From: Closterium sp. NIES-65
Lineage: Eukaryota > Streptophyta > Zygnematophyceae > Desmidiales > Closteriaceae
Length of the DNA: 64,000 nucleotides
Reading direction: 5' to 3'
Assembly (NCBI GenBank): GCA_948144175.1
Contig: CANXME010000106.1
Span: 3,968,001 to 4,032,000 of the forward strand
The notes beneath the pieces are model-generated. The model made no database searches, had not been told where the DNA came from, and saw only the letters and a program-made list of their open reading frames with translations. Positions 1 through 64,000 of the stretch are shown in pieces. A program made the position numbers and the translations under genes. Every line of letters begins with the position of its first letter. The first letter of the stretch is position 1.

Positions 1-330
1 ATCAGTGTGCCTTAAATGTAAACCCTGGCATATCAGGAAAATTCTAGCTCCCGAAAAAATTACCCTAGGCCATCAGTGTGACTACCGAGAACCACCCTGA
101 TAATCAGGGTACCAGGGTGATTTACACTGATAAAATTTGCCCTGGCATGTATTCCCTATACAGAGTAAATTCGGTCCCTGAAAAAAAACCCCAGAGGCTT
201 CAAAGTAACCTACAGCATAACTCTGACAAATCAGAGAAATCTTAAGTTCCAAAAAAAAAACCCAGCGGGTACAGAGTTACTTTAAAAAATGACTCTGATT
301 TTCAGAGAAACAGAGTAATTTATTCTGATA
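1..330. repeat. A/T-rich degenerate inverted-repeat tract
   Basis: Short words recur in both orientations, such as ATCAGTGTG near 1 and 72, CCCTGATAATCAGGG near 106, and CAGAGTAA, ACTCTGA and TCAGAGAAA several times between 170 and 320. The unit is roughly 70-75 bases and very worn. It could be a decayed MITE or the terminal region of a transposon that extends left of the window. No coding sequence is convincing here. Confidence 0.4.
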
Positions 331-654
331 ACATGGGGCCTGGTGCGGGTCGCCTTGACGGCCCGGACCGCCAGGACACGGCGCAGCCGTGCAGAGTGGC
401 AGGACATCATCACGTCCCACCTTCTGCATAGCACAGCACAGCGCGGCGCGTGCACGCACTCCCCTCCACACCGAACCTTCCAGATTCCCACTACCATCAC
501 ACACCCTCCCTGGACACCCCACCGGGACGGGAAGCTCTCACAGCAACGCTCTGCAGACAAGCAGAGTATTTTCTACAAGCTCAGCCACTGTCTCACCACC
601 ACTCAGCTCCCGTCTGAGTGTCTAGCTAGCTAGCCACATCCCGTTTTCTTGTCC

Positions 655-879
655 ATGGCGGCTGACGTTCTTTGTCACGATGACGACGAGGCCGGCAAGC
701 CTCGTTCCGACTCTCCCCCGAGAACAGGTCTCAGCTTTCTGAGGCCTTTTGTGGTTCCCATTACCGAGTCTGTCCAGACGCGGGCAGATCCGCCCTCCCT
801 ACCCACTACTGGTTCCAATGCAACGACCCCAGAACCTGCCGCTGCCGGCCCATTGTTAGCGGCAGTTTCCCCAGTCTAA
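655..879 (+). CDS. Short unassigned ORF, possibly not a gene
   Basis: An ATG at 655 in a fair context opens 74 codons ending at 879. The product is acidic near the start (a run of four Asp/Glu residues) and then rich in Pro, Ser, Thr and Ala. I recognise no domain. It lies downstream of the EMC2 stop codon, facing it. It could be the leader of a decayed retroelement or chance open frame in G/C-rich DNA. The neighbouring stretch 330-650 holds further overlapping short ORFs that I cannot support. Confidence 0.15.
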   Translation: MAADVLCHDDDEAGKPRSDSPPRTGLSFLRPFVVPITESVQTRADPPSLPTTGSNATTPEPAAAGPLLAAVSPV

Positions 880-1052
880 ACATGAAAGGGTGAAAACAAT
901 GTGCACACTGATGAGCAAGAGTACCTTTCCAGCTGACACTGATAAAAAAGTCTGACATGGCTGACCCACCCTTACCCAAAGACCAACTTCAGCGAACTGG
1001 CCTTGCGAGTAAGAGTGCCCCAAATCCTATCCAGAGGCCTGGCACAGACACA

Positions 1053-4000
1053 TCATAGTACAAGCTTCGCTAGTGTGGGCTCCACTACAGGTTTGAGCAG
1101 CTCAGGGCGTTTGAAGCGGTACTCCTGTTTGATCGCCTTTGCTGTTGCCTCCACCAGTCCTTCTGGTTCGCCCTCCACCGCTGCTGCCCCCCTTGATGGC
1201 TTGCCTGCTGAGCGCAGCGCTGCTGATGCCTGCACAACATGCACCACAGATGGGAGAGCATGTAAGAAGTTGGCATAGGGTTGGAAACACGGCCACCGGC
1301 CCCTCCCTCTGGTACGCCCTCCACCGCTGCTGCCCCCCTCGTGATGGATTTCCCTCGTGACATGCACCACATTAGGAGAGAGCATGTAAGAAGTTGGCAT
1401 GGGGTTGGAGACAAGGGCACCGGCCTCGGGCTCGCCCTCCACTACTGCTGCTCCCCGTGATGGCTTGCCTGCTGAGCGCAGCGCTGCTGATGCCTGCAGC
1501 CATGCACACGTGCACAGCAACCCCTGCATGGTACCAGTAGCACTCAATTGCAAACAGCTAACATGCTGTGAATTGTAACACACTTTTCCTAATACAACAA
1601 TCTGCCCTCACCATGCAAGTGCCATAGAGCGCCCTCAGGTTGGTCCCTCCGCTGTACTCAAAAGACTTTAGAGTCAACTCAAAGTCACATCTTACAGTGC
1701 AAGTGCCATATAGCGATGGTTCGGCTCCCCATCTATTGAGTATAGAATCTGAGAGTAGCGCTCACCATGCAAGTGCCATAGAGCGCTCTCAGGTTGGTCC
1801 CTCCACTGTACTCAGTGGCAGCAGCATAGTGTGATATGGCCTGCCGATAGTTCTCTGCTCCGCCTATCGAATAGAGAATCTGGGAAAACAAGGAACGAGG
1901 AGCGAGAAAAAGAGATTTCAATGAAAGATAGACACCAGATCACAAAAGTCAGAAAAAAAAAAAGAACCATTTCCTCTCCCCTTCCCCCCTGAGGCTCTTC
2001 CTGCATGAGTCATGGAGAGATGGTGGTGTTAGGGATGAGCAAAGGGCGAACACGAACATGTTCGTCTTCGCCCCTTGTCGAACACCCTCTTTTGCCGAAC
2101 CGAACAGTGTTCGGTTCGGCGAACAGTTTAGGAAAAAACAGGTGTTCGCTGTTCGCCTGTGGAGGCGTGTTCGGGCGAACCTCGAACACTGTTCGTGTTC
2201 GTCGCGGGCAAATTTCAGCAGCGGCCCGAACACGAACGTGTTCGGGCGAACATCGAACACTGTTCGGCGAACGATTTGAGCTAAAAAACAAAACCTGTTC
2301 GGTTCGCCTCGAACGTGTTCGAGGCGAACCGAACAGGTGTTCGCCACCTTGCTCATCCCTAGGTGGTGTGGTGAGAACAAGGGTCAAATGCACCTTCCAC
2401 TTAACTTTCTTCCAAGCTTCCCCTCCCTCTCCCCGTCCCCCCTCCCCGTCTCCATCCCCCTGCCCCTCCTACACCCTTACCCTCCCCCCTCCCCCTCCCA
2501 CTCCCCCTCCCCCCCCCTCACCCCTCATTCATTTCCCCCTCACTCATTCCCCCCTCACTCATTCCACCCTAGGAACATGAGCAGGTGCATCAAAGAACAA
2601 CACGGACTCAGCGTCATGAACACACTCACAAGGCCACTAGAAATAACACTGAATACCACTGTGCACCGCTTCATGTCTCCCAGCAACTGGGGCATGACTG
2701 CGGTGCCACACTATATCACTCAGTAGCACCCTGCACCACAAAGCAAACCTCTGCACCGCTCAGTACAACTCACTACCTTAGCATTCGTGACATGGTAGAT
2801 GAGGTTGATAGGAGCTGACAGCACCACTCTGCACCACTCAGCATCACTCAATACCTCAGCATAAGTCACATGGTAGATGGGGTTAACAGGAGCTGACAGC
2901 ACCACTCGGCACCACTCAATACCTCAGCATAAGTGACATGGTAGATGGGGTTGACAGGGGCTGACAGCAGCAGCTCCTCGTAGCAGAACGCTGCTTGCTT
3001 GAACCTGGGAGGTGCGGCAAGAAGAGATGCGTGGAAGAAGCGGGGCGGACAGGAGAAACATGAGTGGGGGAGAATGGGAGCAGGGTAAAGGATGGGTGAG
3101 TCTGGGAGGTGACAACGGCAACTCCTCGTAGCAGAACGCTGCTTTCTTGAACCTGGGAGGTATATCGAGCAGAGAGTAGGGTACAAAGATGGATTTGAGC
3201 TGGCAGCAGCAGGTGCTCATGGCCACATGTTTCCTGCATGAGCCTGGAGGATGAATGAAGGGAGCACATGGCAGAAGCGGGAAAGGTAAGCAAAGAAAAG
3301 GGCTCATCCAACACCCGTCCTCGACTCGCTCTAGTTTGCGAGAGTCTCCGTTGTTGTCACCCTCTTAGTCGCCCCTACCTGTGTCGCTCCTGTGCTGCAC
3401 TTTATATTGCTTCATCTCTTTCTGGGAGTCAGGAGGAGGTGGAGGGCGTGAGAGAGCTGGGGTCCTGCTAGCTAGCTTCGGAGCGGACGCCATGGAAGGT
3501 AGGCACGCTGGGGTTCGCGCCAGTTAAAACTGGTTACGAGCTTGGCTTGTTCATGCATGCTGCCTATGTGGAAAAAAAAACCTGCCTCAATTCGTGTATC
3601 ATCAACAGTCGTTCGTTTGTCTCATGTCTAGTTCGTGCTAGATCAATCCAATCAGCCTTGAGTAGCAGGGTTGAGTAAGGTGGGTAAGGTTGAGGGCTAC
3701 TACTGAAGGCTGATTGGATTGGTCCAGCACGAACCAGACATGAGACGAACGAAGCCGACTGTTGATGATACACGAATTGAGGCAGTTTTTTTTTCCACAT
3801 AGGCAGCATGCATGAACAAGCCAAGCTCGTAACCAGTTTTAACTGGCGCGAACCCCAGCGTGCCAACCTTCCATGGCGTCCGCTCCGAAGCTAGCTAGCA
3901 GGACCCCAGCTCTCTCACGCCCTCCACCTCCTCCTGACTCCCAGAAAGAGATGAAGCAATGTAAAGTGCAGCACAGGAGCGGCACAGGTAGGGGCGACTA

Positions 4001-7000
4001 AGAGGGTGACAACAACTGAGACTCTTGCAAACTAGAGCGAGTCGAGGACGGGTGTTGGATGGGAGCAAAGAAAAGCCGCTATTCGGGGTGGCAGAAGGGC
4101 GAAAAAGATTTGGAAGGTGGAAACCAAGAGCGCTTGTTGATACACCATGGTCCTTGCTTGCTGCTCAACCACGGAGGAAGGAAAAGCGTGCAAGAGGCAA
4201 GGAGGAATGGAGGGATGGGAGATGGAACGATGGTCGAGATCGAATCGAATAACGATGTGGATAAAGATGACAAGCAGACTCCTTTATATGCAATTCCCGA
4301 AGATGACTAGAACACAGCACTGTCACCTAGCCACTGCGACATGCATGCATATGTGAAGGCAAGGGTTCATGCATGTGTATGTGAAGGCATGGCGACATGC
4401 ATGCGCATGTGAAGGCATGGCGGCATGCATGTGTATGTGAAGGCATGGCGGCATGCATGTGTATGTGGAGGCATGGTGGCATGCATGTGTATGTGAAGGC
4501 ATGGCGGCATGCATGTGTATGTGAAGGCATGGCGGCATGCATGTGTATGTGAAGGCATGGTGGCATGCATGTGTATGTGAAGGCATGGCTGCATGCATGT
4601 GCAAACTAACACAGCAATGGCATGAGCACATCCCAACGCACATGTGCAGCGAGATATAGAGGTCCCCTAGCTCCTTCCATGCCTCATAATCCGCCATGTA
4701 ACTGGAAGGAGGGAGAATGCGGAGGGGAGAAAAGGTGGAGGAGGAGAGAAGGGAGGGCAGGATACATGTGCCACGAGAGCAACACATAGCTCCTTTCATG
4801 CCTCATAGTCTGCCATGTAACTGGAGGAAGAAGAGGGGAGGGGAGGGCGAAGCGGGTCAGGGGGATAAAGAGGGACAGGCTTATTATTTGAGTTGCAGGA
4901 GTGAGCACGCACGGTATAGGTCCCCTAGCACCTTCCACGCCTCATAGTCCACCATGTAGCTGGAGGGATGGGAGAGGAGGGGAGGGAGAGAAGGATGGGA
5001 GAGCAAGGAGGAGGGGAGGGAGAGAAGGATGGGAGAGCAAGGAGCTACGTTGCTAAATACAAGTACCGAGTATAATACGTTAGCGTATTATACGCTTGGT
5101 ATATACGCGGTACGCCAAGGCTGGCGTACTGCTGATACGCAAAAATACGCTGGCGGTCAGCTAAAACTTTTTTCCCGGGCAGTTATAAAAAAACCTGTTT
5201 CAGGGGGGGGGGTTCAGGCCGACAACAACACATGTCAATATTTTATTTCATAAATATCCAGAAATACATAGTTCATCCACATAATCCCCACTCTCTAGCG
5301 AGCTTCCCCACAGCCTATTTCCTTGCGGGGCTTTTCCACCACCACCCCTTCCCATACTCATCCGCCAGCACTGCATCATCTCCTTCCCCCCCCAGCAGGT
5401 CATCCTCCTCCTCCTCGTCCATGTTGTAGCCGCGGGGGATAGGGGCATCCGGGATGTTCCCGGGCACAACCGTGCTGGCCCCATCCTTGTTGTACCAATT
5501 GCGCACAACGTTCCAGTAGTGCGCAATGTAAACCAGGTCCGCACACTTGGCGGACCCGAGGCGGTTGCGGCGGGCGGTGTGGACGCCTTCCCACTGCGCC
5601 CAGCCACGTTCGCATGAAGAAGCCGAGACGGGCTGAGTGAGAATCCGGCATGCGAGGGTGGCAAGCTCAGGGTACTCGGTGGTGTGCCACGACCACCACT
5701 GCACCATGCTCATCTCCCCTTTCTTCACTGCCTCCCTTGCAGCTATGGCGCTTAGCTTGCCAAAACTGCCCTCCAAGTTGATGTAGGCCAGCAATGCCTC
5801 CTGCAGCACAAGGGAGGCACGGCGAGGGGCACCATCCTTGCCGCGCCTGAAGGTGACGTGGTCATAGTGGCGCTCGATGTAGTCCTTGAACACCCTCGTG
5901 CACTCCACATCGTTCCTGAAAATTCCCTCCTCCTGGTTGGCCGGATTCAGGATCCGGCCAACCACATGCATGGGGCAGGCAAGGGAGTTGTCCCACCTGT
6001 CCTTCACAATCTTGGTGATGTCTGCCCTCTCTGTCCGAGTCAAGAAGTCGCCTGAAGCGTCGAGCTTGTCATTGATGTTCTCGGTAAGCTGTAGCATAAT
6101 GTCATACAGCTTACCCATCATGCCTTTCGCGGAAGAGTCCGTGGCCCGCATGGCCTTGAATGGCACCGACATGAGAGAGGAAAAGAACTCTGCCACCCCC
6201 CACCACTCCTAAGTTGGAATATACGCTACTTTCATTTTGCGTTTTGCGTTTATACGCTTGTCGAATTCGTACGTTGCGTATAGTTTGAAAATTCGCCGAG
6301 TTGAATTTCAGGCAGACCGAAAAAAAACAAAATTTCAATCTGAAGCTCGCGACGTGGCGATCTCAATTCCAAGTCGCAGATGTCGCGAAATGAACTCAAA
6401 TTTTGAATTTCGAGCACCAAACCTCATCAACCCCTCCCCTCAAACGTTTCACACCCCTTTGAACCACAGCATTCCACCATCCCCTCCAAGTGCTACTTTA
6501 CTGGTTGGGAGCTCAACCCAACCCAATCTCCCAGGCAGAAAGAGAGGCGTTTGTTCCCTCAACATTCATTCTCTCGCTTCCTATTCTAGCTATCTCCTTT
6601 CCCAAGCCACCATGGCTTCCACTCCTACAGCAACCACTTCTCGTACGCCACCCTCAGAGTCTCCTGGTAGTTCCGCTGGTGGGACCTCTTCTAGTACGTC
6701 TTTGGTCTGCATGGACAGCAAGCACGCAGTCTACCGTCACTTCAAGGTGCCGGCCAATAGCGTTGGCGAGAACGGCACCAAGGTGTGTGCCTACTGCAAC
6801 TTCACGTTTGTTGGCGGGGTTCACCGTTGCGCGCAGCATATCACCAGCTGGAACGGCATGCGCCGTCGCGAAGTGCATCTCTGCACTGCAGCGCCGAAGA
6901 CTGCACGTGACGCCGTGAAGGCGCTTTACGAGTCCAAGTTGAAGGCCCGTGAAGCGAAGCGTGCGGCTGAAATTGCGGCGGTCGGCGCAGTCAACGGCAG

Positions 7001-10000
7001 AGGTTCGGACAAGAAGAAGAGTCGGATGACCGACTTCTGCGGCGACGACGCCGCGTGCGTGAACCAAGCTGCGGACGAGGCCATAAGCCTCTTCTTTGCC
7101 GCTCTTCATGTGCCGGAGCATCACGCGGACCACCCACTGTGGCGGAATGTGGTCTCCAGCATCCAGCGCGCGGGGCCGAATTACGTCGCGCCGAAGAGAC
7201 GCTACATCGGTGGCGCCGGTCTTGCAAAGTGTCGCCAGCGCATTGAGGCGGCGCTCGCTCCTATCTCAGCAAGCTGGCGCCGTGACGGTGTCACCGTGGC
7301 AAGCGACATGTTCTTCGACAAGGCCGGCCGCCCGCAAGCCAACGTGCTCCTCATCAACGATAGCGGTGCGGTGTTTGTGGAGTCGATCGACACGAAGATG
7401 GAGATGAAGACCGGGGGCTACATCGCGGGCATCTTGCGGCCCATCATCGAAAAGGTCGGCCCCGAGAATGTCGTCGCCTTGTGTTTTGACGGCGGCTCCA
7501 ACTACGCGGCGGCATGCAGGGTGTTGATGCGCGAGTATTCCCACATTGAACACATCCCTTGCGCGACCCATGTCCTCGATCTCCTGATGGAGGACATCGG
7601 GAAAAAGGGATGGGCGAAGGACATCGTCACGCGCGGGGACACTCTCATCTCGTTCGTCCGCAACCATCACTTCACCCGGGGATACATGCGGAGTCCGCTC
7701 GTGAACGGCGGCAAGGGGAAACAGGTTCTCAAGCCCGCGGGAACCCGATTCGGCACCAACTACATCGCCATCAACCGCCTCTGTGAAGTGCGCGCCGGCC
7801 TGACGCAGATGGTCCTCAGCGATGAGTGGATCGAGTGGACTGCGGCTGTAGACAGGGCTGGGGCAGACACATTCAAAGACAACATCCTTGATGCCGCGTG
7901 GTAGACGCGCGCCGAGTTCTTCGCTAAGCTGATGAGGCTGCCATTCGTCGTCATGCGCAAGACTGACTCGGATTCGAAGGGCATGATGGGTCGTCTCTAC
8001 GACCTCATGCTCCAGCTCACCGAGGACATCCGCGACTTCCTCGACGAGCATGCGGAAGGGGTCCTGATAAGCGACGAGGTGGGGGATATTCGGGAGATCG
8101 TGTAGGACCGCTGGGACAACGGGCTGGCGTGCAACCTGCACGTGATTGGCCGCATCCTCTACCCCACCAACCAGGAAGAGTGCATTTTCCGCACCGACTT
8201 GGAGTGCACGAGGGTCTTCAAGCAGTACGTCTCCAAGCACCATGGTGACAAGACGGTCACCAGGAAGGACGAGGTCGAGCACCGCGCCTCTCTCGTCATC
8301 CAGGAAGGCCTCAATGCCTTCCTGAACCTCCAAGGCAGTTTCGGCATGCCCGACGCTATTGCCGACCGCCAGGCAGTGAAGGAGGGCAAGATGACGGCGG
8401 TGGACTGGTGGACATGGCACGGGACCGATCATCCTGAGCTCACCACCATGGCTTGCCGCGCCATCACGCAGCCGGTGTCTGCGTCTCCATGTGAGCGTAA
8501 CTGGGCGAAGTTTGATGCAGTGCATACGGCAAGGAGGAACCGCCTCGGCGCGGTGAAGCTTCGTGACCTGGTGTATGTGACGCACAATTGGCAGGTGGTG
8601 CACAACTGGCACAAGGCCCGTGAAGGCCTGGGGGTGGTGAAGGGAAACATCGAGGACCCCCCCACTCCGGCTGGCTATAACGTCCCGGAGGAGGTGGAGG
8701 AACCTGAGGAGGGGGAGGATGATGTGATGGCAGATGAGTACTAGTGGATGGAAGGCTCCATGCATGAGCGGCAGGCAGGGGATGGAGGGTGGACCTGAGT
8801 AGAGTAGGGGATGGGGGGGTAGTAGCATGATTAAGGTGGGTGAAGTTGTAGCGGCAGATTAGTCTTAAGGGTTTTTTTTTCCTGTAATTTTCATATTAAT
8901 ACAAAGGGGATGGGGGTTACAACACCCCCCCATCCCCACCTCTTACCCCAAAAATCTGCTCGGGGAAAACTTTTTTCCTGCCCGGGCAAGTGGATTCTTG
9001 TGCGTACCAGACCCCTCAGGGACTGCGGTTTGCGTATATACTCTAGCGTTTATACAGCAAGCGTACAAAACACTAAACGCGTATATTCCAACTTAGCACC
9101 ACTCCTCATCCATCACAGCAGCCCTGAATTTCTCGGCTGCAGTCTTCCTATCCTTGTCCCCCGCTGCCCACACCTTCCACTCGTCGCTGAGCACCATCGC
9201 CGCCAGCCCACTCCTCACCTCACATAGCCGGGCCATGGCTATGTATTGTGTCCCGAACCTGGTTCCCGCAGGCTTGAGCACCTGCTTCCCCCCCACTTTC
9301 TTCATATAGGCACGGGTGAAGTGGTGGTTGCGCACGAAGGTAATCATCTCCCCTCCTTTCTCCACAAGCCCCTTCGCCCATCCCATTTTGCCCACATCTT
9401 CCATTAACAGGTCCAGGACATGCGTGACACATGGCACATGCTAAATGTGCGGCCATGTGCCCGCAATCTTCCGCGCTGCCGATGCATAGTTGCTGCCGCC
9501 ATCAGTGCAGACCGCCACCACATTCTCCGGCCCCACCTTATCAATGACGGGGCGGAGAAGGCTGGCGATGTAACCCCCCGTCTTCGACTCCATGTTGCAG
9601 TCCACGGCCTGCTCGAAAACTGCGCCGGAGTCGTTGACAAGGAGTATGTTGGCCTGCGGGCGGCCACAACGGTCGGTCATCATGTCCGACGACACGGTGA
9701 CACCGTCCCGCTTCCAGCTCGCGGCAACGGGGGCGAGCGCTGCCTCCATTTTCTGCCGCACTTTCTTCAAGCCCGCCCCTCCAACGTAGCCCCTCTTGGG
9801 GGGAACATACCCCGGTCCTGCGCGCGCAAAGCACTAGACCGCGTAGCGGAAGACCGGATCATCCACGATGCGCTCTGGAAGCTTCAGCACCGAGATCGTT
9901 AGGCAAAGCGCGTTATCCGCGTCCTCCTTGGCGCACGTTGCCTCGTCGCCGAAGAATTCTGTTATCTTCCCCTTCTTCTCCGCACAAGCAGTGACCGCGC

Positions 10001-13000
10001 CCAGCACGGAGTCGAGTGCTGCAGCAGCCGCCCCTCGTTTCATGCTCTTGTTTTCCTCCTTGTTTTCGTACATGGCACGCATTTATTCACGGACTTTCGG
10101 GGACACGTCCTTGCAAAGCCTGACAGGGCGTCCATCTTGCCCTTTCCATTTGGCGAGGTGAACTGCGCAGCGAGTGGTTCCGCCCTCAAACTTGAAGCCA
10201 CAAAACTTACAAATCTTGGGATTGCCTTTGGTGTGGGGGGGAATAAGAAAATGTTTCAGAATGGGGTTCGAAAGGCCAGCCTCAATAGGCTGCGTGTTGA
10301 TCGCACTACTAGACGCGTGACCAGAAGCTACATTGCTCGTCGCGCTAGGAGGAGTGGAGTTCGACGCCATGGGGCGCGACTAAGGAACGGTAAACTGCTT
10401 GAGGAAAACGGGAGATCAGAGCTCGGGAATGAAATTGAGGAGAGAAACGAATGAAGGATAGGAAGGCGTCAACAAGTAAATGCTCACATGACGTGCTGGA
10501 CATTTGAGAGGGGTGGTTGGATATGAGAGGTTTGGTGGGGTGGTGTGTGGTTGGGGTGGTGAGAGGTTTGGATTCTGAAATTTGAATTTCAGACGTGGGT
10601 TGGGCGATGTGCTTGGTCGCGTAACCAGTCGCGAAGCCCTAATAACCGTCGCATTTTTTTTTCAATTTCGATTTTTTTTTTTTCCGCCGGGCTGCCCGCG
10701 CGTTTTTTCACGAATTCGAAGCGTATTAGCGTACCACGTACGTACGCAATCGTATATACGTGGTACGCCACCCTACCCAGAGCGTATTTGGCAACGTAGG
10801 CGAGGAGGAGGGGAGGGCGAGGAGGAGGGGGATGGGAAAGGGGAGGAGGAGGACAAAGGGTGGTAGAAACCCTTTATAACAGCTGTTGTTAACACGTATC
10901 ACTGCACTCCCACACCACTGCACTCCCACACCACTGCACTCCCACACCACTGCAGCACCCTGCACCGCTGCACTCCTGCACTGCTGCACCCCACACCGCT
11001 GCACCCCACACCGCTGCACCCCACACCGCTGCACCCCACACTGCTGCACCCCACACCGCTGCACCCCACACCGCTGCACTCACGCACCGCTGCACCCCAC
11101 ACCGCTGCACCCCACACCGCTGCACCCCACACCGCTGCACTCACGCACCGCTGCACCCCGCCAGCCTCACATCTCGAGGCGCTGCTTGTGTGCAGCGATG
11201 GCTCCCACTGTGTTTCCCTTGCCCTTTCAGCACCGGTTGGCAGCAGGACATGCAGCAGTGGGCACTTCTCAGCACTCTCTCCGACACCACTGCATTCCCA
11301 CCCCACTGCACTCCACCACTCCGTACCCCTACACTCACGTTTCGAGATACTTCTTGAGAGCGCTGATGGCCCCCACCGTGTTGCCCTTGCCTTTCAGCAC
11401 AGCAACTTGACGCTTCAACACTTGCTGGCAGCGCGGAGATGTGCACGAGAGAGGAGCAGCAAGAAAAAGGGAGAGAGACGACAGAAAAGGTGTTTGGTTG
11501 GATGGCTGCTGCTGAAGTGATGTCCTTGCTCTTGAGCACTGCCATGTGGCATTCCAACACTGGATGAGGGGGGATGAAGGAAGAGCAGAAAGAGCAGGCG
11601 GAAAGAGAATATCAAACAATCACTTCCTTCGCTACAGAAGAGAGCAGGCACACGCTCTCACCCACCGGGTCCTGAGAGTTGCTCTCCAGCAAGTCAGAGT
11701 AGACCTTGTCCGCCTGATCGCACCACCCCTTCTTGAGTCTTGACCGTGCAACAAGAGAGGAAAGGGAAATAAGCACACTCAATTGATCTGTGGCCAGGCA
11801 CACACACCTGGTCCTGCGGGTTGCTCTCCAGCAGGTCACTGTACACCTTGTCCGCCTGATCCCACCACCCCTTCGCCTCCAGCCACATGCCCTCCAACCG
11901 CCCTGCACCGCACACGATACAGGGGGGAAAAGACAGGAGAGAGGAGAGGAGAGGAGAGGAGAGGAGAGGAGAGGAGAGGAATGGAGAGGAGAAGAGAGGA
12001 GAGGAAAGGAGAGGAGAGGAGAGGAGAGGAGAGGAGAGGAGAGGAGAGGAGAGGAGAGGAGAGGAGAGAAAACGAGAGGAGAGGAGAGGAGAGGAGAGGA
12101 GAGGAGAGGAGAGCAGAGTAGAGGAGAGCAGAGGAGAGGAGAGGAGAGGAGAGGAGAGGAGAGGAGAGGAGAGGAGAGGAGAGCACCAGGTGCAAGGTCA
12201 GTGAGTCATGCCATAAGTAACAAAGGCCAAACGGTGATGGCCGAGTGGTGCAAGGTAGTGAAATGTAGTGCAAGCGGTGCAAAAAGCCTTAGGCGTGGTT
12301 GAACGGAGTGGGTTGGGTGCAGCAGAGCGCGGTGAAGTGCGGTGCAGTGACTCACCCACGCGAGTGCTATTGGGGAATGCGATCATGAGGGCTCCTATGC
12401 ACTCCTGCCATATCATCCACACAATGCAAAGAACGCAAGTAGGTGTTAGGAGCGGTGCAATGGGGTTTGCATGGTAAAATGCGATCATGAGAGCTCCTAT
12501 GCACTCCTGCCATGCACAGCACCCAGAGGGCATGTACAGCTGTGGTTATGAGCGGTGCACTGCGGTTTGCATGACAGCATGCAGACTTCGTAGTCCCAAT
12601 GCTACGCGCAGCTGGTGGCATTGCTGGCATGGCAGCGCCGCAGCACACCAGCAATGCCAACCGTATTTTGAAGTTGACTCAAACAGCAACAACCCCTACT
12701 TTTTTTTGTCTTTTCAACAAAACCACCAGCTTGGGGGAGGGGGGTGGGTGTGGAATGAGTGACCCATCCATGACATGCCTGCTCCTTGCAACAGAGCCTC
12801 CATGCTCCCCTTCCTTCCCCTCCCCTTCTCACACTCCTTCTCCTGCACCCCTCCCCATGCCCCCCTCCCCATGCCCCCATCCCCATGCCCCCCTCCCCAT
12901 GCCCCCCTCCCCATTGCCCCCTCCCCATGCCCCCCTCCCCATGCACCCCTCCCCATGCCCCCCTCCCCATGCCTCCCTCCCCATGCCCCCCTCTCCATGT

Positions 13001-15603
13001 CCCCCTCCCCACGCCTCCCTCCCCACGCCTCCCTCCCATGCCTCCCTCCCATACCCCTCTTCCCATACCCCCCCTTCCTATACCCCCCAGCTGCTGGCAG
13101 TCCATTGCCTGCACAATCGCCACCTGCTGCTTACGGCACCCGCCCCATGGCATCCTTCCATGTGCCCCCCAAACTCCTTTGACCGGACGTCTCAGGCTGG
13201 GGGTACTTTTGAGGCGCCTCAAATGCTGCTTACAGCACCCGCCCCATGGCATCCTTCCATGTGCCCCCCAAACTCCCACCCCCCTCCCCATGCCCCACCC
13301 TACCCGCCTCCCCCCCTCCCCCACCTCACCTTGGCGATGCCCAGCTGCTGGCAGTCCATGGCTGCAATCGCCACCTGCTCCATCACATCCCACACTGTCA
13401 ACAGTGCAGTGCGGTGCCACACAGTGAAAGACGGTGCAGGAGGGGACGAAGGGGTGTGGAATGGACGGGTGAATGGACGGCATAGGGGATGCAGCAACGT
13501 GACGTGAGGCATGCATGGCGCATGATGGGGTACACCATGCCACGTCATGCCATCGCACATCATTCCATGCCACGACATGCCATCACGCATCATCCCATGC
13601 CACGTCATGCCATCGCACATCATCCCATGCCACGTCATGCCATCGCACATCATTCCATGCCACGTCATGCCATCGCACATCATTCCATGCCACGTCATGC
13701 CATTGCACATCATTCCATGCCACGTCATGCCATCGCACATCATTCCATGCCACGTCATGCCATCGCACATCATTCCGTGCCACGTCACGCCATCGCACAT
13801 CATTCCATGCCACGTCATGCCATCGCACATCATTCCATGCCACGTCATGCCATCGCACATCATTCCATGCCACGTCATGCCATCGCACATCATCCCATGC
13901 CACAACACGCCATCACACATCATCCCATGCCACAACACGCCATCGCACATCATTCCATGCCACATCATGCCATCGCACATCATTCCATGCCACGTCACGC
14001 CATCGCACATCATCCCATGCCACGTCACGCCATCGCACATCATAGGCTGGGAGGGTGAAACACAGGGAATGAGGCACAGCGGGCACATGAAGACACCACG
14101 TTATGAGGCACCACAAGTCAGCACCCTGTCTGTTGTATTAACCCCTGTTATAAGCCTCCTCACCTTCGTCCCCCAGCTTGCTCCTCTCATCCGCGCTGTT
14201 AATCAGAGCCATGTTATACTCCTTACAAGCACTCTCCCATACCCCTTATAAGCCTCCTCACCTTCGTCTCCCAGCTTGCTTCTCTCGTCTGCGCTGTTAA
14301 TGAGCGCCATGCCATACTCCGCCACTTGAAACGGCCGCCGCAGCCGCAGCCGCCGCACCTCCCGCAGGTACTTGGCGCATGTCTTGTGGGTAGGAGAGGG
14401 GGAGGGAAGACGGGGAAGGGACAATGAGGGAGGCAAGGACTAAGCACACAGCCGCCGCACCTCCCGCAGGTACTTGGCACAGGTCTTTGGGGGGGGGAGA
14501 CGGAGGGGGCAGTGGGGGGAGGGAAGGACCATTAAGGCGGAGCAGAGGGGGAGGGGAGGCCTTAAACCGCAGCCTCCGCACCTCCTGCAGGTACTTGGCG
14601 CACGTCTTTGGGGGGGGGGGGGGGGGACGGAGGGGGGCAGGGAGGGGAGGAAAGGATTATTAAGGGGGAGCAGAGGGGGAGGGGAGGCCTTAAGCCGCAA
14701 CCGCCGCACCTCCCGCAGGTACTTGGCGCAGGTCTGAAGAGGGTGGTTAACAGTGGGGGGGATAGGGAGGAAAAGGAGGAGGAGGAGGATAAGGATGAGC
14801 AACAGACACGTGGTGGCGATGCGTCAAGCACCAGCCGCCGCACCTCCCTTTCACCAGCAAGACTTGGTGCATGTCTGCTGGGGGGAGGAGGGAGGGAAAG
14901 GGGAAACGGGATGGAGGAGGAAGGAGGGAAAGGGGAAACGGGGAGGAAGGAGGGCGAGGCCTTAACACACAGTCACGGCGCCTCCCGCAGGTACTTGGCG
15001 CATGTCTGGGAGATGGGGGAATGGAGTGGGAAGAAGGGGTGGGGAGCGGGGGTGGGGGAGGGAAGAGGTGTGGGGTGGAAAGGCGTGGGTGGGGGAGTGA
15101 TAGAGGATGAAAGACAGTCAAGCGGCGGAGAGGCCTCGAGTAAGCAGCCGCCGCACCTCGCGCGGGTGCTGGGCGCATGCGGAAGGCGGTTGAGGGGGAA
15201 GGGTGGGGGGGGATGTGCGGGAGGGAGACGGGCAGCACGATGACAGCTGCCGCCGCGCCTCGCGCCGGTGCTGGGCGCATGTGAGAGGAACAGGAGGTGG
15301 GGGAGGTGCGGGCGGAGAAGAGACGCGAGGCGAATACGCGAATCCTTCGATCCGTGGGCTGCGCACCACAACCCACCCCTCCCCCCCCCCCCTTCCCCTC
15401 CACCCCTCTTCCCCCTCTCCCCATCCCCCACCCAAAAAGCCACAAACTAGCTCTGAATGACGCGATTCCCCACGGATTCGGCTAACAAGGCAAGTGGACG
15501 ATCACTAAGAGAGTACCTCAGGACCTCCGCCGCGTTTACCGGCGATCGGCTTTAATTGCCTTTCCAGAGACTCTAACTCCTTAAGCTCCTTAGCCGAGAT
15601 CAT
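1053..15603 (-). CDS. EMC2: EMC2, ER membrane protein complex subunit 2 (TPR protein), ten exons
   Basis: EMC2 is the cytosolic TPR scaffold of the ER membrane protein complex, which inserts membrane proteins. Exons read on the minus strand: 15603-15517, 14382-14262, 13394-13330, 12404-12356, 11902-11808, 11424-11339, 4701-4642, 3004-2923, 1879-1766 and 1229-1053. Each border has AG before and GT after, and phases agree (87, 121, 65, 49, 95, 86, 60, 82, 114, 177 nt). The sum is 936 nt, or 311 residues, close to known plant and animal EMC2. Recognisable segments are MEQVAIAAMDC, FPNSTRVGRLEGMWLEAKGW, GAISALKKYLET, KQAAFCYEELLLSAPVNPIYH and YAAATEYSGGTNLRALYGTC. The ATG at 15603 is the first possible start and gives MISAKELKELESLE. 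Intron 6 (4702-11338) is swollen by nested hAT elements. Most exons have decayed copies beside them, so borders could shift between copies. Identification rests on remembered family sequence. Confidence 0.88.
1296..1505 (-). repeat. Two decayed copies of EMC2 terminal-exon 5' part
   Basis: The codons for ASAALRSAGKPS, intact at 1229-1194, recur at about 1497-1462 after a CTGCAG acceptor. Following GGGAGCAG-rich text also recurs near 1440 and 1330. Only the copy ending at 1053 continues into the conserved C-terminus (KRPELLKP) and a stop. The copies lie inside the last intron. Confidence 0.7.
1610..1757 (-). repeat. Two partial copies of EMC2 exon 9
   Basis: The words CACCATGCAAGTGCCATAGA and GGTTGGTCCCTCC, from the 3' half of exon 9 (1766-1879), recur at 1610-1660. 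A second partial copy sits at about 1698-1757, with the border CTATTGAGTATAGAATCTGA. Each copy keeps part of the exon and its splice border. Confidence 0.7.
2030..2361. mobile_element. 332-bp hAT-type MITE in EMC2 intron 8
   Basis: The ends are inverted repeats: TAGGGATGAGCAA at 2030 and TTGCTCATCCCTA ending at 2361. They are flanked by a perfect 8-bp direct duplication, GGTGGTGT, at 2022-2029 and 2362-2369. The interior has no ORF of note but is packed with CGAAC and GTTCG words forming many nested palindromes. An 8-bp target duplication with short TIRs is the hAT signature, so it was presumably moved by a hAT transposase encoded elsewhere. Confidence 0.93.
2760..2922 (-). repeat. Decayed 3' copies of EMC2 exon 8
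   Basis: The exon 8 end encoding SAPVNPIYHVTYAE recurs at about 2862-2905 and 2780-2820 with AGGAGCTGACAGCACCACT between copies. A further 5' copy encoding FKKAAFCYEEL with its CCCAG acceptor is at about 3110-3160. The best copy, and the one in phase, is 2923-3004. Confidence 0.75.
3301..4064. mobile_element. Foldback Mutator-like element with 359-bp inverted arms
   Basis: Left arm 3301-3659 and right arm 3706-4064 are inverted copies with only a few scattered differences, separated by a 46-bp spacer. The outer ends read GGCTCATCCAACACCCGTCC and TCCCATCCAACACCCGTCC. The direct repeat GCAAAGAAAAG occurs at 3290-3300 and 4065-4075. Long TIRs with a 9-12-bp target duplication fit a non-autonomous Mutator-like element. 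No transposase is present. It lies in EMC2 intron 7, so the transcript could form a long hairpin. Each arm holds an ATG in GACGCCATGGAAGG, which hints at a captured gene 5' end, but the reading frame is short. Confidence 0.88.
4340..4605. repeat. 28-bp tandem repeat, about nine units
   Basis: The unit GTATGTGAAGGCATGGCGGC plus ATGCATGT repeats about nine times with a few C/T and G/A changes. It lies in EMC2 intron 7 next to exon 7. The open frames here are only a by-product of the repeat. Confidence 0.92.
4780..4970 (-). repeat. Two decayed copies of EMC2 exon 7
   Basis: The exon 7 text encoding YMADYEAWKELGDLY (4642-4701) is echoed at about 4788-4825 and 4918-4965. The second echo reads YMVDYEAWKVLGDLY. 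Both keep the CTCCAG-type acceptor but lose frame or the donor. Between and after them is AGGGAGGGGA-rich sequence. Confidence 0.75.
6209..9096 (+). mobile_element. Inner hAT transposon with perfect TIRs and target duplication
   Basis: Perfect 18-bp inverted ends CTAAGTTGGAATATACGC occur at 6209-6226 and, inverted, at 9079-9096. A perfect 8-bp duplication CACCACTC is at 6201-6208 and 9097-9104. The insertion point is inside the transposase frame of the older, oppositely oriented hAT. Sub-terminal GCGTA and TACGC words are frequent on both sides. Ends and protein resemble the host element, so the two are sister families and the younger jumped into its relative. Confidence 0.95.
6612..8744 (+). 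pseudogene. Inner hAT transposase with two in-frame TAG codons
   Basis: The ATG at 6612 aligns with the start of the outer element's transposase (MAS followed by Ser/Thr/Pro). A BED-like zinc site (VCAYCNFTFVGGVHRCAQHI) lies near 6785-6845. The DUF659 and catalytic core follow (DGGSNYAAACRV near 7490, HVLDLLMEDIGKKGW near 7570). The C-terminal dimerisation region (TQPVSASPCERNWAKF) is near 8470 and the stop is at 8742-8744. The frame is interrupted only by TAG at 7902-7904, where the outer copy has Trp, and TAG at 8103-8105, where it has Lys. No frameshift is seen over 2.1 kb, so this is a young or nearly intact copy. Read-through or editing is conceivable but unsupported. Confidence 0.87.
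10886..11155. repeat. 15-bp tandem repeat CTGCACCCCACACCG
   Basis: Near-perfect 15-bp units with C/T changes run through EMC2 intron 6 up to the exon 6 copies. A partly different phase (CTGCACTCCCACACCA) is at 10900-10960. Because 15 is divisible by three, long open frames arise on both strands and are not genes. Confidence 0.92.
11160..11560 (-). repeat. Copies of EMC2 exon 6 on both sides of the good exon
   Basis: The exon 6 text (11424-11339) encoding AVLKGKGNTVGAISALKKYLE has worn copies at about 11245-11165 (GKGKHSGSHRCTQAA, frame lost) and 11555-11505 (MAVLKSKDITSAAA). The spacing is about 170-180 bases. Only the middle copy has both a CCAG acceptor and an AAC|GTGAGT donor in the right phase. 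Confidence 0.8.
11640..11755 (-). repeat. Copy of EMC2 exon 5
   Basis: A stretch encoding KKGWCDQADKVYSDLLESNSQDP duplicates exon 5 (11808-11902; KGWWDQADKVYSDLLESNPQDQ). The donor after the last codon reads GGTGGGTGAG. It is upright and in the same orientation about 160 bases downstream, so it could act as an alternative exon, although its 5' part lacks the acceptor and RLEGMW codons. Confidence 0.8.
11936..12182. repeat. (GAGGA)n microsatellite
   Basis: Almost 250 bases of the pentamer GAGGA with rare interruptions (AATGG, AAACG, GCAGA) fill EMC2 intron 4. The strand is nearly all purine, so triplex or replication-pausing structure is possible. Confidence 0.97.
12487..12605 (-). repeat. 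Copies of EMC2 exon 4 border
   Basis: The exon 4 text GCGATCATGAGGGCTCCTAT plus GCACTCCTGCCAT (12380-12412) recurs at 12482-12516, and a weaker one lies near 12570-12605. The copies carry the acceptor side but lack the conserved NSTRV codons and the donor. Confidence 0.7.
12838..13135. repeat. 15-bp C-rich satellite and an exon 3 echo
   Basis: Units of CATGCCCCCCTCCCC repeat from 12850 to about 13080 in EMC2 intron 3. Directly after it, at about 13088-13110, the minus strand has AATGGACTGCCAGCAGCTGG, a fragment of exon 3 (MDCQQLG). A block GCACCCGCCCCATGGCATCC recurs at 13136 and 13229. Confidence 0.88.
13531..14043. repeat. 30-bp satellite, about 17 units
   Basis: Seventeen units of CATTCCATGCCACGTCATGC plus CATCGCACAT run with few changes in EMC2 intron 2. 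The length is a multiple of three and the unit has no stop in several frames, so open frames of 100-260 codons appear on both strands. They are artefacts of the repeat. Confidence 0.97.
14140..14210 (-). repeat. Copy of the 3' part of EMC2 exon 2
   Basis: CCTTATAAGCCTCCTCACCT and the following codons (ending of exon 2: ALINSADERSKLGDE) recur about 100 bases from the good copy at 14262-14320, including the GTGAGG donor. The copy has several substitutions. Confidence 0.8.
14440..15290 (-). repeat. Array of seven EMC2 exon 2 starts
   Basis: On the minus strand the text TGCGCCAAGTACCTGCGGGA followed by GGTGCGGCGGC (CAKYLREVRRL) recurs with its intron border. Besides the good exon (14382), copies lie near 14485, 14606, 14734, 14870, 15005, 15180 and 15282. 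Later copies drift to CAQHPREVRRL and CAQHRREARR. Between copies is GGGAGGGG-rich intron DNA. Spacing is about 100-175 bases. Only the copy at 14382-14262 runs on into the conserved RPFQVAEYGMAL segment. Confidence 0.88.
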
Positions 15604-17200
15604 GGTGGTGGTTGCGAGGAGTGGTGACCTATACGAGTTAGTTGAGGGGAATGATCTCGCCGCGCTTCGAAGGAGGTGTATGGAGACAGGCAAAGGCAAT
15701 TGAGTAGACTAGGCAGTGCCTGATACTCCAATATATTAATTTGCATAATCACAACATAGCCACTACACCGCGTCCCGAACGGCCGTGGAAGAGATTCGGA
15801 TCGTGGGTTTACAGTTCTTGCAACGTGGTTCAGAACGTTCCAACACGGTGAAAAGCGGTTCTCGAAGTCTACCGCTCTGCACTGTGTTGAAACGAAGTTA
15901 ACCGCAGTGGGCGTACAAAAAGTTGTACAACCTGACGTCGACCTAAGATCCAAAAAGTCTAGGTGGGTCACGTTCCTGATTCGTCAAATGCGGTCAAGTA
16001 CGTTAAAACGTGATAAAAAAACGGTTTGCGGCGGTGAAAACTAAGAAATTTTTTCAACCCATTTCTAACGTACCAGACCACATTACACGAACCAGGTACG
16101 TAAAACCGTGACCCGCCCAAAGCTAATGGATCTCGCGACATTGGCGAAAACACTGAGTTTCGCGGTTCCAACGCATTGTCTGGATCGTGCAACACTGGGT
16201 GCACCATTGGTGAGGTGCTCGCCGGAGTTCGCTTGGTTGCGAGAACAGAAACCTGAACATTGCATTTCATCCGGTTTACATCGCGTTCATGTTTGATTTT
16301 GCGAACGATCATCATTGACGAGATCTGTCAACGAGCTTTCGTAAAAAGTTACCATCACCTCGTCGACACAGGGTGAGTTCGTCAGCCTATGAGTGTTCGT
16401 TCCCTGCCTGACGCGCAAAGTTCAAAATTCACCACGGTCCGCAATTTGTGACCAGGAGTGTCACGAGTTCGACCCATACCCCTGCAGACTACCCTAGGGT
16501 TAGGAACGCGGCGCCGCGACCTTGCATACGCCCCGTTCCGCCCAGTGGTCTAGGGCAGGCGGCGTAACTGATTTCCGTGTTCGCGTTCACGCGATACACG
16601 GGCAAGGTTCTGATCCTTTACAAGCTGCTGCGGTAGAGACCTGGCACCTAGCTGCGTCGCGGGGAGCGCCCGGTAGCGCGCGAGGAGTACCTGACTCTAC
16701 GGGATAACGAGCTGAGGTCTCGATTAGTCAACTAAGCGGCGAGCTCAGTCGCGAGGTGACTCCTCACTGCGAAGCCCGTTCCATTACCGATTCCCTCTAA
16801 ACGCGGTGCGTTCCGCTGCGATCTCCCCCCCACCCCTCCTCGTTTCTTTTCTCACAGTAGTGACGGCAGGAATCACCCCTGTCGCGTCGTGAATGAATGC
16901 ATTCGGAGTTTTCTGACACCGCTCCCTACATTGGTGCGACTTTTGGGAATTCTCAAAATTCGGAGTTTCCTGATACTGCTCCCTCCGACCCTTCCCCGCC
17001 AACCTTCTTTCCCTTCTCCTCCCCCCACCCCCCTCCCCGCCCCTTTTTGAGGCGCCTCAAAAGTCGCCCCTGTCGCGAGTGAATGCATTCGGAGATTTCT
17101 GATACCGCTCCCTCCAATCCTTCCCCGCCAACCTTCTTTCCCTCCCCCCTCCACCGCGCCCCCACCCCCCCCCCCCCTCGCCTCCCCCTGTCCAGGCAGC
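15604..17200. promoter_or_regulatory. Divergent intergenic region between EMC2 and SPF30
   Basis: EMC2 starts at 15603 going left, and the first SPF30 exon copy starts at 17201 going right. The spacer is less repetitive than the introns and contains no supported ORF or RNA gene. It probably carries both promoters, but I can point to no convincing TATA box. From 16860 to 17110 a short direct repeat occurs: GAATGCATTCGGAG plus TTTCTGA followed by ACCGCTCCCT appears at about 16894 and 17083 with CCTTCCCCGCCAACCTTCTT after each. Confidence 0.45.
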
Positions 17201-17935
17201 ATGCAGAGCCTGGAAGAGCGTCAGGAGAAGCAGGAGAGCAGAGCACGCCATTTCAAGGCCCCTCTTCGCCCTGGCATGCGATCTGTCTAGCCCGCCCGTC
17301 CCGTCCGTCTCGCCGCTCCCCTCCAGGCAGCATGCAGGGCGTGGAACAACGCCAGGAGAACCACAAGAGCTTGACGAGGCACCTTAAAGCCCCTCCTCGC
17401 CCGTCCATGCGATCTGTCCAGCCCTTCCCTCCCAGCCCCTCCCCTGCCCGGCCCACCAGGCAGCATGCAGGGCGTGGAAGAACGCCAGGAGAAGAACAGC
17501 AAGAGCCCCGCAGGCTATCCCCAACCCTCCTTTCCCGGCCAACCGTCTCTCCCCTCCCCCTCTCCCCCGTCCCTCCCCCGTCCAGGCAGCTTGCAGAGCG
17601 TGGAAGAACGCCAGGAAAAGCACAACAAGAGCCCCGCGAGCTATCCTCAACCCCCCCTTCCCTGCCAACAGTCTCTCCCCTCCCCTCTCCCCCTCTCCCC
17701 CCCCTTCCACGCAGCATGCAGAGCGTGGAGGAGCTCCGGGAGAACCTGGTGAGCTGGTTTTTCTTCCTTGCCCCCACTCCTCACCATCCCCTTCCCATTT
17801 TCCCGCATCCCCCCCCTCTCCTCCTTTCAAGTCCCCTCCGCCGCCTGTCCAGGCAGCATGCAGAGCGTGGAAGAGCTCCGGGAGAACCTGAACAGGTATC
17901 TGGAGCAGCTAGAGCAGGGACAGTTGTGAGCATGC
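17195..17935 (+). repeat. Six upstream copies of SPF30 exon 1
   Basis: A pyrimidine tract, CAGGCAGC, then ATGCAGAGCGTGGAAGA-like text recurs with starts at 17201, 17332, 17465, 17591 (TTG instead of ATG), 17716 and 17858, before the exon used here at 18019. Spacings are 131, 133, 126, 125, 142 and 161 bases. The products read MQSLEERQEKQ, MQGVEQRQEN, MQGVEERQEKN, LQSVEERQEKH, MQSVEELRENL and MQSVEELRENLNRYLEQLEQ. Any of several could act as an alternative first exon or upstream ORF. Confidence 0.88.
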
Positions 17936-18018
17936 ACGCACGCACGCACCCACTCACCCCCTCCCGTCCCCGCCTACCTCTCCCCCCCTCCCCCCCCCGC
18001 CCCCCTCTTCCAGGCAGC

Positions 18019-21000
18019 ATGCAGAGCGTGGACGAGCTCCGGGAGAACCTGAACACGTACAGGGAGCAGCTAGAGCAGGTGAGTGGGACCATCCGTTGGT
18101 GCAGAGGAGAATGATGTAGGGTGGGAAGAAACTGTGGGAATGATGTAGGGTGGGAAGAAACTGGGAGAATGATGTAGGGTGGGAAGAAACTGTGGGAGCA
18201 ACTGGAAGGTGCCTACTAAATCATGTGTTTTTTGAGAATTCTCAAAATACACACGCTAGATCATGAGCGCCCTCTTACCCCGTCTGCTGGTCCGTGCGTC
18301 TCTTAATTAAGTATTTTGGTTTCTTGCTTGTTGCTCTGACGCCTGCGATTCCAGCTTCTCTCCTTGGTCATTCCAATGCGTTCAACTGCCCTTTATAACA
18401 GGTCTCGGAGTTGCTTATAGAGGATCCTGACAATGACGAGTACAAGGAGATGGCCAGTGGGCTCAAGGAGGTGAGATCTTCTCTTCTCTTCCATTCCAGC
18501 ACACTTATTGTACCACCTGGTGGCCTCTCTTCTTCTCGTCTCTTCCATTCCAGCACACTTATTGTACCACCTGGTGGCCTCTCTTCTTCTCTTCTCTTCC
18601 ATTCCAGCACACTTATTGTACCACCTGATGGCCTCTCTTCTTCTCTTCTCTTCCATTCCAGCACACTTATTGTACCACCTGGTGGCCTCTCTTCTTCTCT
18701 TCTCTCCTTTTTCACACCTGCTGCTCGCTCGCATGGCTGAGCGATTCAAGTGTCAGTCATTACCTGTTCGCATTCTTTCATTCGCTACAGTGCCAGTCAG
18801 CACCCGCTGCTGTATCCTCGCTCTTGACTAAGCTCACTTTCCGCTCTCGTTGTTGTCTCCACTCTCAACCTTCCACGCCCTTCTCCCCCCTCCCCCCCTC
18901 TCCCCCCCTTGCTCTCCTCGTCCAGGACATGAAGCACACACGCCACGCACACTCCACTGCACACACACTCCTCATTCCATCTCACGCCATCCCCCCCCTC
19001 GAAGCCGAGGGATTAATTCCGAGGTCATCTCTCGGGGGGGTCATCGAGCCCACAGGACCTACCCAGTGCAGCGAAGCAGCAAACGCAGCAGAGACCACCA
19101 CACACACTCTGCCTGCACACTTCTCATTCCATGCCTCTCCTATCCTCTCCCCCCTCCACCCACCAGGTCATCGAGCATACAGAGGACCTGCTGAGTGCAG
19201 CGGAGCAGCAGACACAGGAGGGGGGAACTGCCACACACACTCTGCGCACACCTCATTCCGAATCACTCCATCCTCGCTCATTCCCTCCCCCCTCTGGCAG
19301 GTCATTGAGCTCACAGAGGACCTTCTCAGTGCAGCGGAGCAGCAGACACAGGATGAACCGCCATGCACACTCTGGACTCCCCTCATTCCATCTCACTCCT
19401 TGTAGTCGGCTTACAAGTCACCTTGGCAATCCCCCTCCCCCCTGGCAAGTCATCGAGCTCACAGAGGACCTGCTCAGTGCAGCGGAGGCACAGGAGGAGA
19501 CTTCTGAGTCAACTCAAAAGTCAGTGGAGGCATTGGAGGAGCTGCCACACACACTCTGCACACACCTCGTTCCATCTCACTCTATCCTCCCCCTCCCTGC
19601 CAGGTCATCGAGCTTACAGAGGACCTGTCCAGTGCAGCGGAGCAGCAGACACAGGAGAAGAGAAGCTGACACGCACATTCACACTCTTCCTCACTCCATT
19701 GCACTCCTCGTGACTTCTGAGTCGACTCAAGTCTCCTTGTCCATTCCCATCCACCAGGCAGGTCATCGAGCTCACAGGACCTACCCAGTGCAGAGGAGCA
19801 GCACATGCAGGAGCAGCCGCCACACTCCACATTTGTTTTTCCACCTCGTTTCTCGTGACTTTTGAGTCAACTCAAAGGTCTCCTTGTCCATCCTCTTCCT
19901 CCCTGGCAGGTCATCGAGCTCACAGAGGATCTGCTCAGTGCAGCGGAGCAGCAGACACAGGAGGAGCCAGCACCGCCAGATGCAGCAGCAGGGGTTGCAA
20001 CTGCTGTGGTTGCCACTCCGTTTGTCCCCATGGCGTTTGTGCCGGCCGCTTCTGCTGTTGCTGTGAGTGTGTGTGTGAGCATGCCTTCAGCTCAGTTCAA
20101 TGCACCCTGTCTCTGCTGTCCCCACCCTCTTCCTCTGCATCTGATTCACGTGGGGACACCACGTGCATCGCATGCATCGCCTTTTCTTAGCGCAGTTCAA
20201 ACGAATCATCGATATTCCGCCCACATCCTCTTTGCACCGCTCTTGAAAAGCCCCTCTCCTGTCCTTTGTCACATACAGTCCAGTCCACCCACGTCAGCAT
20301 GCCCTCTCTCCCTTCTTCACTCACCCATCCTTCCCTTTCCTTATCCAGACTTCTGAAGTTTTTTAAGCCTCTCAGCACCTCCCTGAGAAAGAGTCGTCAC
20401 CTTAGCTAATCCAGAACCCTTCCCTTCCCCTTCCCCCGCTTCGTTCTATTTCCATCCTAACGTGCGTTTTCTAGACCACTGATCCGGCAGCTTTAGCAGC
20501 AGCAGCAGCAGCAGCAGTGTCGTCTCGGATTGCAGTGGGCACGTCAGTGCAGGCGGCGTGGGGAGTCACCGCTGGGACTGCTGCTGGTGGCATACGAAGC
20601 TCTGAATGGTGAGTGAGAGAGGGGGGGGATGGAGGGCTAGCAGCAGGGGGGGCATCAGCAGCAGGGGTCCCAGCAGTGTCATTTCGGACGTCAGGGCAGG
20701 CGGCGTGGGGCGTGACTGCTGGCACTGCAGCTGGCAGCATTCGCAGGTCCGAGTGGTGAGAGAGAGGGTTGGATGGTGGGATGCGAGGGGTTGCTGGGTT
20801 GGTGGATGATAGTAGTGATTTTTGCAGAGCACCTTGCAGGCGGCGTGGGTACAAGCGCACAGTGCAGGCGGCGTGGGTACAAGCGCACAGTGCAGGCGTG
20901 TGGGGTGTGACTGTCGGCACTGCCTTTGGCTGCATTCGCAGCTCCGAGTGGTGAGATAGAATCACGGCATGGTTGGGTGGGTTAGATGGTGTGGTGGGTG

Positions 21001-22862
21001 GGTGTATGCAGCAGTGTAGACGGCGTGGGGTGTGACTGCCGGCACAGCACTTCTTCTGGCGGCATTTGCAGTTCCGAGTGGTGAGCGGGATTGAGTGCAC
21101 ACAGCGTGGAGCGTGGTCCTCGCATGTGGTGAGAGGGGATGGTGGTGGGTGACATGCATGGTGGGGAACATGCATTGTGGGTGACATTCATGGTGGGGGA
21201 CATGCATTGTGGGTGACATGCATGGTGACATGCATGGTGGGTGACATGCATGGTGATATGCATGGTGGATGACATGCATGGTGGTGACATGCATGGTGGG
21301 TGACACCGTGACATGCACTGTGTGTGTGAGCGTTTAAATGCACGCTGTGTGGAGCCTTGGTCCAGACACTGTTGCTACGGCCATAACAAGTGGTGAGTGG
21401 GGATGGTCTGAGAGGGGGTGGTCTGAGAGGGGATGGTTTGAGAGGGGTTGGTTTGAGAGGGGGTTTGCTTGAGAGGAGAGAAGAGTCACGGCAGCTGAGA
21501 GTCACTTCATTTCTCTCTGCGGTGATGAGCCCGTTTCTCACCCTTGGCCTCCTACTGTGTGAAAGGGAATCCTTCCCAACTTACAATGTGTCTATTGAGG
21601 ACGACGACTCGTGTAACATGTTTTATGAGGATCAGAAAGTGCCACAAGCTGAAGAAGAGTTCGCAGTGCAGGCGCACCCGTTATTTGAGGCTTCAAAGGG
21701 CGATGGCTAAAAAATTGATTCGAACCTGAGCAGCATCTGCAGTGTGACGCTCACATGGTTGATCCAGAAAATTGCAATGTGAACAATGGCTTATCTGACA
21801 GCGGCTGCAGCAACCAGAGTTTCAAGGAGGAGCCTACCGCTTCCAATGCTGCCGGCAACCTATGCAGCCATGTCTACAAGTTCAACTGCTATCACAACAA
21901 CTACAGAGCTGATTACAGCGAGACCGCGGCTCAATGATAGTCAGCTTCGTGGTTGTTGCAATAACAGCTGAAACTTGTAGATGCGGCTGCAAAGACTGCT
22001 GACAACTCTGGTAATGGTAGGCTCCTCCTTGGAGCTCTGGCCGCTGCAGCTGCTGTCAGACAAGCCATTGCTCGTGTTGCAAGTCTCGGAACCAGTCACG
22101 TTAACGTCATTGCTGCAGATGCTGCTCAGGTCCCAATCAAATCCCAAGCCATCGCCCTCTGAAGCCTCAAACAGCGGATGCGCCTGCTTTGCGAACTCTT
22201 CTTTAGCTTGTTGCACTACTTAGTTGTCCACGGGGGGCTACGTGGTGCTCTTTATTCCTCCCTGCGGCTAGTCCTACCTCCTCTTCCTCCCTTCACTGCT
22301 CCTTCCGCTCCGTCCACTCCATTGCTCTCTCCCTTCCCTGCCAGGCTTGACGGTGTGGTGGACAGTGTGACCACGGGGGGCTACGTGGTGCGCGATGCAG
22401 GAGGGCAGATGCACGAGGTAAGGCACTCACAAAGGGCTGATTCCGTCTCTCTCCTTGCACTTGCCTCGTTCACCAAAGGACAGTGCACCAGGATCTTGAA
22501 CGCCCTCTTTATGCAGCAGTCTGAAAGGTGGACAGTGTGACCACAGGGGGGCTATGTGGTGCGCGATGCAGGCGGGCAGATGCACGAGGTACTGTTTTCA
22601 TTCGCCTACACACACTTCTGTGCCCGCTCTTGCTCTCCCACTCTTGCACTCCCACTCCTCTTGCACTCCCTTCATACCCTCCTCTCAAACTTCTCTTTTC
22701 CCCTCTTACACCTCTCGCCCGCGCCCAAGGCATTATGCGCATCGCATCTTGCTTTGTGCACTCGTGTGCACGGTGGGATTCTTGGTTAGTTTTTTTACAT
22801 TTGAGAATCAGACTTTCCTGCTGCAGCTGTTTGGCTGACACTTACACGCACACTGCTTCACG

Positions 22863-22915
<53 letters not shown>

Positions 22916-23053
22916 ACACACACACACACCACTCAATCGACCCCCAACACCACTTAACCCACACACGCCACCTCGAGACGAGAGTACGGCGGGTGGAGGA
23001 GAGTGAGGAGGACGCGAGGCGGCGGGCACAGGAGGCACTGGCAGCCGTGGAAT

Positions 23054-23103
<50 letters not shown>

Positions 23104-25986
23104 CCCAATTCACCAACACACCACCTGACACCCCCCCCCCCCCCCCCCCCCCCTCCCCTCCCCGCTTGCGCCCAAGTCATTATGCACATTACAACTTGCT
23201 TTGTGCACTCGTGTGCCCGGTGTGTTTCTTGGTTCGTTTGTCAACGTTTGAAAAGACGTAACGGCTGCAGCTGTTTGGCTGACAAATGCACGCACGTCGT
23301 TTCACACACACACACACCACTCGACCCCCACACACCACTTTACTCACACACACCACCTCGACACGAGAGTGAGGCGGGTGGAGGAGAGCGAGGAGGACGC
23401 GAGGAAGCGAGCACAGGAGGCACTGGCAGTTGTGGGGAGAGAGGCGGATGAGACGAGGAGAGCAATCTCACACCCAAATTCACCATCCCCGCACACAAAC
23501 CCCCCCACCCTCACCACTCGCCTCACCCCACCACACACGCAAACCGCCTGCAGGTGCGGGAAACAAGAGTACGGCGGGTGGAGGAGAGTGAAGAAGACGC
23601 AAGGAAGCGAGCACAGGAGGCACTGGCAGCTGTGGAGCGAGAGGCAGATGAGACGAGGAGAGCCCTCAAGCGGAAGATGGAGGAAGCTTCCAGGACGGAG
23701 TTGGTGAAGAAGGAGATTCCGCTCAAGCTGAGGATCAAACCAGAGGACTCGGAAGATGTGGTGAGTGCAGTGCAGCGGGGTGCGGCGGAGGGGTGAGGGT
23801 TAGGGTCTGGTGAGGTCACATTGCTATGGTAACGTTGTCACTCTGACTTACTTGAGCTGTCTTATGACTTACCTCTTTCTCCATGATACCAGCACTTCAT
23901 TTGTTTCCACTCATTCCTCCTATCCCGACCCTTGTCCTGTATCAGTGTCCCTTGTCCCCGTTGCCTTCTCCTTTTCCGTGAGCCTCCTCCCTTCTTCCTG
24001 CATTCTTCTCCCCAACAAGCCAACAACAAGAGGCGGATTCACTCGTTCCTGTCGCATGTCCTCTACCCATGCCCCCTCTCCTGGTCACGCTCTCCTTTCT
24101 CCCCGTCGTCTCCCCCACAGAAAGTGGAGAAGAAGCGGAAGATCCACGCATTCAAGTCAAAGCAGTGCAGATGAGCACGTGTTCTAGCCCCATGCGCTCT
24201 ATCCATGTCCCATCTCCTGCTTGCCGGCTCCCTTTTGTCCCTCTCCCGTATCCCTCTCCCCCCCCCCCAGAAAGTGGAGAAGAAGCGGAAGATCCACGCG
24301 TTCAAGTCGAAGCAGCGGATGGAGATGCTGGAGGTGATGAAGATGAGCACATGTTCTTGGCCCATGCACCCATGTCCCGTGTCCCTCCTCCTCCAAAACC
24401 CCCCCCCCCACCCCCAGAAAGTGGAGAAGAAGCGGAAGATCCACGCGTTCAAGTCGAAGCAGCGCATGCAGATGACAATGTGTTCTAGCCCCATGCCCTC
24501 TATCCATCTCCCATCTCCTGCTTGCCCGCTCCCTTCTGTCCCTCTCCCATGTCCCATCTCCTGCTTGCCCGCTCCCTTCTGTCCCTCTCCCATGTCCCAT
24601 CTCCTGCTTGCCCACTCCCTTCTGTCCCTCTCCCATGTCCCATCTCCTGCTTGCCCGCTCCCTTCTGTCCCTCTCCCATGTCCCATCTCCTGCTTGCCCG
24701 CTCCCTTCTGTCCCTCTCCCATGTCCCTTCTCCTGCTTGCGCACTCCCTTTTGTCCCTCCCCCGTGTCCCTCCTCCTTCCCCCCCTCCCATCCAGAGAGC
24801 GGCGAAGAAGTGGAAGATCCACGCGTTCAAGTTGAAGCAGCAGATGGCGATGCTGGAGGTGATGACGTCCCATGCCGTCCATCTGTTTCCGTCCTCGCGC
24901 CTGCCCCTCCCTTCCCCTCCTTCTACCCTCCCCCTGTCCTTCTCCTCGTCCTCACTCCCCCCCCAGAAAGTGGAGAAGAAGCGGAAGATCCACGCGTTCA
25001 AGTCGAAGCAGCGGATGGAGATGCTGGAGGTGATGACCAACAAGAAGCAGAACACGTGGCAGCAGTTCCAAACCAAGGGCATCAAGAGGAAGGTCTGCAC
25101 CGTCCTCTCCCCTTTCCCTTTCCATGCTTGCTTCCCTTTTGAGATGCCTCGAAAGCAGAACACGTGGCAGCATCAAGAAGAAGGTCTGTAACGTCCTCTC
25201 CCCGCTTCATGCACATGCCATGCATGAGTCAGCTGTAGGAGCCTCTTTGCCATCCCACTCTTTCTCTCCTAACAATCCACTCTCTACTTCAGGACACCAA
25301 TACGCCTGTTCGCCGTTACAATTATGCATCACCCCTTTCTGTTGTTTTGAGATTACTCATTCTGATGGTTTGAGATTACCCCATGTCCATCGCGGACATA
25401 TCTTGGCTGCTGCCTCTGCCATTGGCACTTGACGGAGTGTCACTCACTCGCTCGCTCCCAGATTTTAGATGTGCCCTTGGCGCTTGTCTCGCTCACTCAT
25501 TTTCCTCACTCTCTCTTCACCTTTCACATTTGTTGGGCTGAATATTCACTGCGACCATCATCTGTCACCTCTGAGACTGCATCTGTTGAGGCACATCAAA
25601 GTCGCTTTCGCCTTTCACAGTCTTCAGAGTACACTCTCTCTCTCATCTCAACGACTTCATCTCTCGTCTCTCTTCCCTTCCTGACGGGGCACAAGAAGGA
25701 GAGCATGTTCAAATCGCCAGAGAATGTTGGCAGCAGGGTGAGGGTTACTCTTGAGGCGCCTAAGAAGTGCTCTCTCCATCCATCCCATCCCGTCCCATCC
25801 CATCCTCCCATCCCATTCTCTCAGGCGGGCTTCCTGACAGGCCGCAAGAAGGAGAGCATTTTCAAATCGCCAGAGGACGTGGGTGGCAAGGTGGGGGTGG
25901 TGGGGAGCGGGCAGGGCATGACGGATTTCCAGAAGAGAGACAAGAATCTCAACCTGCGCGCACAGGGCCAGGCAGAGGACGACTAA
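18019..25986 (+). CDS. SPF30: SPF30/SMNDC1-like Tudor-domain splicing factor, eight exons
   Basis: SPF30 (SMNDC1) is a nuclear Tudor protein needed for tri-snRNP joining during spliceosome assembly. Exons: 18019-18078, 18402-18470, 19910-20062, 20475-20608, 22345-22417, 23554-23760, 24967-25092 and 25825-25986. The lengths (60, 69, 153, 134, 73, 207, 126, 162) join in phase to 327 residues plus stop. Family landmarks are the N-terminal helix (ELRENLNTYREQLEQ), VIELTEDLLSAAEQQ, the Tudor strand region (VGTSVQAAW ... LDGVVDSVTTGGYVVRD), KRKIHAFKSK, NTWQQFQTKG, TGRKKESIFKSPEDVGGKVG and the tail MTDFQKRDKNLNLR. The Tudor domain carries about 12 extra residues (GVTAGTAAGGIR) between VQAAW and SSEW, so exon 4 may be spliced differently. 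Every exon except 2 has decayed copies next to it, so exon choice is the main uncertainty. Confidence 0.87.
18488..18712 (+). repeat. 54-bp tandem repeat after SPF30 exon 2
   Basis: Four units about 54 bases long contain CTTCCATTCCAGCACACTTA and TTGTACCACCTGGTGGCCTC. They start just after the exon 2 donor at 18471. Each unit holds a TTCCATTCCAG that looks like a splice acceptor, so decoy acceptors are possible. Confidence 0.93.
19036..19830 (+). repeat. Six upstream copies of SPF30 exon 3
   Basis: Copies of GTCATCGAGCTCACAGAGGA (VIELTEDLLSAAEQQTQ) start at 19040, 19167, 19301, 19449, 19604 and 19762, then the exon used here at 19910. Spacings are 127, 134, 148, 155, 158 and 148 bases. Those at 19167, 19301, 19449 and 19604 keep a CAG or AAG acceptor and a long open frame. 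The first and sixth carry a deletion giving PTGPTQC or ELTGPTQC. Only the last copy continues into the Pro/Ala-rich segment and a GTGAGT donor. Confidence 0.93.
20660..21400 (+). repeat. Copies of SPF30 exon 4, some with CATGCATGGT satellite
   Basis: GGCGGCGTGGGG-type text followed by a G/C-rich segment and TCCGAGTGGTGAG recurs at about 20690-20760, 20836-20955 (with an internal 27-base doublet), 21010-21085 and weakly 21330-21395. In the downstream copies an AG dinucleotide directly precedes the codons for SEW. From 21140 to 21305 a GACATGCATGGTGGGT-like repeat fills the space. Confidence 0.8.
21640..22222. repeat. Palindrome of two inverted coding-like arms in SPF30 intron 4
   Basis: The plus-strand arm (about 21640-21940) encodes EEFAVQAHPLFEASKGDG before a stop. 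The minus-strand arm (about 22222-21945) encodes EEFAKQAHPLFEASEGDG and continues with NTSNGLSDSSCSGQSSKEEP. The plus arm matches the latter at the DNA level near 21775-21840 in a shifted frame. The arms meet near 21942. I do not recognise the protein. It may be a captured gene fragment carried by a foldback element. No clear target duplication was found. Confidence 0.75.
22515..22596 (+). repeat. Copy of SPF30 exon 5
   Basis: GTGGACAGTGTGACCACAGG and the following codons up to GATGCACGAG|GTACTG repeat exon 5 (22345-22417) about 170 bases downstream. The copy has one extra base in the G run, shifting the frame. Confidence 0.88.
22862..23160. repeat. (CA)n tracts and a poly-C run in SPF30 intron 5
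   Basis: CA dinucleotides fill 22866-22930 and 23053-23100, on both sides of a copy of exon 6. An almost pure C run lies at 23132-23152. A block with TGCCGTTACGTC-like spacing and CACTCGTGTGCACGGTG recurs at about 22730-22800 and 23170-23240. Confidence 0.95.
22976..23475 (+). repeat. Two upstream copies of SPF30 exon 6
   Basis: Codons for RVRRVEESEEDARRRAQEAL recur at 22978-23050, and RVRRVEESEEDARKRAQEAL with EADETRRAI at about 23362-23470, ahead of the full exon at 23554-23760. The acceptor at the used copy is CCTGCAG. The upstream copies have CACCTCGAGACGAG-type borders instead. Confidence 0.9.
24118..24870 (+). repeat. Four upstream copies of SPF30 exon 7 and a 43-bp satellite
   Basis: AAAGTGGAGAAGAAGCGGAA (KVEKKRKIHAFKSKQ) starts at 24121, 24271, 24418 and, as a diverged copy, 24796, before the full exon at 24967. 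All have a C-rich tract and CAG just upstream. Between 24500 and 24760 about six units of a 43-bp repeat containing CTCCTGCTTGCCCGCTCCCT separate the third and fourth copies. The end of exon 7 is echoed at 25154-25195. Confidence 0.92.
25676..25742 (+). repeat. Upstream copy of the SPF30 last exon
   Basis: Text encoding FLTGHKKESMFKSPENVGSR precedes the last exon (FLTGRKKESIFKSPEDVGGK, from 25825) by about 150 bases and ends in a GTGAGG donor. It could be an alternative internal exon. Confidence 0.85.
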
Positions 25987-26011
25987 GGCTACACTGTTTC
26001 TGAGGCGCCGC

Positions 26012-26095
26012 AACCATAAGAAGGGCATGACAAACTTTCAGAAGAGAGACAAGAATCTCAACCTGCGTGCACAGGGCCAGGCAGAGGAGGATTAG
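26012..26095 (+). repeat. Downstream copy of the SPF30 C-terminus
   Basis: After the stop at 25984-25986, codons for GMTNFQKRDKNLNLRAQGQA reappear and end in GAGGAGGATTAG at about 26095. A copy of the last 80 bases therefore lies in the 3' UTR, or offers an alternative ending of the protein. Confidence 0.92.
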
Positions 26096-26177
26096 TGCTA
26101 CACCCAGAAGCTGTATTGTATGATCATGTGTATTGACGTTACGGAGCTCATTCTGCTAGTGTACGGAGTGGAGGTTA

Positions 26178-26183
26178 AATAAA
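26178..26183 (+). terminator. AATAAA polyadenylation signal of SPF30
   Basis: AATAAA lies 192 bases after the SPF30 stop codon, in A/T-rich sequence (TTAAATAAAAGTACC). It is the best placed poly(A) signal for this gene. Confidence 0.5.
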
Positions 26184-26599
26184 AGTACCATACCAATGGA
26201 TTATAACATTATGGGGGGTGTGAGACTGATGAGTGGGTGTACGATACGATTGATGCCGCATGGTCTTGAGGATTCATGTCCATCTGGTCCAACTCAAGGG
26301 CAGCCCTCCATCCCCCTTAGTAGCGCGGGATGGGTGCGGACAGTGCAAACCTCGGCCCAGCACCTACAGTTACGACTGTCAATGTATTGTGCACTTTATA
26401 GGTAGTGTATCTTTCATCACCAAAAAACAAAAAATTGTTGGCACATTGGTCTAAACCTTCCATAGTTTAGGGTGCCAAAAGCAACGGGGGCAAGCGGTCC
26501 TTTTTTAGTTCGGTGCGCCTGCTCCGCTCGTAGAGGAGTTGCCACAGGTCCGCCTGGAACGAGTTGCGGCGCTTTGGGCGCGATGCGGACCGCGTAAAC

Positions 26600-26875
26600 G
26601 CGGGGTTCCGGGCAGGACAGTTCGAGGCAGGAAAGGACAGGACAGGCCAGGCCAGGGCAGGTCAGAACACGATGGGACGGGACAGAGCAGGCCAGGCCAG
26701 GTCGGGAAATGGCAGATTAGGCCAGGACAGGAAAAGACCGGACAAGTCCGGACAAGACGGGACAGCACAGGACGGGGCAGGGCAGGACAGGACAGGACAG
26801 GACGGACGGGACAAGGTGGGGCGGGGCGGGGCAGGGCAGGGCAGGGAAGGGCAGGGCAGGGGGGAAAGCGAGTGC
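26600..26875. repeat. Pentamer satellite (GGACA/GGCCA/GGGCA)n
   Basis: About 55 pentamers of the form GG-R/C-CA run between SPF30 and the protease gene. Subtypes are clustered: GGCCA near 26645, GGACA near 26790, GGGCA near 26840. A second repeat, TTTATGAAATGGGTGCAGTG, follows four times at 26875-26965. Confidence 0.93.
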
Positions 26876-26960
26876 TTTATGAAATGGGTGCAGTGCTTTA
26901 TGAAACGGGTGCAGTGGTTGATGAAATGGGCACAGTACTTTATGAAATGGGTGCAGTGCT

Positions 26961-28705
26961 TTACAAAAAGCTTGCTATACGGCGATTGTAATAGACGGTC
27001 CACTCGAGGAGATCTTCTAGCAGCTCCTTACGCCACCACTCCGCGCCTCCGTGGAGGTGAATGTTTTCAGGGTCCCGAAAGCGCGAGAGCACGAGGTACT
27101 GCATATACTTCATCACAAACACGCCACAGTTACACGCGTCCGTCTGCTGTGTTGCCTGCAGCAGGAAGGGGTAAACAGGGTTTAGAGTGAGCGTCCGATG
27201 AGCGGGGAAGCAGGCTGACTGTCAATGCGAACCCCTCACCCACCGTCAATGCAAATCTCTCACCCACCTGGACTTTGACTAACGGCACGTGGCTGAGCGT
27301 CAATGCGAACCGCTCGGGGCCTTACCCACCTGCCCCTGACCCCCCTCATCACCACCCCTCACCCCTCATCAGCACCCCTCACCCCTCATCAGCACCCCTC
27401 ACCCCTCATCAGCACCCCTCACCCACCTGGACTTTGACTAACGGCACACGAGCAATCCAGTCGTCTGCCTCTGCCTCGAACACGCCTAGCATCAATTCTC
27501 GCAGCTGCTGCCGCAGGTACCTGCCAGGCCAGCACACCACTTGCTTGAATCATGGGGTTACAAATCACAGGGTTACGTGCATGATAAGGGCACAGGGTCG
27601 GGGATAGGAGCTTATTGCTGCAATGGCGCTTCAAATTTTGTGTGCAGGGACAGGGAGTCAGCATGTAGGATGCGGGTAGGGCGGCGTGGCAGTGTGGGCG
27701 AGCGGTCGTTGTCTAGGATGACTAGACTCCAATGATTACTGCCACAACAATGACAATGAGAATAGCAATGAGAACGGGAATGACAATGCCAATGACAATG
27801 CCAATGACAATGCCAATTGAGAATGACAATGAGAATGAGAATGACAATGAGAATGAGAATGAGAATGAGAATGAGAATGATTCCCACATGATGCGCACCG
27901 TTGGAAGGTGACGTGTTTGAGTCGACCCAAAGTCAGGGATGACCAAACGCCAATGATTACTACAAGCCCTACATGCGCACCGTCAGTTGATTACTACACA
28001 ACTTGTGAAATGGGTCGCACCCACCCACCCAAGAATTCAATACCCAGCTTACTCTGCGTGCAGCGGAATGAGAACCCATCTAAACAGCAGCATGTTCTCA
28101 TGTGGAAGGACCAGGTAACCCTCGCCTGGGCGACGAGGCATTGAGATCAAACCGAAAGTGAAAATGGAGCAGTATAGCCACGAAAATTCCTCGTACTTGT
28201 TTACGTACTGCAGCATCCTGTAAAGTACAAGGAACGAGGGCCGCATGCAAGGTTAGTACGGGACGCAGGCATGGTTCCGATGCACTGCAATTTACAACAC
28301 TCGATGACTCAACTGATGACACCACTCACAGTCCGAACCACTCGATCACTTCTCCAGACACCCATTACCGCGGCTGCAGAGTTTCCACGTCGCGCTTAGT
28401 AAGCACGAGCCAATCATCGTATAGGGGAAACACCATTTCGAGTTTCGTGAAGGTTTCCAGCCGAGCCTCGCCAAAGGAGGGCTCGTCCCCCTCGTGCTCC
28501 ATGCGCTCGTCCCCCTCGTGCTCCATGCGCTCGTCCCCCTCGTGCTCCATGCGCTCGTCCCCCTCGTGCTCCATGCGCTCGTCCCCCTCGTGCTCCATGC
28601 GCAACAACGGGGCTTGCTCAAGTCGCCGTGGATCGCGTGCGTCGCGCCGCGAGCGATGGTGAGGGACAGACGTGAAAAGCGGTAGCTTAGAGGTTCACGC
28701 TGCTT
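26961..28705 (-). CDS. Ulp1-type SUMO protease (peptidase C48), partly resolved
   Basis: C48 cysteine proteases mature SUMO and remove it from targets. Exons I can support on the minus strand: about 28705-28369, 28217-28053, 27520-27427 and 27155-26961 (stop 26961-26963). Motifs in family order are LTKRDVETLQP (start of the fold), RWVLIPLH (strand before the catalytic His), DDWIARVPLVKVQ, then QQTDACNCGVFVMKYMQYL with the catalytic Cys, and a short tail. The Asp usual just before the Cys is Asn here. I did not find the exon with the catalytic His (HW) or the WLND segment, so the gene model is incomplete, or the gene is damaged. The N-terminal exon encodes MEHEGDER five times. The start codon is unknown. 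Confidence 0.62.
27225..27450. repeat. Direct repeats at the protease exon border
   Basis: CACCCACCTGGACTTTGACTAACGGCAC occurs at 27264-27291 and 27420-27447. That is one copy of the exon end (VPLVKVQ plus donor) about 156 bases from the good one. Between them CACCCCTCACCCCTCATCAG-like units repeat four times. Confidence 0.85.
27735..27885. repeat. (AATGAS)n hexamer tract in protease intron
   Basis: Hexamers of AATGAC, AATGAG and AATGCC type run for about 150 bases. The opposite strand gives a long hydrophobic open frame of Ile/Leu/Val or Ser/Phe that is only a repeat artefact. Confidence 0.92.
28480..28602. repeat. 24-bp coding minisatellite (MEHEGDER)
   Basis: Five almost identical 24-bp units with CTCGTGCTCCATGCGCTCGT code on the minus strand for the acidic octapeptide MEHEGDER in the N-terminal exon of the C48 protease. 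The near identity shows recent expansion, and unit number is likely to vary between strains. Confidence 0.9.
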
Positions 28706-28924
28706 AAACTCCGAGTCGATTGCGCAAGGCTCGAGAACAACCGCTCAATACCCGAGGGACGTGCACAATTCCTGCAAGTTGGCCATCAATCTACTGTTCT
28801 AGTTGGTCGTGCTCACGAAGATACGAAAGGGAGGAAATAGGTCAAAGTGCGCGCGTGCGGGAACGATAGGTAGCGTGCGAGCAATCCACAAACTTAGGAC
28901 GCGTTATCTCCGCAAATCCAATCA

Positions 28925-29120
28925 TGCTGTCGGGATGAATGATCAGTGGGAAATGATCAGATTGGGGCCCCGAAGTTCTAGGAATAGAGCCAACTTGGGG
29001 CCTCGTGTGTCGCGATGTTTCCAACCTGGTCCGAACCTGTCTCTAACCAATTTCCGGCCTCACCCACGCGCTCCGTCAGACCTGACCACACGACGTGACG
29101 GATTTCTGAACGGACAAGCT
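28925..29120. repeat. Left arm of a diverged inverted repeat around Copia A
   Basis: Text including GCCAACTTGGGGCCTCGTG and a TGACGGATTT near 29095 matches, in inverted orientation, 36030-36215. Identity by eye is about 75 percent over the first 80 bases and patchier after. The sequence between 28706 and 28925, upstream of the protease gene, shows nothing I can name. Confidence 0.6.
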
Positions 29121-29525
29121 GGCAAAAAATATAAACCCCATACGGGCATGCATCAACCCTAAACACATTGTCGCATGATTTTAGGGTTGATGCCTCCCCA
29201 ATTTTATGCCATCCAATTGGGTTTTAATTTTTTTACCACTACGATAATATTTTTGGGCTAAAATGTTTATTTCTGGGTTATTTTGCTGAAGTATCTGTAC
29301 TGTCAAACTCATATGCTATAGTCTGTGTAGGCTGTAGTGGGGTAGACAATATGGGGTACAACACTTTTAGGTTTTCCTACTTGTACCCACCTGCTTGCTA
29401 GTTCATTCATTCCTCGTTCTTTCACATGGTATCAGAGCAGGTTCCCTAGTGGGAACGTTTCCTAGGGCCCACCGAATATCGTTCTGCCCGTAGCGCGCTT
29501 CACCCCTGCCCGAGTCGCGCCCCGT

Positions 29526-31052
29526 GTGCCTACCCTCCCGTCGCGTCCCCTGCCCTTAGTGGCCCGTCGCGCTCCCCTACGGCCCCGTAGCGGCCCCTCT
29601 CACGGCCTCTCACTGCCCCTCTCATGGCCCTTCGCGGCCCCTTCAGGCCCTTCGTGGCCCCTTCACGGCCCCTTCACGGCCCCCTCGCGGCCCCTTCGCG
29701 CCCCCCCCCCTCGTGGCCCCTTCGCGGCCCCTTCGCGCCCCCCCCCCTCACGGCTCTCTTCGCGGCCCCTTCGCAACCTGGCCCCGTCGCGCATCGCGGC
29801 CCCGCTGCGTCGCCCCCGCCTCGTCGCGTCGCCCCTGCGGGACCCGCGAGGCGCGGCTCCTGTGCGTCGCGACACCCCTGCGGGACCTGCGTGGCGTCTC
29901 CCCTGCCCGCCGCGGCGTCCTGCCCTAACCCGCCCCTGGAGCAGCCGCCACTGCAGCAGCCGCCCCTGGAGCAGCCGCCCCTGCAGCAGCCGCCCCTGGA
30001 GCAGCCGCCCCTGCAGCAGCCGCCCCATGGAGCAGCCGCCACTGCAGCACCCGCCCCTGGAGCAGCCGCCACTGCAGCAGCCGCCCCTGGAGCAGCCGCC
30101 ACTGCAGCAGCCGCCACTCCAGCAGCCGCCCCTGAAGCAGCCGCCCCTGCAGCACCCGCCCCTGCAGCAGCCGCCCCTGGAGCAGCCGCCACTGCAGCAG
30201 CCGCCCCTGGAGCAGCCACGCCTTTAGCAGCCGCCCTTGGAGCAGCCGCCCCTGCAGCAGCCGCCCCTGCAGCAGCCGCCCCTGCAGCGGCCGCCCCTGG
30301 AGCAACCGCCCCTGCAGCAGCCGCCCCTAGAGAAGCCACCCCTGTAGCAGCCGCCCCTGGAGCAGCCGCCACTGCAACAAACGCCCCTGGAGCAGCCGCC
30401 CCTACAGCAGCCGCCCTTGGAGCAGCCGCCCCTGCAGCAGCCGCCCCTGGAGCAGCCGCCCCTGCAGCAGCCGCCCCTACAACTGCCGCCCCTAGAGCAG
30501 CCGCCCTTGCAGCTACCGCGGAGCCCTCACCCTACAGTGGTAGTGGCCTCGCCGTTGCCGCAGTCGTAGGCCTGCCCTTCTCGCCACTGGTGAGCACTAC
30601 CCTGCCCGTACTGCTGTTACTGCTGCTCTTGCTGCTACTGCCCTTTCTACTGCTATTGCTGCTCTTGGAGTGGCCAGATGCAGCTCTAGCGTCGTCCGCG
30701 TGAGTCCCTCACCCCCCAACAGCTTCGTGAGTGGTACACTAGTTGGGGTTATAGGGGTGGCCGTAGTGGGAGTCGTCCTGGAGTGAGTAGTTCAGCAGCT
30801 ACTTGTAGTGGCCACGTGCTGCTGCAGCGTCGTCCGTGCGCGGTCCTTTCGCCCCAGCAGCTTCGTGAGTGGTACGCTCAGCGTGACGGGTCACGGGGTA
30901 CTGCTCGCTATCCGTACGTCATTCGCACTGGTGCTTGGACTGGTCAGCTTTGCGGGACGTTTGGACACGCAGAGTCTCGCTGCTTCGCCCGTCTGAGCGA
31001 CGCTTGTGGTACGGAGTTTGGCGACGCGGCTGAGCTCCCCGACTGGGTGTAG
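29526..31052 (+). pseudogene. Gag region of Copia A, low-complexity and broken
   Basis: The region is Pro/Ala/Arg-rich from 29526 and then a G/C-rich minisatellite (29930-30520) of CAGCAGCCGCCCCTGGAG units, encoding Ala/Pro repeats in one frame. From about 30840 the frame encodes YVIRTGAWTGQLCGTFGHAES followed by RC, a variant zinc knuckle, and stops at 31050. No standard Copia gag core is recognisable. It may have been replaced or overgrown by the repeat, or frameshifted beyond recognition. Confidence 0.6.
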
Positions 31053-31109
31053 CTGCTTAGGCTGCGGGTAGATGTCTATACTATTCACTATGATGCTATC
31101 CTCACTGCC

Positions 31110-34100
31110 ATGTATGCATTGGCTACTAGTGATGAGGGTGACTGTTACCTGTGTGTTCCGCCTGACCCGGGCATTGAGGCTGCTGCTCTAGGTGCTGGTG
31201 AGGCTGCTGCTCTAGGTGCTAGTGCGTCTGCTGCCCCAGGTGCTGGTGAGTCTGCTCTCTCAGGTACCACGTCGGCTCAGGCCTTACACACCTTCACCCT
31301 TGACTCGGGTGCTTCCCGCTCCTTCTTTCGAGACCGCACCACGCTTACGCCGCTTAGTCGGCCGGTTGCGGTCTCCCTGGCGGACCCCTCTGGGGGTCCT
31401 CTCCTTGCTAGCTTCTCCACTGTCTTACCGTGTCCGGCAGCCCCCTCTGGCACCCTGTCAGGTCTCTACCTCCCCTCGTTCTCTACGAACTTGGTGAGTG
31501 GTGCTGATCTACAGGATTGGGGGGTTGACCAGTTCAGACCTGCGAGTCAGCGGGTGACCCACTGTACATGTGCTCGGACGGGCCGACACTTGGCCACGTT
31601 GACCCGTCGGCCGAGGTCAAGCCTGTACACACTGACTACTGAGTCTCCTTCGGCTGCTGCCCTTGGTCAGGAAGCTGCGTTTGGTCAGGTAGCTGCGTTG
31701 AGTCAGATGTTTGTTGCAGCGTCCAGGTCTGGTCCTGAGTCTGCTCCCTGCTCCTGTCGTCTCCTGTCCCACCAGACTCTCCTTTGGCACCACCGCCTTG
31801 GTCACCCCTCCTTGCCTCGTCTCCGAGGCATGGCCTCCCGTGTCCTTGTCTCTGGTCTCCCCCGGTCCCTCCCTCCCCTCCCTCCGGGGCCTGCCCCTAC
31901 CTGCGTTCCCTGCGTCGAGGGGCGGCAGCGCGCCGCCCCTCACTCCTCCGAGTTTCCTCCGACAGAGGCTCCCCTTCAGACTCTTCACATGGACGTGTGG
32001 GGCCCCGCCCGCGTTTGTGGCCAGGGATACGAGCGTTACTTCCTGTTGGTGGTTGACGACTACTCGCGTTACACCACGGTGTTCCTCTTGCGCAGCAAGG
32101 GTGACGTCACTGAGGTGTTGATCGACTGGATCCGCGCGGCTCAACTCCAGCTCAGAGAGAGTTTCGGCTCGGACTTTCCAGTTCTGCGTCTCCACTGTGA
32201 CAGAGGCGGGGAGTTTTCCTCTGCCCGTCTAGGAGCCTTCTATCGTGCACAGGGCATCCGCCAGACCTTCACGCTTCCGGCCTCTCCACAGCAAAATGGG
32301 ATTGCTGAGCGCCGCATTGGCATGGTCATGGACGTCGCTCGTACGTCCATGATCCATGCGGCTGCTCCCCATTTTCTATGGCCGTTTGCGGTTCAGTACG
32401 CAGCGCATCAGCTCAACCTTCAGCCCCGGGTCTCCTTGCCAGAGACCTCCCCCACCTTGCGGTGGACGGGGAAGGTTGGCGATGCGTCTGCGTTTCGGGT
32501 CTGGGGATCTCGGGCGTTTGTCCGCGACTTGTCTGCGGACAAGCTGTCCCCTCGTGCTGTTCCCTGCGTCTTCCTTGGCTTCCCCCCTGACGCGCCTGGT
32601 CGGCAGTTTTACCACCCCACCTCACGCCGTGTTCTGTCCTCCCAGGACGTCACCTTTGACGAGTCGGTGCCTTACTACCGTCTCTTCTCCTACCGCACTG
32701 TGCCCCTGCCCCCGCCGCCGCTCTTCCTAGCGCAAGGTCCTCCCCCCGTAGACCCTCTCCCTCCTCAGGGTCCTGCCCCGTCAGGTGTGTCCCAGGTAGA
32801 CGCAGTCGAGCCTGTCGAGGTAGCTGTTGACTCTGGTGCTGCTAGGGGCGCTGAGCCTGCGGGTGCCGGGTCAGGGAGTGCTGAGCCTGGGGGTGCGGAG
32901 CCTGGGGATGCTGAGTCTAGGGGTGGTGAGCCTGGGGGTGCTGAGTCTAGGGGTGCTGAGCCTGGGGGTTTGGAGCCTGGGGGTGCGGAGTCTGGGGGTG
33001 CTGGGTCTGCTCGTGTGGCCTCTGGCGGTTCTTCGTCGAGGCGGGAGCATCTCTCTCCGCAAGAGTTGCACGAGTGGTTTGCCCGGCGCTGGAGCCGTGC
33101 TGCTGGAGCTGGAGGTACTACTGTTGCTGCTGGTCCTGGAGGTGCTCGTACTGGCGATACTGGAGCTGCTAGGACTGGGAGTGCTACTAGGGCTGCTGGC
33201 ATTAGTCCTGCTGGAGGTACTACTGGAGTTGCTGGCGAAGCTGGAGCTGACGGTTCTGCTGGAGTTGGTTCTGCTGGAGCTAGAGCTGCTGGGGGTGTTG
33301 GCGCTGATGGTTCTGCTGGCGATGGTGCTTCTGAGGGTGCTGGAGTTGCTGCTGGCGCTGTTGGAGCTGGAGATGCTGCTGGCGCTGGTGCTGCCGCTGG
33401 GGGTACTGGTGCTGTCCCTGCTGGTTCTGGAGGCCCTGCGCGGCCGAGGCCGTACTTCGTTCAGCTCCTTGAGCAGGTTCTTGGTCTCCCGCCCTCTAGT
33501 GGTCCTGCTCCTCCCTTAGAGTGTCCACAACCTGTCCAGTCGTGGTCACAGTTACAGCCCGCCTCCCCCCTACCTGCTCCTTGTCCCTACTCTGGTCCTA
33601 CTGGAGGTCTTGCTAAGCGTCATGAGCCTGCGTCTCGTCGTGTGTCGACTGTTCGTGCTGCTCGCACTAGTGGTCGTGCTACGCGTCCGCGTCCTCTTGC
33701 GGTCCCAGGCACACACCAGATGGCACTGCACCCTTCCACTGCTCCTCTACGTGTCCCTGTGCCGTCTCCTCCAGAGTCCTCTCTTCCTGTTCTTGCTGAC
33801 CCGGAGTCTGACTCTCTTCGTGCTGCGAGTCCTATTGTCACGCGTCTCCTGGCCAATGTTGTCACTGACCCTTCCTTTGAGTCCACTGCTGCGTCTGCCT
33901 TAGTTGTTGAGCTTGTCGACTTTGCTGCTCGCTGTCGTCTAGACTACGCCGCTAGTCTCGTTGCTGAGTCTGAGTCTGTCTGTCCTCCGTCCGTCGTGGG
34001 TGAGTATGCTCTTAGCACGGACGTCCTTGAGGACAGGCAGGAGGAGTTCCAGTGTTTTGCTGCTGCTTTGCCTCATCTCATGTCCACGCTAATTGCCCCT

Positions 34101-35640
34101 GAGGGAGACCCGGATGCACCAGACATCCCGACTCCTCCATCGTACTCCTCACAGTGGCAGTCAGCCATGGACGCAGAGATGGTTTCCTGGAAGTCCACAG
34201 GCACCTACGTCGACGAGGTTCCCCCACCAGGGGCGAACATCATCAGTGGCATGTGGATTTTCAGGGTGAAGCGGCCACCGGGTTCTCCGCCTGTCTTCAA
34301 GGCGCGTTACGTGGCTCGACGCTTTAGTCAGCGGCAGGGAGTTGACTACTGTCAGACCTTCTCTCCCACCCTGAAGATGACCACTCTTTGGGTGCTGCTG
34401 CACATAGCCTCTCAGTGTGACTACGAGCTTCACTCTCTTGACTTCAGCACAGCTTTCCTGCAGGGCAGCCTGCACGAGGAGATCTGGCTGCGCCGCCCAC
34501 CTGGCTTCACTGGGTCGTTTCCTCCTGGTACCCAGTGGAGCCTCCGGCAGCCAGTCTACAGTCTCCGCCAGGCGCCCCATGAGTGGCACGACACACTGAG
34601 GACTACACTTGCGGCTCTTGGGTTTGCTCCGTCTACTCCCGACCCGACGGTGTTTCTGCGCACCGACACCTCTTTACCGCCGTTCTACATCCTCGTGTAC
34701 GTCGACGACTTGGTCTTTGCCACTGCTGACACTGCTGGACTTGCCCACGTGAAGTCCGAGCTGCATAAGAGACACACGTGCACAGACCTGGGTGAACTGC
34801 GCAGCTACCTTGGCTTGCAGATCACCCGGGATAGAGCACAGCGCACCATTACCCTGACGCAGTCACACATGGTGCAGCAGGTCCTTCAGCGCTTCGACTT
34901 CACGTACTCCTCGCCTCAGGCCACTCCTCTGTCTACTCGCCACTCGCTCTCAGCTCTGCCTTCGGATGAGTCCGTAGAGCCGAGTGGCCCGTACCCAGAG
35001 CTTGTTGGCTGCCTCATGTACCTGATGACCTGCACTCGACCTGACCTTGCATACCCTCTTAGCATCTTGGCACGCTATGTTGCTCCTGGGAGAGACCGAC
35101 CAGAGCAGATGGTTGCAGCAAAGAGGGTGTTGCGCTACCTCTGCAGTACATCGGGCGTGGGGCTAGTGCTTGGAGGGCGGCGTTGAGTGGTCCTCATAGG
35201 TCACGTAGACGCTTCTTGGGCTGACGACCAGGCTACGCAGCGGTCGTCACAGGGTTACACCTTCAGCCTTGGCTTCGGCTCTGTTTCATGGCGGTCTACC
35301 CGCTCGTCTTCTGTTCTCGGCTCCAGCTGTGAGGTTGAGATCTACGCGGGGGCCATGGCTGCACAGGAGCTACGCTGGCTCACCTACCTGCTGACTGACC
35401 TAGGAGAGCCGCCTCGTTCTCCTCCAGTTCTGTACGTAGACAACAAGGCCATGCTGGCCCTGTGTCGGGAGCACAGACTGGAGCACTGAACGAAGCACAT
35501 TGCTCTTCACAACTTCCTTGCGGTCAGCTGCGCCTTGCTTACGTGGCCTCTGAGGCCAACACTGCTGATATCTTTACCAAGGCACTTCCGCCTTGTGATC
35601 ATGAGCGCTTCTGTACGATGCTAGGTCTTGTGCCTACTTG
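31110..35640 (+). pseudogene. Pol polyprotein of Copia A
   Basis: One frame runs 1358 codons to 35186. It contains aspartic protease (TLDSGASRSFF, around residue 65), the pre-integrase zinc region (WHHRLGHPSL), integrase with D, D and E (LHMDVWG, VDDYSRY, HCDRGGEF, PQQNGIAERR), a long Gly/Ala/Glu-Pro linker (32820-33450), RT (GMWIFRVKRPPG, FSTAFLQGSLHEEIW, VYVDDLVFAT near 34700), and the start of RNase H. A TGA at 35184-35186 cuts RNase H (VDASWADDQ). A further stop at about 35487 and a small deletion near 35515 spoil the rest (ANTADIFTKAL in other frames). Confidence 0.92.
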
Positions 35641-35989
35641 GTCTCACTTGCTCACTTCTTGACCTTGCTTGTACTGTGATCTTTCTATACTCCACTTGCT
35701 TGTTCACCTTTATATATGATCTTGCATGTGAACTGGCCTTGTGGCCTTGCTCTTGTGCTCGGACTGTGTGGTGACGTTGTGATCCACCCTGAGCTTGCTT
35801 TGCTTTGCTTAACTGGTCTTGTGACCTCTTGTTCTCCCCCACTTTGCCTATGGGGGTGTGTCAAACTCATATGCTATAGTCTGTGTAGGCTGTAGTGGGG
35901 TAGACAATATGGGGTACAACACTCGTAGGTTTTCCTACTTGTACCCACCTGCTTGCTAGTTCATTCATTCCTCGTTCTTTCACATGTAC

Positions 35990-36848
35990 TGCCCATTGTG
36001 AATGGGCTGACGATCACTGCTCCCATGAACCAGGGTGCTAGCAAAATCCGTCAAGCCCAAGCCAGCAGGTGGTGACGTGGCGAGCTCGGCCCAGCTGCCT
36101 AGGCTTGTGGGTGGCTTCGGGCCTCCTTCGTAGGGTCGCGAATCACGAGGCCCCAAGTTGGCCATCTTTCTGCTAGTCCGAGGCCCTAGTATGATCATTC
36201 CCCATGATCAGTCGTGGTGAGGGCTGAAATTTTACTGATCAGAATTGCGATACTGCTCGCACTGCTGCTTGCGCTGCTGCTTGCACAACTGCTCATGGTG
36301 CATGTAAAAACTATCCCCAACTCCCAGAAATTCAGGGCGTGTCCAGCTCGTTCATTTTGGGAAATTTAGTACCACCTCACGATCCGGGGTTCAAAACTAA
36401 TCATTGTACCTAAACACGAATTTGCCCTGCGTCGAGTCCACCCTTTTTGTCAATTCTAGTGCGCGGACACGTTCCCCCCACACAGACTTCAACAGTGTAG
36501 GGGCTGTGTGGAAACTGAGATAGCCGGTTTTCTCGTCAACCCAAACGTTGGAATTTTCGCCAAGCCAACACTTCCTTTACTGGTTTTGGCGAGTGTCAGG
36601 TGGCGCAGGCGAAATCGAGCGCGCGATACAATGGGCACTCACTGTAGTGGGCAGGACGCGGTTCTGTATCATTGTTCGATGCGCACGCTGATTCCTGTAA
36701 CGTGCGTCACACGTTTCGAGGTACGTGCAGGGGGTGTGACGTATTTTGAACGGGAGCCGATGATGTCTGACATTTTTGTAAAAATCAGTGTTACGACGCA
36801 GAATGTGGTAACTGAAGGGCTTTACGAACAGTAAATGAACGAGCTGTA
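35990..36848. other. Intergenic stretch with right arm of inverted repeat
   Basis: The interval 36030-36215 is the inverted partner of 28925-29120. The rest holds no gene I can support. An open frame at 36508-36834 has no recognisable domain and mixed composition. Confidence 0.5.
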
Positions 36849-36990
36849 TGTCAGAATATTATTATCTAGCCTGTAGTGGGGTGCTTTATAGCGAGTACAA
36901 CCCAGTTAGGGTTTGCTATATGTATCCCAACTGCTGCTAGTGAAACCCCTCTTTCGTCATTCTTCTTCTGCAACTTCTTGTTTCTGACAC
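36849..36990 (+). mobile_element. Solo LTR related to Copia A
   Basis: A 142-bp segment starts TGTCAGAA and ends TTCTGACA. Its core GCCTGTAGTGGGGT, then GTACAAC, then TTAGGGTTT matches the order of words in the LTR of Copia A. Flanks are CTGTA (36844-36848) and CTGGA (36991-36995), a 4 of 5 target duplication. No primer site or coding domain follows, so it looks like the remnant of LTR-LTR recombination. Confidence 0.72.
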
Positions 36991-37659
36991 TGGACACCCC
37001 CTCAGCGTGGTTTGTTCCCAACCAAGCTTCCTAAGCTTGAACTTATTGGCCTGCGGATTTTATGTGTACAATTTGGAAATTCGTTGGGAGGTGAGTTCGG
37101 TTTCGCGTGTGCGAACTGCTTTCGCGTGTGCGGACTGGTTTCGCGGGTGCGGACTGGTTTCGCGGATGCGAACTGAAAAAGGGGTTGGCAACATACTCCT
37201 CATACCTACTTGCCAAATCACTTGCACGGCAAAATTTCACCTCGGGTTTGGGAAGTCACGTTGTTACGAGTGCAATGGAGCGAGCGAGCGAGAATTGCAC
37301 TATCAAGGCAAAACAATACAATGAGCGAAGGAATGAGCGAGAACTAAATAGCGAAGGCCACAGTGGTAACGGCAACGAACTGTCGTTGACGCGTGACGGG
37401 CGTGTGAATGAGGTTGGGAAAGTGTCGAGACGGAGGCCCGGAGCGCGGGTTACCAGCCGAGCCGGGAAGCTAGGTTGCGATGTGCGAGGTGACGGGAAGA
37501 TTGTCGAAGCGAGGGTCGCGAGTGGTAAAGGCGATGACTGTGGTGCTACAGTGATGTACGTGCTAAGCAGGGATGCGGCGTAAGGAAATGGAAATTTCCT
37601 AACACTATCGCCCCCCCCCTAAGGAGGCCCTCCTTACGAGAGTGCATGACCGTCCCGGA

Positions 37660-40600
37660 AATTGCGGCTGCGCAGATAGTCGATGAGGACAGGGTGGTTA
37701 TCAATCTTGTCCAGGGGAACCCAATTGTCTTAGTTGGGGTGCGATCTTTCCATTGAATTAGGAACTCAACCCTGTGGGCTCCCCATGGGTCATGAAAAAG
37801 ATGGCTCAGAATCTTCTCGGGTGTGATTACTGGCTCTGTGGGTGGTTGTGTCATGCTGGCGGGTCGGTGACGGGGCAGTTGGCTTGTGGATGGTACGTAA
37901 GGGCGTAGGAGGCTGACGTGGAAGGACGGGCTGACGTACCAGTCAGTGGGGAGGAGGAGGTGGGCGGTAATGGGGGTGATCATATGGCTAATGAGAAATG
38001 GCCCGCAATATCGGGGGCAGAGTTTTGGGGTGATGGGCAGGCGGAGGTTTTGAGTGTCGAGTAAAACTAAGTCGACGGGCTGGTAAGTGACGGGACGGCG
38101 GTGGCGATCGGTGTTGCGTTTAGCGATTACGTTTGATTTTTTTTATTGCGCCTGCTGTCCAGGTCTGTGCTGCTTGTAGATTTTTGGCGAACTGGTGTGC
38201 ACGTGGTACAGGGTTGTCGGGATTCAGGGTCATGGGTACTGTGGGGTCTTGTCCGTAGTTCAGGTAAAATGGTGACTGTTGGGTCGTGGCGGATGGCGAG
38301 TTGTTGTACGCGAACTCGATGAGTGGCAGTTGCTGTTCCCACGTGCCCGGGTCGTCCCATGTGGCTCGGATAAGCTGCTCCATGGTCTGGTTTGTCCGTT
38401 CTGTCTGTTCGTCTGTCTCGGGGTGGTACTAAGAACTGAATTGTAGTCGCGTGCCGAACTGCTGCCACAGGTTCCACCAGAAGTTGCTGGTGAATTTCGT
38501 ATCCCTGTCACTAATTATTGCTGCTGGTATCCCGTGTAATCAAATGGTGGTGGCGATGAAGAGCCGAGCTGTTTCTTCGGCTGAGATGGATTTCTTGCAT
38601 GCAGCGAAATGTGCCATTTTCGTGAGTCGATTGACGACGACCAGGATCGCGCGTTCCCACTTGCCCTAGCCGGTAATCCTGTGACGAATTCCATTGTCAC
38701 CTGCTGCCAAGCACGCTCTGGGGGTGGTATCGGCTGCAACTATCCTGCCGGCCGCTTCCGTGACGACTTCATGATTTGGCAGGCGGGACATGAGAAACGT
38801 GGCGTTGCACGCCGGTCAACATTTCTGGCCAGTAGTGGTACCGCTGCAGCTGCTGCCGTGTCTTTTCTACCCCAAAATGATCTGACGTAACCCCGTCGTG
38901 TGCCTCTTGTAGTAACAGCTCCCTTAATAAAGATTACCCCGGCACCCAGATGCATTCGGTGCCGGCTTTTACGTAATAGGTCCCCTTTGCAGCTGCAAAC
39001 TGGTGCGAGTTTCCACCTTTGAAGAATGGGTCTGTTTGATATCCGTGGGTAAATAGTCCTGTCAGTAGCGGGCTGGTCTGGGTGAGTAGTTAGCATTAAT
39101 TTGGGAAGTGGGGCGGGTCACTGCGTCGGCGATGTTGGATGCTCCCTTTTTGTAGGTAACCGAGTAGTACAAATTTGACTCGAAGAAATTGAGCCAGCGA
39201 ATCTGTCGTGGGTTGAGGTTTGGCTGTGCGCGGAGGTACTGTAGTGACTTGTGATCTGTCTGAACTGTCACGTCGGCTCCGGTCAAGTAACACCGCCACA
39301 CTTTGAAGGCGTGCACGATCGCGAGCATTTCGCAGTCGTGTATCGGGTATTTTTTCTCGGGCGGGTGCAGCTTCTGTGATTCGTACGCGATGGGCTGGAG
39401 GCCGTTGCCGAAATCCTGTAACAGGACTGCTCCGATGGCGATGTCGCTTGCATCCGTAACGACTTCGAAAGGGCGGTGGGGGTCGGCAATGCGCAGGATG
39501 GGTGGTGTATAAAAAACATTTTTCAGGGCAGAGAAGGCATCATGCTCTCTCTCCCCCCACGTAAACTCTACCCCCTTTCACAATAGGTCAGTCAGCAGGG
39601 CAGTCAGCTGCGCCATGTCGGGGACGAACTGACGGACGTATTTAACGAACCCTAAAAAACTCTGTAATTTCGTGAGGTTCGTTGGGGGGCGCCACGCTTT
39701 TACTGTATCCAACTTCTTCGGGTCGATTTCGATCCCAGCCTCCGAAATCACCTGCCCCAGAAATTCTAACCGGTCCTGGAAAAACTCACACTTTGATCCC
39801 TTAGTCAGTAGGTGGTTCTCGTCTAAAACCTTATACACTGCTTCTAAGTCTGTTAAGTGCTGCTGTTTATTTCGGCTGTAAAATAGGATATCGTCGAGGT
39901 AAACTATCACGCACTTATCTAATAGCGATCTAAAAAGCCTCGTTCATGGTCATCTAAAATGTCGCGGGGGCATTGGTCAGTCCGAAGGGCTTGACGGTGT
40001 ACTCAAAGGATCCGTATCTAGTGTGGAAAGCTGTCTTGGCGCAGTCCGATGGTTCGTCCCTAATCTGATGGTAACCCCCCGTAAGTCAATCTTCGAAAAT
40101 ACTCGGGCTGTTCGCAGTTGGTTTATCAGTTCGTCACTGCGGGGAATCGGGTATCGCGATTTGATGGTTACCCGGTTCAGTGCTCGGTAATCAATACACA
40201 TGCTAAAACCTCCATCTTTTTTCGGTGTGAACAGTATCGGTGCGACGAACGGTGATGAATTCGGTCGGATGAACTGCTTCTCTAACAGGTAATCTAACTG
40301 TTTCCTGAGCTCATCGAGCTCCGGCTGTGTCAGTCTGAATTGTCGCTGTACAGTTGGCTATGCCCCCGGTTCTAACTCTATTTTGTGGTCGTGTGCGCGC
40401 TGAGGTGGCAGTCCTTCTGGTAAGTCATCCGAGAAAATCACCGGGTACCGTTTCAACAGCTCTTGTAGTTCGGGCGATACAGCTGCTAGAAGTTTCTGAA
40501 AATCACTCGGCGCCTCTGCTTCTCACGCGACTGCTATATCCACTGCGTACACGTCAGCTCCAGCGGTGACAACCTGTTTCATCATGATGGCGTTGACGTG

Positions 40601-41095
40601 GACCGTTGAAGACCCGAGCTACTACCAGCGATGTAATTCGACCCAGTTACCGCTACTTCGCACAGTGCAGCTACCCGTCGTCCAGTCAATTCGTGGGTTG
40701 GTTGTATCGTCGCAGCCAATCACGTCCCAGTAAAATGTCATGCCCATCCAGTGTCGTCGCAAGGATTTCCTCTGTAAAACCGAAGTTTCCCCCGCAGCGG
40801 ACTTTTACTCTCTCCACTTTCTCCCGTATAGCCAGAGGCGTGTTGTCAACTAAGCGTGCATCTATCTTCGGTAAACACCGACTAAGTGTTAGTGTGCAGT
40901 CGCGGTATTAACTAAACTCTGACTTGCCCCTCTATCTATGGATATCTTCACTGCTGCTCCCTGTATTTTCCCGTGGATCTGTACTGGGCAATCCGTCGCT
41001 ATACCCTCCTTATTCATCCGAGCCCGATCGATGGTGTGAATCGGTACTATGACTCGGTGAGGGTCATTGAGGTTGGGCGAGCAGGTATTCTTGTC
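37660..41095 (-). pseudogene. Pol of Gypsy element D
   Basis: Pieces in several frames: protease near 40950 with a changed site, IDRGASQSLV, where D-S/T-G is usual; RT ([20 protein letters not shown] near 40200, YLDDILFYSR near 39895); RNase H (TDHKSLQYLRAQPNLNPRQI near 39240); integrase (AAIISDRDTKF near 38510, EQTERTNQTMEQL near 38395, SPFYLNYGQDP); and a C-terminal chromodomain-like segment (HRVEFLIQWKD near 37750). Multiple stops and frameshifts separate them. The chromodomain places it among chromoviruses. Confidence 0.87.
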
Positions 41096-41112
41096 AGTAG
41101 TTGGCCCGTTTT

Positions 41113-42297
41113 CTACTGACTGTTGGCGTTTCGTTGCCTCTGAGATTCCCTCCCCTGCTCTGCTCTACGGTGCCTTTGCTCCTCTCTACACTCACTCTTG
41201 CGGTGGCCCAGCCTATTGCAAGCAAAGAAGCGCCCCTTAAACGGCGTGGTAGCTGCATTCGTCGCAACGGCATGTACGGTGGCGTGCTCGGTCAGTCTCT
41301 GAGGGCGATATCCGTGGTAGGATCCCAGCTTCGGTCGGCGCAATATGTCGTTTTTCTCGGCAAGCGTGAGAATGTCGTTGAAGTTCGAGATTCTGCGTAC
41401 CATGATTTCGTGCGAGATGTCCGGCTTCAGCCCACCAACGTAACGGTCCACCCGCTCCACTTCGTGCATGTAGCCGACTTGTTCGCATAGGGCAAGAAAA
41501 CCGCTCGTATAGTCTTGAACCGATCTGAGCTGTTGCCAAGTGTGTAGTCTCTGACGCGCCAAGATTGAAGCTGCGATCGGCTCGAAGCGCGCCCGAAGCC
41601 CTGCGCACCACGCATCCGACGTGCTGTACTGGGTGGTTTCGCAGAAAGAACGCCAGGTAACGGCCGGCCCTGTGGGCTCTTCCTCTTGCGATGGCGGCTC
41701 ATAGGCGTGCGACAAAGTGACAATCACTTGCCACCAGTCCATGGCAGGGCCTCGTAGTAGCGAAACTGCATATCGAATCTTCGCTGCGTCCGCGACGACA
41801 TAATTGGCGTCAAAGAATACGTTCATCGTGAAAATCCACGATTGAACTGTCGGACTCCCGCGTTGGCTAGGATCGAAACAGGGTGGGCGTTGCGGCTTGA
41901 GCAGCATCGGCTCGTAAATGTCGTCGGTGCCTACCGGTGCCGCAAATTCAATGTGTCGACGCGTTTCGCGCGGCGGATTCACAGTTAGAGCGGCCCTGTT
42001 CCTCGTCATGCTGGGCATTGATTGGGCTGCGCCATCACTGGCTACGCCTGAGCGCTGTCCCACATTGTTGTGCTGTGACGGTATTCTGGATGGGATGACG
42101 ATTGGCTCGTCCGACTGTGCTGGTACATTTGCAGGTAATGGTGTTGGTGTTGGTGTAGGTGCATTCGTCGCCGACTGCCGGCAGACGGCGTCAAGTTCCG
42201 CCGAGAGTGTCGCAACTTCGAGAGTGGAATTCTCGAGCTGGCTCACGAGACAATCGAGCTGCTCCTGTCTCAAAGTCGCGATGTTAAATTCAGCCAT
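41113..42297 (-). CDS. Gag of Gypsy element D
   Basis: An open frame of about 394 residues starts MAEFNIATLRQEQ. An N-terminal coiled-coil-like stretch and a Pro/Thr linker come first. A retrotransposon gag core follows (SWIFTMNVFFDANYV, RYAVSLLRGPAMDWWQ, SDAWCAGLRARFEP, YVGGLKPDISHEI). The end holds one zinc knuckle remnant, CNRLGHRKSEC, whose first Cys pair is not standard. The ATG at 42297 follows the primer site by about 170 bases. An upstream in-frame Met at 42363 would add 22 residues. Confidence 0.85.
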   Translation of the reverse strand: MAEFNIATLRQEQLDCLVSQLENSTLEVATLSAELDAVCRQSATNAPTPTPTPLPANVPAQSDEPIVIPSRIPSQHNNVGQRSGVASDGAAQSMPSMTRNRAALTVNPPRETRRHIEFAAPVGTDDIYEPMLLKPQRPPCFDPSQRGSPTVQSWIFTMNVFFDANYVVADAAKIRYAVSLLRGPAMDWWQVIVTLSHAYEPPSQEEEPTGPAVTWRSFCETTQYSTSDAWCAGLRARFEPIAASILARQRLHTWQQLRSVQDYTSGFLALCEQVGYMHEVERVDRYVGGLKPDISHEIMVRRISNFNDILTLAEKNDILRRPKLGSYHGYRPQRLTEHATVHAVATNAATTPFKGRFFACNRLGHRKSECREEQRHRRAEQGRESQRQRNANSQ

Positions 42298-42784
42298 GGC
42301 GGCGGTGTCGAGCAAGCTCAGTGAGAGCCTCTGCCATGGCCGTGCATGCTTACGAGAGAGCACTTCGAGCGGCGGTGCTTGGTCGCTGAGAGGTGTCTAA
42401 CTCCCCCCAAAAGTTGAGATAGGGAAGCGAAAGTGTGGATGCAATCCGAGGGAAGATCGTAGGCTCTGGATACCAAGTGTTACGAGTGCAATGGAGCAAG
42501 CGAGCGAGAATTGCACTGTCGAAGCAAAACAGTACAATGAGTGAAGGAATGAGCGAGAACAAAATAGCGAAGGCCACAGTGGTTGTGGAGATAACTACTA
42601 CAACGGGAGCTAGACTACGGGCTAGGCACGGGTGCTCGTGTGATCTCTGCGTTCGTTGTTCCTTAGTCGTTTTCCTAGTGCACACACTGCTTGCTAGTTC
42701 ACGGGGCAATTTCGAAATAGTTTCACTAGAGAAAGTTGACAACAACGTTACAATCACGTTGGCAAGACAAGACTACATCAGAGA

Positions 42785-43313
42785 TAGCATTCAGGTTGGT
42801 CGACTGCCAGCACAGCATGGTCGAGCGCGTTCTAGCACGACTTGGTCGGCCGCGCTCCAGCAGTGCAAAGTCGACGGCGCGCCAACACTGTAGGTTGATG
42901 GCGTGCCAGCATTGCTTTCGCAAAACAGCAGCGCACCTATTTCGCATGTGCTCGCAGATGATTGGCGTGCTGAGCCTTGTCACCTGCACAGCGCACACAC
43001 CAAATCAACCTGGCGTTGACGACTGCATCTGATCAGTCACGTCGACCTCGGGATACCACCACCGAGGTCGGTCTCGCCAAAATCACCTGGACGACCGTCG
43101 CACTCCTCCGCAGAACCTCGTCACCCAGGTAACCTGGTCGACCAAGCAACCACGTTGACCAGCTGCTCCTGTATGTGCCCGTCGACCTCTTAAGTCAACG
43201 GCCACCAGTAGTCGACCTCACTAGGTCGACCACACCCCTGGTCGACTAGCTCCAGGTCGACATCACTCCTGATCGACCAGCTCCACGTCGACCAGCACAG
43301 TTGTCAGCCGACC
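42785..43313. repeat. GTCGAC-rich repeat, left of Copia B
   Basis: The words GGTCGAC, GTCGACC and GACCAGC recur every 15-40 bases. The same kind of sequence resumes at 50353 on the other side of Copia B, so it was one stretch before insertion. It may be the 3' LTR or trailer of Copia C, which ends to its right, but I cannot find a second LTR to prove it. Confidence 0.6.
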
Positions 43314-43725
43314 TGTTAGAATTGAACCATTGACTTGATTAGGAATCATGAGGGTTTACATAGTGGAAGCTAGGGGAGGGGGGGTTGGTTGGTTACCTAG
43401 CCAATATTATTGGCCCTCCACCAATAAGTTGGGTTGGAGAATTATTGGGGGGTCCCAATAATGTTGGCCAAAGGTGGGCCAACATTATTGGGGGGGCCAA
43501 TGATCTCCCAACCCAACCTTGGAGGCCAATAATTGGACCAAGGTTGGGTTCCAACCCCCAACTAGGGTAAACCCTAGTTGTGCACCCAAACATAGTTTGG
43601 GTGCCTATCTCTATCTTAGGGTTTATAGGATCAATGCAGGATACAGAAGAGTAGTATAATCTAACACAACCCCTTAGCCTGCATAGATCCATAAACCTGG
43701 ATGAGATAAGACAGCAACCCCTGAA

Positions 43726-46700
43726 TTAGTCATCATGGGAAGCAAGGCCCAGGAGGGGCAAGAGTGCCGAGTGAGTAGCGCGGTCGAGGGCTTTAGTGAA
43801 TATGTCCGCGGGGTTGGAGGACGAGTCAATTTTGCGCACGGTAATGTGACCATCCTGGACAAGATCGCGGACGAAGTAGTGTCGGAGCTCGATATGCTTG
43901 GAGCGACCATGGAACACAGCTTCTTTGGTGAGGTGGATGGTGCTGGCGTTGTCATACCAGAGAGTGGGACAGGGCTGTGGTGAGCCAAGGTCTGTGAGGA
44001 GATAGCTGAGCCAGCGTGCTTCCTGTGCTGCCATCGTGACCGCGTAAAGTTCAGCCTCGCAGGAGGAGAGGGCGATGGAGGAGGAGCGGGTGGAGCGCCA
44101 GCTAATGAGGCCGCTCCCAAGGGTGAAGCCATATCCTTGTGAGCTGCGACGGTCAGGCTGTGAGTCCGCCCAGGACGAGTCGCTGAAGCCAGTGAGAACC
44201 GGCGGGTCTGCTCCACCAAGGGTGAGGGTGTTATCCTTTGTGTGCTGAAGGTAGCGTAGGACATGCCGGGCCGCCGTCATGTGTTCCTCTGTGTGCCTGC
44301 CGACACCAACGAATTGCGCCAGAACACTGAATGGGTAGGCAAGGTCGGGGCGGGTGCAGACCATGGCGTACATCAGGGCCCCGACAAGCTTTGCACAGGG
44401 GTTTGAGGAGTCGGTGGGGGTGTTAGGGGGTGCGAGCTGGTGCCCAACTGCAAGCGGGGTGGTGATGGGCTTGGCTTTTGACATTCCAAACCTCTCAAGG
44501 ACCTTCTCAATGTAGAAGGACTGAGAGAGGGAGATAGTCTTGGCCTTGAGGTCGCGGGTGATCTCCATGCCAAGGTAGTTGCGGACCTCCCCCAGGTCTT
44601 TGCAGACGAGTCGACGCTGTAGTTCGTCCTTGACCTCCTGCATCTCAGCATCTGTGTCGGCGGCTAGTAGCCTGTCGTCGACGTAGACGAGAATGTAGAA
44701 AGGTGACGGAGCCGTCCGAAGGAAGAGGCTGGAGGCCGCTTGGGAGGGGCGAAAACCAAGCTCGCGAAGGGTGGAAGAGAGCTTGGCATGCCACTCCTGG
44801 GGTGCCTGCTTGAGGCCGTAGACGGGCCGCAGCAGCTTCCAAATGGTGGACGGGTCATGTGGAGCGTGAAAGCCTTTGGGGCGTTCCATGAAGATGAGTT
44901 CGTGTAGGTTGCCTTGGAGGAAGGCGGTAGTGACATCCATGGAGTGTAGCAGCATGCCGCGTCTGCAGACAAAGTCGAGGAACACCCGAACGACCGGTGG
45001 GGTAGTAGTGGGTGAGTATGTTTCAAAGAAGTCAAAGCCGTGCTTCTGCGTGAAGCCCTTTGCCACATAGCGAGCTTTGTAGACAGGGTCTTCGCCAGGG
45101 AGAAGCTTGACACGGAAGAGCCATTTGCCCTTGACGACATTGGTCTTGGCAGGGCGAGGGACGTCGATGAAGGAGCGGTTGCAGATGAAGGCGTTGCTTT
45201 CCTTGACCATGGCTTCAATCCAGAGCGGTGCGTCGAGGCAGGCAATTGCCTCCTTGTACGTGGTGGGCTCGAAGATGGTGGGGGTGCCCGAGAAGAGAAG
45301 AACTAGAGTGCCTGCCATGGTGCGAACGATGGGGGCGATGGAGGGCGCGAGGAGGTGGAGGAAGAGGAGTTCGTCGTGGGTGTCTTCATAGAGGAGAGGA
45401 GAGAGAGGAGGAGGAAGAGGGGGTGGTGAAGATGCAAGACAGCTGCGCTGAAGGTCGAGTCTGCGACATGGAAGTGCTGCTGCTCGACTGCGCGGTGGTG
45501 CTGTCAAGAGCGTGGAGCGGTTGCGCAGTGGATCTGGAGTGAGGGGGCTGAAGCGGGGGGGGAGGGAAGTACTGGTGAGGGCGAGGAGGGAGGGGGGGGA
45601 AGTCTGTGGGGAACCAAGGATGGGGTCCAAGGAGCGGGTGTGGGGATAGCGGGGAAGGACAAGGGTAGGGGAGGGGCGTTGGGGAAGAGGGGGGGGGAGG
45701 AGGAGGAGGGGGCGGATTAGAGGAGGGGAGGGGGGATGGAGGGGAAGGGGGCGGGGGAGGTGGAGGAGGGGGAGGAGGAGGAGGGAGGTGAGTTGCAGCG
45801 GAAGGTGAGGTAGTGGAGTGGGAGGGGGAGGGGGGGGGGGTGGGTTAAGGATGTCGCCGGAGGAGCTGGAGGAGAGTGGAGGGGGGAGGGGTGGAGGAGC
45901 GGGGGGAGGGGTCATGGCAGGGGACGGGAGGAGGGGCAGGGTGTCAGTCCAGAGAAGGGGCCGGGGAAATGGGGGAAGGGGGTTAGGGGCGGAGGGGGAG
46001 GTGTAGTACGGGGTGGCCTCGTCAAAGACCACGTCCCGACTACGGATGAGGCGGCCTGAGGGGGGGTGGAGGAAAAGGTAGTCAGGTGAGTTGGAGTTGT
46101 GTCCAAGGTAGACACAGGGGAGTGTGCGGGACGCAAGCTTTCCACATGCATGTGAGCGGTCGGCAGGGTGTATGAGGACATACGCCTTGCAACCCCAGAC
46201 ACGCAGAGGAGATATGTCAGGCTTGCTGGAGGTCCATAGTTCGGTGGGGGTGGAGGTGGGACGGGAAGGGTGGGGGTAGAGGTTAGTGAGGATGGCAGCG
46301 TGAAGGATGGCATAGCCCCAAAGAGAAGGTGGGCAGGAGGCGTGAACGAGGAGGCACCGAGCAGTTTTGGTGATCTCCCGAACGCGGCTTTCCGCCACAC
46401 CATTCTGCTGAGGGGAGTGAGGGAGAGTGTAGGTGTGGAGGATGTCGTAAGAGGTGCAGTAGGAGGACAAGGTGCGGTTAAGGAACTCACCGCCTCCATC
46501 GGAATGGAAGCGGCGAACAGGGCGACCGAAGTGGTTGCGTGCTTGTTCAGCCCAGGCAGTGATTGCAGCCGGGGCCTCCGCCTTCGTACGAAGGAGGGTG
46601 ACGGAGGAGTAACGACTGTGATCATCCATCAGGATGAGGAGATAGCGATGTCCTTGCCTGGTGGGGGAAGGGTTAGGGCCCCCAAGATCCATGTGGACGA

Positions 46701-47020
46701 GGTCAAGGGGTTGGAAGGAAAAGGAGGGGTTACTCGTGTATGGTTGTTGCTTCAGCTTGCTTTCAACACAAACTGAGCAAGGAGGGGAGGGGGAAGGAGG
46801 GAGGGGGGAAAGGGTAAGGGGGAGACCGTCAAGGAGTTTAGTGAGGATGGATCGGCGAAGGGTGGCAAAGTTGGGATGGCCTAGGCGATGGTGGAGGAGA
46901 ATGGTGGGGTGTGTGAGATCACGATAGTGACAAGGGGAGGGTGAGTTAGATGGGGGGGGAGGGGAAGGGGCGGGGGGAGGGGGAGGGGGAGGGGGAGGGG
47001 GAGGGGGAGGGGGAGTGGAG
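43726..47020 (-). CDS. Integrase-RT-RNase H frame of Copia B
   Basis: One uninterrupted frame (reading from 47130, with true coding from about 46950) holds the pre-integrase HHRLGHPNF, integrase (LVHMDLGGP, MDDHSRYSS, HSDGGGEF, PQQNGVAESR), a Pro-rich linker, RT (GKWLFRVKLLPGEDPVYKAR, TTAFLQGNLHELIFMERP, VYVDDRLLAADT) and complete RNase H (SDSSWADSQPDRRS, SSCEAELYAV, NPADIFTKAL), ending at 43726. RT has YVDDRLLA, with Arg where Leu, Met or Ile is usual. The frame is separated from the protease frame by a slip in a (GGGGGA)n tract at 46965-47025. Confidence 0.92.
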
Positions 47021-48256
47021 GGGGGGCGGGAGGTTCGAGAGGAGGGGAAGGGGCGGGGGGATGGGCTGTGGAGAGTTGGTGAAGGGTGGGACGGGGGATG
47101 CGGAAGGTGTACATGTGGGTGGAGGGGCACCGATGGACACGGCAGAGGAAGCGTCCGGAGGAGGTGTGAAATAAGTCACAATATGCTGAGTAACCAGGGA
47201 ATAGGGCGGTGACACCTGCTGTTGAGAGGGCACCAAGGGATACCAGGTTGTTATGAAGGGAGGGGATATAGAGACCTGTGACGGTACCTGAGGGAAAGAG
47301 GGGACAGGGGAGTGTGGAGGTGTAACGGCTTTGTATGGCAAAGCTTGAGTCAGCCCCATAGATTGTGGAGGGGGTGGAGAGGGGGAGGAGCGTGCCTGCA
47401 TCACGAAGGACCGTGTGTGTGGCTCCGCTGTCAAGGATGAACTCAAGGGGCTGAGGGGAGGAGGACACGGAGTACTGGAATGAGGACTCATTAATAGCAT
47501 TGGCATACATAGGATCATTGCAAGAGCTAGCAGTAGTGACATGACCTATGAAGCCCGTGGAAGGAAACGGTGTGAAGCCGGGGGGGTGAGAGGAGGAGGT
47601 GGGTTGTTCAGCAGCTGCGGCAGTTGCAGCAGTTGCGGCAGTTCCATGGCCATACATAGATGGGGGGTAGGGAGGGTAGGGCCAGCCGGCATAAGGAGGA
47701 GGATAAAGAGGAGGATAGGGGGAGGGAGGGGTTTGACGTAGGGGCGTGGGTGGAGGCGGAGTGGTGGGGATGGAGGGCGTCGGGGTGGTGGTGGGTGTGG
47801 GGAGAAGGTGTTGGACTTGCTGGAGGACGTGAGGGGAGAGGTGCTGAGCGAGGACATTATGGAGGTTAGGTGGAGAGGGAGCATAGGTGGAGAGAGTGCA
47901 AATGTCATGAGGGGTGGGGCGAGGGTTGATGGTGTTCCAACGTGGAGGGGGGCCTGTGTTGCCGCATGCAAGCCATTCATCAGTGAGGGCTTTGAAGCAC
48001 GTTTCAGTTGGGTGAGTGGTCTGGTTGCAAGTCTGACCTTTGTTGGGGCCTTGACGAATGACGTACTGGCACGGGGGAAACCCACTTTTGGATGGAGTAG
48101 TTGCTCCACGTTCCCCAATGCGCCCTCCTCGTCCGCCTCCACGACGGCCTCCTCGACCACCTCCGTTTGAGCCACGTCCAGGTTCACTGCTGCTGCTTCC
48201 GCCGGCGTTAGTGATTCCTTTGCGAGCATGGACTGCATTGACCGTTGCGGAGTCAC
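46965..48256 (-). CDS. Gag C-terminus and protease of Copia B
   Basis: Reading down from 48256: Gly/Arg-rich nucleic-acid binding stretch (GRGSNGGGRGGRRGGGRGG), variant zinc knuckle (CQYVIRQGPNKGQTCNQTTH followed by PTETC), a Pro/Thr-rich linker, and aspartic protease (FILDSGATHTVLRDAG near 47430). The frame leaves the pol frame in the (GGGGGA)n tract. It also starts out of phase with the main gag frame at about 48256, where gag ends ADLPT-stop. Either a frameshift signal or a mutation separates them. Confidence 0.82.
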
Positions 48257-49133
48257 GTAGGGAGGTCAGCCTCACTGTCAAGGAGCCAGTCGATGGTAAC
48301 AGCCACAGGAGGAGGACGAATGTGCTGAGAGGTGAAGTTGATGCGGTAAGTGTCATAGGTGGGTGGGAGGCTGTTAAGGATGCGTGCTGTAAGAAGGGTG
48401 TCTGAGATCAAGATGCCTCGATCATTGAGGCGTTGCGCAGTATCCGTGAGACGCCGAGCGAAGGAGGCGGCATTGAGGGAGGAGTCAAGGGTGATGTCTT
48501 GGAAGGTGCGAAAGAGGGAGAGGAGGGAACGTAAGTCCTGACGATCATATTGAGAGGAGAGAGACTTCCAGAGAGAGGGGGAGGATGGAGGGCGAAGGTC
48601 ACGTTTAAGAGTGGAGGGAATGCACGAGAAGATGACAGTGAGTGCACGACGGTCAGCAATGCGCCATGCAGCAGTATCGGAGTGGTGCTTACGAAGGTTA
48701 GTAGAGTATGCTTCAGAGGTGGCTTGAAACTCTGCAAGCTTTGCAGTAGCAGCTTCGTGAGCGGCGACGGCAGCCGCGTATGCTCTGCCCTTGATGACAT
48801 AGTCGTCCCGCTCCTTGTTGTACTTGTTGAGGGTGCGAGCCCACCTGTCTGGGTCATCCTCCCAAGCCCCTAGGATGGGGGCTTGAGGGGCGGGTTCGGT
48901 CGGGAGTGGTGGGGCGTCAGGGGGGGAGGAGCCTGGGAGCGGGGGCGGGGTGGGAGGGAGGCCGTGAGGCGTTTCGAGGACGACATCAAGGAGGTAATAA
49001 TCTCCCACTCGAACGGAGCCAAGGTACGTGAAGAGGCTCTCTTCAACGACACCCAATTGACTGCGGTGGTGCCGTTGAGGAGCTCGAGTTTGTCTATTGA
49101 GACGAGCTCAAGTGACGAAGGTTCGTCCGCCAT
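48253..49133 (-). pseudogene. Gag of Copia B, one frameshift
   Basis: The ATG at 49133 gives MADEPSSLELVSIDKLELL, typical of a Copia gag N-terminus. At about 49055 the frame must shift to continue as LGSVRVGDYYLLDVVLETPH and on through a UBN2/DUF4219-like gag core (ARTLNKYNKERDDYVIKG, WKSLSSQYDRQDLRSLLSLF, LNDRGILISDTLLTARILNS). It ends at 48253. The N-terminal shift means this copy does not make a full gag as read. Confidence 0.82.
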
Positions 49134-49264
49134 GACGAGTGAGGGAGGGAGGGAGGAGGGGAGGGTGGAGGTGCTAGAGGTGACGACACTGTCCGGAGGG
49201 ACGGCGCGGTCAGTGGTGGAGATGAGCTGCGTGCTGTCCGCAGCTGGTTACTCCCCCGCCTGGT

Positions 49265-49945
49265 CGCGTTCGCGGCTGCTGCCTGCGTCCGCAGCGGCCG
49301 CCCGCGCCCGCGCTCGCCCTGTCCGCGGCGGCCGCCCGCGCCCGCGCTCGCCCTGTCCGCGGCGGCCGTCCGCGGTCGTCGCGTCCGCGGCGGCCGCCCG
49401 CGCCCGCGCTCGCCCTGTCCGCGGCGGCCGCCCGCGCCCGCGCTCGCTCTGTCCGCGGTCGTCGCGTCCGCGGCGGCCGCCCGCGCACGCGCTCGCCCCG
49501 TCCGCGGTCGTCGCGTCCGCGGCGGCCGCCCGCGCCCGCGCTCGCCCCGTCCGCGGTCGTCGCGTCCGCGGCGGCCGCCCGCGCCCGCGCTCGCCCTGTC
49601 CGCGGCGGCCGTCCGCGGTCGTCGCGTCCGCGGCGGCCGTCCGCGGTCGTCGTGTCCGCGGCGGCCGCCCGCGCCCGCGCTCGCTCTGTCCGCGGTGGAC
49701 GTTCGAGGCGAGGAGAGGAGCGCCGAGATGGCGTGAGAGGCACGGCAGAGCCGGCGGACGTGCGCTAAGTAGCGCGAGGGGCGAGGCAGAGCCGGGGAGA
49801 GGTGCGCTTAAGTGGCGCGAGAGACGCGGCAGGGCCGGGGAAAGGTGCGCTAGGTGGCGCGAGAGGTGCACTAAGTGGCGCGAGAGGTGCGCTAAGTGGC
49901 ACGAGAGGTGCGGCAGAGCCGGCGAGAGGTGCGCTAAGTGGCGCG
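49265..49945. repeat. G/C-rich tandem repeats in the leader of Copia B
   Basis: GCGGCGGCCGCCCGCGCCCG, CGCTCGCCCTGTCC and GCGGTCGTCGCGTCC modules are shuffled in higher-order units from 49290 to 49700. GAGAGGTGCGCTAAGTGGCG units follow from 49735 to 49945. They lie between the primer site and the gag start. Local G+C and CpG content is extreme for the window. Confidence 0.9.
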
Positions 49946-50352
49946 AGGGGTCCTAGGATCTTGAGCGGCGTTAGCCGTAAGAGCTCTGATAGCATGTTAG
50001 AATTGAACTAGTGACTTGATTAGGAATCATGAGGGTTTACATAGTGGAAGCTAGGGGAGGGGGGGTTGGTTGGTTACCTAGCCAACATTATGGGCCCTCC
50101 ACCAATAAGTTGGGTTGGAGAATTATTGGGGGGTCCTAATAATGTTGGCCAAAGGTGGGCCAACATTATTGGGGGGGCCAATAATCTCCCAACCCAACCT
50201 TGGAGGCCAATAATTGGACCAAGGTTGGGTTCCAACCCCCAACTAGGGTAAACCCTAGTTGTGCACCCAAACATAGTTTGGGTGCCTATCTCTATCCTAG
50301 GGTTTATAGGATAAATGCAGGATACAGAAGAGTAGTATAATCTAACACGACC

Positions 50353-50960
50353 ACCCAAGTCGGCTACCCGAAGTCGGCGTCACCAAGTTGACGCCCTGCT
50401 ATTTGACGCCCTGCTATTTGACGCCCAGCTGCTCGGTGTCTTGAATCCCTCTGTTGAGGTCGGCGTCGGCTCCTCCTTCGTTGACCAATATGTTTGGTCT
50501 ACCACAAGGTCGACATCACGCCTGGTCGACCAACCACCAAGTTGACCAGCAGTCCCGTCAGCCGGCCACCCAAGTCGGCTGCCCCAAGTTGGCGTCACCA
50601 AGTCGACGCCCTCCGCAGGTCAACTTCCCAGGTCGACCTCCCTGAAGTCGGCGCCCATGCAGTGGCACCCGTGTAGGTCGACCTCCTAATAAACCAGCTC
50701 GCCCAGTGTTGCAGGTCGGCTGCTCCACTCACACCCGACCACGAAGTCGGCTCCGCCCAAGCAAGGATAGGGCCAACACACAACTCCCATTGACACTCCC
50801 GTGCCGCGTTCATGCTTGGGCCCCCAGCCCACACGGCAGTACTTCTCGGAGAAAATCTCGTCGACGTGCACCCAACACATAGCACGTTGTCCACCGCAGC
50901 AGCCATGCAAGAGGGCTTGGCACCCACTGCTGCACATTGTCGTCGCCGTCGCCCACGTCG
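50353..50960. repeat. GTCGAC-rich repeat, right of Copia B
   Basis: This continues the left GTCGAC stretch after the CGACC duplication, with AAGTCGGC, AGTTGACGCC and GGTCGACC words, then grades into the end of the Copia C coding region near 50990. TATTTGACGCC is doubled at 50400-50424. Confidence 0.6.
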
Positions 50961-50984
50961 GCCAAGCGCACTTGGCCAATGGCA

Positions 50985-53900
50985 ACGGAGCACCGGTTGA
51001 AGGCCGGATAGTGCACCGCCTTCGTCAGGAAGTCGGCCTGCTACTCAGCGGTTGGGATGTACTTCAACGAAAACTTCCCGCGCTTCACCATGTGCTGCAG
51101 CCAGGCTTGTCGCCGCTCCATGTGCTTGAGGTTGCCTGTCAACCCCATGCCTTTGGCGACCGTGATGCCCGACTTGTTGTCCACCCGAAGGACAGTCGAC
51201 TTCCCGGCATCCAGCTGCCGGAACTCTGCAAGGAGGAAGCGAAGACGACGTCCCTCCTTACCGCCTTCTGTGGCCGCCACGTACTCCGACTCGATCAACG
51301 ACTGCGTCGCGCACTTGATGCGCTGGCTCGACCAGGAGACTGCGGCCCCTCCATAGACAAACATGTAGCCTCCCGTGCTCGTCCGTGTCTGCTTGTCACC
51401 GGTGTCGTTGGCATCCACGTAGCCAACCAGCTCCAGTGACTCTGGTCCACCGCCGAACTCCAGGGCGTTGTCACGCGTATTGGCAAGGTAGGCGAGGCAG
51501 CGGTCGACCTCGCGCCAATGCTAGTCGCTCCTCACCGTGAGGCCGCTCCCGGCCCGAGGTACTTCTGCACCAGCGAGATCTCACGCAGCTCGAAGGCGGC
51601 CTCCAGCAGCTCCTTCAGCATCTCGTCACTACTGCTGGCGGCGAGAAGGTCGTCGACATAGACCAGCACCCAGCAGGTCACTCCGTTGTCGCCAACCTTG
51701 AAGTAGAGAGCCTCATCGACCTGACTCTTCTTCCACTCGGTGCCAACCAGCACGTCGCTGAGCGCCAAGTACTTCAGCAGTGGCGACTGCTTCACCCCGT
51801 ACAAGCTCTTCAGCAGCTTGCACACCCGGCCGGTCCCGTTGTTGAAGCATTCCGGCTGGGACATGTACAGCACGCAGTCGAGCCTGCTTTGCAGGAAGGC
51901 GTTTTTCATGTCCAGCTGCATCAGGTTGAGGTTGAGGACGGCGACGATGCTGAGGAAGATCCTCAGCATGACATAGCTGCCCACCGGCGCAAACGTCTCG
52001 TCGTAGTCGGAGCCATACACCTGAGTGAAGCCCTTCACGACCAGCCTTGCCTTCTCGTGCTCGACGGTCTCGTTGATGTGGTACTTCGTCGTTAGCACCC
52101 ACCGGTTCTCGATGATGTTCACCCCCGGCGAACGTTCGACCAGCTTCCAAGGGCCCATGTTGATGAGGCTGCAGATCTCCTCCTCCATGGCGGCCTTCAC
52201 CGCCGGGCCCTTCCAGCTCGCCAACGCCTCCTTCACCGTCATCGTCAAGATGTCCCAACGGTGCTCGGGGTCGGCATGCATGTCTGGGTCGAGCTCCGGA
52301 AACTCCTCATCTTCCTCTGCGTTGTCATACGCCATGTCGTTTTCATCCACGTCGTACACCGTGGTGAAGGCAGTGGGGACGAAGAAGTCAGGTGGCCTCC
52401 GAATTCAGCCTGACTTCCGAGGTCCAGGCTGAACCTCCACCACGTCGCTGTCGGTGGACTCCTCGGCGTCCTCTTTTTCGTCACCGGCTTTGCTGCCCTC
52501 AGCGGCCTGCTGCACCTCTGTTGGTGTCCCAGCCGACTTCTCCCCTACGGTCGGCTCTCCTGCCGACTGCCTGGTTGCCGACTGCTCCGTGGTCGGCTTC
52601 ACCGCTGCCTGCGCCCCTGTCAGCTGCTGCCGGGCTGGTGCTTGCGTCGCTGACTTCACCAAAGTCGGCTGCACCTCCTCGGCCTGGTCCGCCCTCGACT
52701 TCACTCCCACGTCGTCGTGCTGCTCATCACGTCGGCCACCGGCAATGCCCTTGGCTGGCGCCGAAGGCGACGTCCCACTTCTCCCCTCATCGCCGAAGGC
52801 CGACACCGAAGTCAGCCCACGCAGGTCGGCCACAAGAGGAGGGGTAAGAGGGGCAGGGGAGGGGAAGGTAGAGGGGACATCATCGACATCCTCGGCAGCA
52901 GGCTCACCAACCTCGGCGAGCAAGGGGAGCGTTGCCGTCGAGGTGTCCGTCAGCGGGGAGGCCGGCGTCCGTCCTGACACCGGCCCGTGCGCCGACTTCC
53001 ACACCTCCAGCGACATATCCTCGTAGAATACCACGTCCGACGTGGTGGCCAGCCGGTTGTCGGCGATGTGGAGGAGCTCCCAGCCCTTGCTCTCCTCTGA
53101 CACGCCGAGGTGAAGGCCCCACCTGGCCTTTGGCTTCAGCTTCCCACCACGCTGCTGCTCAAGGACCAAGAACTGCGCCATGCAGCCCCACGCCGCGCCA
53201 TCGACAAGTCGGGCTTCGTCCCGGTGAGGAGCTGGTACGGCGTTGTCCCCGGCGGCAGCGTCAACCTCTCAAGGCAGTTGCGGACCCAGACGGCCCGCCG
53301 CAGAGCGAGGTGCCACCAGTGGTGCTGCACGCCCATGTGCAGCGGCATCGTCCGCACCGACTCCACCACCGTCCTCATCTCCCGCTCCGCCATGCTGTTC
53401 TGCTGCGGGGTGTACGGGCAGGTCAGGTCGTGGACGATCCCCTTGCCATCCACAGAGTCGGTGAACTTCTTCCCGAGGAACTCCCCTCCTCGTTCCGAGT
53501 GCAGTATTAGCACCGACTTCTTCGCCCGCCTCTCCACCAACACCAGCCACTGCTGGAACTCTAGTAGCACATCCAACTTCTTGGCAACCGGCCTCACCCA
53601 CAGGTAGCGGGTCTTGCGGTCCTTCACCAGCAAGAAGTACAGGCTGCCGTCCTTGCAGCCGCGCGTAATGGCCCACACAAGTCGATGTGCACGATGGCCA
53701 GCACGTCGTCGGCGTCGGAGCCTTGGTCGGGGAAGGTGTGCCGCGCCAGCTTCCCGCTGACGCACGAGACACACGGTGAGTCAGCGCCCGACGCCGACTT
53801 GGGGTCCAGCCCCTTAGCGACCTCGTGCTTTGCCGAGCTCCGGATGATGTCCATGCCGACGTGTGCAAGCCTCGCATGCAGCCAGTCCGGCGTTGCCTTT

Positions 53901-54655
53901 GTTGCCGAGACAATCGCCCTTAGGGCCATGACCTCTGTCGTTGGTCACGCCGACCTCGTTGAGCAGGTGCGCAGGTCGGTGCAAAGGACTCGCCCCGTAT
54001 AGGACGCCCGACCGAGGACGTCTCCCGCCGCCGAGACGAGCAACATTCCGTTGCTGTCCTCCTGCAACTTCACGCCCTTCTCCTTCAGCTGACCGGCCTA
54101 AAGTAGGTTCGCCTGCACACCCGGGACGTAGAGCACGTCGGGGATGAGCATCTGCTTTCCGGCCTTTCCTTGCAGAGCGACAGTGCCGCGGCCCTGGACG
54201 TCCTGTAGCGCCCCATTGAAGCCGCGCACGTGCTTAATGTCGCCGCGCGGCCGCACGTCGACGAAGACCTCCTTCATTCCCATCAGGTGGTGTGAGCAGC
54301 CGCTGTCAAGCAGGACCATCGACTGGTTCGCCTGCATAGCTGCCGCCACCGCCTGGAAGTCCTCACCGGCCTCTGGTGCAAGCGAGACGGTCGGCTCCAC
54401 CACATCGACAAGCGAGCACAGCGCCGCCTTGCCGTCTCGCATCTTGCCGCCAGCAGAGGAGTCGGCGTCCTTCGCCGAGGTCGACTTCATCGACTGCGTC
54501 TCCTTGCGAGGCTTGTTTCCTCCTCGACGAGGACGACGACCGCCAGACCTCCCGTGGTCTCCCTTGGCGTCGTCGTCGTCGGAGTCACTGCTACCACCAC
54601 CGCCAGACTGCCCGCGCTGCCCCAGTCGACCACCTTGCTTTGTCGGGGCGACGAA
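50985..54655 (-). pseudogene. Copia C polyprotein, degraded
   Basis: From right to left: gag Arg/Gly tail (near 54600), protease (VLLDSGCSHHLMG near 54310), pre-integrase (WLHARLAHVGMDI near 53880), integrase (IVHIDLCGPL, LHSERGGEF, PQQNSMAEREMR), Lys/Glu/Pro-rich linker, RT (NIIENRWVLTTKYHINETVE, KNAFLQSRLDCVLYMSQPE, LVYVDDLLAAS) and RNase H (DANDTGDKQTRTSTGGYMF, CATQSLIESEYVA, ending ADFLTKAV near 51000). Several stops and shifts break it. It is a different lineage from A, B, E and F. Its 5' end is cut by element E at 54657. Confidence 0.87.
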
Positions 54656-54656
54656 G

Positions 54657-56275
54657 TGTCAGAAACAAGAAGTGGTTGAACTATGAAACATTAAAGTACA
54701 AGTATGAAACCCTAGAGTTGTGTACCCCCTAAAGGCTAACCCACTATAGCCTACACAGCAATAACATATATATAAATGTTTGACACACCCCCATAGGCAA
54801 AATGGGGGAGAGCAAGGGGTCACAAGACCAGTCAAGAAAGGCAAGCAAGCCCAGGGAAGATCACAACGTCACCACACACTCTGAGCACAAGCAAAGGGCC
54901 ACAAGGCCATTTCACATGCAGAGGCATATATGCAACACAAACAGCAAGGTGATCTCAACCTAGCAGAGCAAACAGGCAAGTGTATATATATAAAGATCAC
55001 AGTAAAGTCAAAGTCTACAGCAAGTGAGGAAAAGTGGGCACCAGCCCCAGCATAGTGCAGAAGCGCTGATGATCACCAGGCTGAAGTGCCTTGGTGAATA
55101 TATCAGCGGTGTTGGCCTGAGTGGCCACGTAACGCAGACGAAGCTGACCGCGCTGCTGCAGCTCTTGAGCCAGGAAATAACGCAGAGCGATGTGCTTCGT
55201 TCTGTGCTCCAGTCTGTGCTCCTCACACAAGGCAATAGCAGCCTTGTTGTCAACGTACAGCACTAGAGGAGAACTAGGCCGCTCTCCCAGGTTGGTCAAC
55301 AGGTAGGTGAGCCAGCGTAACTCCTGTGCAGCCATGGCTGTGGCGTAAATCTCAGCCTCACAACTGGAGCTGAGAACTGAAGACGAACGCGTAGAGCGCC
55401 ACAAAACTGAGCCAGAGCAAAGACTGAAGGTGTAACCCTGTGACGACCGCTGAGTAGCCTGGTCGTCAACCCAAGAAGCGTCTGAGTGCCCAGTGAGAAC
55501 AACTGAGCTCCTCCCTCCAAGCACGAGCCCCATGCCTGATGTACTGCACAAGTAGCGGACTACCCTCTTAGCAGCATCCCAGTGCACCTTTCGGTGCCTG
55601 CCAGGAGCCACGTGGTGGGCCAAAAGGCAAAGAGGATATGCTAGGTCAGGACGAGTGCAAGTCATCAGGTACATGAGGCAACCAACTAGCTCTGGGTAAG
55701 GACCACTCGGCTCTACGGACTCATCCAAAGGCAGAGCTGAGAGCGAGTGACCTATAGCCAGAGGAGTGGCCTGTGCTGAGGACCAGGTGAAGCCGAAGCG
55801 CTGAAGGACCTGCTGCACCATGTGTGACTGAGTCAGTGTGATGGTGCGGCGTGCTCTGTCCCGGGTGATCTGCAAGCCAAGGTAGCTGCGCAGTTCACCC
55901 TGGTCTGTGCACGTGTGTCTCTTCTTCAGCTCCAACTTCACGTGGGCGAGAGCCTCAGTGTCAGCAATGGCAAAGACCAAGTCGTCGAGGTACACGAGGA
56001 TGTAGAACGGCGGCAGCAAAGTGTTGGTGCACATAAACAGCGACGGGTCAGCAGTAGAAGAAGCGAACCCAAGTGCCGCAAGAGTAGTCCTCAGTGTGTC
56101 GTGCCACTCACGTGGCGCCTGGCGGAGACCGTAGACCGGCCGCCGGAGGCTCCACTAGGTACCAGGAGGAAACGACCCAGTGAAGCCAGGAGGGCGGCAC
56201 AGCCAGATCTCCTCGTGCAGGCTGCCCTGCAAGAAAGCTGTGCTGAAGTCAAGAGAATGAAGCTCGTAGTCAAGC
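54657..56275 (-). mobile_element. Copia E, 3' part with 129-bp LTR
   Basis: The LTR at 54657-54785 reads TGTCAGAAAC to GTTTGACA. In element orientation its words (GTGTAGGCTATAGTGGG, GGTACACAAC, CTTGTAC) match the LTR of Copia A. A G-rich tract (TGCCTATGGGGGTG on the minus strand) precedes it. Coding follows to the right until about 56275, where element F's LTR cuts into RT. The 5' half and 5' LTR are not in the window. It entered the gag region of Copia C. Confidence 0.85.
55015..56270 (-). pseudogene. RT and RNase H of Copia E
   Basis: An open frame of 339 residues (56034-55015) runs from LVYLDDLVFAIADTE (RT, YLDD rather than the YVDD of its relatives) through RSYLGLQITRDRARRTITLT to a complete RNase H (HSDASWVDDQATQRS, SSCEAEIYATAMAAQELRW, LYVDNKAAIAL, NTADIFTKALQPGDH). 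Upstream to 56270 further RT codons (LDFSTAFLQGSLHEEIW) lie in frames broken by a stop near 56155. It is the best preserved RNase H of the short-LTR family here. Confidence 0.9.
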
Positions 56276-56639
56276 TGAGCAGTGAGAAAATGGATGCGAA
56301 TGGATTGACTAAGGGAAAGTTGGGTACAAGTACAAACCCTAGAAAGTCGTACCCCATATGTGCTACCCCAATATAGCCTACAACAGCTATGTCATATAAA
56401 TCTGACACACCCCCATAGGCAAAGTGGGGGAGAACAAGGGGTTACAAGACCAGTCAAGTAAAGCAAAGCAAGCTCACGGTGGATCACAAAGTCACCACAC
56501 ATTCCGAGCACAAGTTCAAGGCCACAAGACCAGTTCATATGCAGGATTGCACATATATATATAAGGCTAGACAAGCAAGAGCAGGTGTATATATATATAT
56601 ATGTAATAGTACAAACAAAGTCAAGTGGTGAGCAAGTGA

Positions 56640-59600
56640 GGCAAGGCAGGCACAATACCGAGCTGATGATATCAGCAGTGTTGGCCTCAGAGGCCACGTA
56701 CGCAAAGCGCAGCTGACCACGCTGCTGGAGCTCACGAGCAAGGAAGTAACGAAGAGCAATATGCTTCGTTCTGTGCTCTAGTCTCTGCTACCGACACAAG
56801 GCCAGCATGGCCTTGTTGTCTACGTACAGTACTGGAGGAGAACAAGGCGGCTCTCCGAGGTCAGTCAGCAGGTAGGTGAGCCAGCGAAGCTCCTGTGCAG
56901 CCATGGCTCCTGCGTAGATCTCAGCCTCACAACGAGAGCCAAGAGCAGAAGACGAGCGGGTAGCCCGCCACGAAACAGAGCCGGAACCAAGGCTGAAGGT
57001 GTAACCCTGTGACGACCGCTGTGTAGCCTAGTCGTCAGCCCAGGAAGCGTCTGCGTGCCCAGTGAGGACCACTAGACTCTGCCCTCCAAGCACAAGCCCC
57101 ATGCCCGACGTACTGCACAAGTAGCGCAACACCCTCTTCGCTGCAGCCATGTGCTCTGGTCGGTGTCTCCTAGGAGCAACATAGCGTGCCAAGATGCTAA
57201 GAGGGTATGCAAGGTCAGGTCGTGTGCAGGTCATCAGGTACATGAGGCAGCCAACAAGCTCTGGGTACGGGCCACTCGGCTCTACGGACTCATCCGAAGG
57301 CAGAGCTGAGAGCGAGTGGCGAGTAGGCAGAGGAGTGGCCTGAGACGAGGAGTACGTGAAGCCAAAGAGCTGAAGGACCTGCCGCACCATGTGTGACTGA
57401 GTTAGGGTAATGGTGCGCTGTGCTCTGTCCCGGGTGATCTGCAGGCCAAGGTAGCTGCGCAGTTCACCTAGGACTGTGCATGTGTGTCTCTTCTGCAGCT
57501 CGGACTTCACGTGGGCGAGTCCAGCAGTGTCAGCTGTGGCAAAGACCAAGTCGTCGACGTAGACGAGGATGTAGAACGGCGGCAAAGAAGTGTCGGTGCG
57601 CAGAAACAGCGACGGGTCGGCAGTAGAGGGAGCAAACCCAAGAGCCGCAAGTGTAGTCCTCAGTGTGTCGTGCCACTCACGCGGTGCCTAGCGGAGACCG
57701 TAGACTGGCCGCCGAAGGCTCCACTGGGTGCTAGGAGGAAAAGACCAAGTGAAGCCAGGTGGGCGATGCAGCCAAATCTCCTCGTGCAGGCTGCCCTGCA
57801 AGAAAGTTGTGCTGAAGTCAAGAGAGTGCAGCTCGTAGTCACGGTGACTAGCTATGTGCAGCAGTACCCGAAGAGTGGTCATCTTCGGGGTGGGAGAGAA
57901 GGTCTGAAAGTAGTCAACTCCCTGCCACTGACTGAAGCCACGAGCCACGTTACGCGCCTTGAAGACAGGCGGAGAACCCGGCGGCCGCTTCACCCTGAAA
58001 ATCCACATGCCTGTGACGATGTTCGCCCCAGGCGGGGGAACATCGTCAACGTAGGTGCCTGTGGACTTCTAGGAAGCCATCTCTGTGTCCATAGCTGCCT
58101 GCCACTGAGAGGAGTAGGGACCCTCTATCGCCTCCGCATAAGAGCGCGGAGTCGGGATGTCAAGTGCATCCGAGTCTCCCTCAAGGGTAAGCAGTTCGGA
58201 CATGAGATGAGGTGAAGCAGCAGCCAAACACTGGAACTCCTCCTGCCTGTCCTCAAGGACGTCCGTGCCAAGGGCACACTCACCCCTGACGGACGGAGGA
58301 CAGACAGACTCAGACTCAGCGACAAGACTAGCAGCGTAGTCTAGACGACAGCGAGCAGCAAAGTCGACGAGCTCAGCAACTAGGGCAGACGCAGCAATGG
58401 ACTCAAAGGAAGGGTCAGTGACGACACTAGCAAGGAGACGCGTGACAGAAGGACTGGCAGCACGAAGAGAGTCCGACTCCAGGTTGGGAAGAGCAGGAAG
58501 AGAGGACTCAGGAGGATAAGGCAAAGGGGCACGCAGAGGAGCAGTGGACGGACGCAGAGACATCCGGTGCGTGCTAGGGACAGGAGGAGGACGCTGACGC
58601 GAACCACGACCACTAGTGCGAGCAGGACGGATAGGCGACGCAGGGCGAGACCCAGGCTCACGATGCTCAGCAAGACCTCCAGTAGGACCAATGTAAGGAG
58701 AAGGAGCAGGGAGTGGGGAGGCCGGCAGTAACTGTAACTGTGACGGGACAGGCTGTGGACACTCTAAGGGAGGAGGAGGACCAGTAGAAGGCCGAAGACC
58801 AAGAACCTGCTGAAGGAGTGGAACAAAGTACGGCCATGGCCGCGCGGCGACTCCACACACAGAAGGGACAGCACCAGTACCCCCAGTGGTAGCACCAGTG
58901 CCAGCAGCACCTCCAGCTCCAGCACCCCCAGCAGCTCTAGTAGCGCCAGGACCTCCAGCAGCACGAGTAGCACCCCCAGCAGGACCGCCTCCAGGACCGA
59001 GAGCAGTAGCCTTAGCGCCAACACCCTCAGCAGCTCTAGCTCCAGTCGTCCCGCATGCCCTGCAGCTCCAGTCTTCCCAGTACGAGCACCTCTGGGACCC
59101 GCAACACCTGCACCCTCAGTATCCGAAGAACCTCCAGCTCCAGCAGCACGCCTCCAGCGCTGGGCAAACCACTCGCGCTGCTACTGTGGAGAGAGTGGCT
59201 CCCGCCGAGACGAAGCACCTGGAGAACCTCCAGGCACAGTACTGCCAGACGCGACACGAGTAGGCCCAGCTCCCTCAGGCTCCGCACCCCCAGGCTGAGC
59301 ACCTCCAGGCGTAGCACCCCCAGGCTCAGTACCCCCAGTCATAGCACCCCCAGGCTCAGCACCCCCAAGCGTAGCACCGCCAGGCTCAGCACCCCCAGTA
59401 GTAGCACCCTCAGGCTCAGTACCCCCAGGCGCAGCACCCACACGCTCAGCACCCCCAGATTCAGCACCCCAAGGCTCAGCACCCTCAGCAGCACCAGAGT
59501 CACCAGCAACCTCGACAGGCTCGACTGCGTCTACCTGGGACACACCTGAAGGGGCAGGACCCTGAGGGGGGAGGGGGTCTACCGGGGGAGGACCTGGCAC

Positions 59601-61219
59601 AAGGAAGCGCGGTGGCGGGGGGAGGGACGAAGTGCGGTAGGGGAAGAGGCGGTAGTAGGGGACCGACTTGTCAAACGTGACGTCCTGGTAGGACAGAACA
59701 CGGCGAGAGGTGGGGTGGTAGAACTGCCACCCAGGCGCGTCAGGGGGGAAGCCAAGGAAGACGCAAGGAGTAGCACGAGGGGACAGCTTGTCCGCAGACA
59801 AGTCGCGGACAAACGCCCGAGATCCCCAGACACGGAACGCAGACGCATCGCCAACCTTTCCGGTCCACAGCAAAGCTGGGGAGGTCTCCGGCATGGAGAC
59901 CCTGGGCTGAAGGTTGATCTGATGCGCCGCGTACCGAACAGCAAACGGCCACAGAAAATGGGGGGCAGCCGCATGGATCATGGACGTACGAGCAATGTCC
60001 ATGACCATGCCAATGCGGCGCTCAGCAATCCCAATTTGCTGTGGAGAGTCCGGAAGCGTGAAGGTCTGGCAGATGCCTCGTGCACGACAGTAGGCTCGCA
60101 GAAGTTCAGAGGAGAGCTCTCCGCCTTTGTCAGAGTGCAGACGCAGAATTGGAAAGTCCGAGTCGAAGCTCTGCCTGAGCTGGAGACGAGCGGCGCGGAT
60201 CCAGTCGATCAACACCTCAGTGACACCACCCTTGTTGCGCAAGGGTAATACTGTGGAGTAACGCGAATAGTCGTCAACCACCAGCAGGAAGTAGCGCTCG
60301 TGACCCTGTCCACGGACGCGGGCTGGGCCCCACACGTCCATGTGAAGTGTCTGCAGCGGGGCCTCTGCCGGAGGAAACTGGGAGGAGTGAGGGGCAGCCC
60401 GCTGGCGCCCCTCGATGCAGGGGACGAGGGCAGGGGTGGGGGAAGGGGAGGGAGGGACCGGGGAAGACCAGAGACAAGGACACGGGAGGCCATGCCTTGA
60501 AGACAAAGCAGGGAGGGGTGACCAAGGCGGTGGTGCCAGAGGAGAGTCTCGTGAGACAGGAGGCGACACGAGCAGGGGGCAGACTCAGGACCAGACCTGG
60601 ACGCTGTAGCAAACACCTGACCCGACGTAGCTACCTGACCAGACGCAGTGACAGGAGGAGACTCAGTGGTCAGTGTGTACAGGCTCAACCCCGGCTGACG
60701 TGTAAACGTGGCCAGGTGTCGGCCTGTACGAGCGTCCGTGCAGTGGGTGACCCGCTGACTCGCAGAAGTGAACTGGTGAGCCCCCACATCCTGTAGGTCA
60801 GCACCACTCACCAAGTTCGTAGAGAACGAGGGGAGGTAAAGACCAGACAGGGTGCCAGAGGGGGCCGCCGGACACGGGAGGACAGTGGAGAAGTGAGCAA
60901 GGACAGGACCCCCAGAGGGGTCTGCCAGAGAGACTGCAACCGGCCGACCAAGCGGCGTGAGTGTGGTGCGGTCTCGAAAGAAGGAGCGAGAAGCCCCTAA
61001 GTCAAGGGTGAAGGTGTGGGAGGCCGAAGCCGACGCGGTACCTGAGAGAGCAGACTCACCAGCACCTGAGGAAGCAGACGCACTGGCACCTAGAGCAACA
61101 GCCTCGCTAGCACCTAGAGCAGCAGCCTCACCAGTACCTAGAGCAGCAGTCTCAATGCCCGGGTCGGGCAGAAAATACCGGTAACAGCCACCCTCATCAC
61201 TAATAGTCACAGCATACAT
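56640..61219 (-). pseudogene. Pol of Copia F
   Basis: Protease (TLDLGASRSFFRD near 61000; the active site reads D-L-G instead of D-S-G), pre-integrase (WHHRLGHPSLLCL near 60540), integrase (LHMDVWGPARV, VDDYSRYST, HSDKGGELSSE, PQQIGIAERRIG with Asn changed to Ile), a Gly/Ala/Glu/Pro linker of about 10-residue repeats (59250-59480), RT (GMWIFRVKRPPG, LDFSTTFLQGSLHEEIW, VYVDDLVFATADT) and RNase H (HADASWADD near 57040, then broken). Stops at about 57690, 58070 and 57028 and frame changes near 60240 and 59180 disable it. Confidence 0.9.
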
Positions 61220-61257
61220 GGCAGCAAGAATAGCATCAAAGTCAAGGTCAAAGATAG

Positions 61258-61913
61258 CTAGTCCCGCCTAGACAGCTCGCCCAAGCAAGGGATCTCAGTG
61301 GCCTCAGGGAACTGGTGATGCAAAGCGTCCGTCAGGCGGCCAAAGCAGCGCTGGGTGGAGTGCGCACCCCCGCACTGCTCACCTGCGCGGTCGGCGGTGC
61401 GTAGGACGTAGGTGCACGGACCAGTACCCCCACCCCGCTGGCGTGCAACGTACCACAATCAGAGCTGCTGAGGGGGGGGGATGTCACGAGTGCGCTGCTG
61501 CTGCTGGCGTTGACCACCACCGGAGCCGACCCTCTGCGTAGCGCCACCCCGACCAGCTCCGCCTCCTCCGCCGCCGCCTCCTCCTCCGCCGCCACCTCCG
61601 CCACCTCCGCCCCCACCGCCACCGCCGCCTCCGCCTCCGCCTCCACTGCCGCCACCGACACCTCCACCCCCGCCACCACTCCTACCACCACCCCCACCCC
61701 CTCCACTGCCGCCACCGCCACCTCCGCCACCCCCGCCAGCCCCTCCAGCGCCCTTGCCCCCCTTGCCCTTGCCGGTGCGGCGTCTCCCGCTCGGGGCAGA
61801 CGCAGCGCCGACCGACTTGAAACCAACGAGGTCGGTCGCAGCAGCAGAGGCAACAGAGGGCAAAAGGGGGTAGGGGGAACACCCCTCCAAGACGGGGGTG
61901 CAAGGGTCACCAC
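61258..61913 (-). pseudogene. Gag remnant of Copia F with Gly-rich repeat
   Basis: One frame (61890-61459) encodes almost pure Gly, from trinucleotide-like CCGCCACCTCC runs at 61560-61740. The other, longer frame gives Val/Ala/Glu repeats. Near 61440-61350 is CTYVLRTADRAGEQCGGAHS plus TQRC, the same variant zinc knuckle as in Copia A and B. The gag core is not recognisable. Confidence 0.65.
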
Positions 61914-61944
61914 GAGAGGCTCCTACAACGACAATGTGTTATAG

Positions 61945-62680
61945 TCACAGTAGGCTCCAATGTGCCTAAAACGAAAGATAGAGTGCACAGTCAGATTTTT
62001 GCATAGCGGCTTCAAACGTTCATGGCGTTCTGGTCACAGCATTAAATGACTTGATTCAACTTGGATCTGGAGCGTCTTATTGTTGCCTACACTAGGCAAT
62101 TTAGATCGCACGATTTGACCAAGTATGGACGACACAGCGTCGGTTTGAATGAACGGCACTATGGCAGCCACTATAGTCTTAGAACACAATATAGGAAGAG
62201 TTAGGGAGAGTTACGAGTTGGGAATGACTCCCAGCTCCTACAAACCCCAAGAGCCGAGGTACAGTGATGTGGAACAGTGCCACACTGTCCCCAACCATGA
62301 AGGGTCTCGAAACTACCCTTCACTAGGGCCTACACCAAGTGAAATGTTACACTACACAAAGTAATGTAACTATCTTCAATATCTTGGGGTGTACCTTTTT
62401 TTTTTTTCGCTGGCTTCGCGATTACTTGAATGTTGACGCCAGGGCTCGGGTTCTTCATCACAAACTCATCGTTGAGTTCTTGATGGGTCTGCTGCACACA
62501 CCTGCGATTGGCCGAACGTTCGACAAGCGACAAAATAGAAACCGCGCACGACAAAATAGAAACCACGCGGGACATACAAAACGACCACGTTACACGCGAC
62601 TAGCGATAATTCGCTATTGACTTGACACACACACTTGACATCATCACCCATCATTCACACACTATTATAAGCATGAAATA
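61945..62680. other. Unassigned spacer between Copia F and G
   Basis: A/T content is higher than around it, with a T run at 62396-62408. GACAAAATAGAAACC is doubled at 62529-62566. No LTR pair, ORF or RNA gene is supported. It may contain the trailer of element G. Confidence 0.5.
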
Positions 62681-62682
62681 TA

Positions 62683-64000
62683 TATTTATTTCACGTGCTC
62701 CAAGCCGGAACTCTTCACTTCCCCAAACCGCACGCCTATCTTCGCCTCATTCTCCGCCTTCCAATCTTTGTACATGAAGTTCTCCATGAACTTGCAGTCC
62801 CTGCTCACCAAGAATTTCTTGGTGAATGGGTCCCAAAGAAGCCATCCCTTGCTGTTTTGAGCCATGCCCAAGTGCACGGCCCACACCGCCTTGGCACCAA
62901 ACTTGTTGTGCCGAAGATGCTTAGGCACGAGCGCCATGCACATGCACCCGAACACCCGAAGCATATCCACCTTTGGCTTCCTTCCTAGCCACTCCACATA
63001 GGGCACCCATTTGTCTGCTCCCACATGAGTCAAGGCTCGGTTCTTGGCCACACACGCGCTCCGCACCGCATCAGGCCAGAAATAGTCGGGTAGCCCGGCT
63101 TCAATGAGCATTCCGCGTGCCGCCTCCGTGATTGTGTGGTTCGCTCGCTCGGCGATGCCGTTCATTGCAGGGGAGTATGGCATGGTGAGGGAGTGCTGAA
63201 TACCATTCTTCTTCAGCCACAACCCAAACTCCTTGCTCAGGAACTCTCCCCCTCGATCGGTGCGGATTGACTTGACTAGACGGTCTTGTTGCCGCTCCAC
63301 CATCGGGAACTAATCCGCCTTCAACGTTTCAACCACGTCGCTCTTCTTGGCCAGCACGTACACCCAAGTCATACGGGTGTAGACGTCCACAATAGTGAGG
63401 AAGTACTCAGCTCCAGCAGCTCCAAGCTTCAGGGGGCCCACCACGTCCATCACCACCTCATCAAGTGGTGCCTTAGCCGTTGCCTCCGAACTAGAGAATG
63501 GGAAATGGGTGAAATTGGCTTGCATGCACGTCGGGCAGCCAAGTACCTCATCGGGCTCCCCCTTCACACGTATGCTAGCAACCATCTCATTCTTTACTAG
63601 CTGCTGCAAGATGGGCAGGGCCACATGCCCCATTCACCGATGCAAGGTGAGCCAATCACACTCCCCCGTAGCCGAAGTTGGATTGGAGAATGCCGCGCTC
63701 GCAATAGCGCCCCACATACTCTCTCCGTAGTCCTCCTCCGCTGCTGCCTCGGGGTTCTTCTCACCCTTTTGCTGCTCCTTGGCTGCTGCACCTCTCTCCA
63801 TAGGTTCACCAAGCTTGCCGGTCCCTCCAAGTTTGCACTTCTTGGACTCCTTCTCCTTAGCGCGACCGTCCGCGCAATCGCCGCTACCAACCGCTCCACC
63901 TTTGGTGCTGACGCTTGCTGCCACTTGCCTCTCCTTAGGCATTGGGACCACAGGGATCTGCCACATCTTGTTGTAGACATCTCTGTCCTCATGAAGGTCC
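62683..64000 (-). pseudogene. Copia G integrase fragment, runs off the right edge
   Basis: Reading from 64000: a Lys/Glu-rich stretch (near 63850), pre-integrase remnant (GHVALPILQQLVKNEMV, with CPTCMQANF), then integrase with D (VVMDVVGPLKLG), YFLTIVDVYTRMT, D (IRTDRGGEFLSKEF) and E (YSPAMNGIAERANHTI). The post-integrase part (RVFGCMCMALVPKHLRHNKF, AVHLGMAQNSKGW) ends at a stop at 62683. A stop at about 63310 splits it. No RT or RNase H follows, so the 3' half of the element is lost. The lineage resembles C more than A/E/F. Confidence 0.85.

Follow-up and report, generated by a model that had tools for sequence, protein, structure and literature searches.

Local copies of exon edges in the introns of two housekeeping genes of the green alga Closterium sp. 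NIES-65

Two genes and the copies of their exons

The DNA analyzed here is a stretch of 64,000 nt from Closterium sp. NIES-65 (the window), which contains the housekeeping genes EMC2 and SPF30. EMC2 runs on the minus strand from 15603 to 1053 and has 10 exons coding for 311 aa, and SPF30 runs on the plus strand from 18019 to 25986, with eight coding exons and 327 aa. Both frames are complete to the stop codon, and GT/AG is found at every internal exon border. GC content is 0.583 in exons and 0.562 in introns. Nested hATs sit within an EMC2 intron, with retrotransposons close by. The exons are the following.

15517..15603, minus: EMC2 exon 1 (ATG)
14262..14382, minus: EMC2 exon 2
13330..13394, minus: EMC2 exon 3
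12356..12404, minus: EMC2 exon 4
11808..11902, minus: EMC2 exon 5
11339..11424, minus: EMC2 exon 6
4642..4701, minus: EMC2 exon 7
2923..3004, minus: EMC2 exon 8
1766..1879, minus: EMC2 exon 9
1053..1229, minus: EMC2 exon 10, ends at stop codon
18014..18078, plus: SPF30 start-codon exon (acceptor before 18014, ATG at 18019)
18402..18470, plus: SPF30 coding exon 2
19910..20062, plus: SPF30 coding exon 3
20475..20608, plus: SPF30 coding exon 4
22345..22417, plus: SPF30 coding exon 5
23554..23760, plus: SPF30 coding exon 6
24967..25092, plus: SPF30 coding exon 7
25825..25986, plus: SPF30 coding exon 8, ends at stop codon

With the maximum score of 100 block dinucleotide shuffles as the threshold, same-strand copies that exceed shuffled controls, 41 in total, lie near 16 of these 18 exons; for EMC2 exon 1 and SPF30 exon 2, no copy scored above it. 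This bears out the original prediction that nearly every exon of both genes has copies of itself nearby, and EMC2 exon 3 extends its list of 15 copied exons to 16. The copies are distributed as follows.

14443..15282, minus: six acceptor-edge copies upstream of EMC2 exon 2 (TRF period 128 over 14449-14735)
14164..14222, minus: donor-edge copy downstream of EMC2 exon 2
13086..13128, minus: donor-side copy downstream of EMC2 exon 3, border without GT
12478..12506, minus: acceptor-edge copy upstream of EMC2 exon 4
11668..11732, minus: donor-edge copy downstream of EMC2 exon 5
11174..11233, minus: donor-edge copy downstream of EMC2 exon 6
4766..4958, minus: one whole-exon and one acceptor-edge copy upstream of EMC2 exon 7
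3081..3152, minus: acceptor-edge copy upstream of EMC2 exon 8
2777..2907, minus: two donor-edge copies downstream of EMC2 exon 8 (TRF period 78 over 2749-2969)
1612..1660, minus: donor-edge copy downstream of EMC2 exon 9
1292..1493, minus: one acceptor-edge copy and one reaching neither edge, upstream of EMC2 exon 10
17177..17917, plus: copy array upstream of the SPF30 start-codon exon
19040..19832, plus: six acceptor-edge copies upstream of SPF30 exon 3
20638..21080, plus: three donor-edge copies downstream of SPF30 exon 4
22527..22588, plus: donor-edge copy downstream of SPF30 exon 5
22975..23463, plus: two 5'-edge copies upstream of SPF30 exon 6, neither border with AG
24121..24866, plus: four acceptor-edge copies upstream of SPF30 exon 7 (TRF period 147 over 24112-24561)
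25153..25184, plus: 3'-side copy downstream of SPF30 exon 7, neither edge reached
25677..25745, plus: 5'-edge copy upstream of SPF30 exon 8, border without AG
26022..26094, plus: copy of the final portion of SPF30 exon 8, stop codon included, downstream of the gene's stop

In the array of the SPF30 start-codon exon, six motif matches precede the real one and two copies (17716 and 17858) are above threshold. By eye, a further and more decayed copy of EMC2 exon 9, with an internal gap, can be made out at about 1690-1750. A 27-nt fragment of SPF30 exon 5 lies upstream of it (22222-22248), and partial matches to EMC2 exon 10 occur far off, at C106:3914908, C338:84586 and C1592:3305.

The copies are local and in direct orientation. 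All 41 lie less than 900 nt from their own exon, and their spacing (median 144, with 31 of 41 within 100-175) agrees with the predicted range; that this is close to the length of a nucleosome is probably a coincidence. Inverted matches are not prominent, since 16 of the 18 exons stay below the maximum of 50 shuffles, the exceptions being EMC2 exon 10, which equals it (39), and SPF30 exon 6, which is one point over (51 vs. 50). Only one exon edge is reached by 36 of the 41 copies.

Placement, repeat structure and decay of the copies

The position of the copies in EMC2 and SPF30 follows a strict rule. All 24 copies with the acceptor edge only lie upstream of their exon, all 12 with the donor edge only lie downstream, and the three that reach neither edge are on the side of the nearer one. 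Both edges are reached by the remaining two, one of which is without GT at the donor. Whole-exon copies are below expectation (2 vs. 7.7 of 41, P 0.011), a shortage that is not significant when calculated per exon-border class (2 vs. 5.1 of 24, P 0.09).

Repetition extends beyond the exons. Repeat diagonals of 305-874 nt cross exon and intron parts in the window, its TRF arrays have periods of 78-147, and the spacers inside three arrays show mutual similarity above all 20 shuffles. Locally repeated tiles make up 49/77 and 43/74 of intron tiles (92/151 pooled), compared with 24/30 of exon tiles and 1/72 of hAT tiles, and TRF coverage is 0.27 for pooled introns (median 0.23), 0.02 for exons and 0.01 for hAT sequence. 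Since intron sequence besides the exon copies has also been duplicated, the exons are the recognizable part of a wider process. In single copies, the 40 nt beyond the border resemble the real flank (p ≤ 0.05 vs. shuffles) in only 15 of the 33 analyzed (11/21 acceptors and 4/12 donors), and the copies of EMC2 exon 9 and SPF30 exon 5 have flanks that appear unrelated. The original proposal that introns lengthened as exon-intron borders were duplicated locally, one time after another, is supported by the position rule (36/36 one-edge copies), by the repeats that cross from exon into intron sequence, and by a unit that differs between near-identical gene copies (see below). Were the copies instead exon pieces inserted by templated repair or retrotransposition, they would be expected on either side of the exon and on either strand. 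A few small fragments that reach no edge (22222-22248 and 25153-25184) and the distant partial matches to EMC2 exon 10 would suit insertion, but the direct orientation, regular spacing, position rule and shared intron parts of the main arrays fit tandem duplication, the intron sequence common to the units of the young C43 array (see below) counts against insertion, and we regard insertion as improbable.

Divergence from the real exon is 5-29% for most copies, and a few are undecayed, such as 70 nt at 100% identity at 24271, so that their description as decayed applies to the majority only. The copies decay about neutrally, while changes of the real exons are almost confined to silent sites: at sites with at least two copies, copy-specific changes fall 32/37/48 on the three codon positions, and differences that set the real exon apart from every copy fall 0/0/13. 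The omega-like ratio of pooled copy-vs.-real differences is 0.31 (0.25-0.40, resampling copies), below the neutral-copy floor of 0.5 and thus in conflict with neutral decay. Changes of the real exon are counted several times in this ratio, and the codon-position analysis resolves the conflict for the most part but not entirely. A frameshifting indel is present in the aligned part of 21/41 copies. Copied borders mostly retain an intact splice site (AG in 18/26, GT/GC in 11/14). Median acceptor scores are 6.2 for copies, 5.1 for real sites and -2.7 for any intronic AG; donor scores are 6.2, 8.4 and, for any GT, -0.7.

Intact splice sites might indicate that the copies are alternative exons retained for use, for example mutually exclusive ones, and both the slight third-position excess among copy-specific changes and the inclusion of some copies in predicted proteins of NIES-53, -54, -64 and -65 (7/18 raw cases judged genuine) are compatible with this. 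Such a role is nevertheless most improbable, with 39/41 copies falling short of reaching both edges, about half being frameshifted and copy-specific changes lying near 1:1:1 across codon positions. The same copies may explain doubtful exons added by Closterium gene prediction (P0059, P0061).

A second gene copy, other genes and other strains

A second copy of the locus, on contig C1592, is 98.2-99.9% identical and carries nearly the same arrays. The two gene copies show 15 length differences of at least 12 nt, 13 of which we read as local repeat changes. Two of the 15 fall within the array of SPF30 exon 3, where an entire 147-nt exon-border unit (window 19731-19877) accounts for one of them. 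This unit is absent from the second gene copy, from which the EMC2 exon 6 donor-edge copy is also mostly missing.

EMC2 and SPF30 are not isolated cases, because two further gene families show the same pattern in a small survey. In five CCT chaperonin genes, three of which were chosen already knowing that copies were present, 23/26 exon cores have copies, and 69/70 copies (within 1.5 kb) obey the position rule. In a PGK stretch the pattern was found in 2/2. TRF arrays in one CCT gene have periods of 124 and 173 at 97-98% identity. One of them, on contig C43, consists of 12 units of 124 nt that are 98% alike across the whole unit, intron DNA included; it is very young and its 12 copies are shared by both contigs, so arrays do not all differ.

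Tandem arrays are prone to mis-assembly, and the part of Kawaguchi et al. (PMC10407611) on which we draw names assembly quality as a caveat. An assembly or sequencing artefact in this repeat-rich PacBio genome is, however, extremely unlikely, because the arrays recur with little change on the second contig, and because copies of these exons also turn up in predicted proteins from three other strains (NIES-53, -54 and -64), compared with 0/163 control plant proteins. Moreover, most copies are too different from the real exon to be repeated reads.

The young C43 array also bears on whether the copies are old and gene conversion with the real exon has preserved the similarity of their exon parts, leaving intron parts free to diverge. 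Exon parts are indeed far better conserved than spacers: in 15 adjacent copy-copy pairs identity is 0.885 in exon parts and 0.817 in intron parts (unrelated spacers, 0.718, sd 0.064), with 42 gap columns per 662 aligned in exon parts and 596 per 1143 in intron parts. Recognizable flanks in fewer than half of the copies, some copies at 95-96% having unrelated ones, would likewise be consistent with conversion. Yet the C43 units are alike over their entire length, and copies carry near-neutral changes of their own. Low-complexity spacers and constrained ancestry can account for much of the better preservation of exon parts, and we consider gene conversion unlikely, if less than far-fetched.

Proposed mechanism and comparison with known systems

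We propose, with a probability of roughly 0.88, that the copies arose by frequent tandem duplication, at short range, of segments spanning an exon border, and that selection then filtered them. Gene bodies of NIES-65 would frequently undergo local tandem duplication of segments mostly of 100-175 nt. Candidate routes are slippage, template switching and unequal exchange, as opposed to copying of another kind. When a segment spans a border, the extra copy and its splice site would land in the intron and the exon would stay whole. Selection would remove events that break the mRNA and harmless ones would survive, and since only the latter persist, acceptor edges would accumulate upstream and donor edges downstream of their exon. 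The copies would then decay about neutrally as purifying selection keeps the real exon, and units would be gained or lost, sometimes many together, as in the CCT array of 12 124-nt units, giving longer introns. Splicing may ignore the copies because exon definition needs both edges together, which copies lack, and the process may well be genome-wide.

Intron growth is usually attributed to transposons. Here, unique exon sequence tags each duplication, so event size, age and fate can be read in individual genes. The strict position rule allows mutation to be told apart from selection, and the many decoy splice sites that are intact and adjoin real ones would serve as a natural test of exon recognition by the spliceosome.

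Minisatellite arrays also gain and lose units as they expand, but the Closterium unit holds coding sequence together with a splice site, and selection on the mRNA acts on it as a filter. In the portion of Ivanov and Pervouchine 2022 (PMC9013439) used here, tandem exon duplication is considered chiefly for the alternative exons that it yields. Mutually exclusive exons share with our case tandem exon copies within one gene, whereas the Closterium copies are mostly single exon edges and decaying; they do not fit that class of complete exons with both splice sites, as 2/41 copies reach both edges, one of them without donor GT. In potato RdRp, as far as the portion used of that report goes (PMC4974935), within-gene tandem duplication also alters intron content, but there a new intron arises, whereas in Closterium existing introns lengthen and none was observed to be new.

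The closest system is chicken. The original prediction knew of no named process, but sequence or exon stuttering had already been named and described on chicken dot chromosomes (Hron et al. 2026, PMC12954441, in the sections used here and below), and the Closterium pattern works like it, with most of its features. Shared are local, direct, imperfect tandem copies in blocks of tens or hundreds of nucleotides, the copying of an exon edge with its adjoining donor or acceptor into the adjacent intron, and purely intronic stuttering alongside; in EMC2 and SPF30, too, introns are filled with local imperfect repeats, direct copies of exon parts in the adjacent intron start at the border with its splice site, and coding exons are intact. 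The screen settings of that study (blastn-short, ≥20 nt, 42.1 bits) gave 29 matches in adjacent introns of the two genes and none in other introns, involving 13/16 introns and 13/18 exons, and no 20-nt match in 20 mononucleotide shuffles. The source lies ≤5 nt from the facing border in 21/29 matches; in chicken, it is ≤1 base away in over 90% (PMC12954441). Chicken dot-chromosome medians for intron repeat coverage are 7-93%, and 190 of 5,572 introns there (3.4%) are stuttered (PMC12954441), so the density in Closterium looks higher (13/16 introns, in genes pre-selected for the feature). Intron length varies among individuals in chicken; in Closterium, the length differences are those of the two copies of the locus within a single genome. 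The host is a green alga and not a bird, and the association with GC-rich, transposon-poor dot chromosomes, which the sections used do not make part of the definition (PMC12954441), is unlike Closterium, where exon GC is 0.58 and transposons lie in and beside introns. The descriptions of exon stuttering that we found in the literature concern birds alone, apart from a hint in gerbils, and we found no earlier case outside vertebrates. We would give even odds to a wider reading, in which the chief source of intron DNA other than transposons in Closterium is not transposon activity but a genome-wide duplication that is still active, nearly every exon trails edge copies in its flanking introns, genes survive because splicing needs both edges, and stuttering is a general mode of eukaryotic intron growth that arose, or became extreme, independently in birds and in algal relatives of land plants. 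The pattern in EMC2 and SPF30 extends a bird phenomenon of 2026 to such an alga, and to ordinary housekeeping genes.

Gene models and exon copies

The window (G000:C106:3968001-4032000) lies within the 874,075,685-base genome of Closterium NIES-65, which is described as 876 Mb, built from PacBio reads with linked-read scaffolding (Kawaguchi et al., PMC10407611). Gene models were made by hand, and the features are as follows.

15603 to 1053, minus strand: EMC2, ten exons, 311 aa, Pfam TPR_EMC2 at 7.8e-38
18019 to 25986, plus strand: SPF30, eight coding exons, 327 aa
26964-28700: Ulp1/SENP-like third gene (a relative, protein P0181, carries PF02902), containing a coding repeat of 24 nt; a donor-edge exon copy is visible by eye, 27262 against 27421
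3310-4060: within EMC2 intron 7, a long inverted repeat centered near 3680 (by eye), either a foldback or else a palindrome that was mis-joined
5043-10815: in EMC2 intron 6, a nested pair of hAT-type elements with DUF659 and hAT dimerization domains, one apparently inserted in the other in opposite orientation
21638-22217: foldback element in SPF30 intron 4, whose inverted arms measure 105 and 138 nt, adjoining a 27-nt piece of exon 5
29301-61900: Copia-type retrotransposons (RVT_2 domains), plus, at 41.1-42.4 kb, a gag-like reading frame; 30978-35950 and 56318-61350 form a 5-kb inverted pair (83%)

Both EMC2 and SPF30 have complete reading frames with GT/AG at internal borders, the SPF30 model consisting of coding exons, with no upstream non-coding exon identified. 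In protein searches, EMC2 is 90-100% identical to predicted proteins of NIES-64, NIES-65, and Yama58-4, and SPF30 is 98% identical to those of NIES-64 and NIES-65. SPF30 showed no Pfam family at 0.001, and a Tudor family search of the genome found none, nor any in its 14 controls. Its putative identity rests on plant relatives, ~45% identical, several of which are named survival of motor neuron-related-splicing factor 30 at source.

Our analysis reveals 41 copies, for 16 of the 18 exons of the two genes, which bears out the original prediction that nearly all of these exons have decayed local copies. A copy is a same-strand repeat of part of an exon, usually one edge with its splice site, close to that exon and mostly in a neighboring intron; inverted copies were rejected after a same-strand versus inverted search with all EMC2 and SPF30 exons. 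The copies follow a strict position rule. Those reaching only the acceptor edge lie upstream of their exon (24/24), and those reaching only the donor edge lie downstream (12/12), while two copies reach both edges and three reach neither, the latter lying on the side of the nearer edge. For the exon to remain whole, duplication in tandem across its acceptor has to place the additional piece upstream, and duplication across its donor has to place it downstream. The position rule is thus the signature of tandem duplications that span exon borders and have been filtered by selection. That each unit also carries intron DNA, in addition to exon and splice border, holds in the best arrays, where the intron parts are repeated too (diagonals of 305-874 nt; TRF periods of 78, 126-131, 128, and 147), but not evenly in older ones, where these parts are heavily worn and the flank resembles the real one in just 15 of 33 copies. 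Farther away, a piece of EMC2 exon 10 (aa 281-310, 83%) is found 54 kb from the gene at G000:C106:3914908-3914997 (locus L005), and similar pieces occur on two other contigs at C338:84586 and C1592:3305.

Decay of the copies and their splice sites

For exons copied more than once, copy-specific changes number 32, 37, and 48 at codon positions 1, 2, and 3, as against 0, 0, and 13 for sites where the copies all share a state different from that of the real exon. Decay of the copies is thus roughly neutral, with constraint acting on the contiguous exon. A slight third-position excess in copy changes persists after a per-site recount. Pooled omega was rejected as proof of constrained copies, real-exon changes having been counted repeatedly. 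A frameshifting indel is present in the aligned part of 21 of the 41 copies. Alternative exons, as the main reading, were rejected on the edge, frame/indel, and codon-position data. Copied splice sites persist: AG is retained in 18/26 and GT/GC in 11/14, with a strength near that of the real sites. We infer that exon definition hides them.

Some copies appear in predicted Closterium proteins. A strict BLASTP search gave three cases versus one in controls, and a 6-mer search gave 18 (controls 0/163), of which we judged seven genuine and 11 to be indels or chance.

Copies in predicted proteins (6-mer search, judged genuine)
Protein: copied exon
P0001, P0002: SPF30 exon 1
P0056: SPF30 exon 3
P0059: EMC2 exons 9 and 10
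P0061, P0062: EMC2 exon 2

Repeats beyond the two genes

Local repeats are also found in 80-nt tiles of the other intron sequence (49/77 in EMC2, 43/74 in SPF30). The duplication process is general, and exons make it visible. Repeat tiles number 62/408 in the retrotransposon block and 1/72 in the nested hAT elements, a control in which sequence preference and younger age are not separable; the transposons may simply be younger. In 200 kb of flanks, repeat tiles make up 23% and 20% at a stricter cut. Two flank repeat blocks (L014 among those examined) gave no informative domain, and a further block, L013, consists of a proline-rich repeat next to retrotransposon domains. A G-quadruplex link was set aside: clusters are denser in the introns of these genes (41 in 14.8 kb) than in the hAT (1 in 5.8 kb) or retrotransposon (26 in 32.6 kb) sequence, but pyrimidine-rich splice tracts confound this. 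We also set aside a connection with the length of nucleosomes or Okazaki fragments, for which the sole point is a median spacing of 144.

A second EMC2-SPF30 block, on contig C1592, is 98.2-99.9% identical over aligned intervals; identity at 20.0-21.2 kb is 0.993 after recutting and was 0.909 at first because that alignment forced a large insertion. The aligned intervals differ in length by 12 nt or more at 15 places, a count that leaves out two breaks between aligned blocks: ~1.8 kb missing from C1592 (window 9376-11220, which takes in the greater part of the EMC2 exon 6 copy) and ~6 kb extra in C1592 near 21,220. By our own reading, local repeat change accounts for 13 of the 15 but not for the other two, of 31 and 515 nt. 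Among these 13, a CAG-type run of 15 nt lies within the real SPF30 exon 4, and two others belong to the SPF30 exon 3 array, one of them a 147-nt unit with its acceptor (window 19731-19877) that is missing from C1592, through either gain or loss.

EMC2 and SPF30 are not isolated loci, as seen in ~300 kb of this one genome covering two gene families besides the window genes. From 93 genome matches to PF00118, the chaperonin (CCT) family, we took five loci, three (C43, C1626, C1052) picked for visible duplicate matches and two (C1757, C1133) without such knowledge. With exon cores defined by protein matches and three visible duplicates left out, 23/26 cores have copies, including 6/7 and 5/5 in the two unselected genes. 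Counting at most 12 copies per exon, 69 of the 70 listed within 1.5 kb obey the position rule, with one exception and one more copy beyond that distance; a single young array in C43 accounts for eleven of the 69. In a CCT gene, TRF gives 11.5 repeats of a 124-nt unit at 98%, the intron part included. Near-identical 124-nt units carrying the acceptor edge of a CCT exon occur in equal number, twelve, in two contigs (loci L037:1364-2791 and L042:212-1639). In a 1.2-kb stretch of PGK, both exon cores (2/2) have donor-side copies downstream. A protein-level check of PGK found no duplicate exon among 30 matches, and protein-level counts therefore understate copies.

Mechanism and comparison with sequence stuttering

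The copies are compatible with slippage, template switching, or unequal exchange as their generator, and there is room for gene conversion with the real exon because the exon parts are better preserved. The original prediction that no named process gives such a pattern does not stand, sequence or exon stuttering having been named by Hron et al. 2026 (PMC12954441). As described there, intronic sequences stutter in chicken, including cases in which a lateral exon part is copied with its donor or acceptor, and the phenomenon is reported for birds, with gerbils mentioned as data not shown. Among the papers listed by our literature searches, there was nothing on exon-edge copying in algae and no second paper with stuttering terms. 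Applied to EMC2 and SPF30, the screen settings of Hron et al. gave 29 matches in adjacent introns and none elsewhere, involving 13/16 introns. The figure given for chicken dot-chromosome introns is 3.4% (PMC12954441), which is not like for like because EMC2 and SPF30 were picked for the feature. Apart from length variation between individuals, for which the comparison here covers two gene copies of one genome, the two genes show the defining features of stuttering, in a setting that differs from that in chicken by its moderate GC and many transposons.
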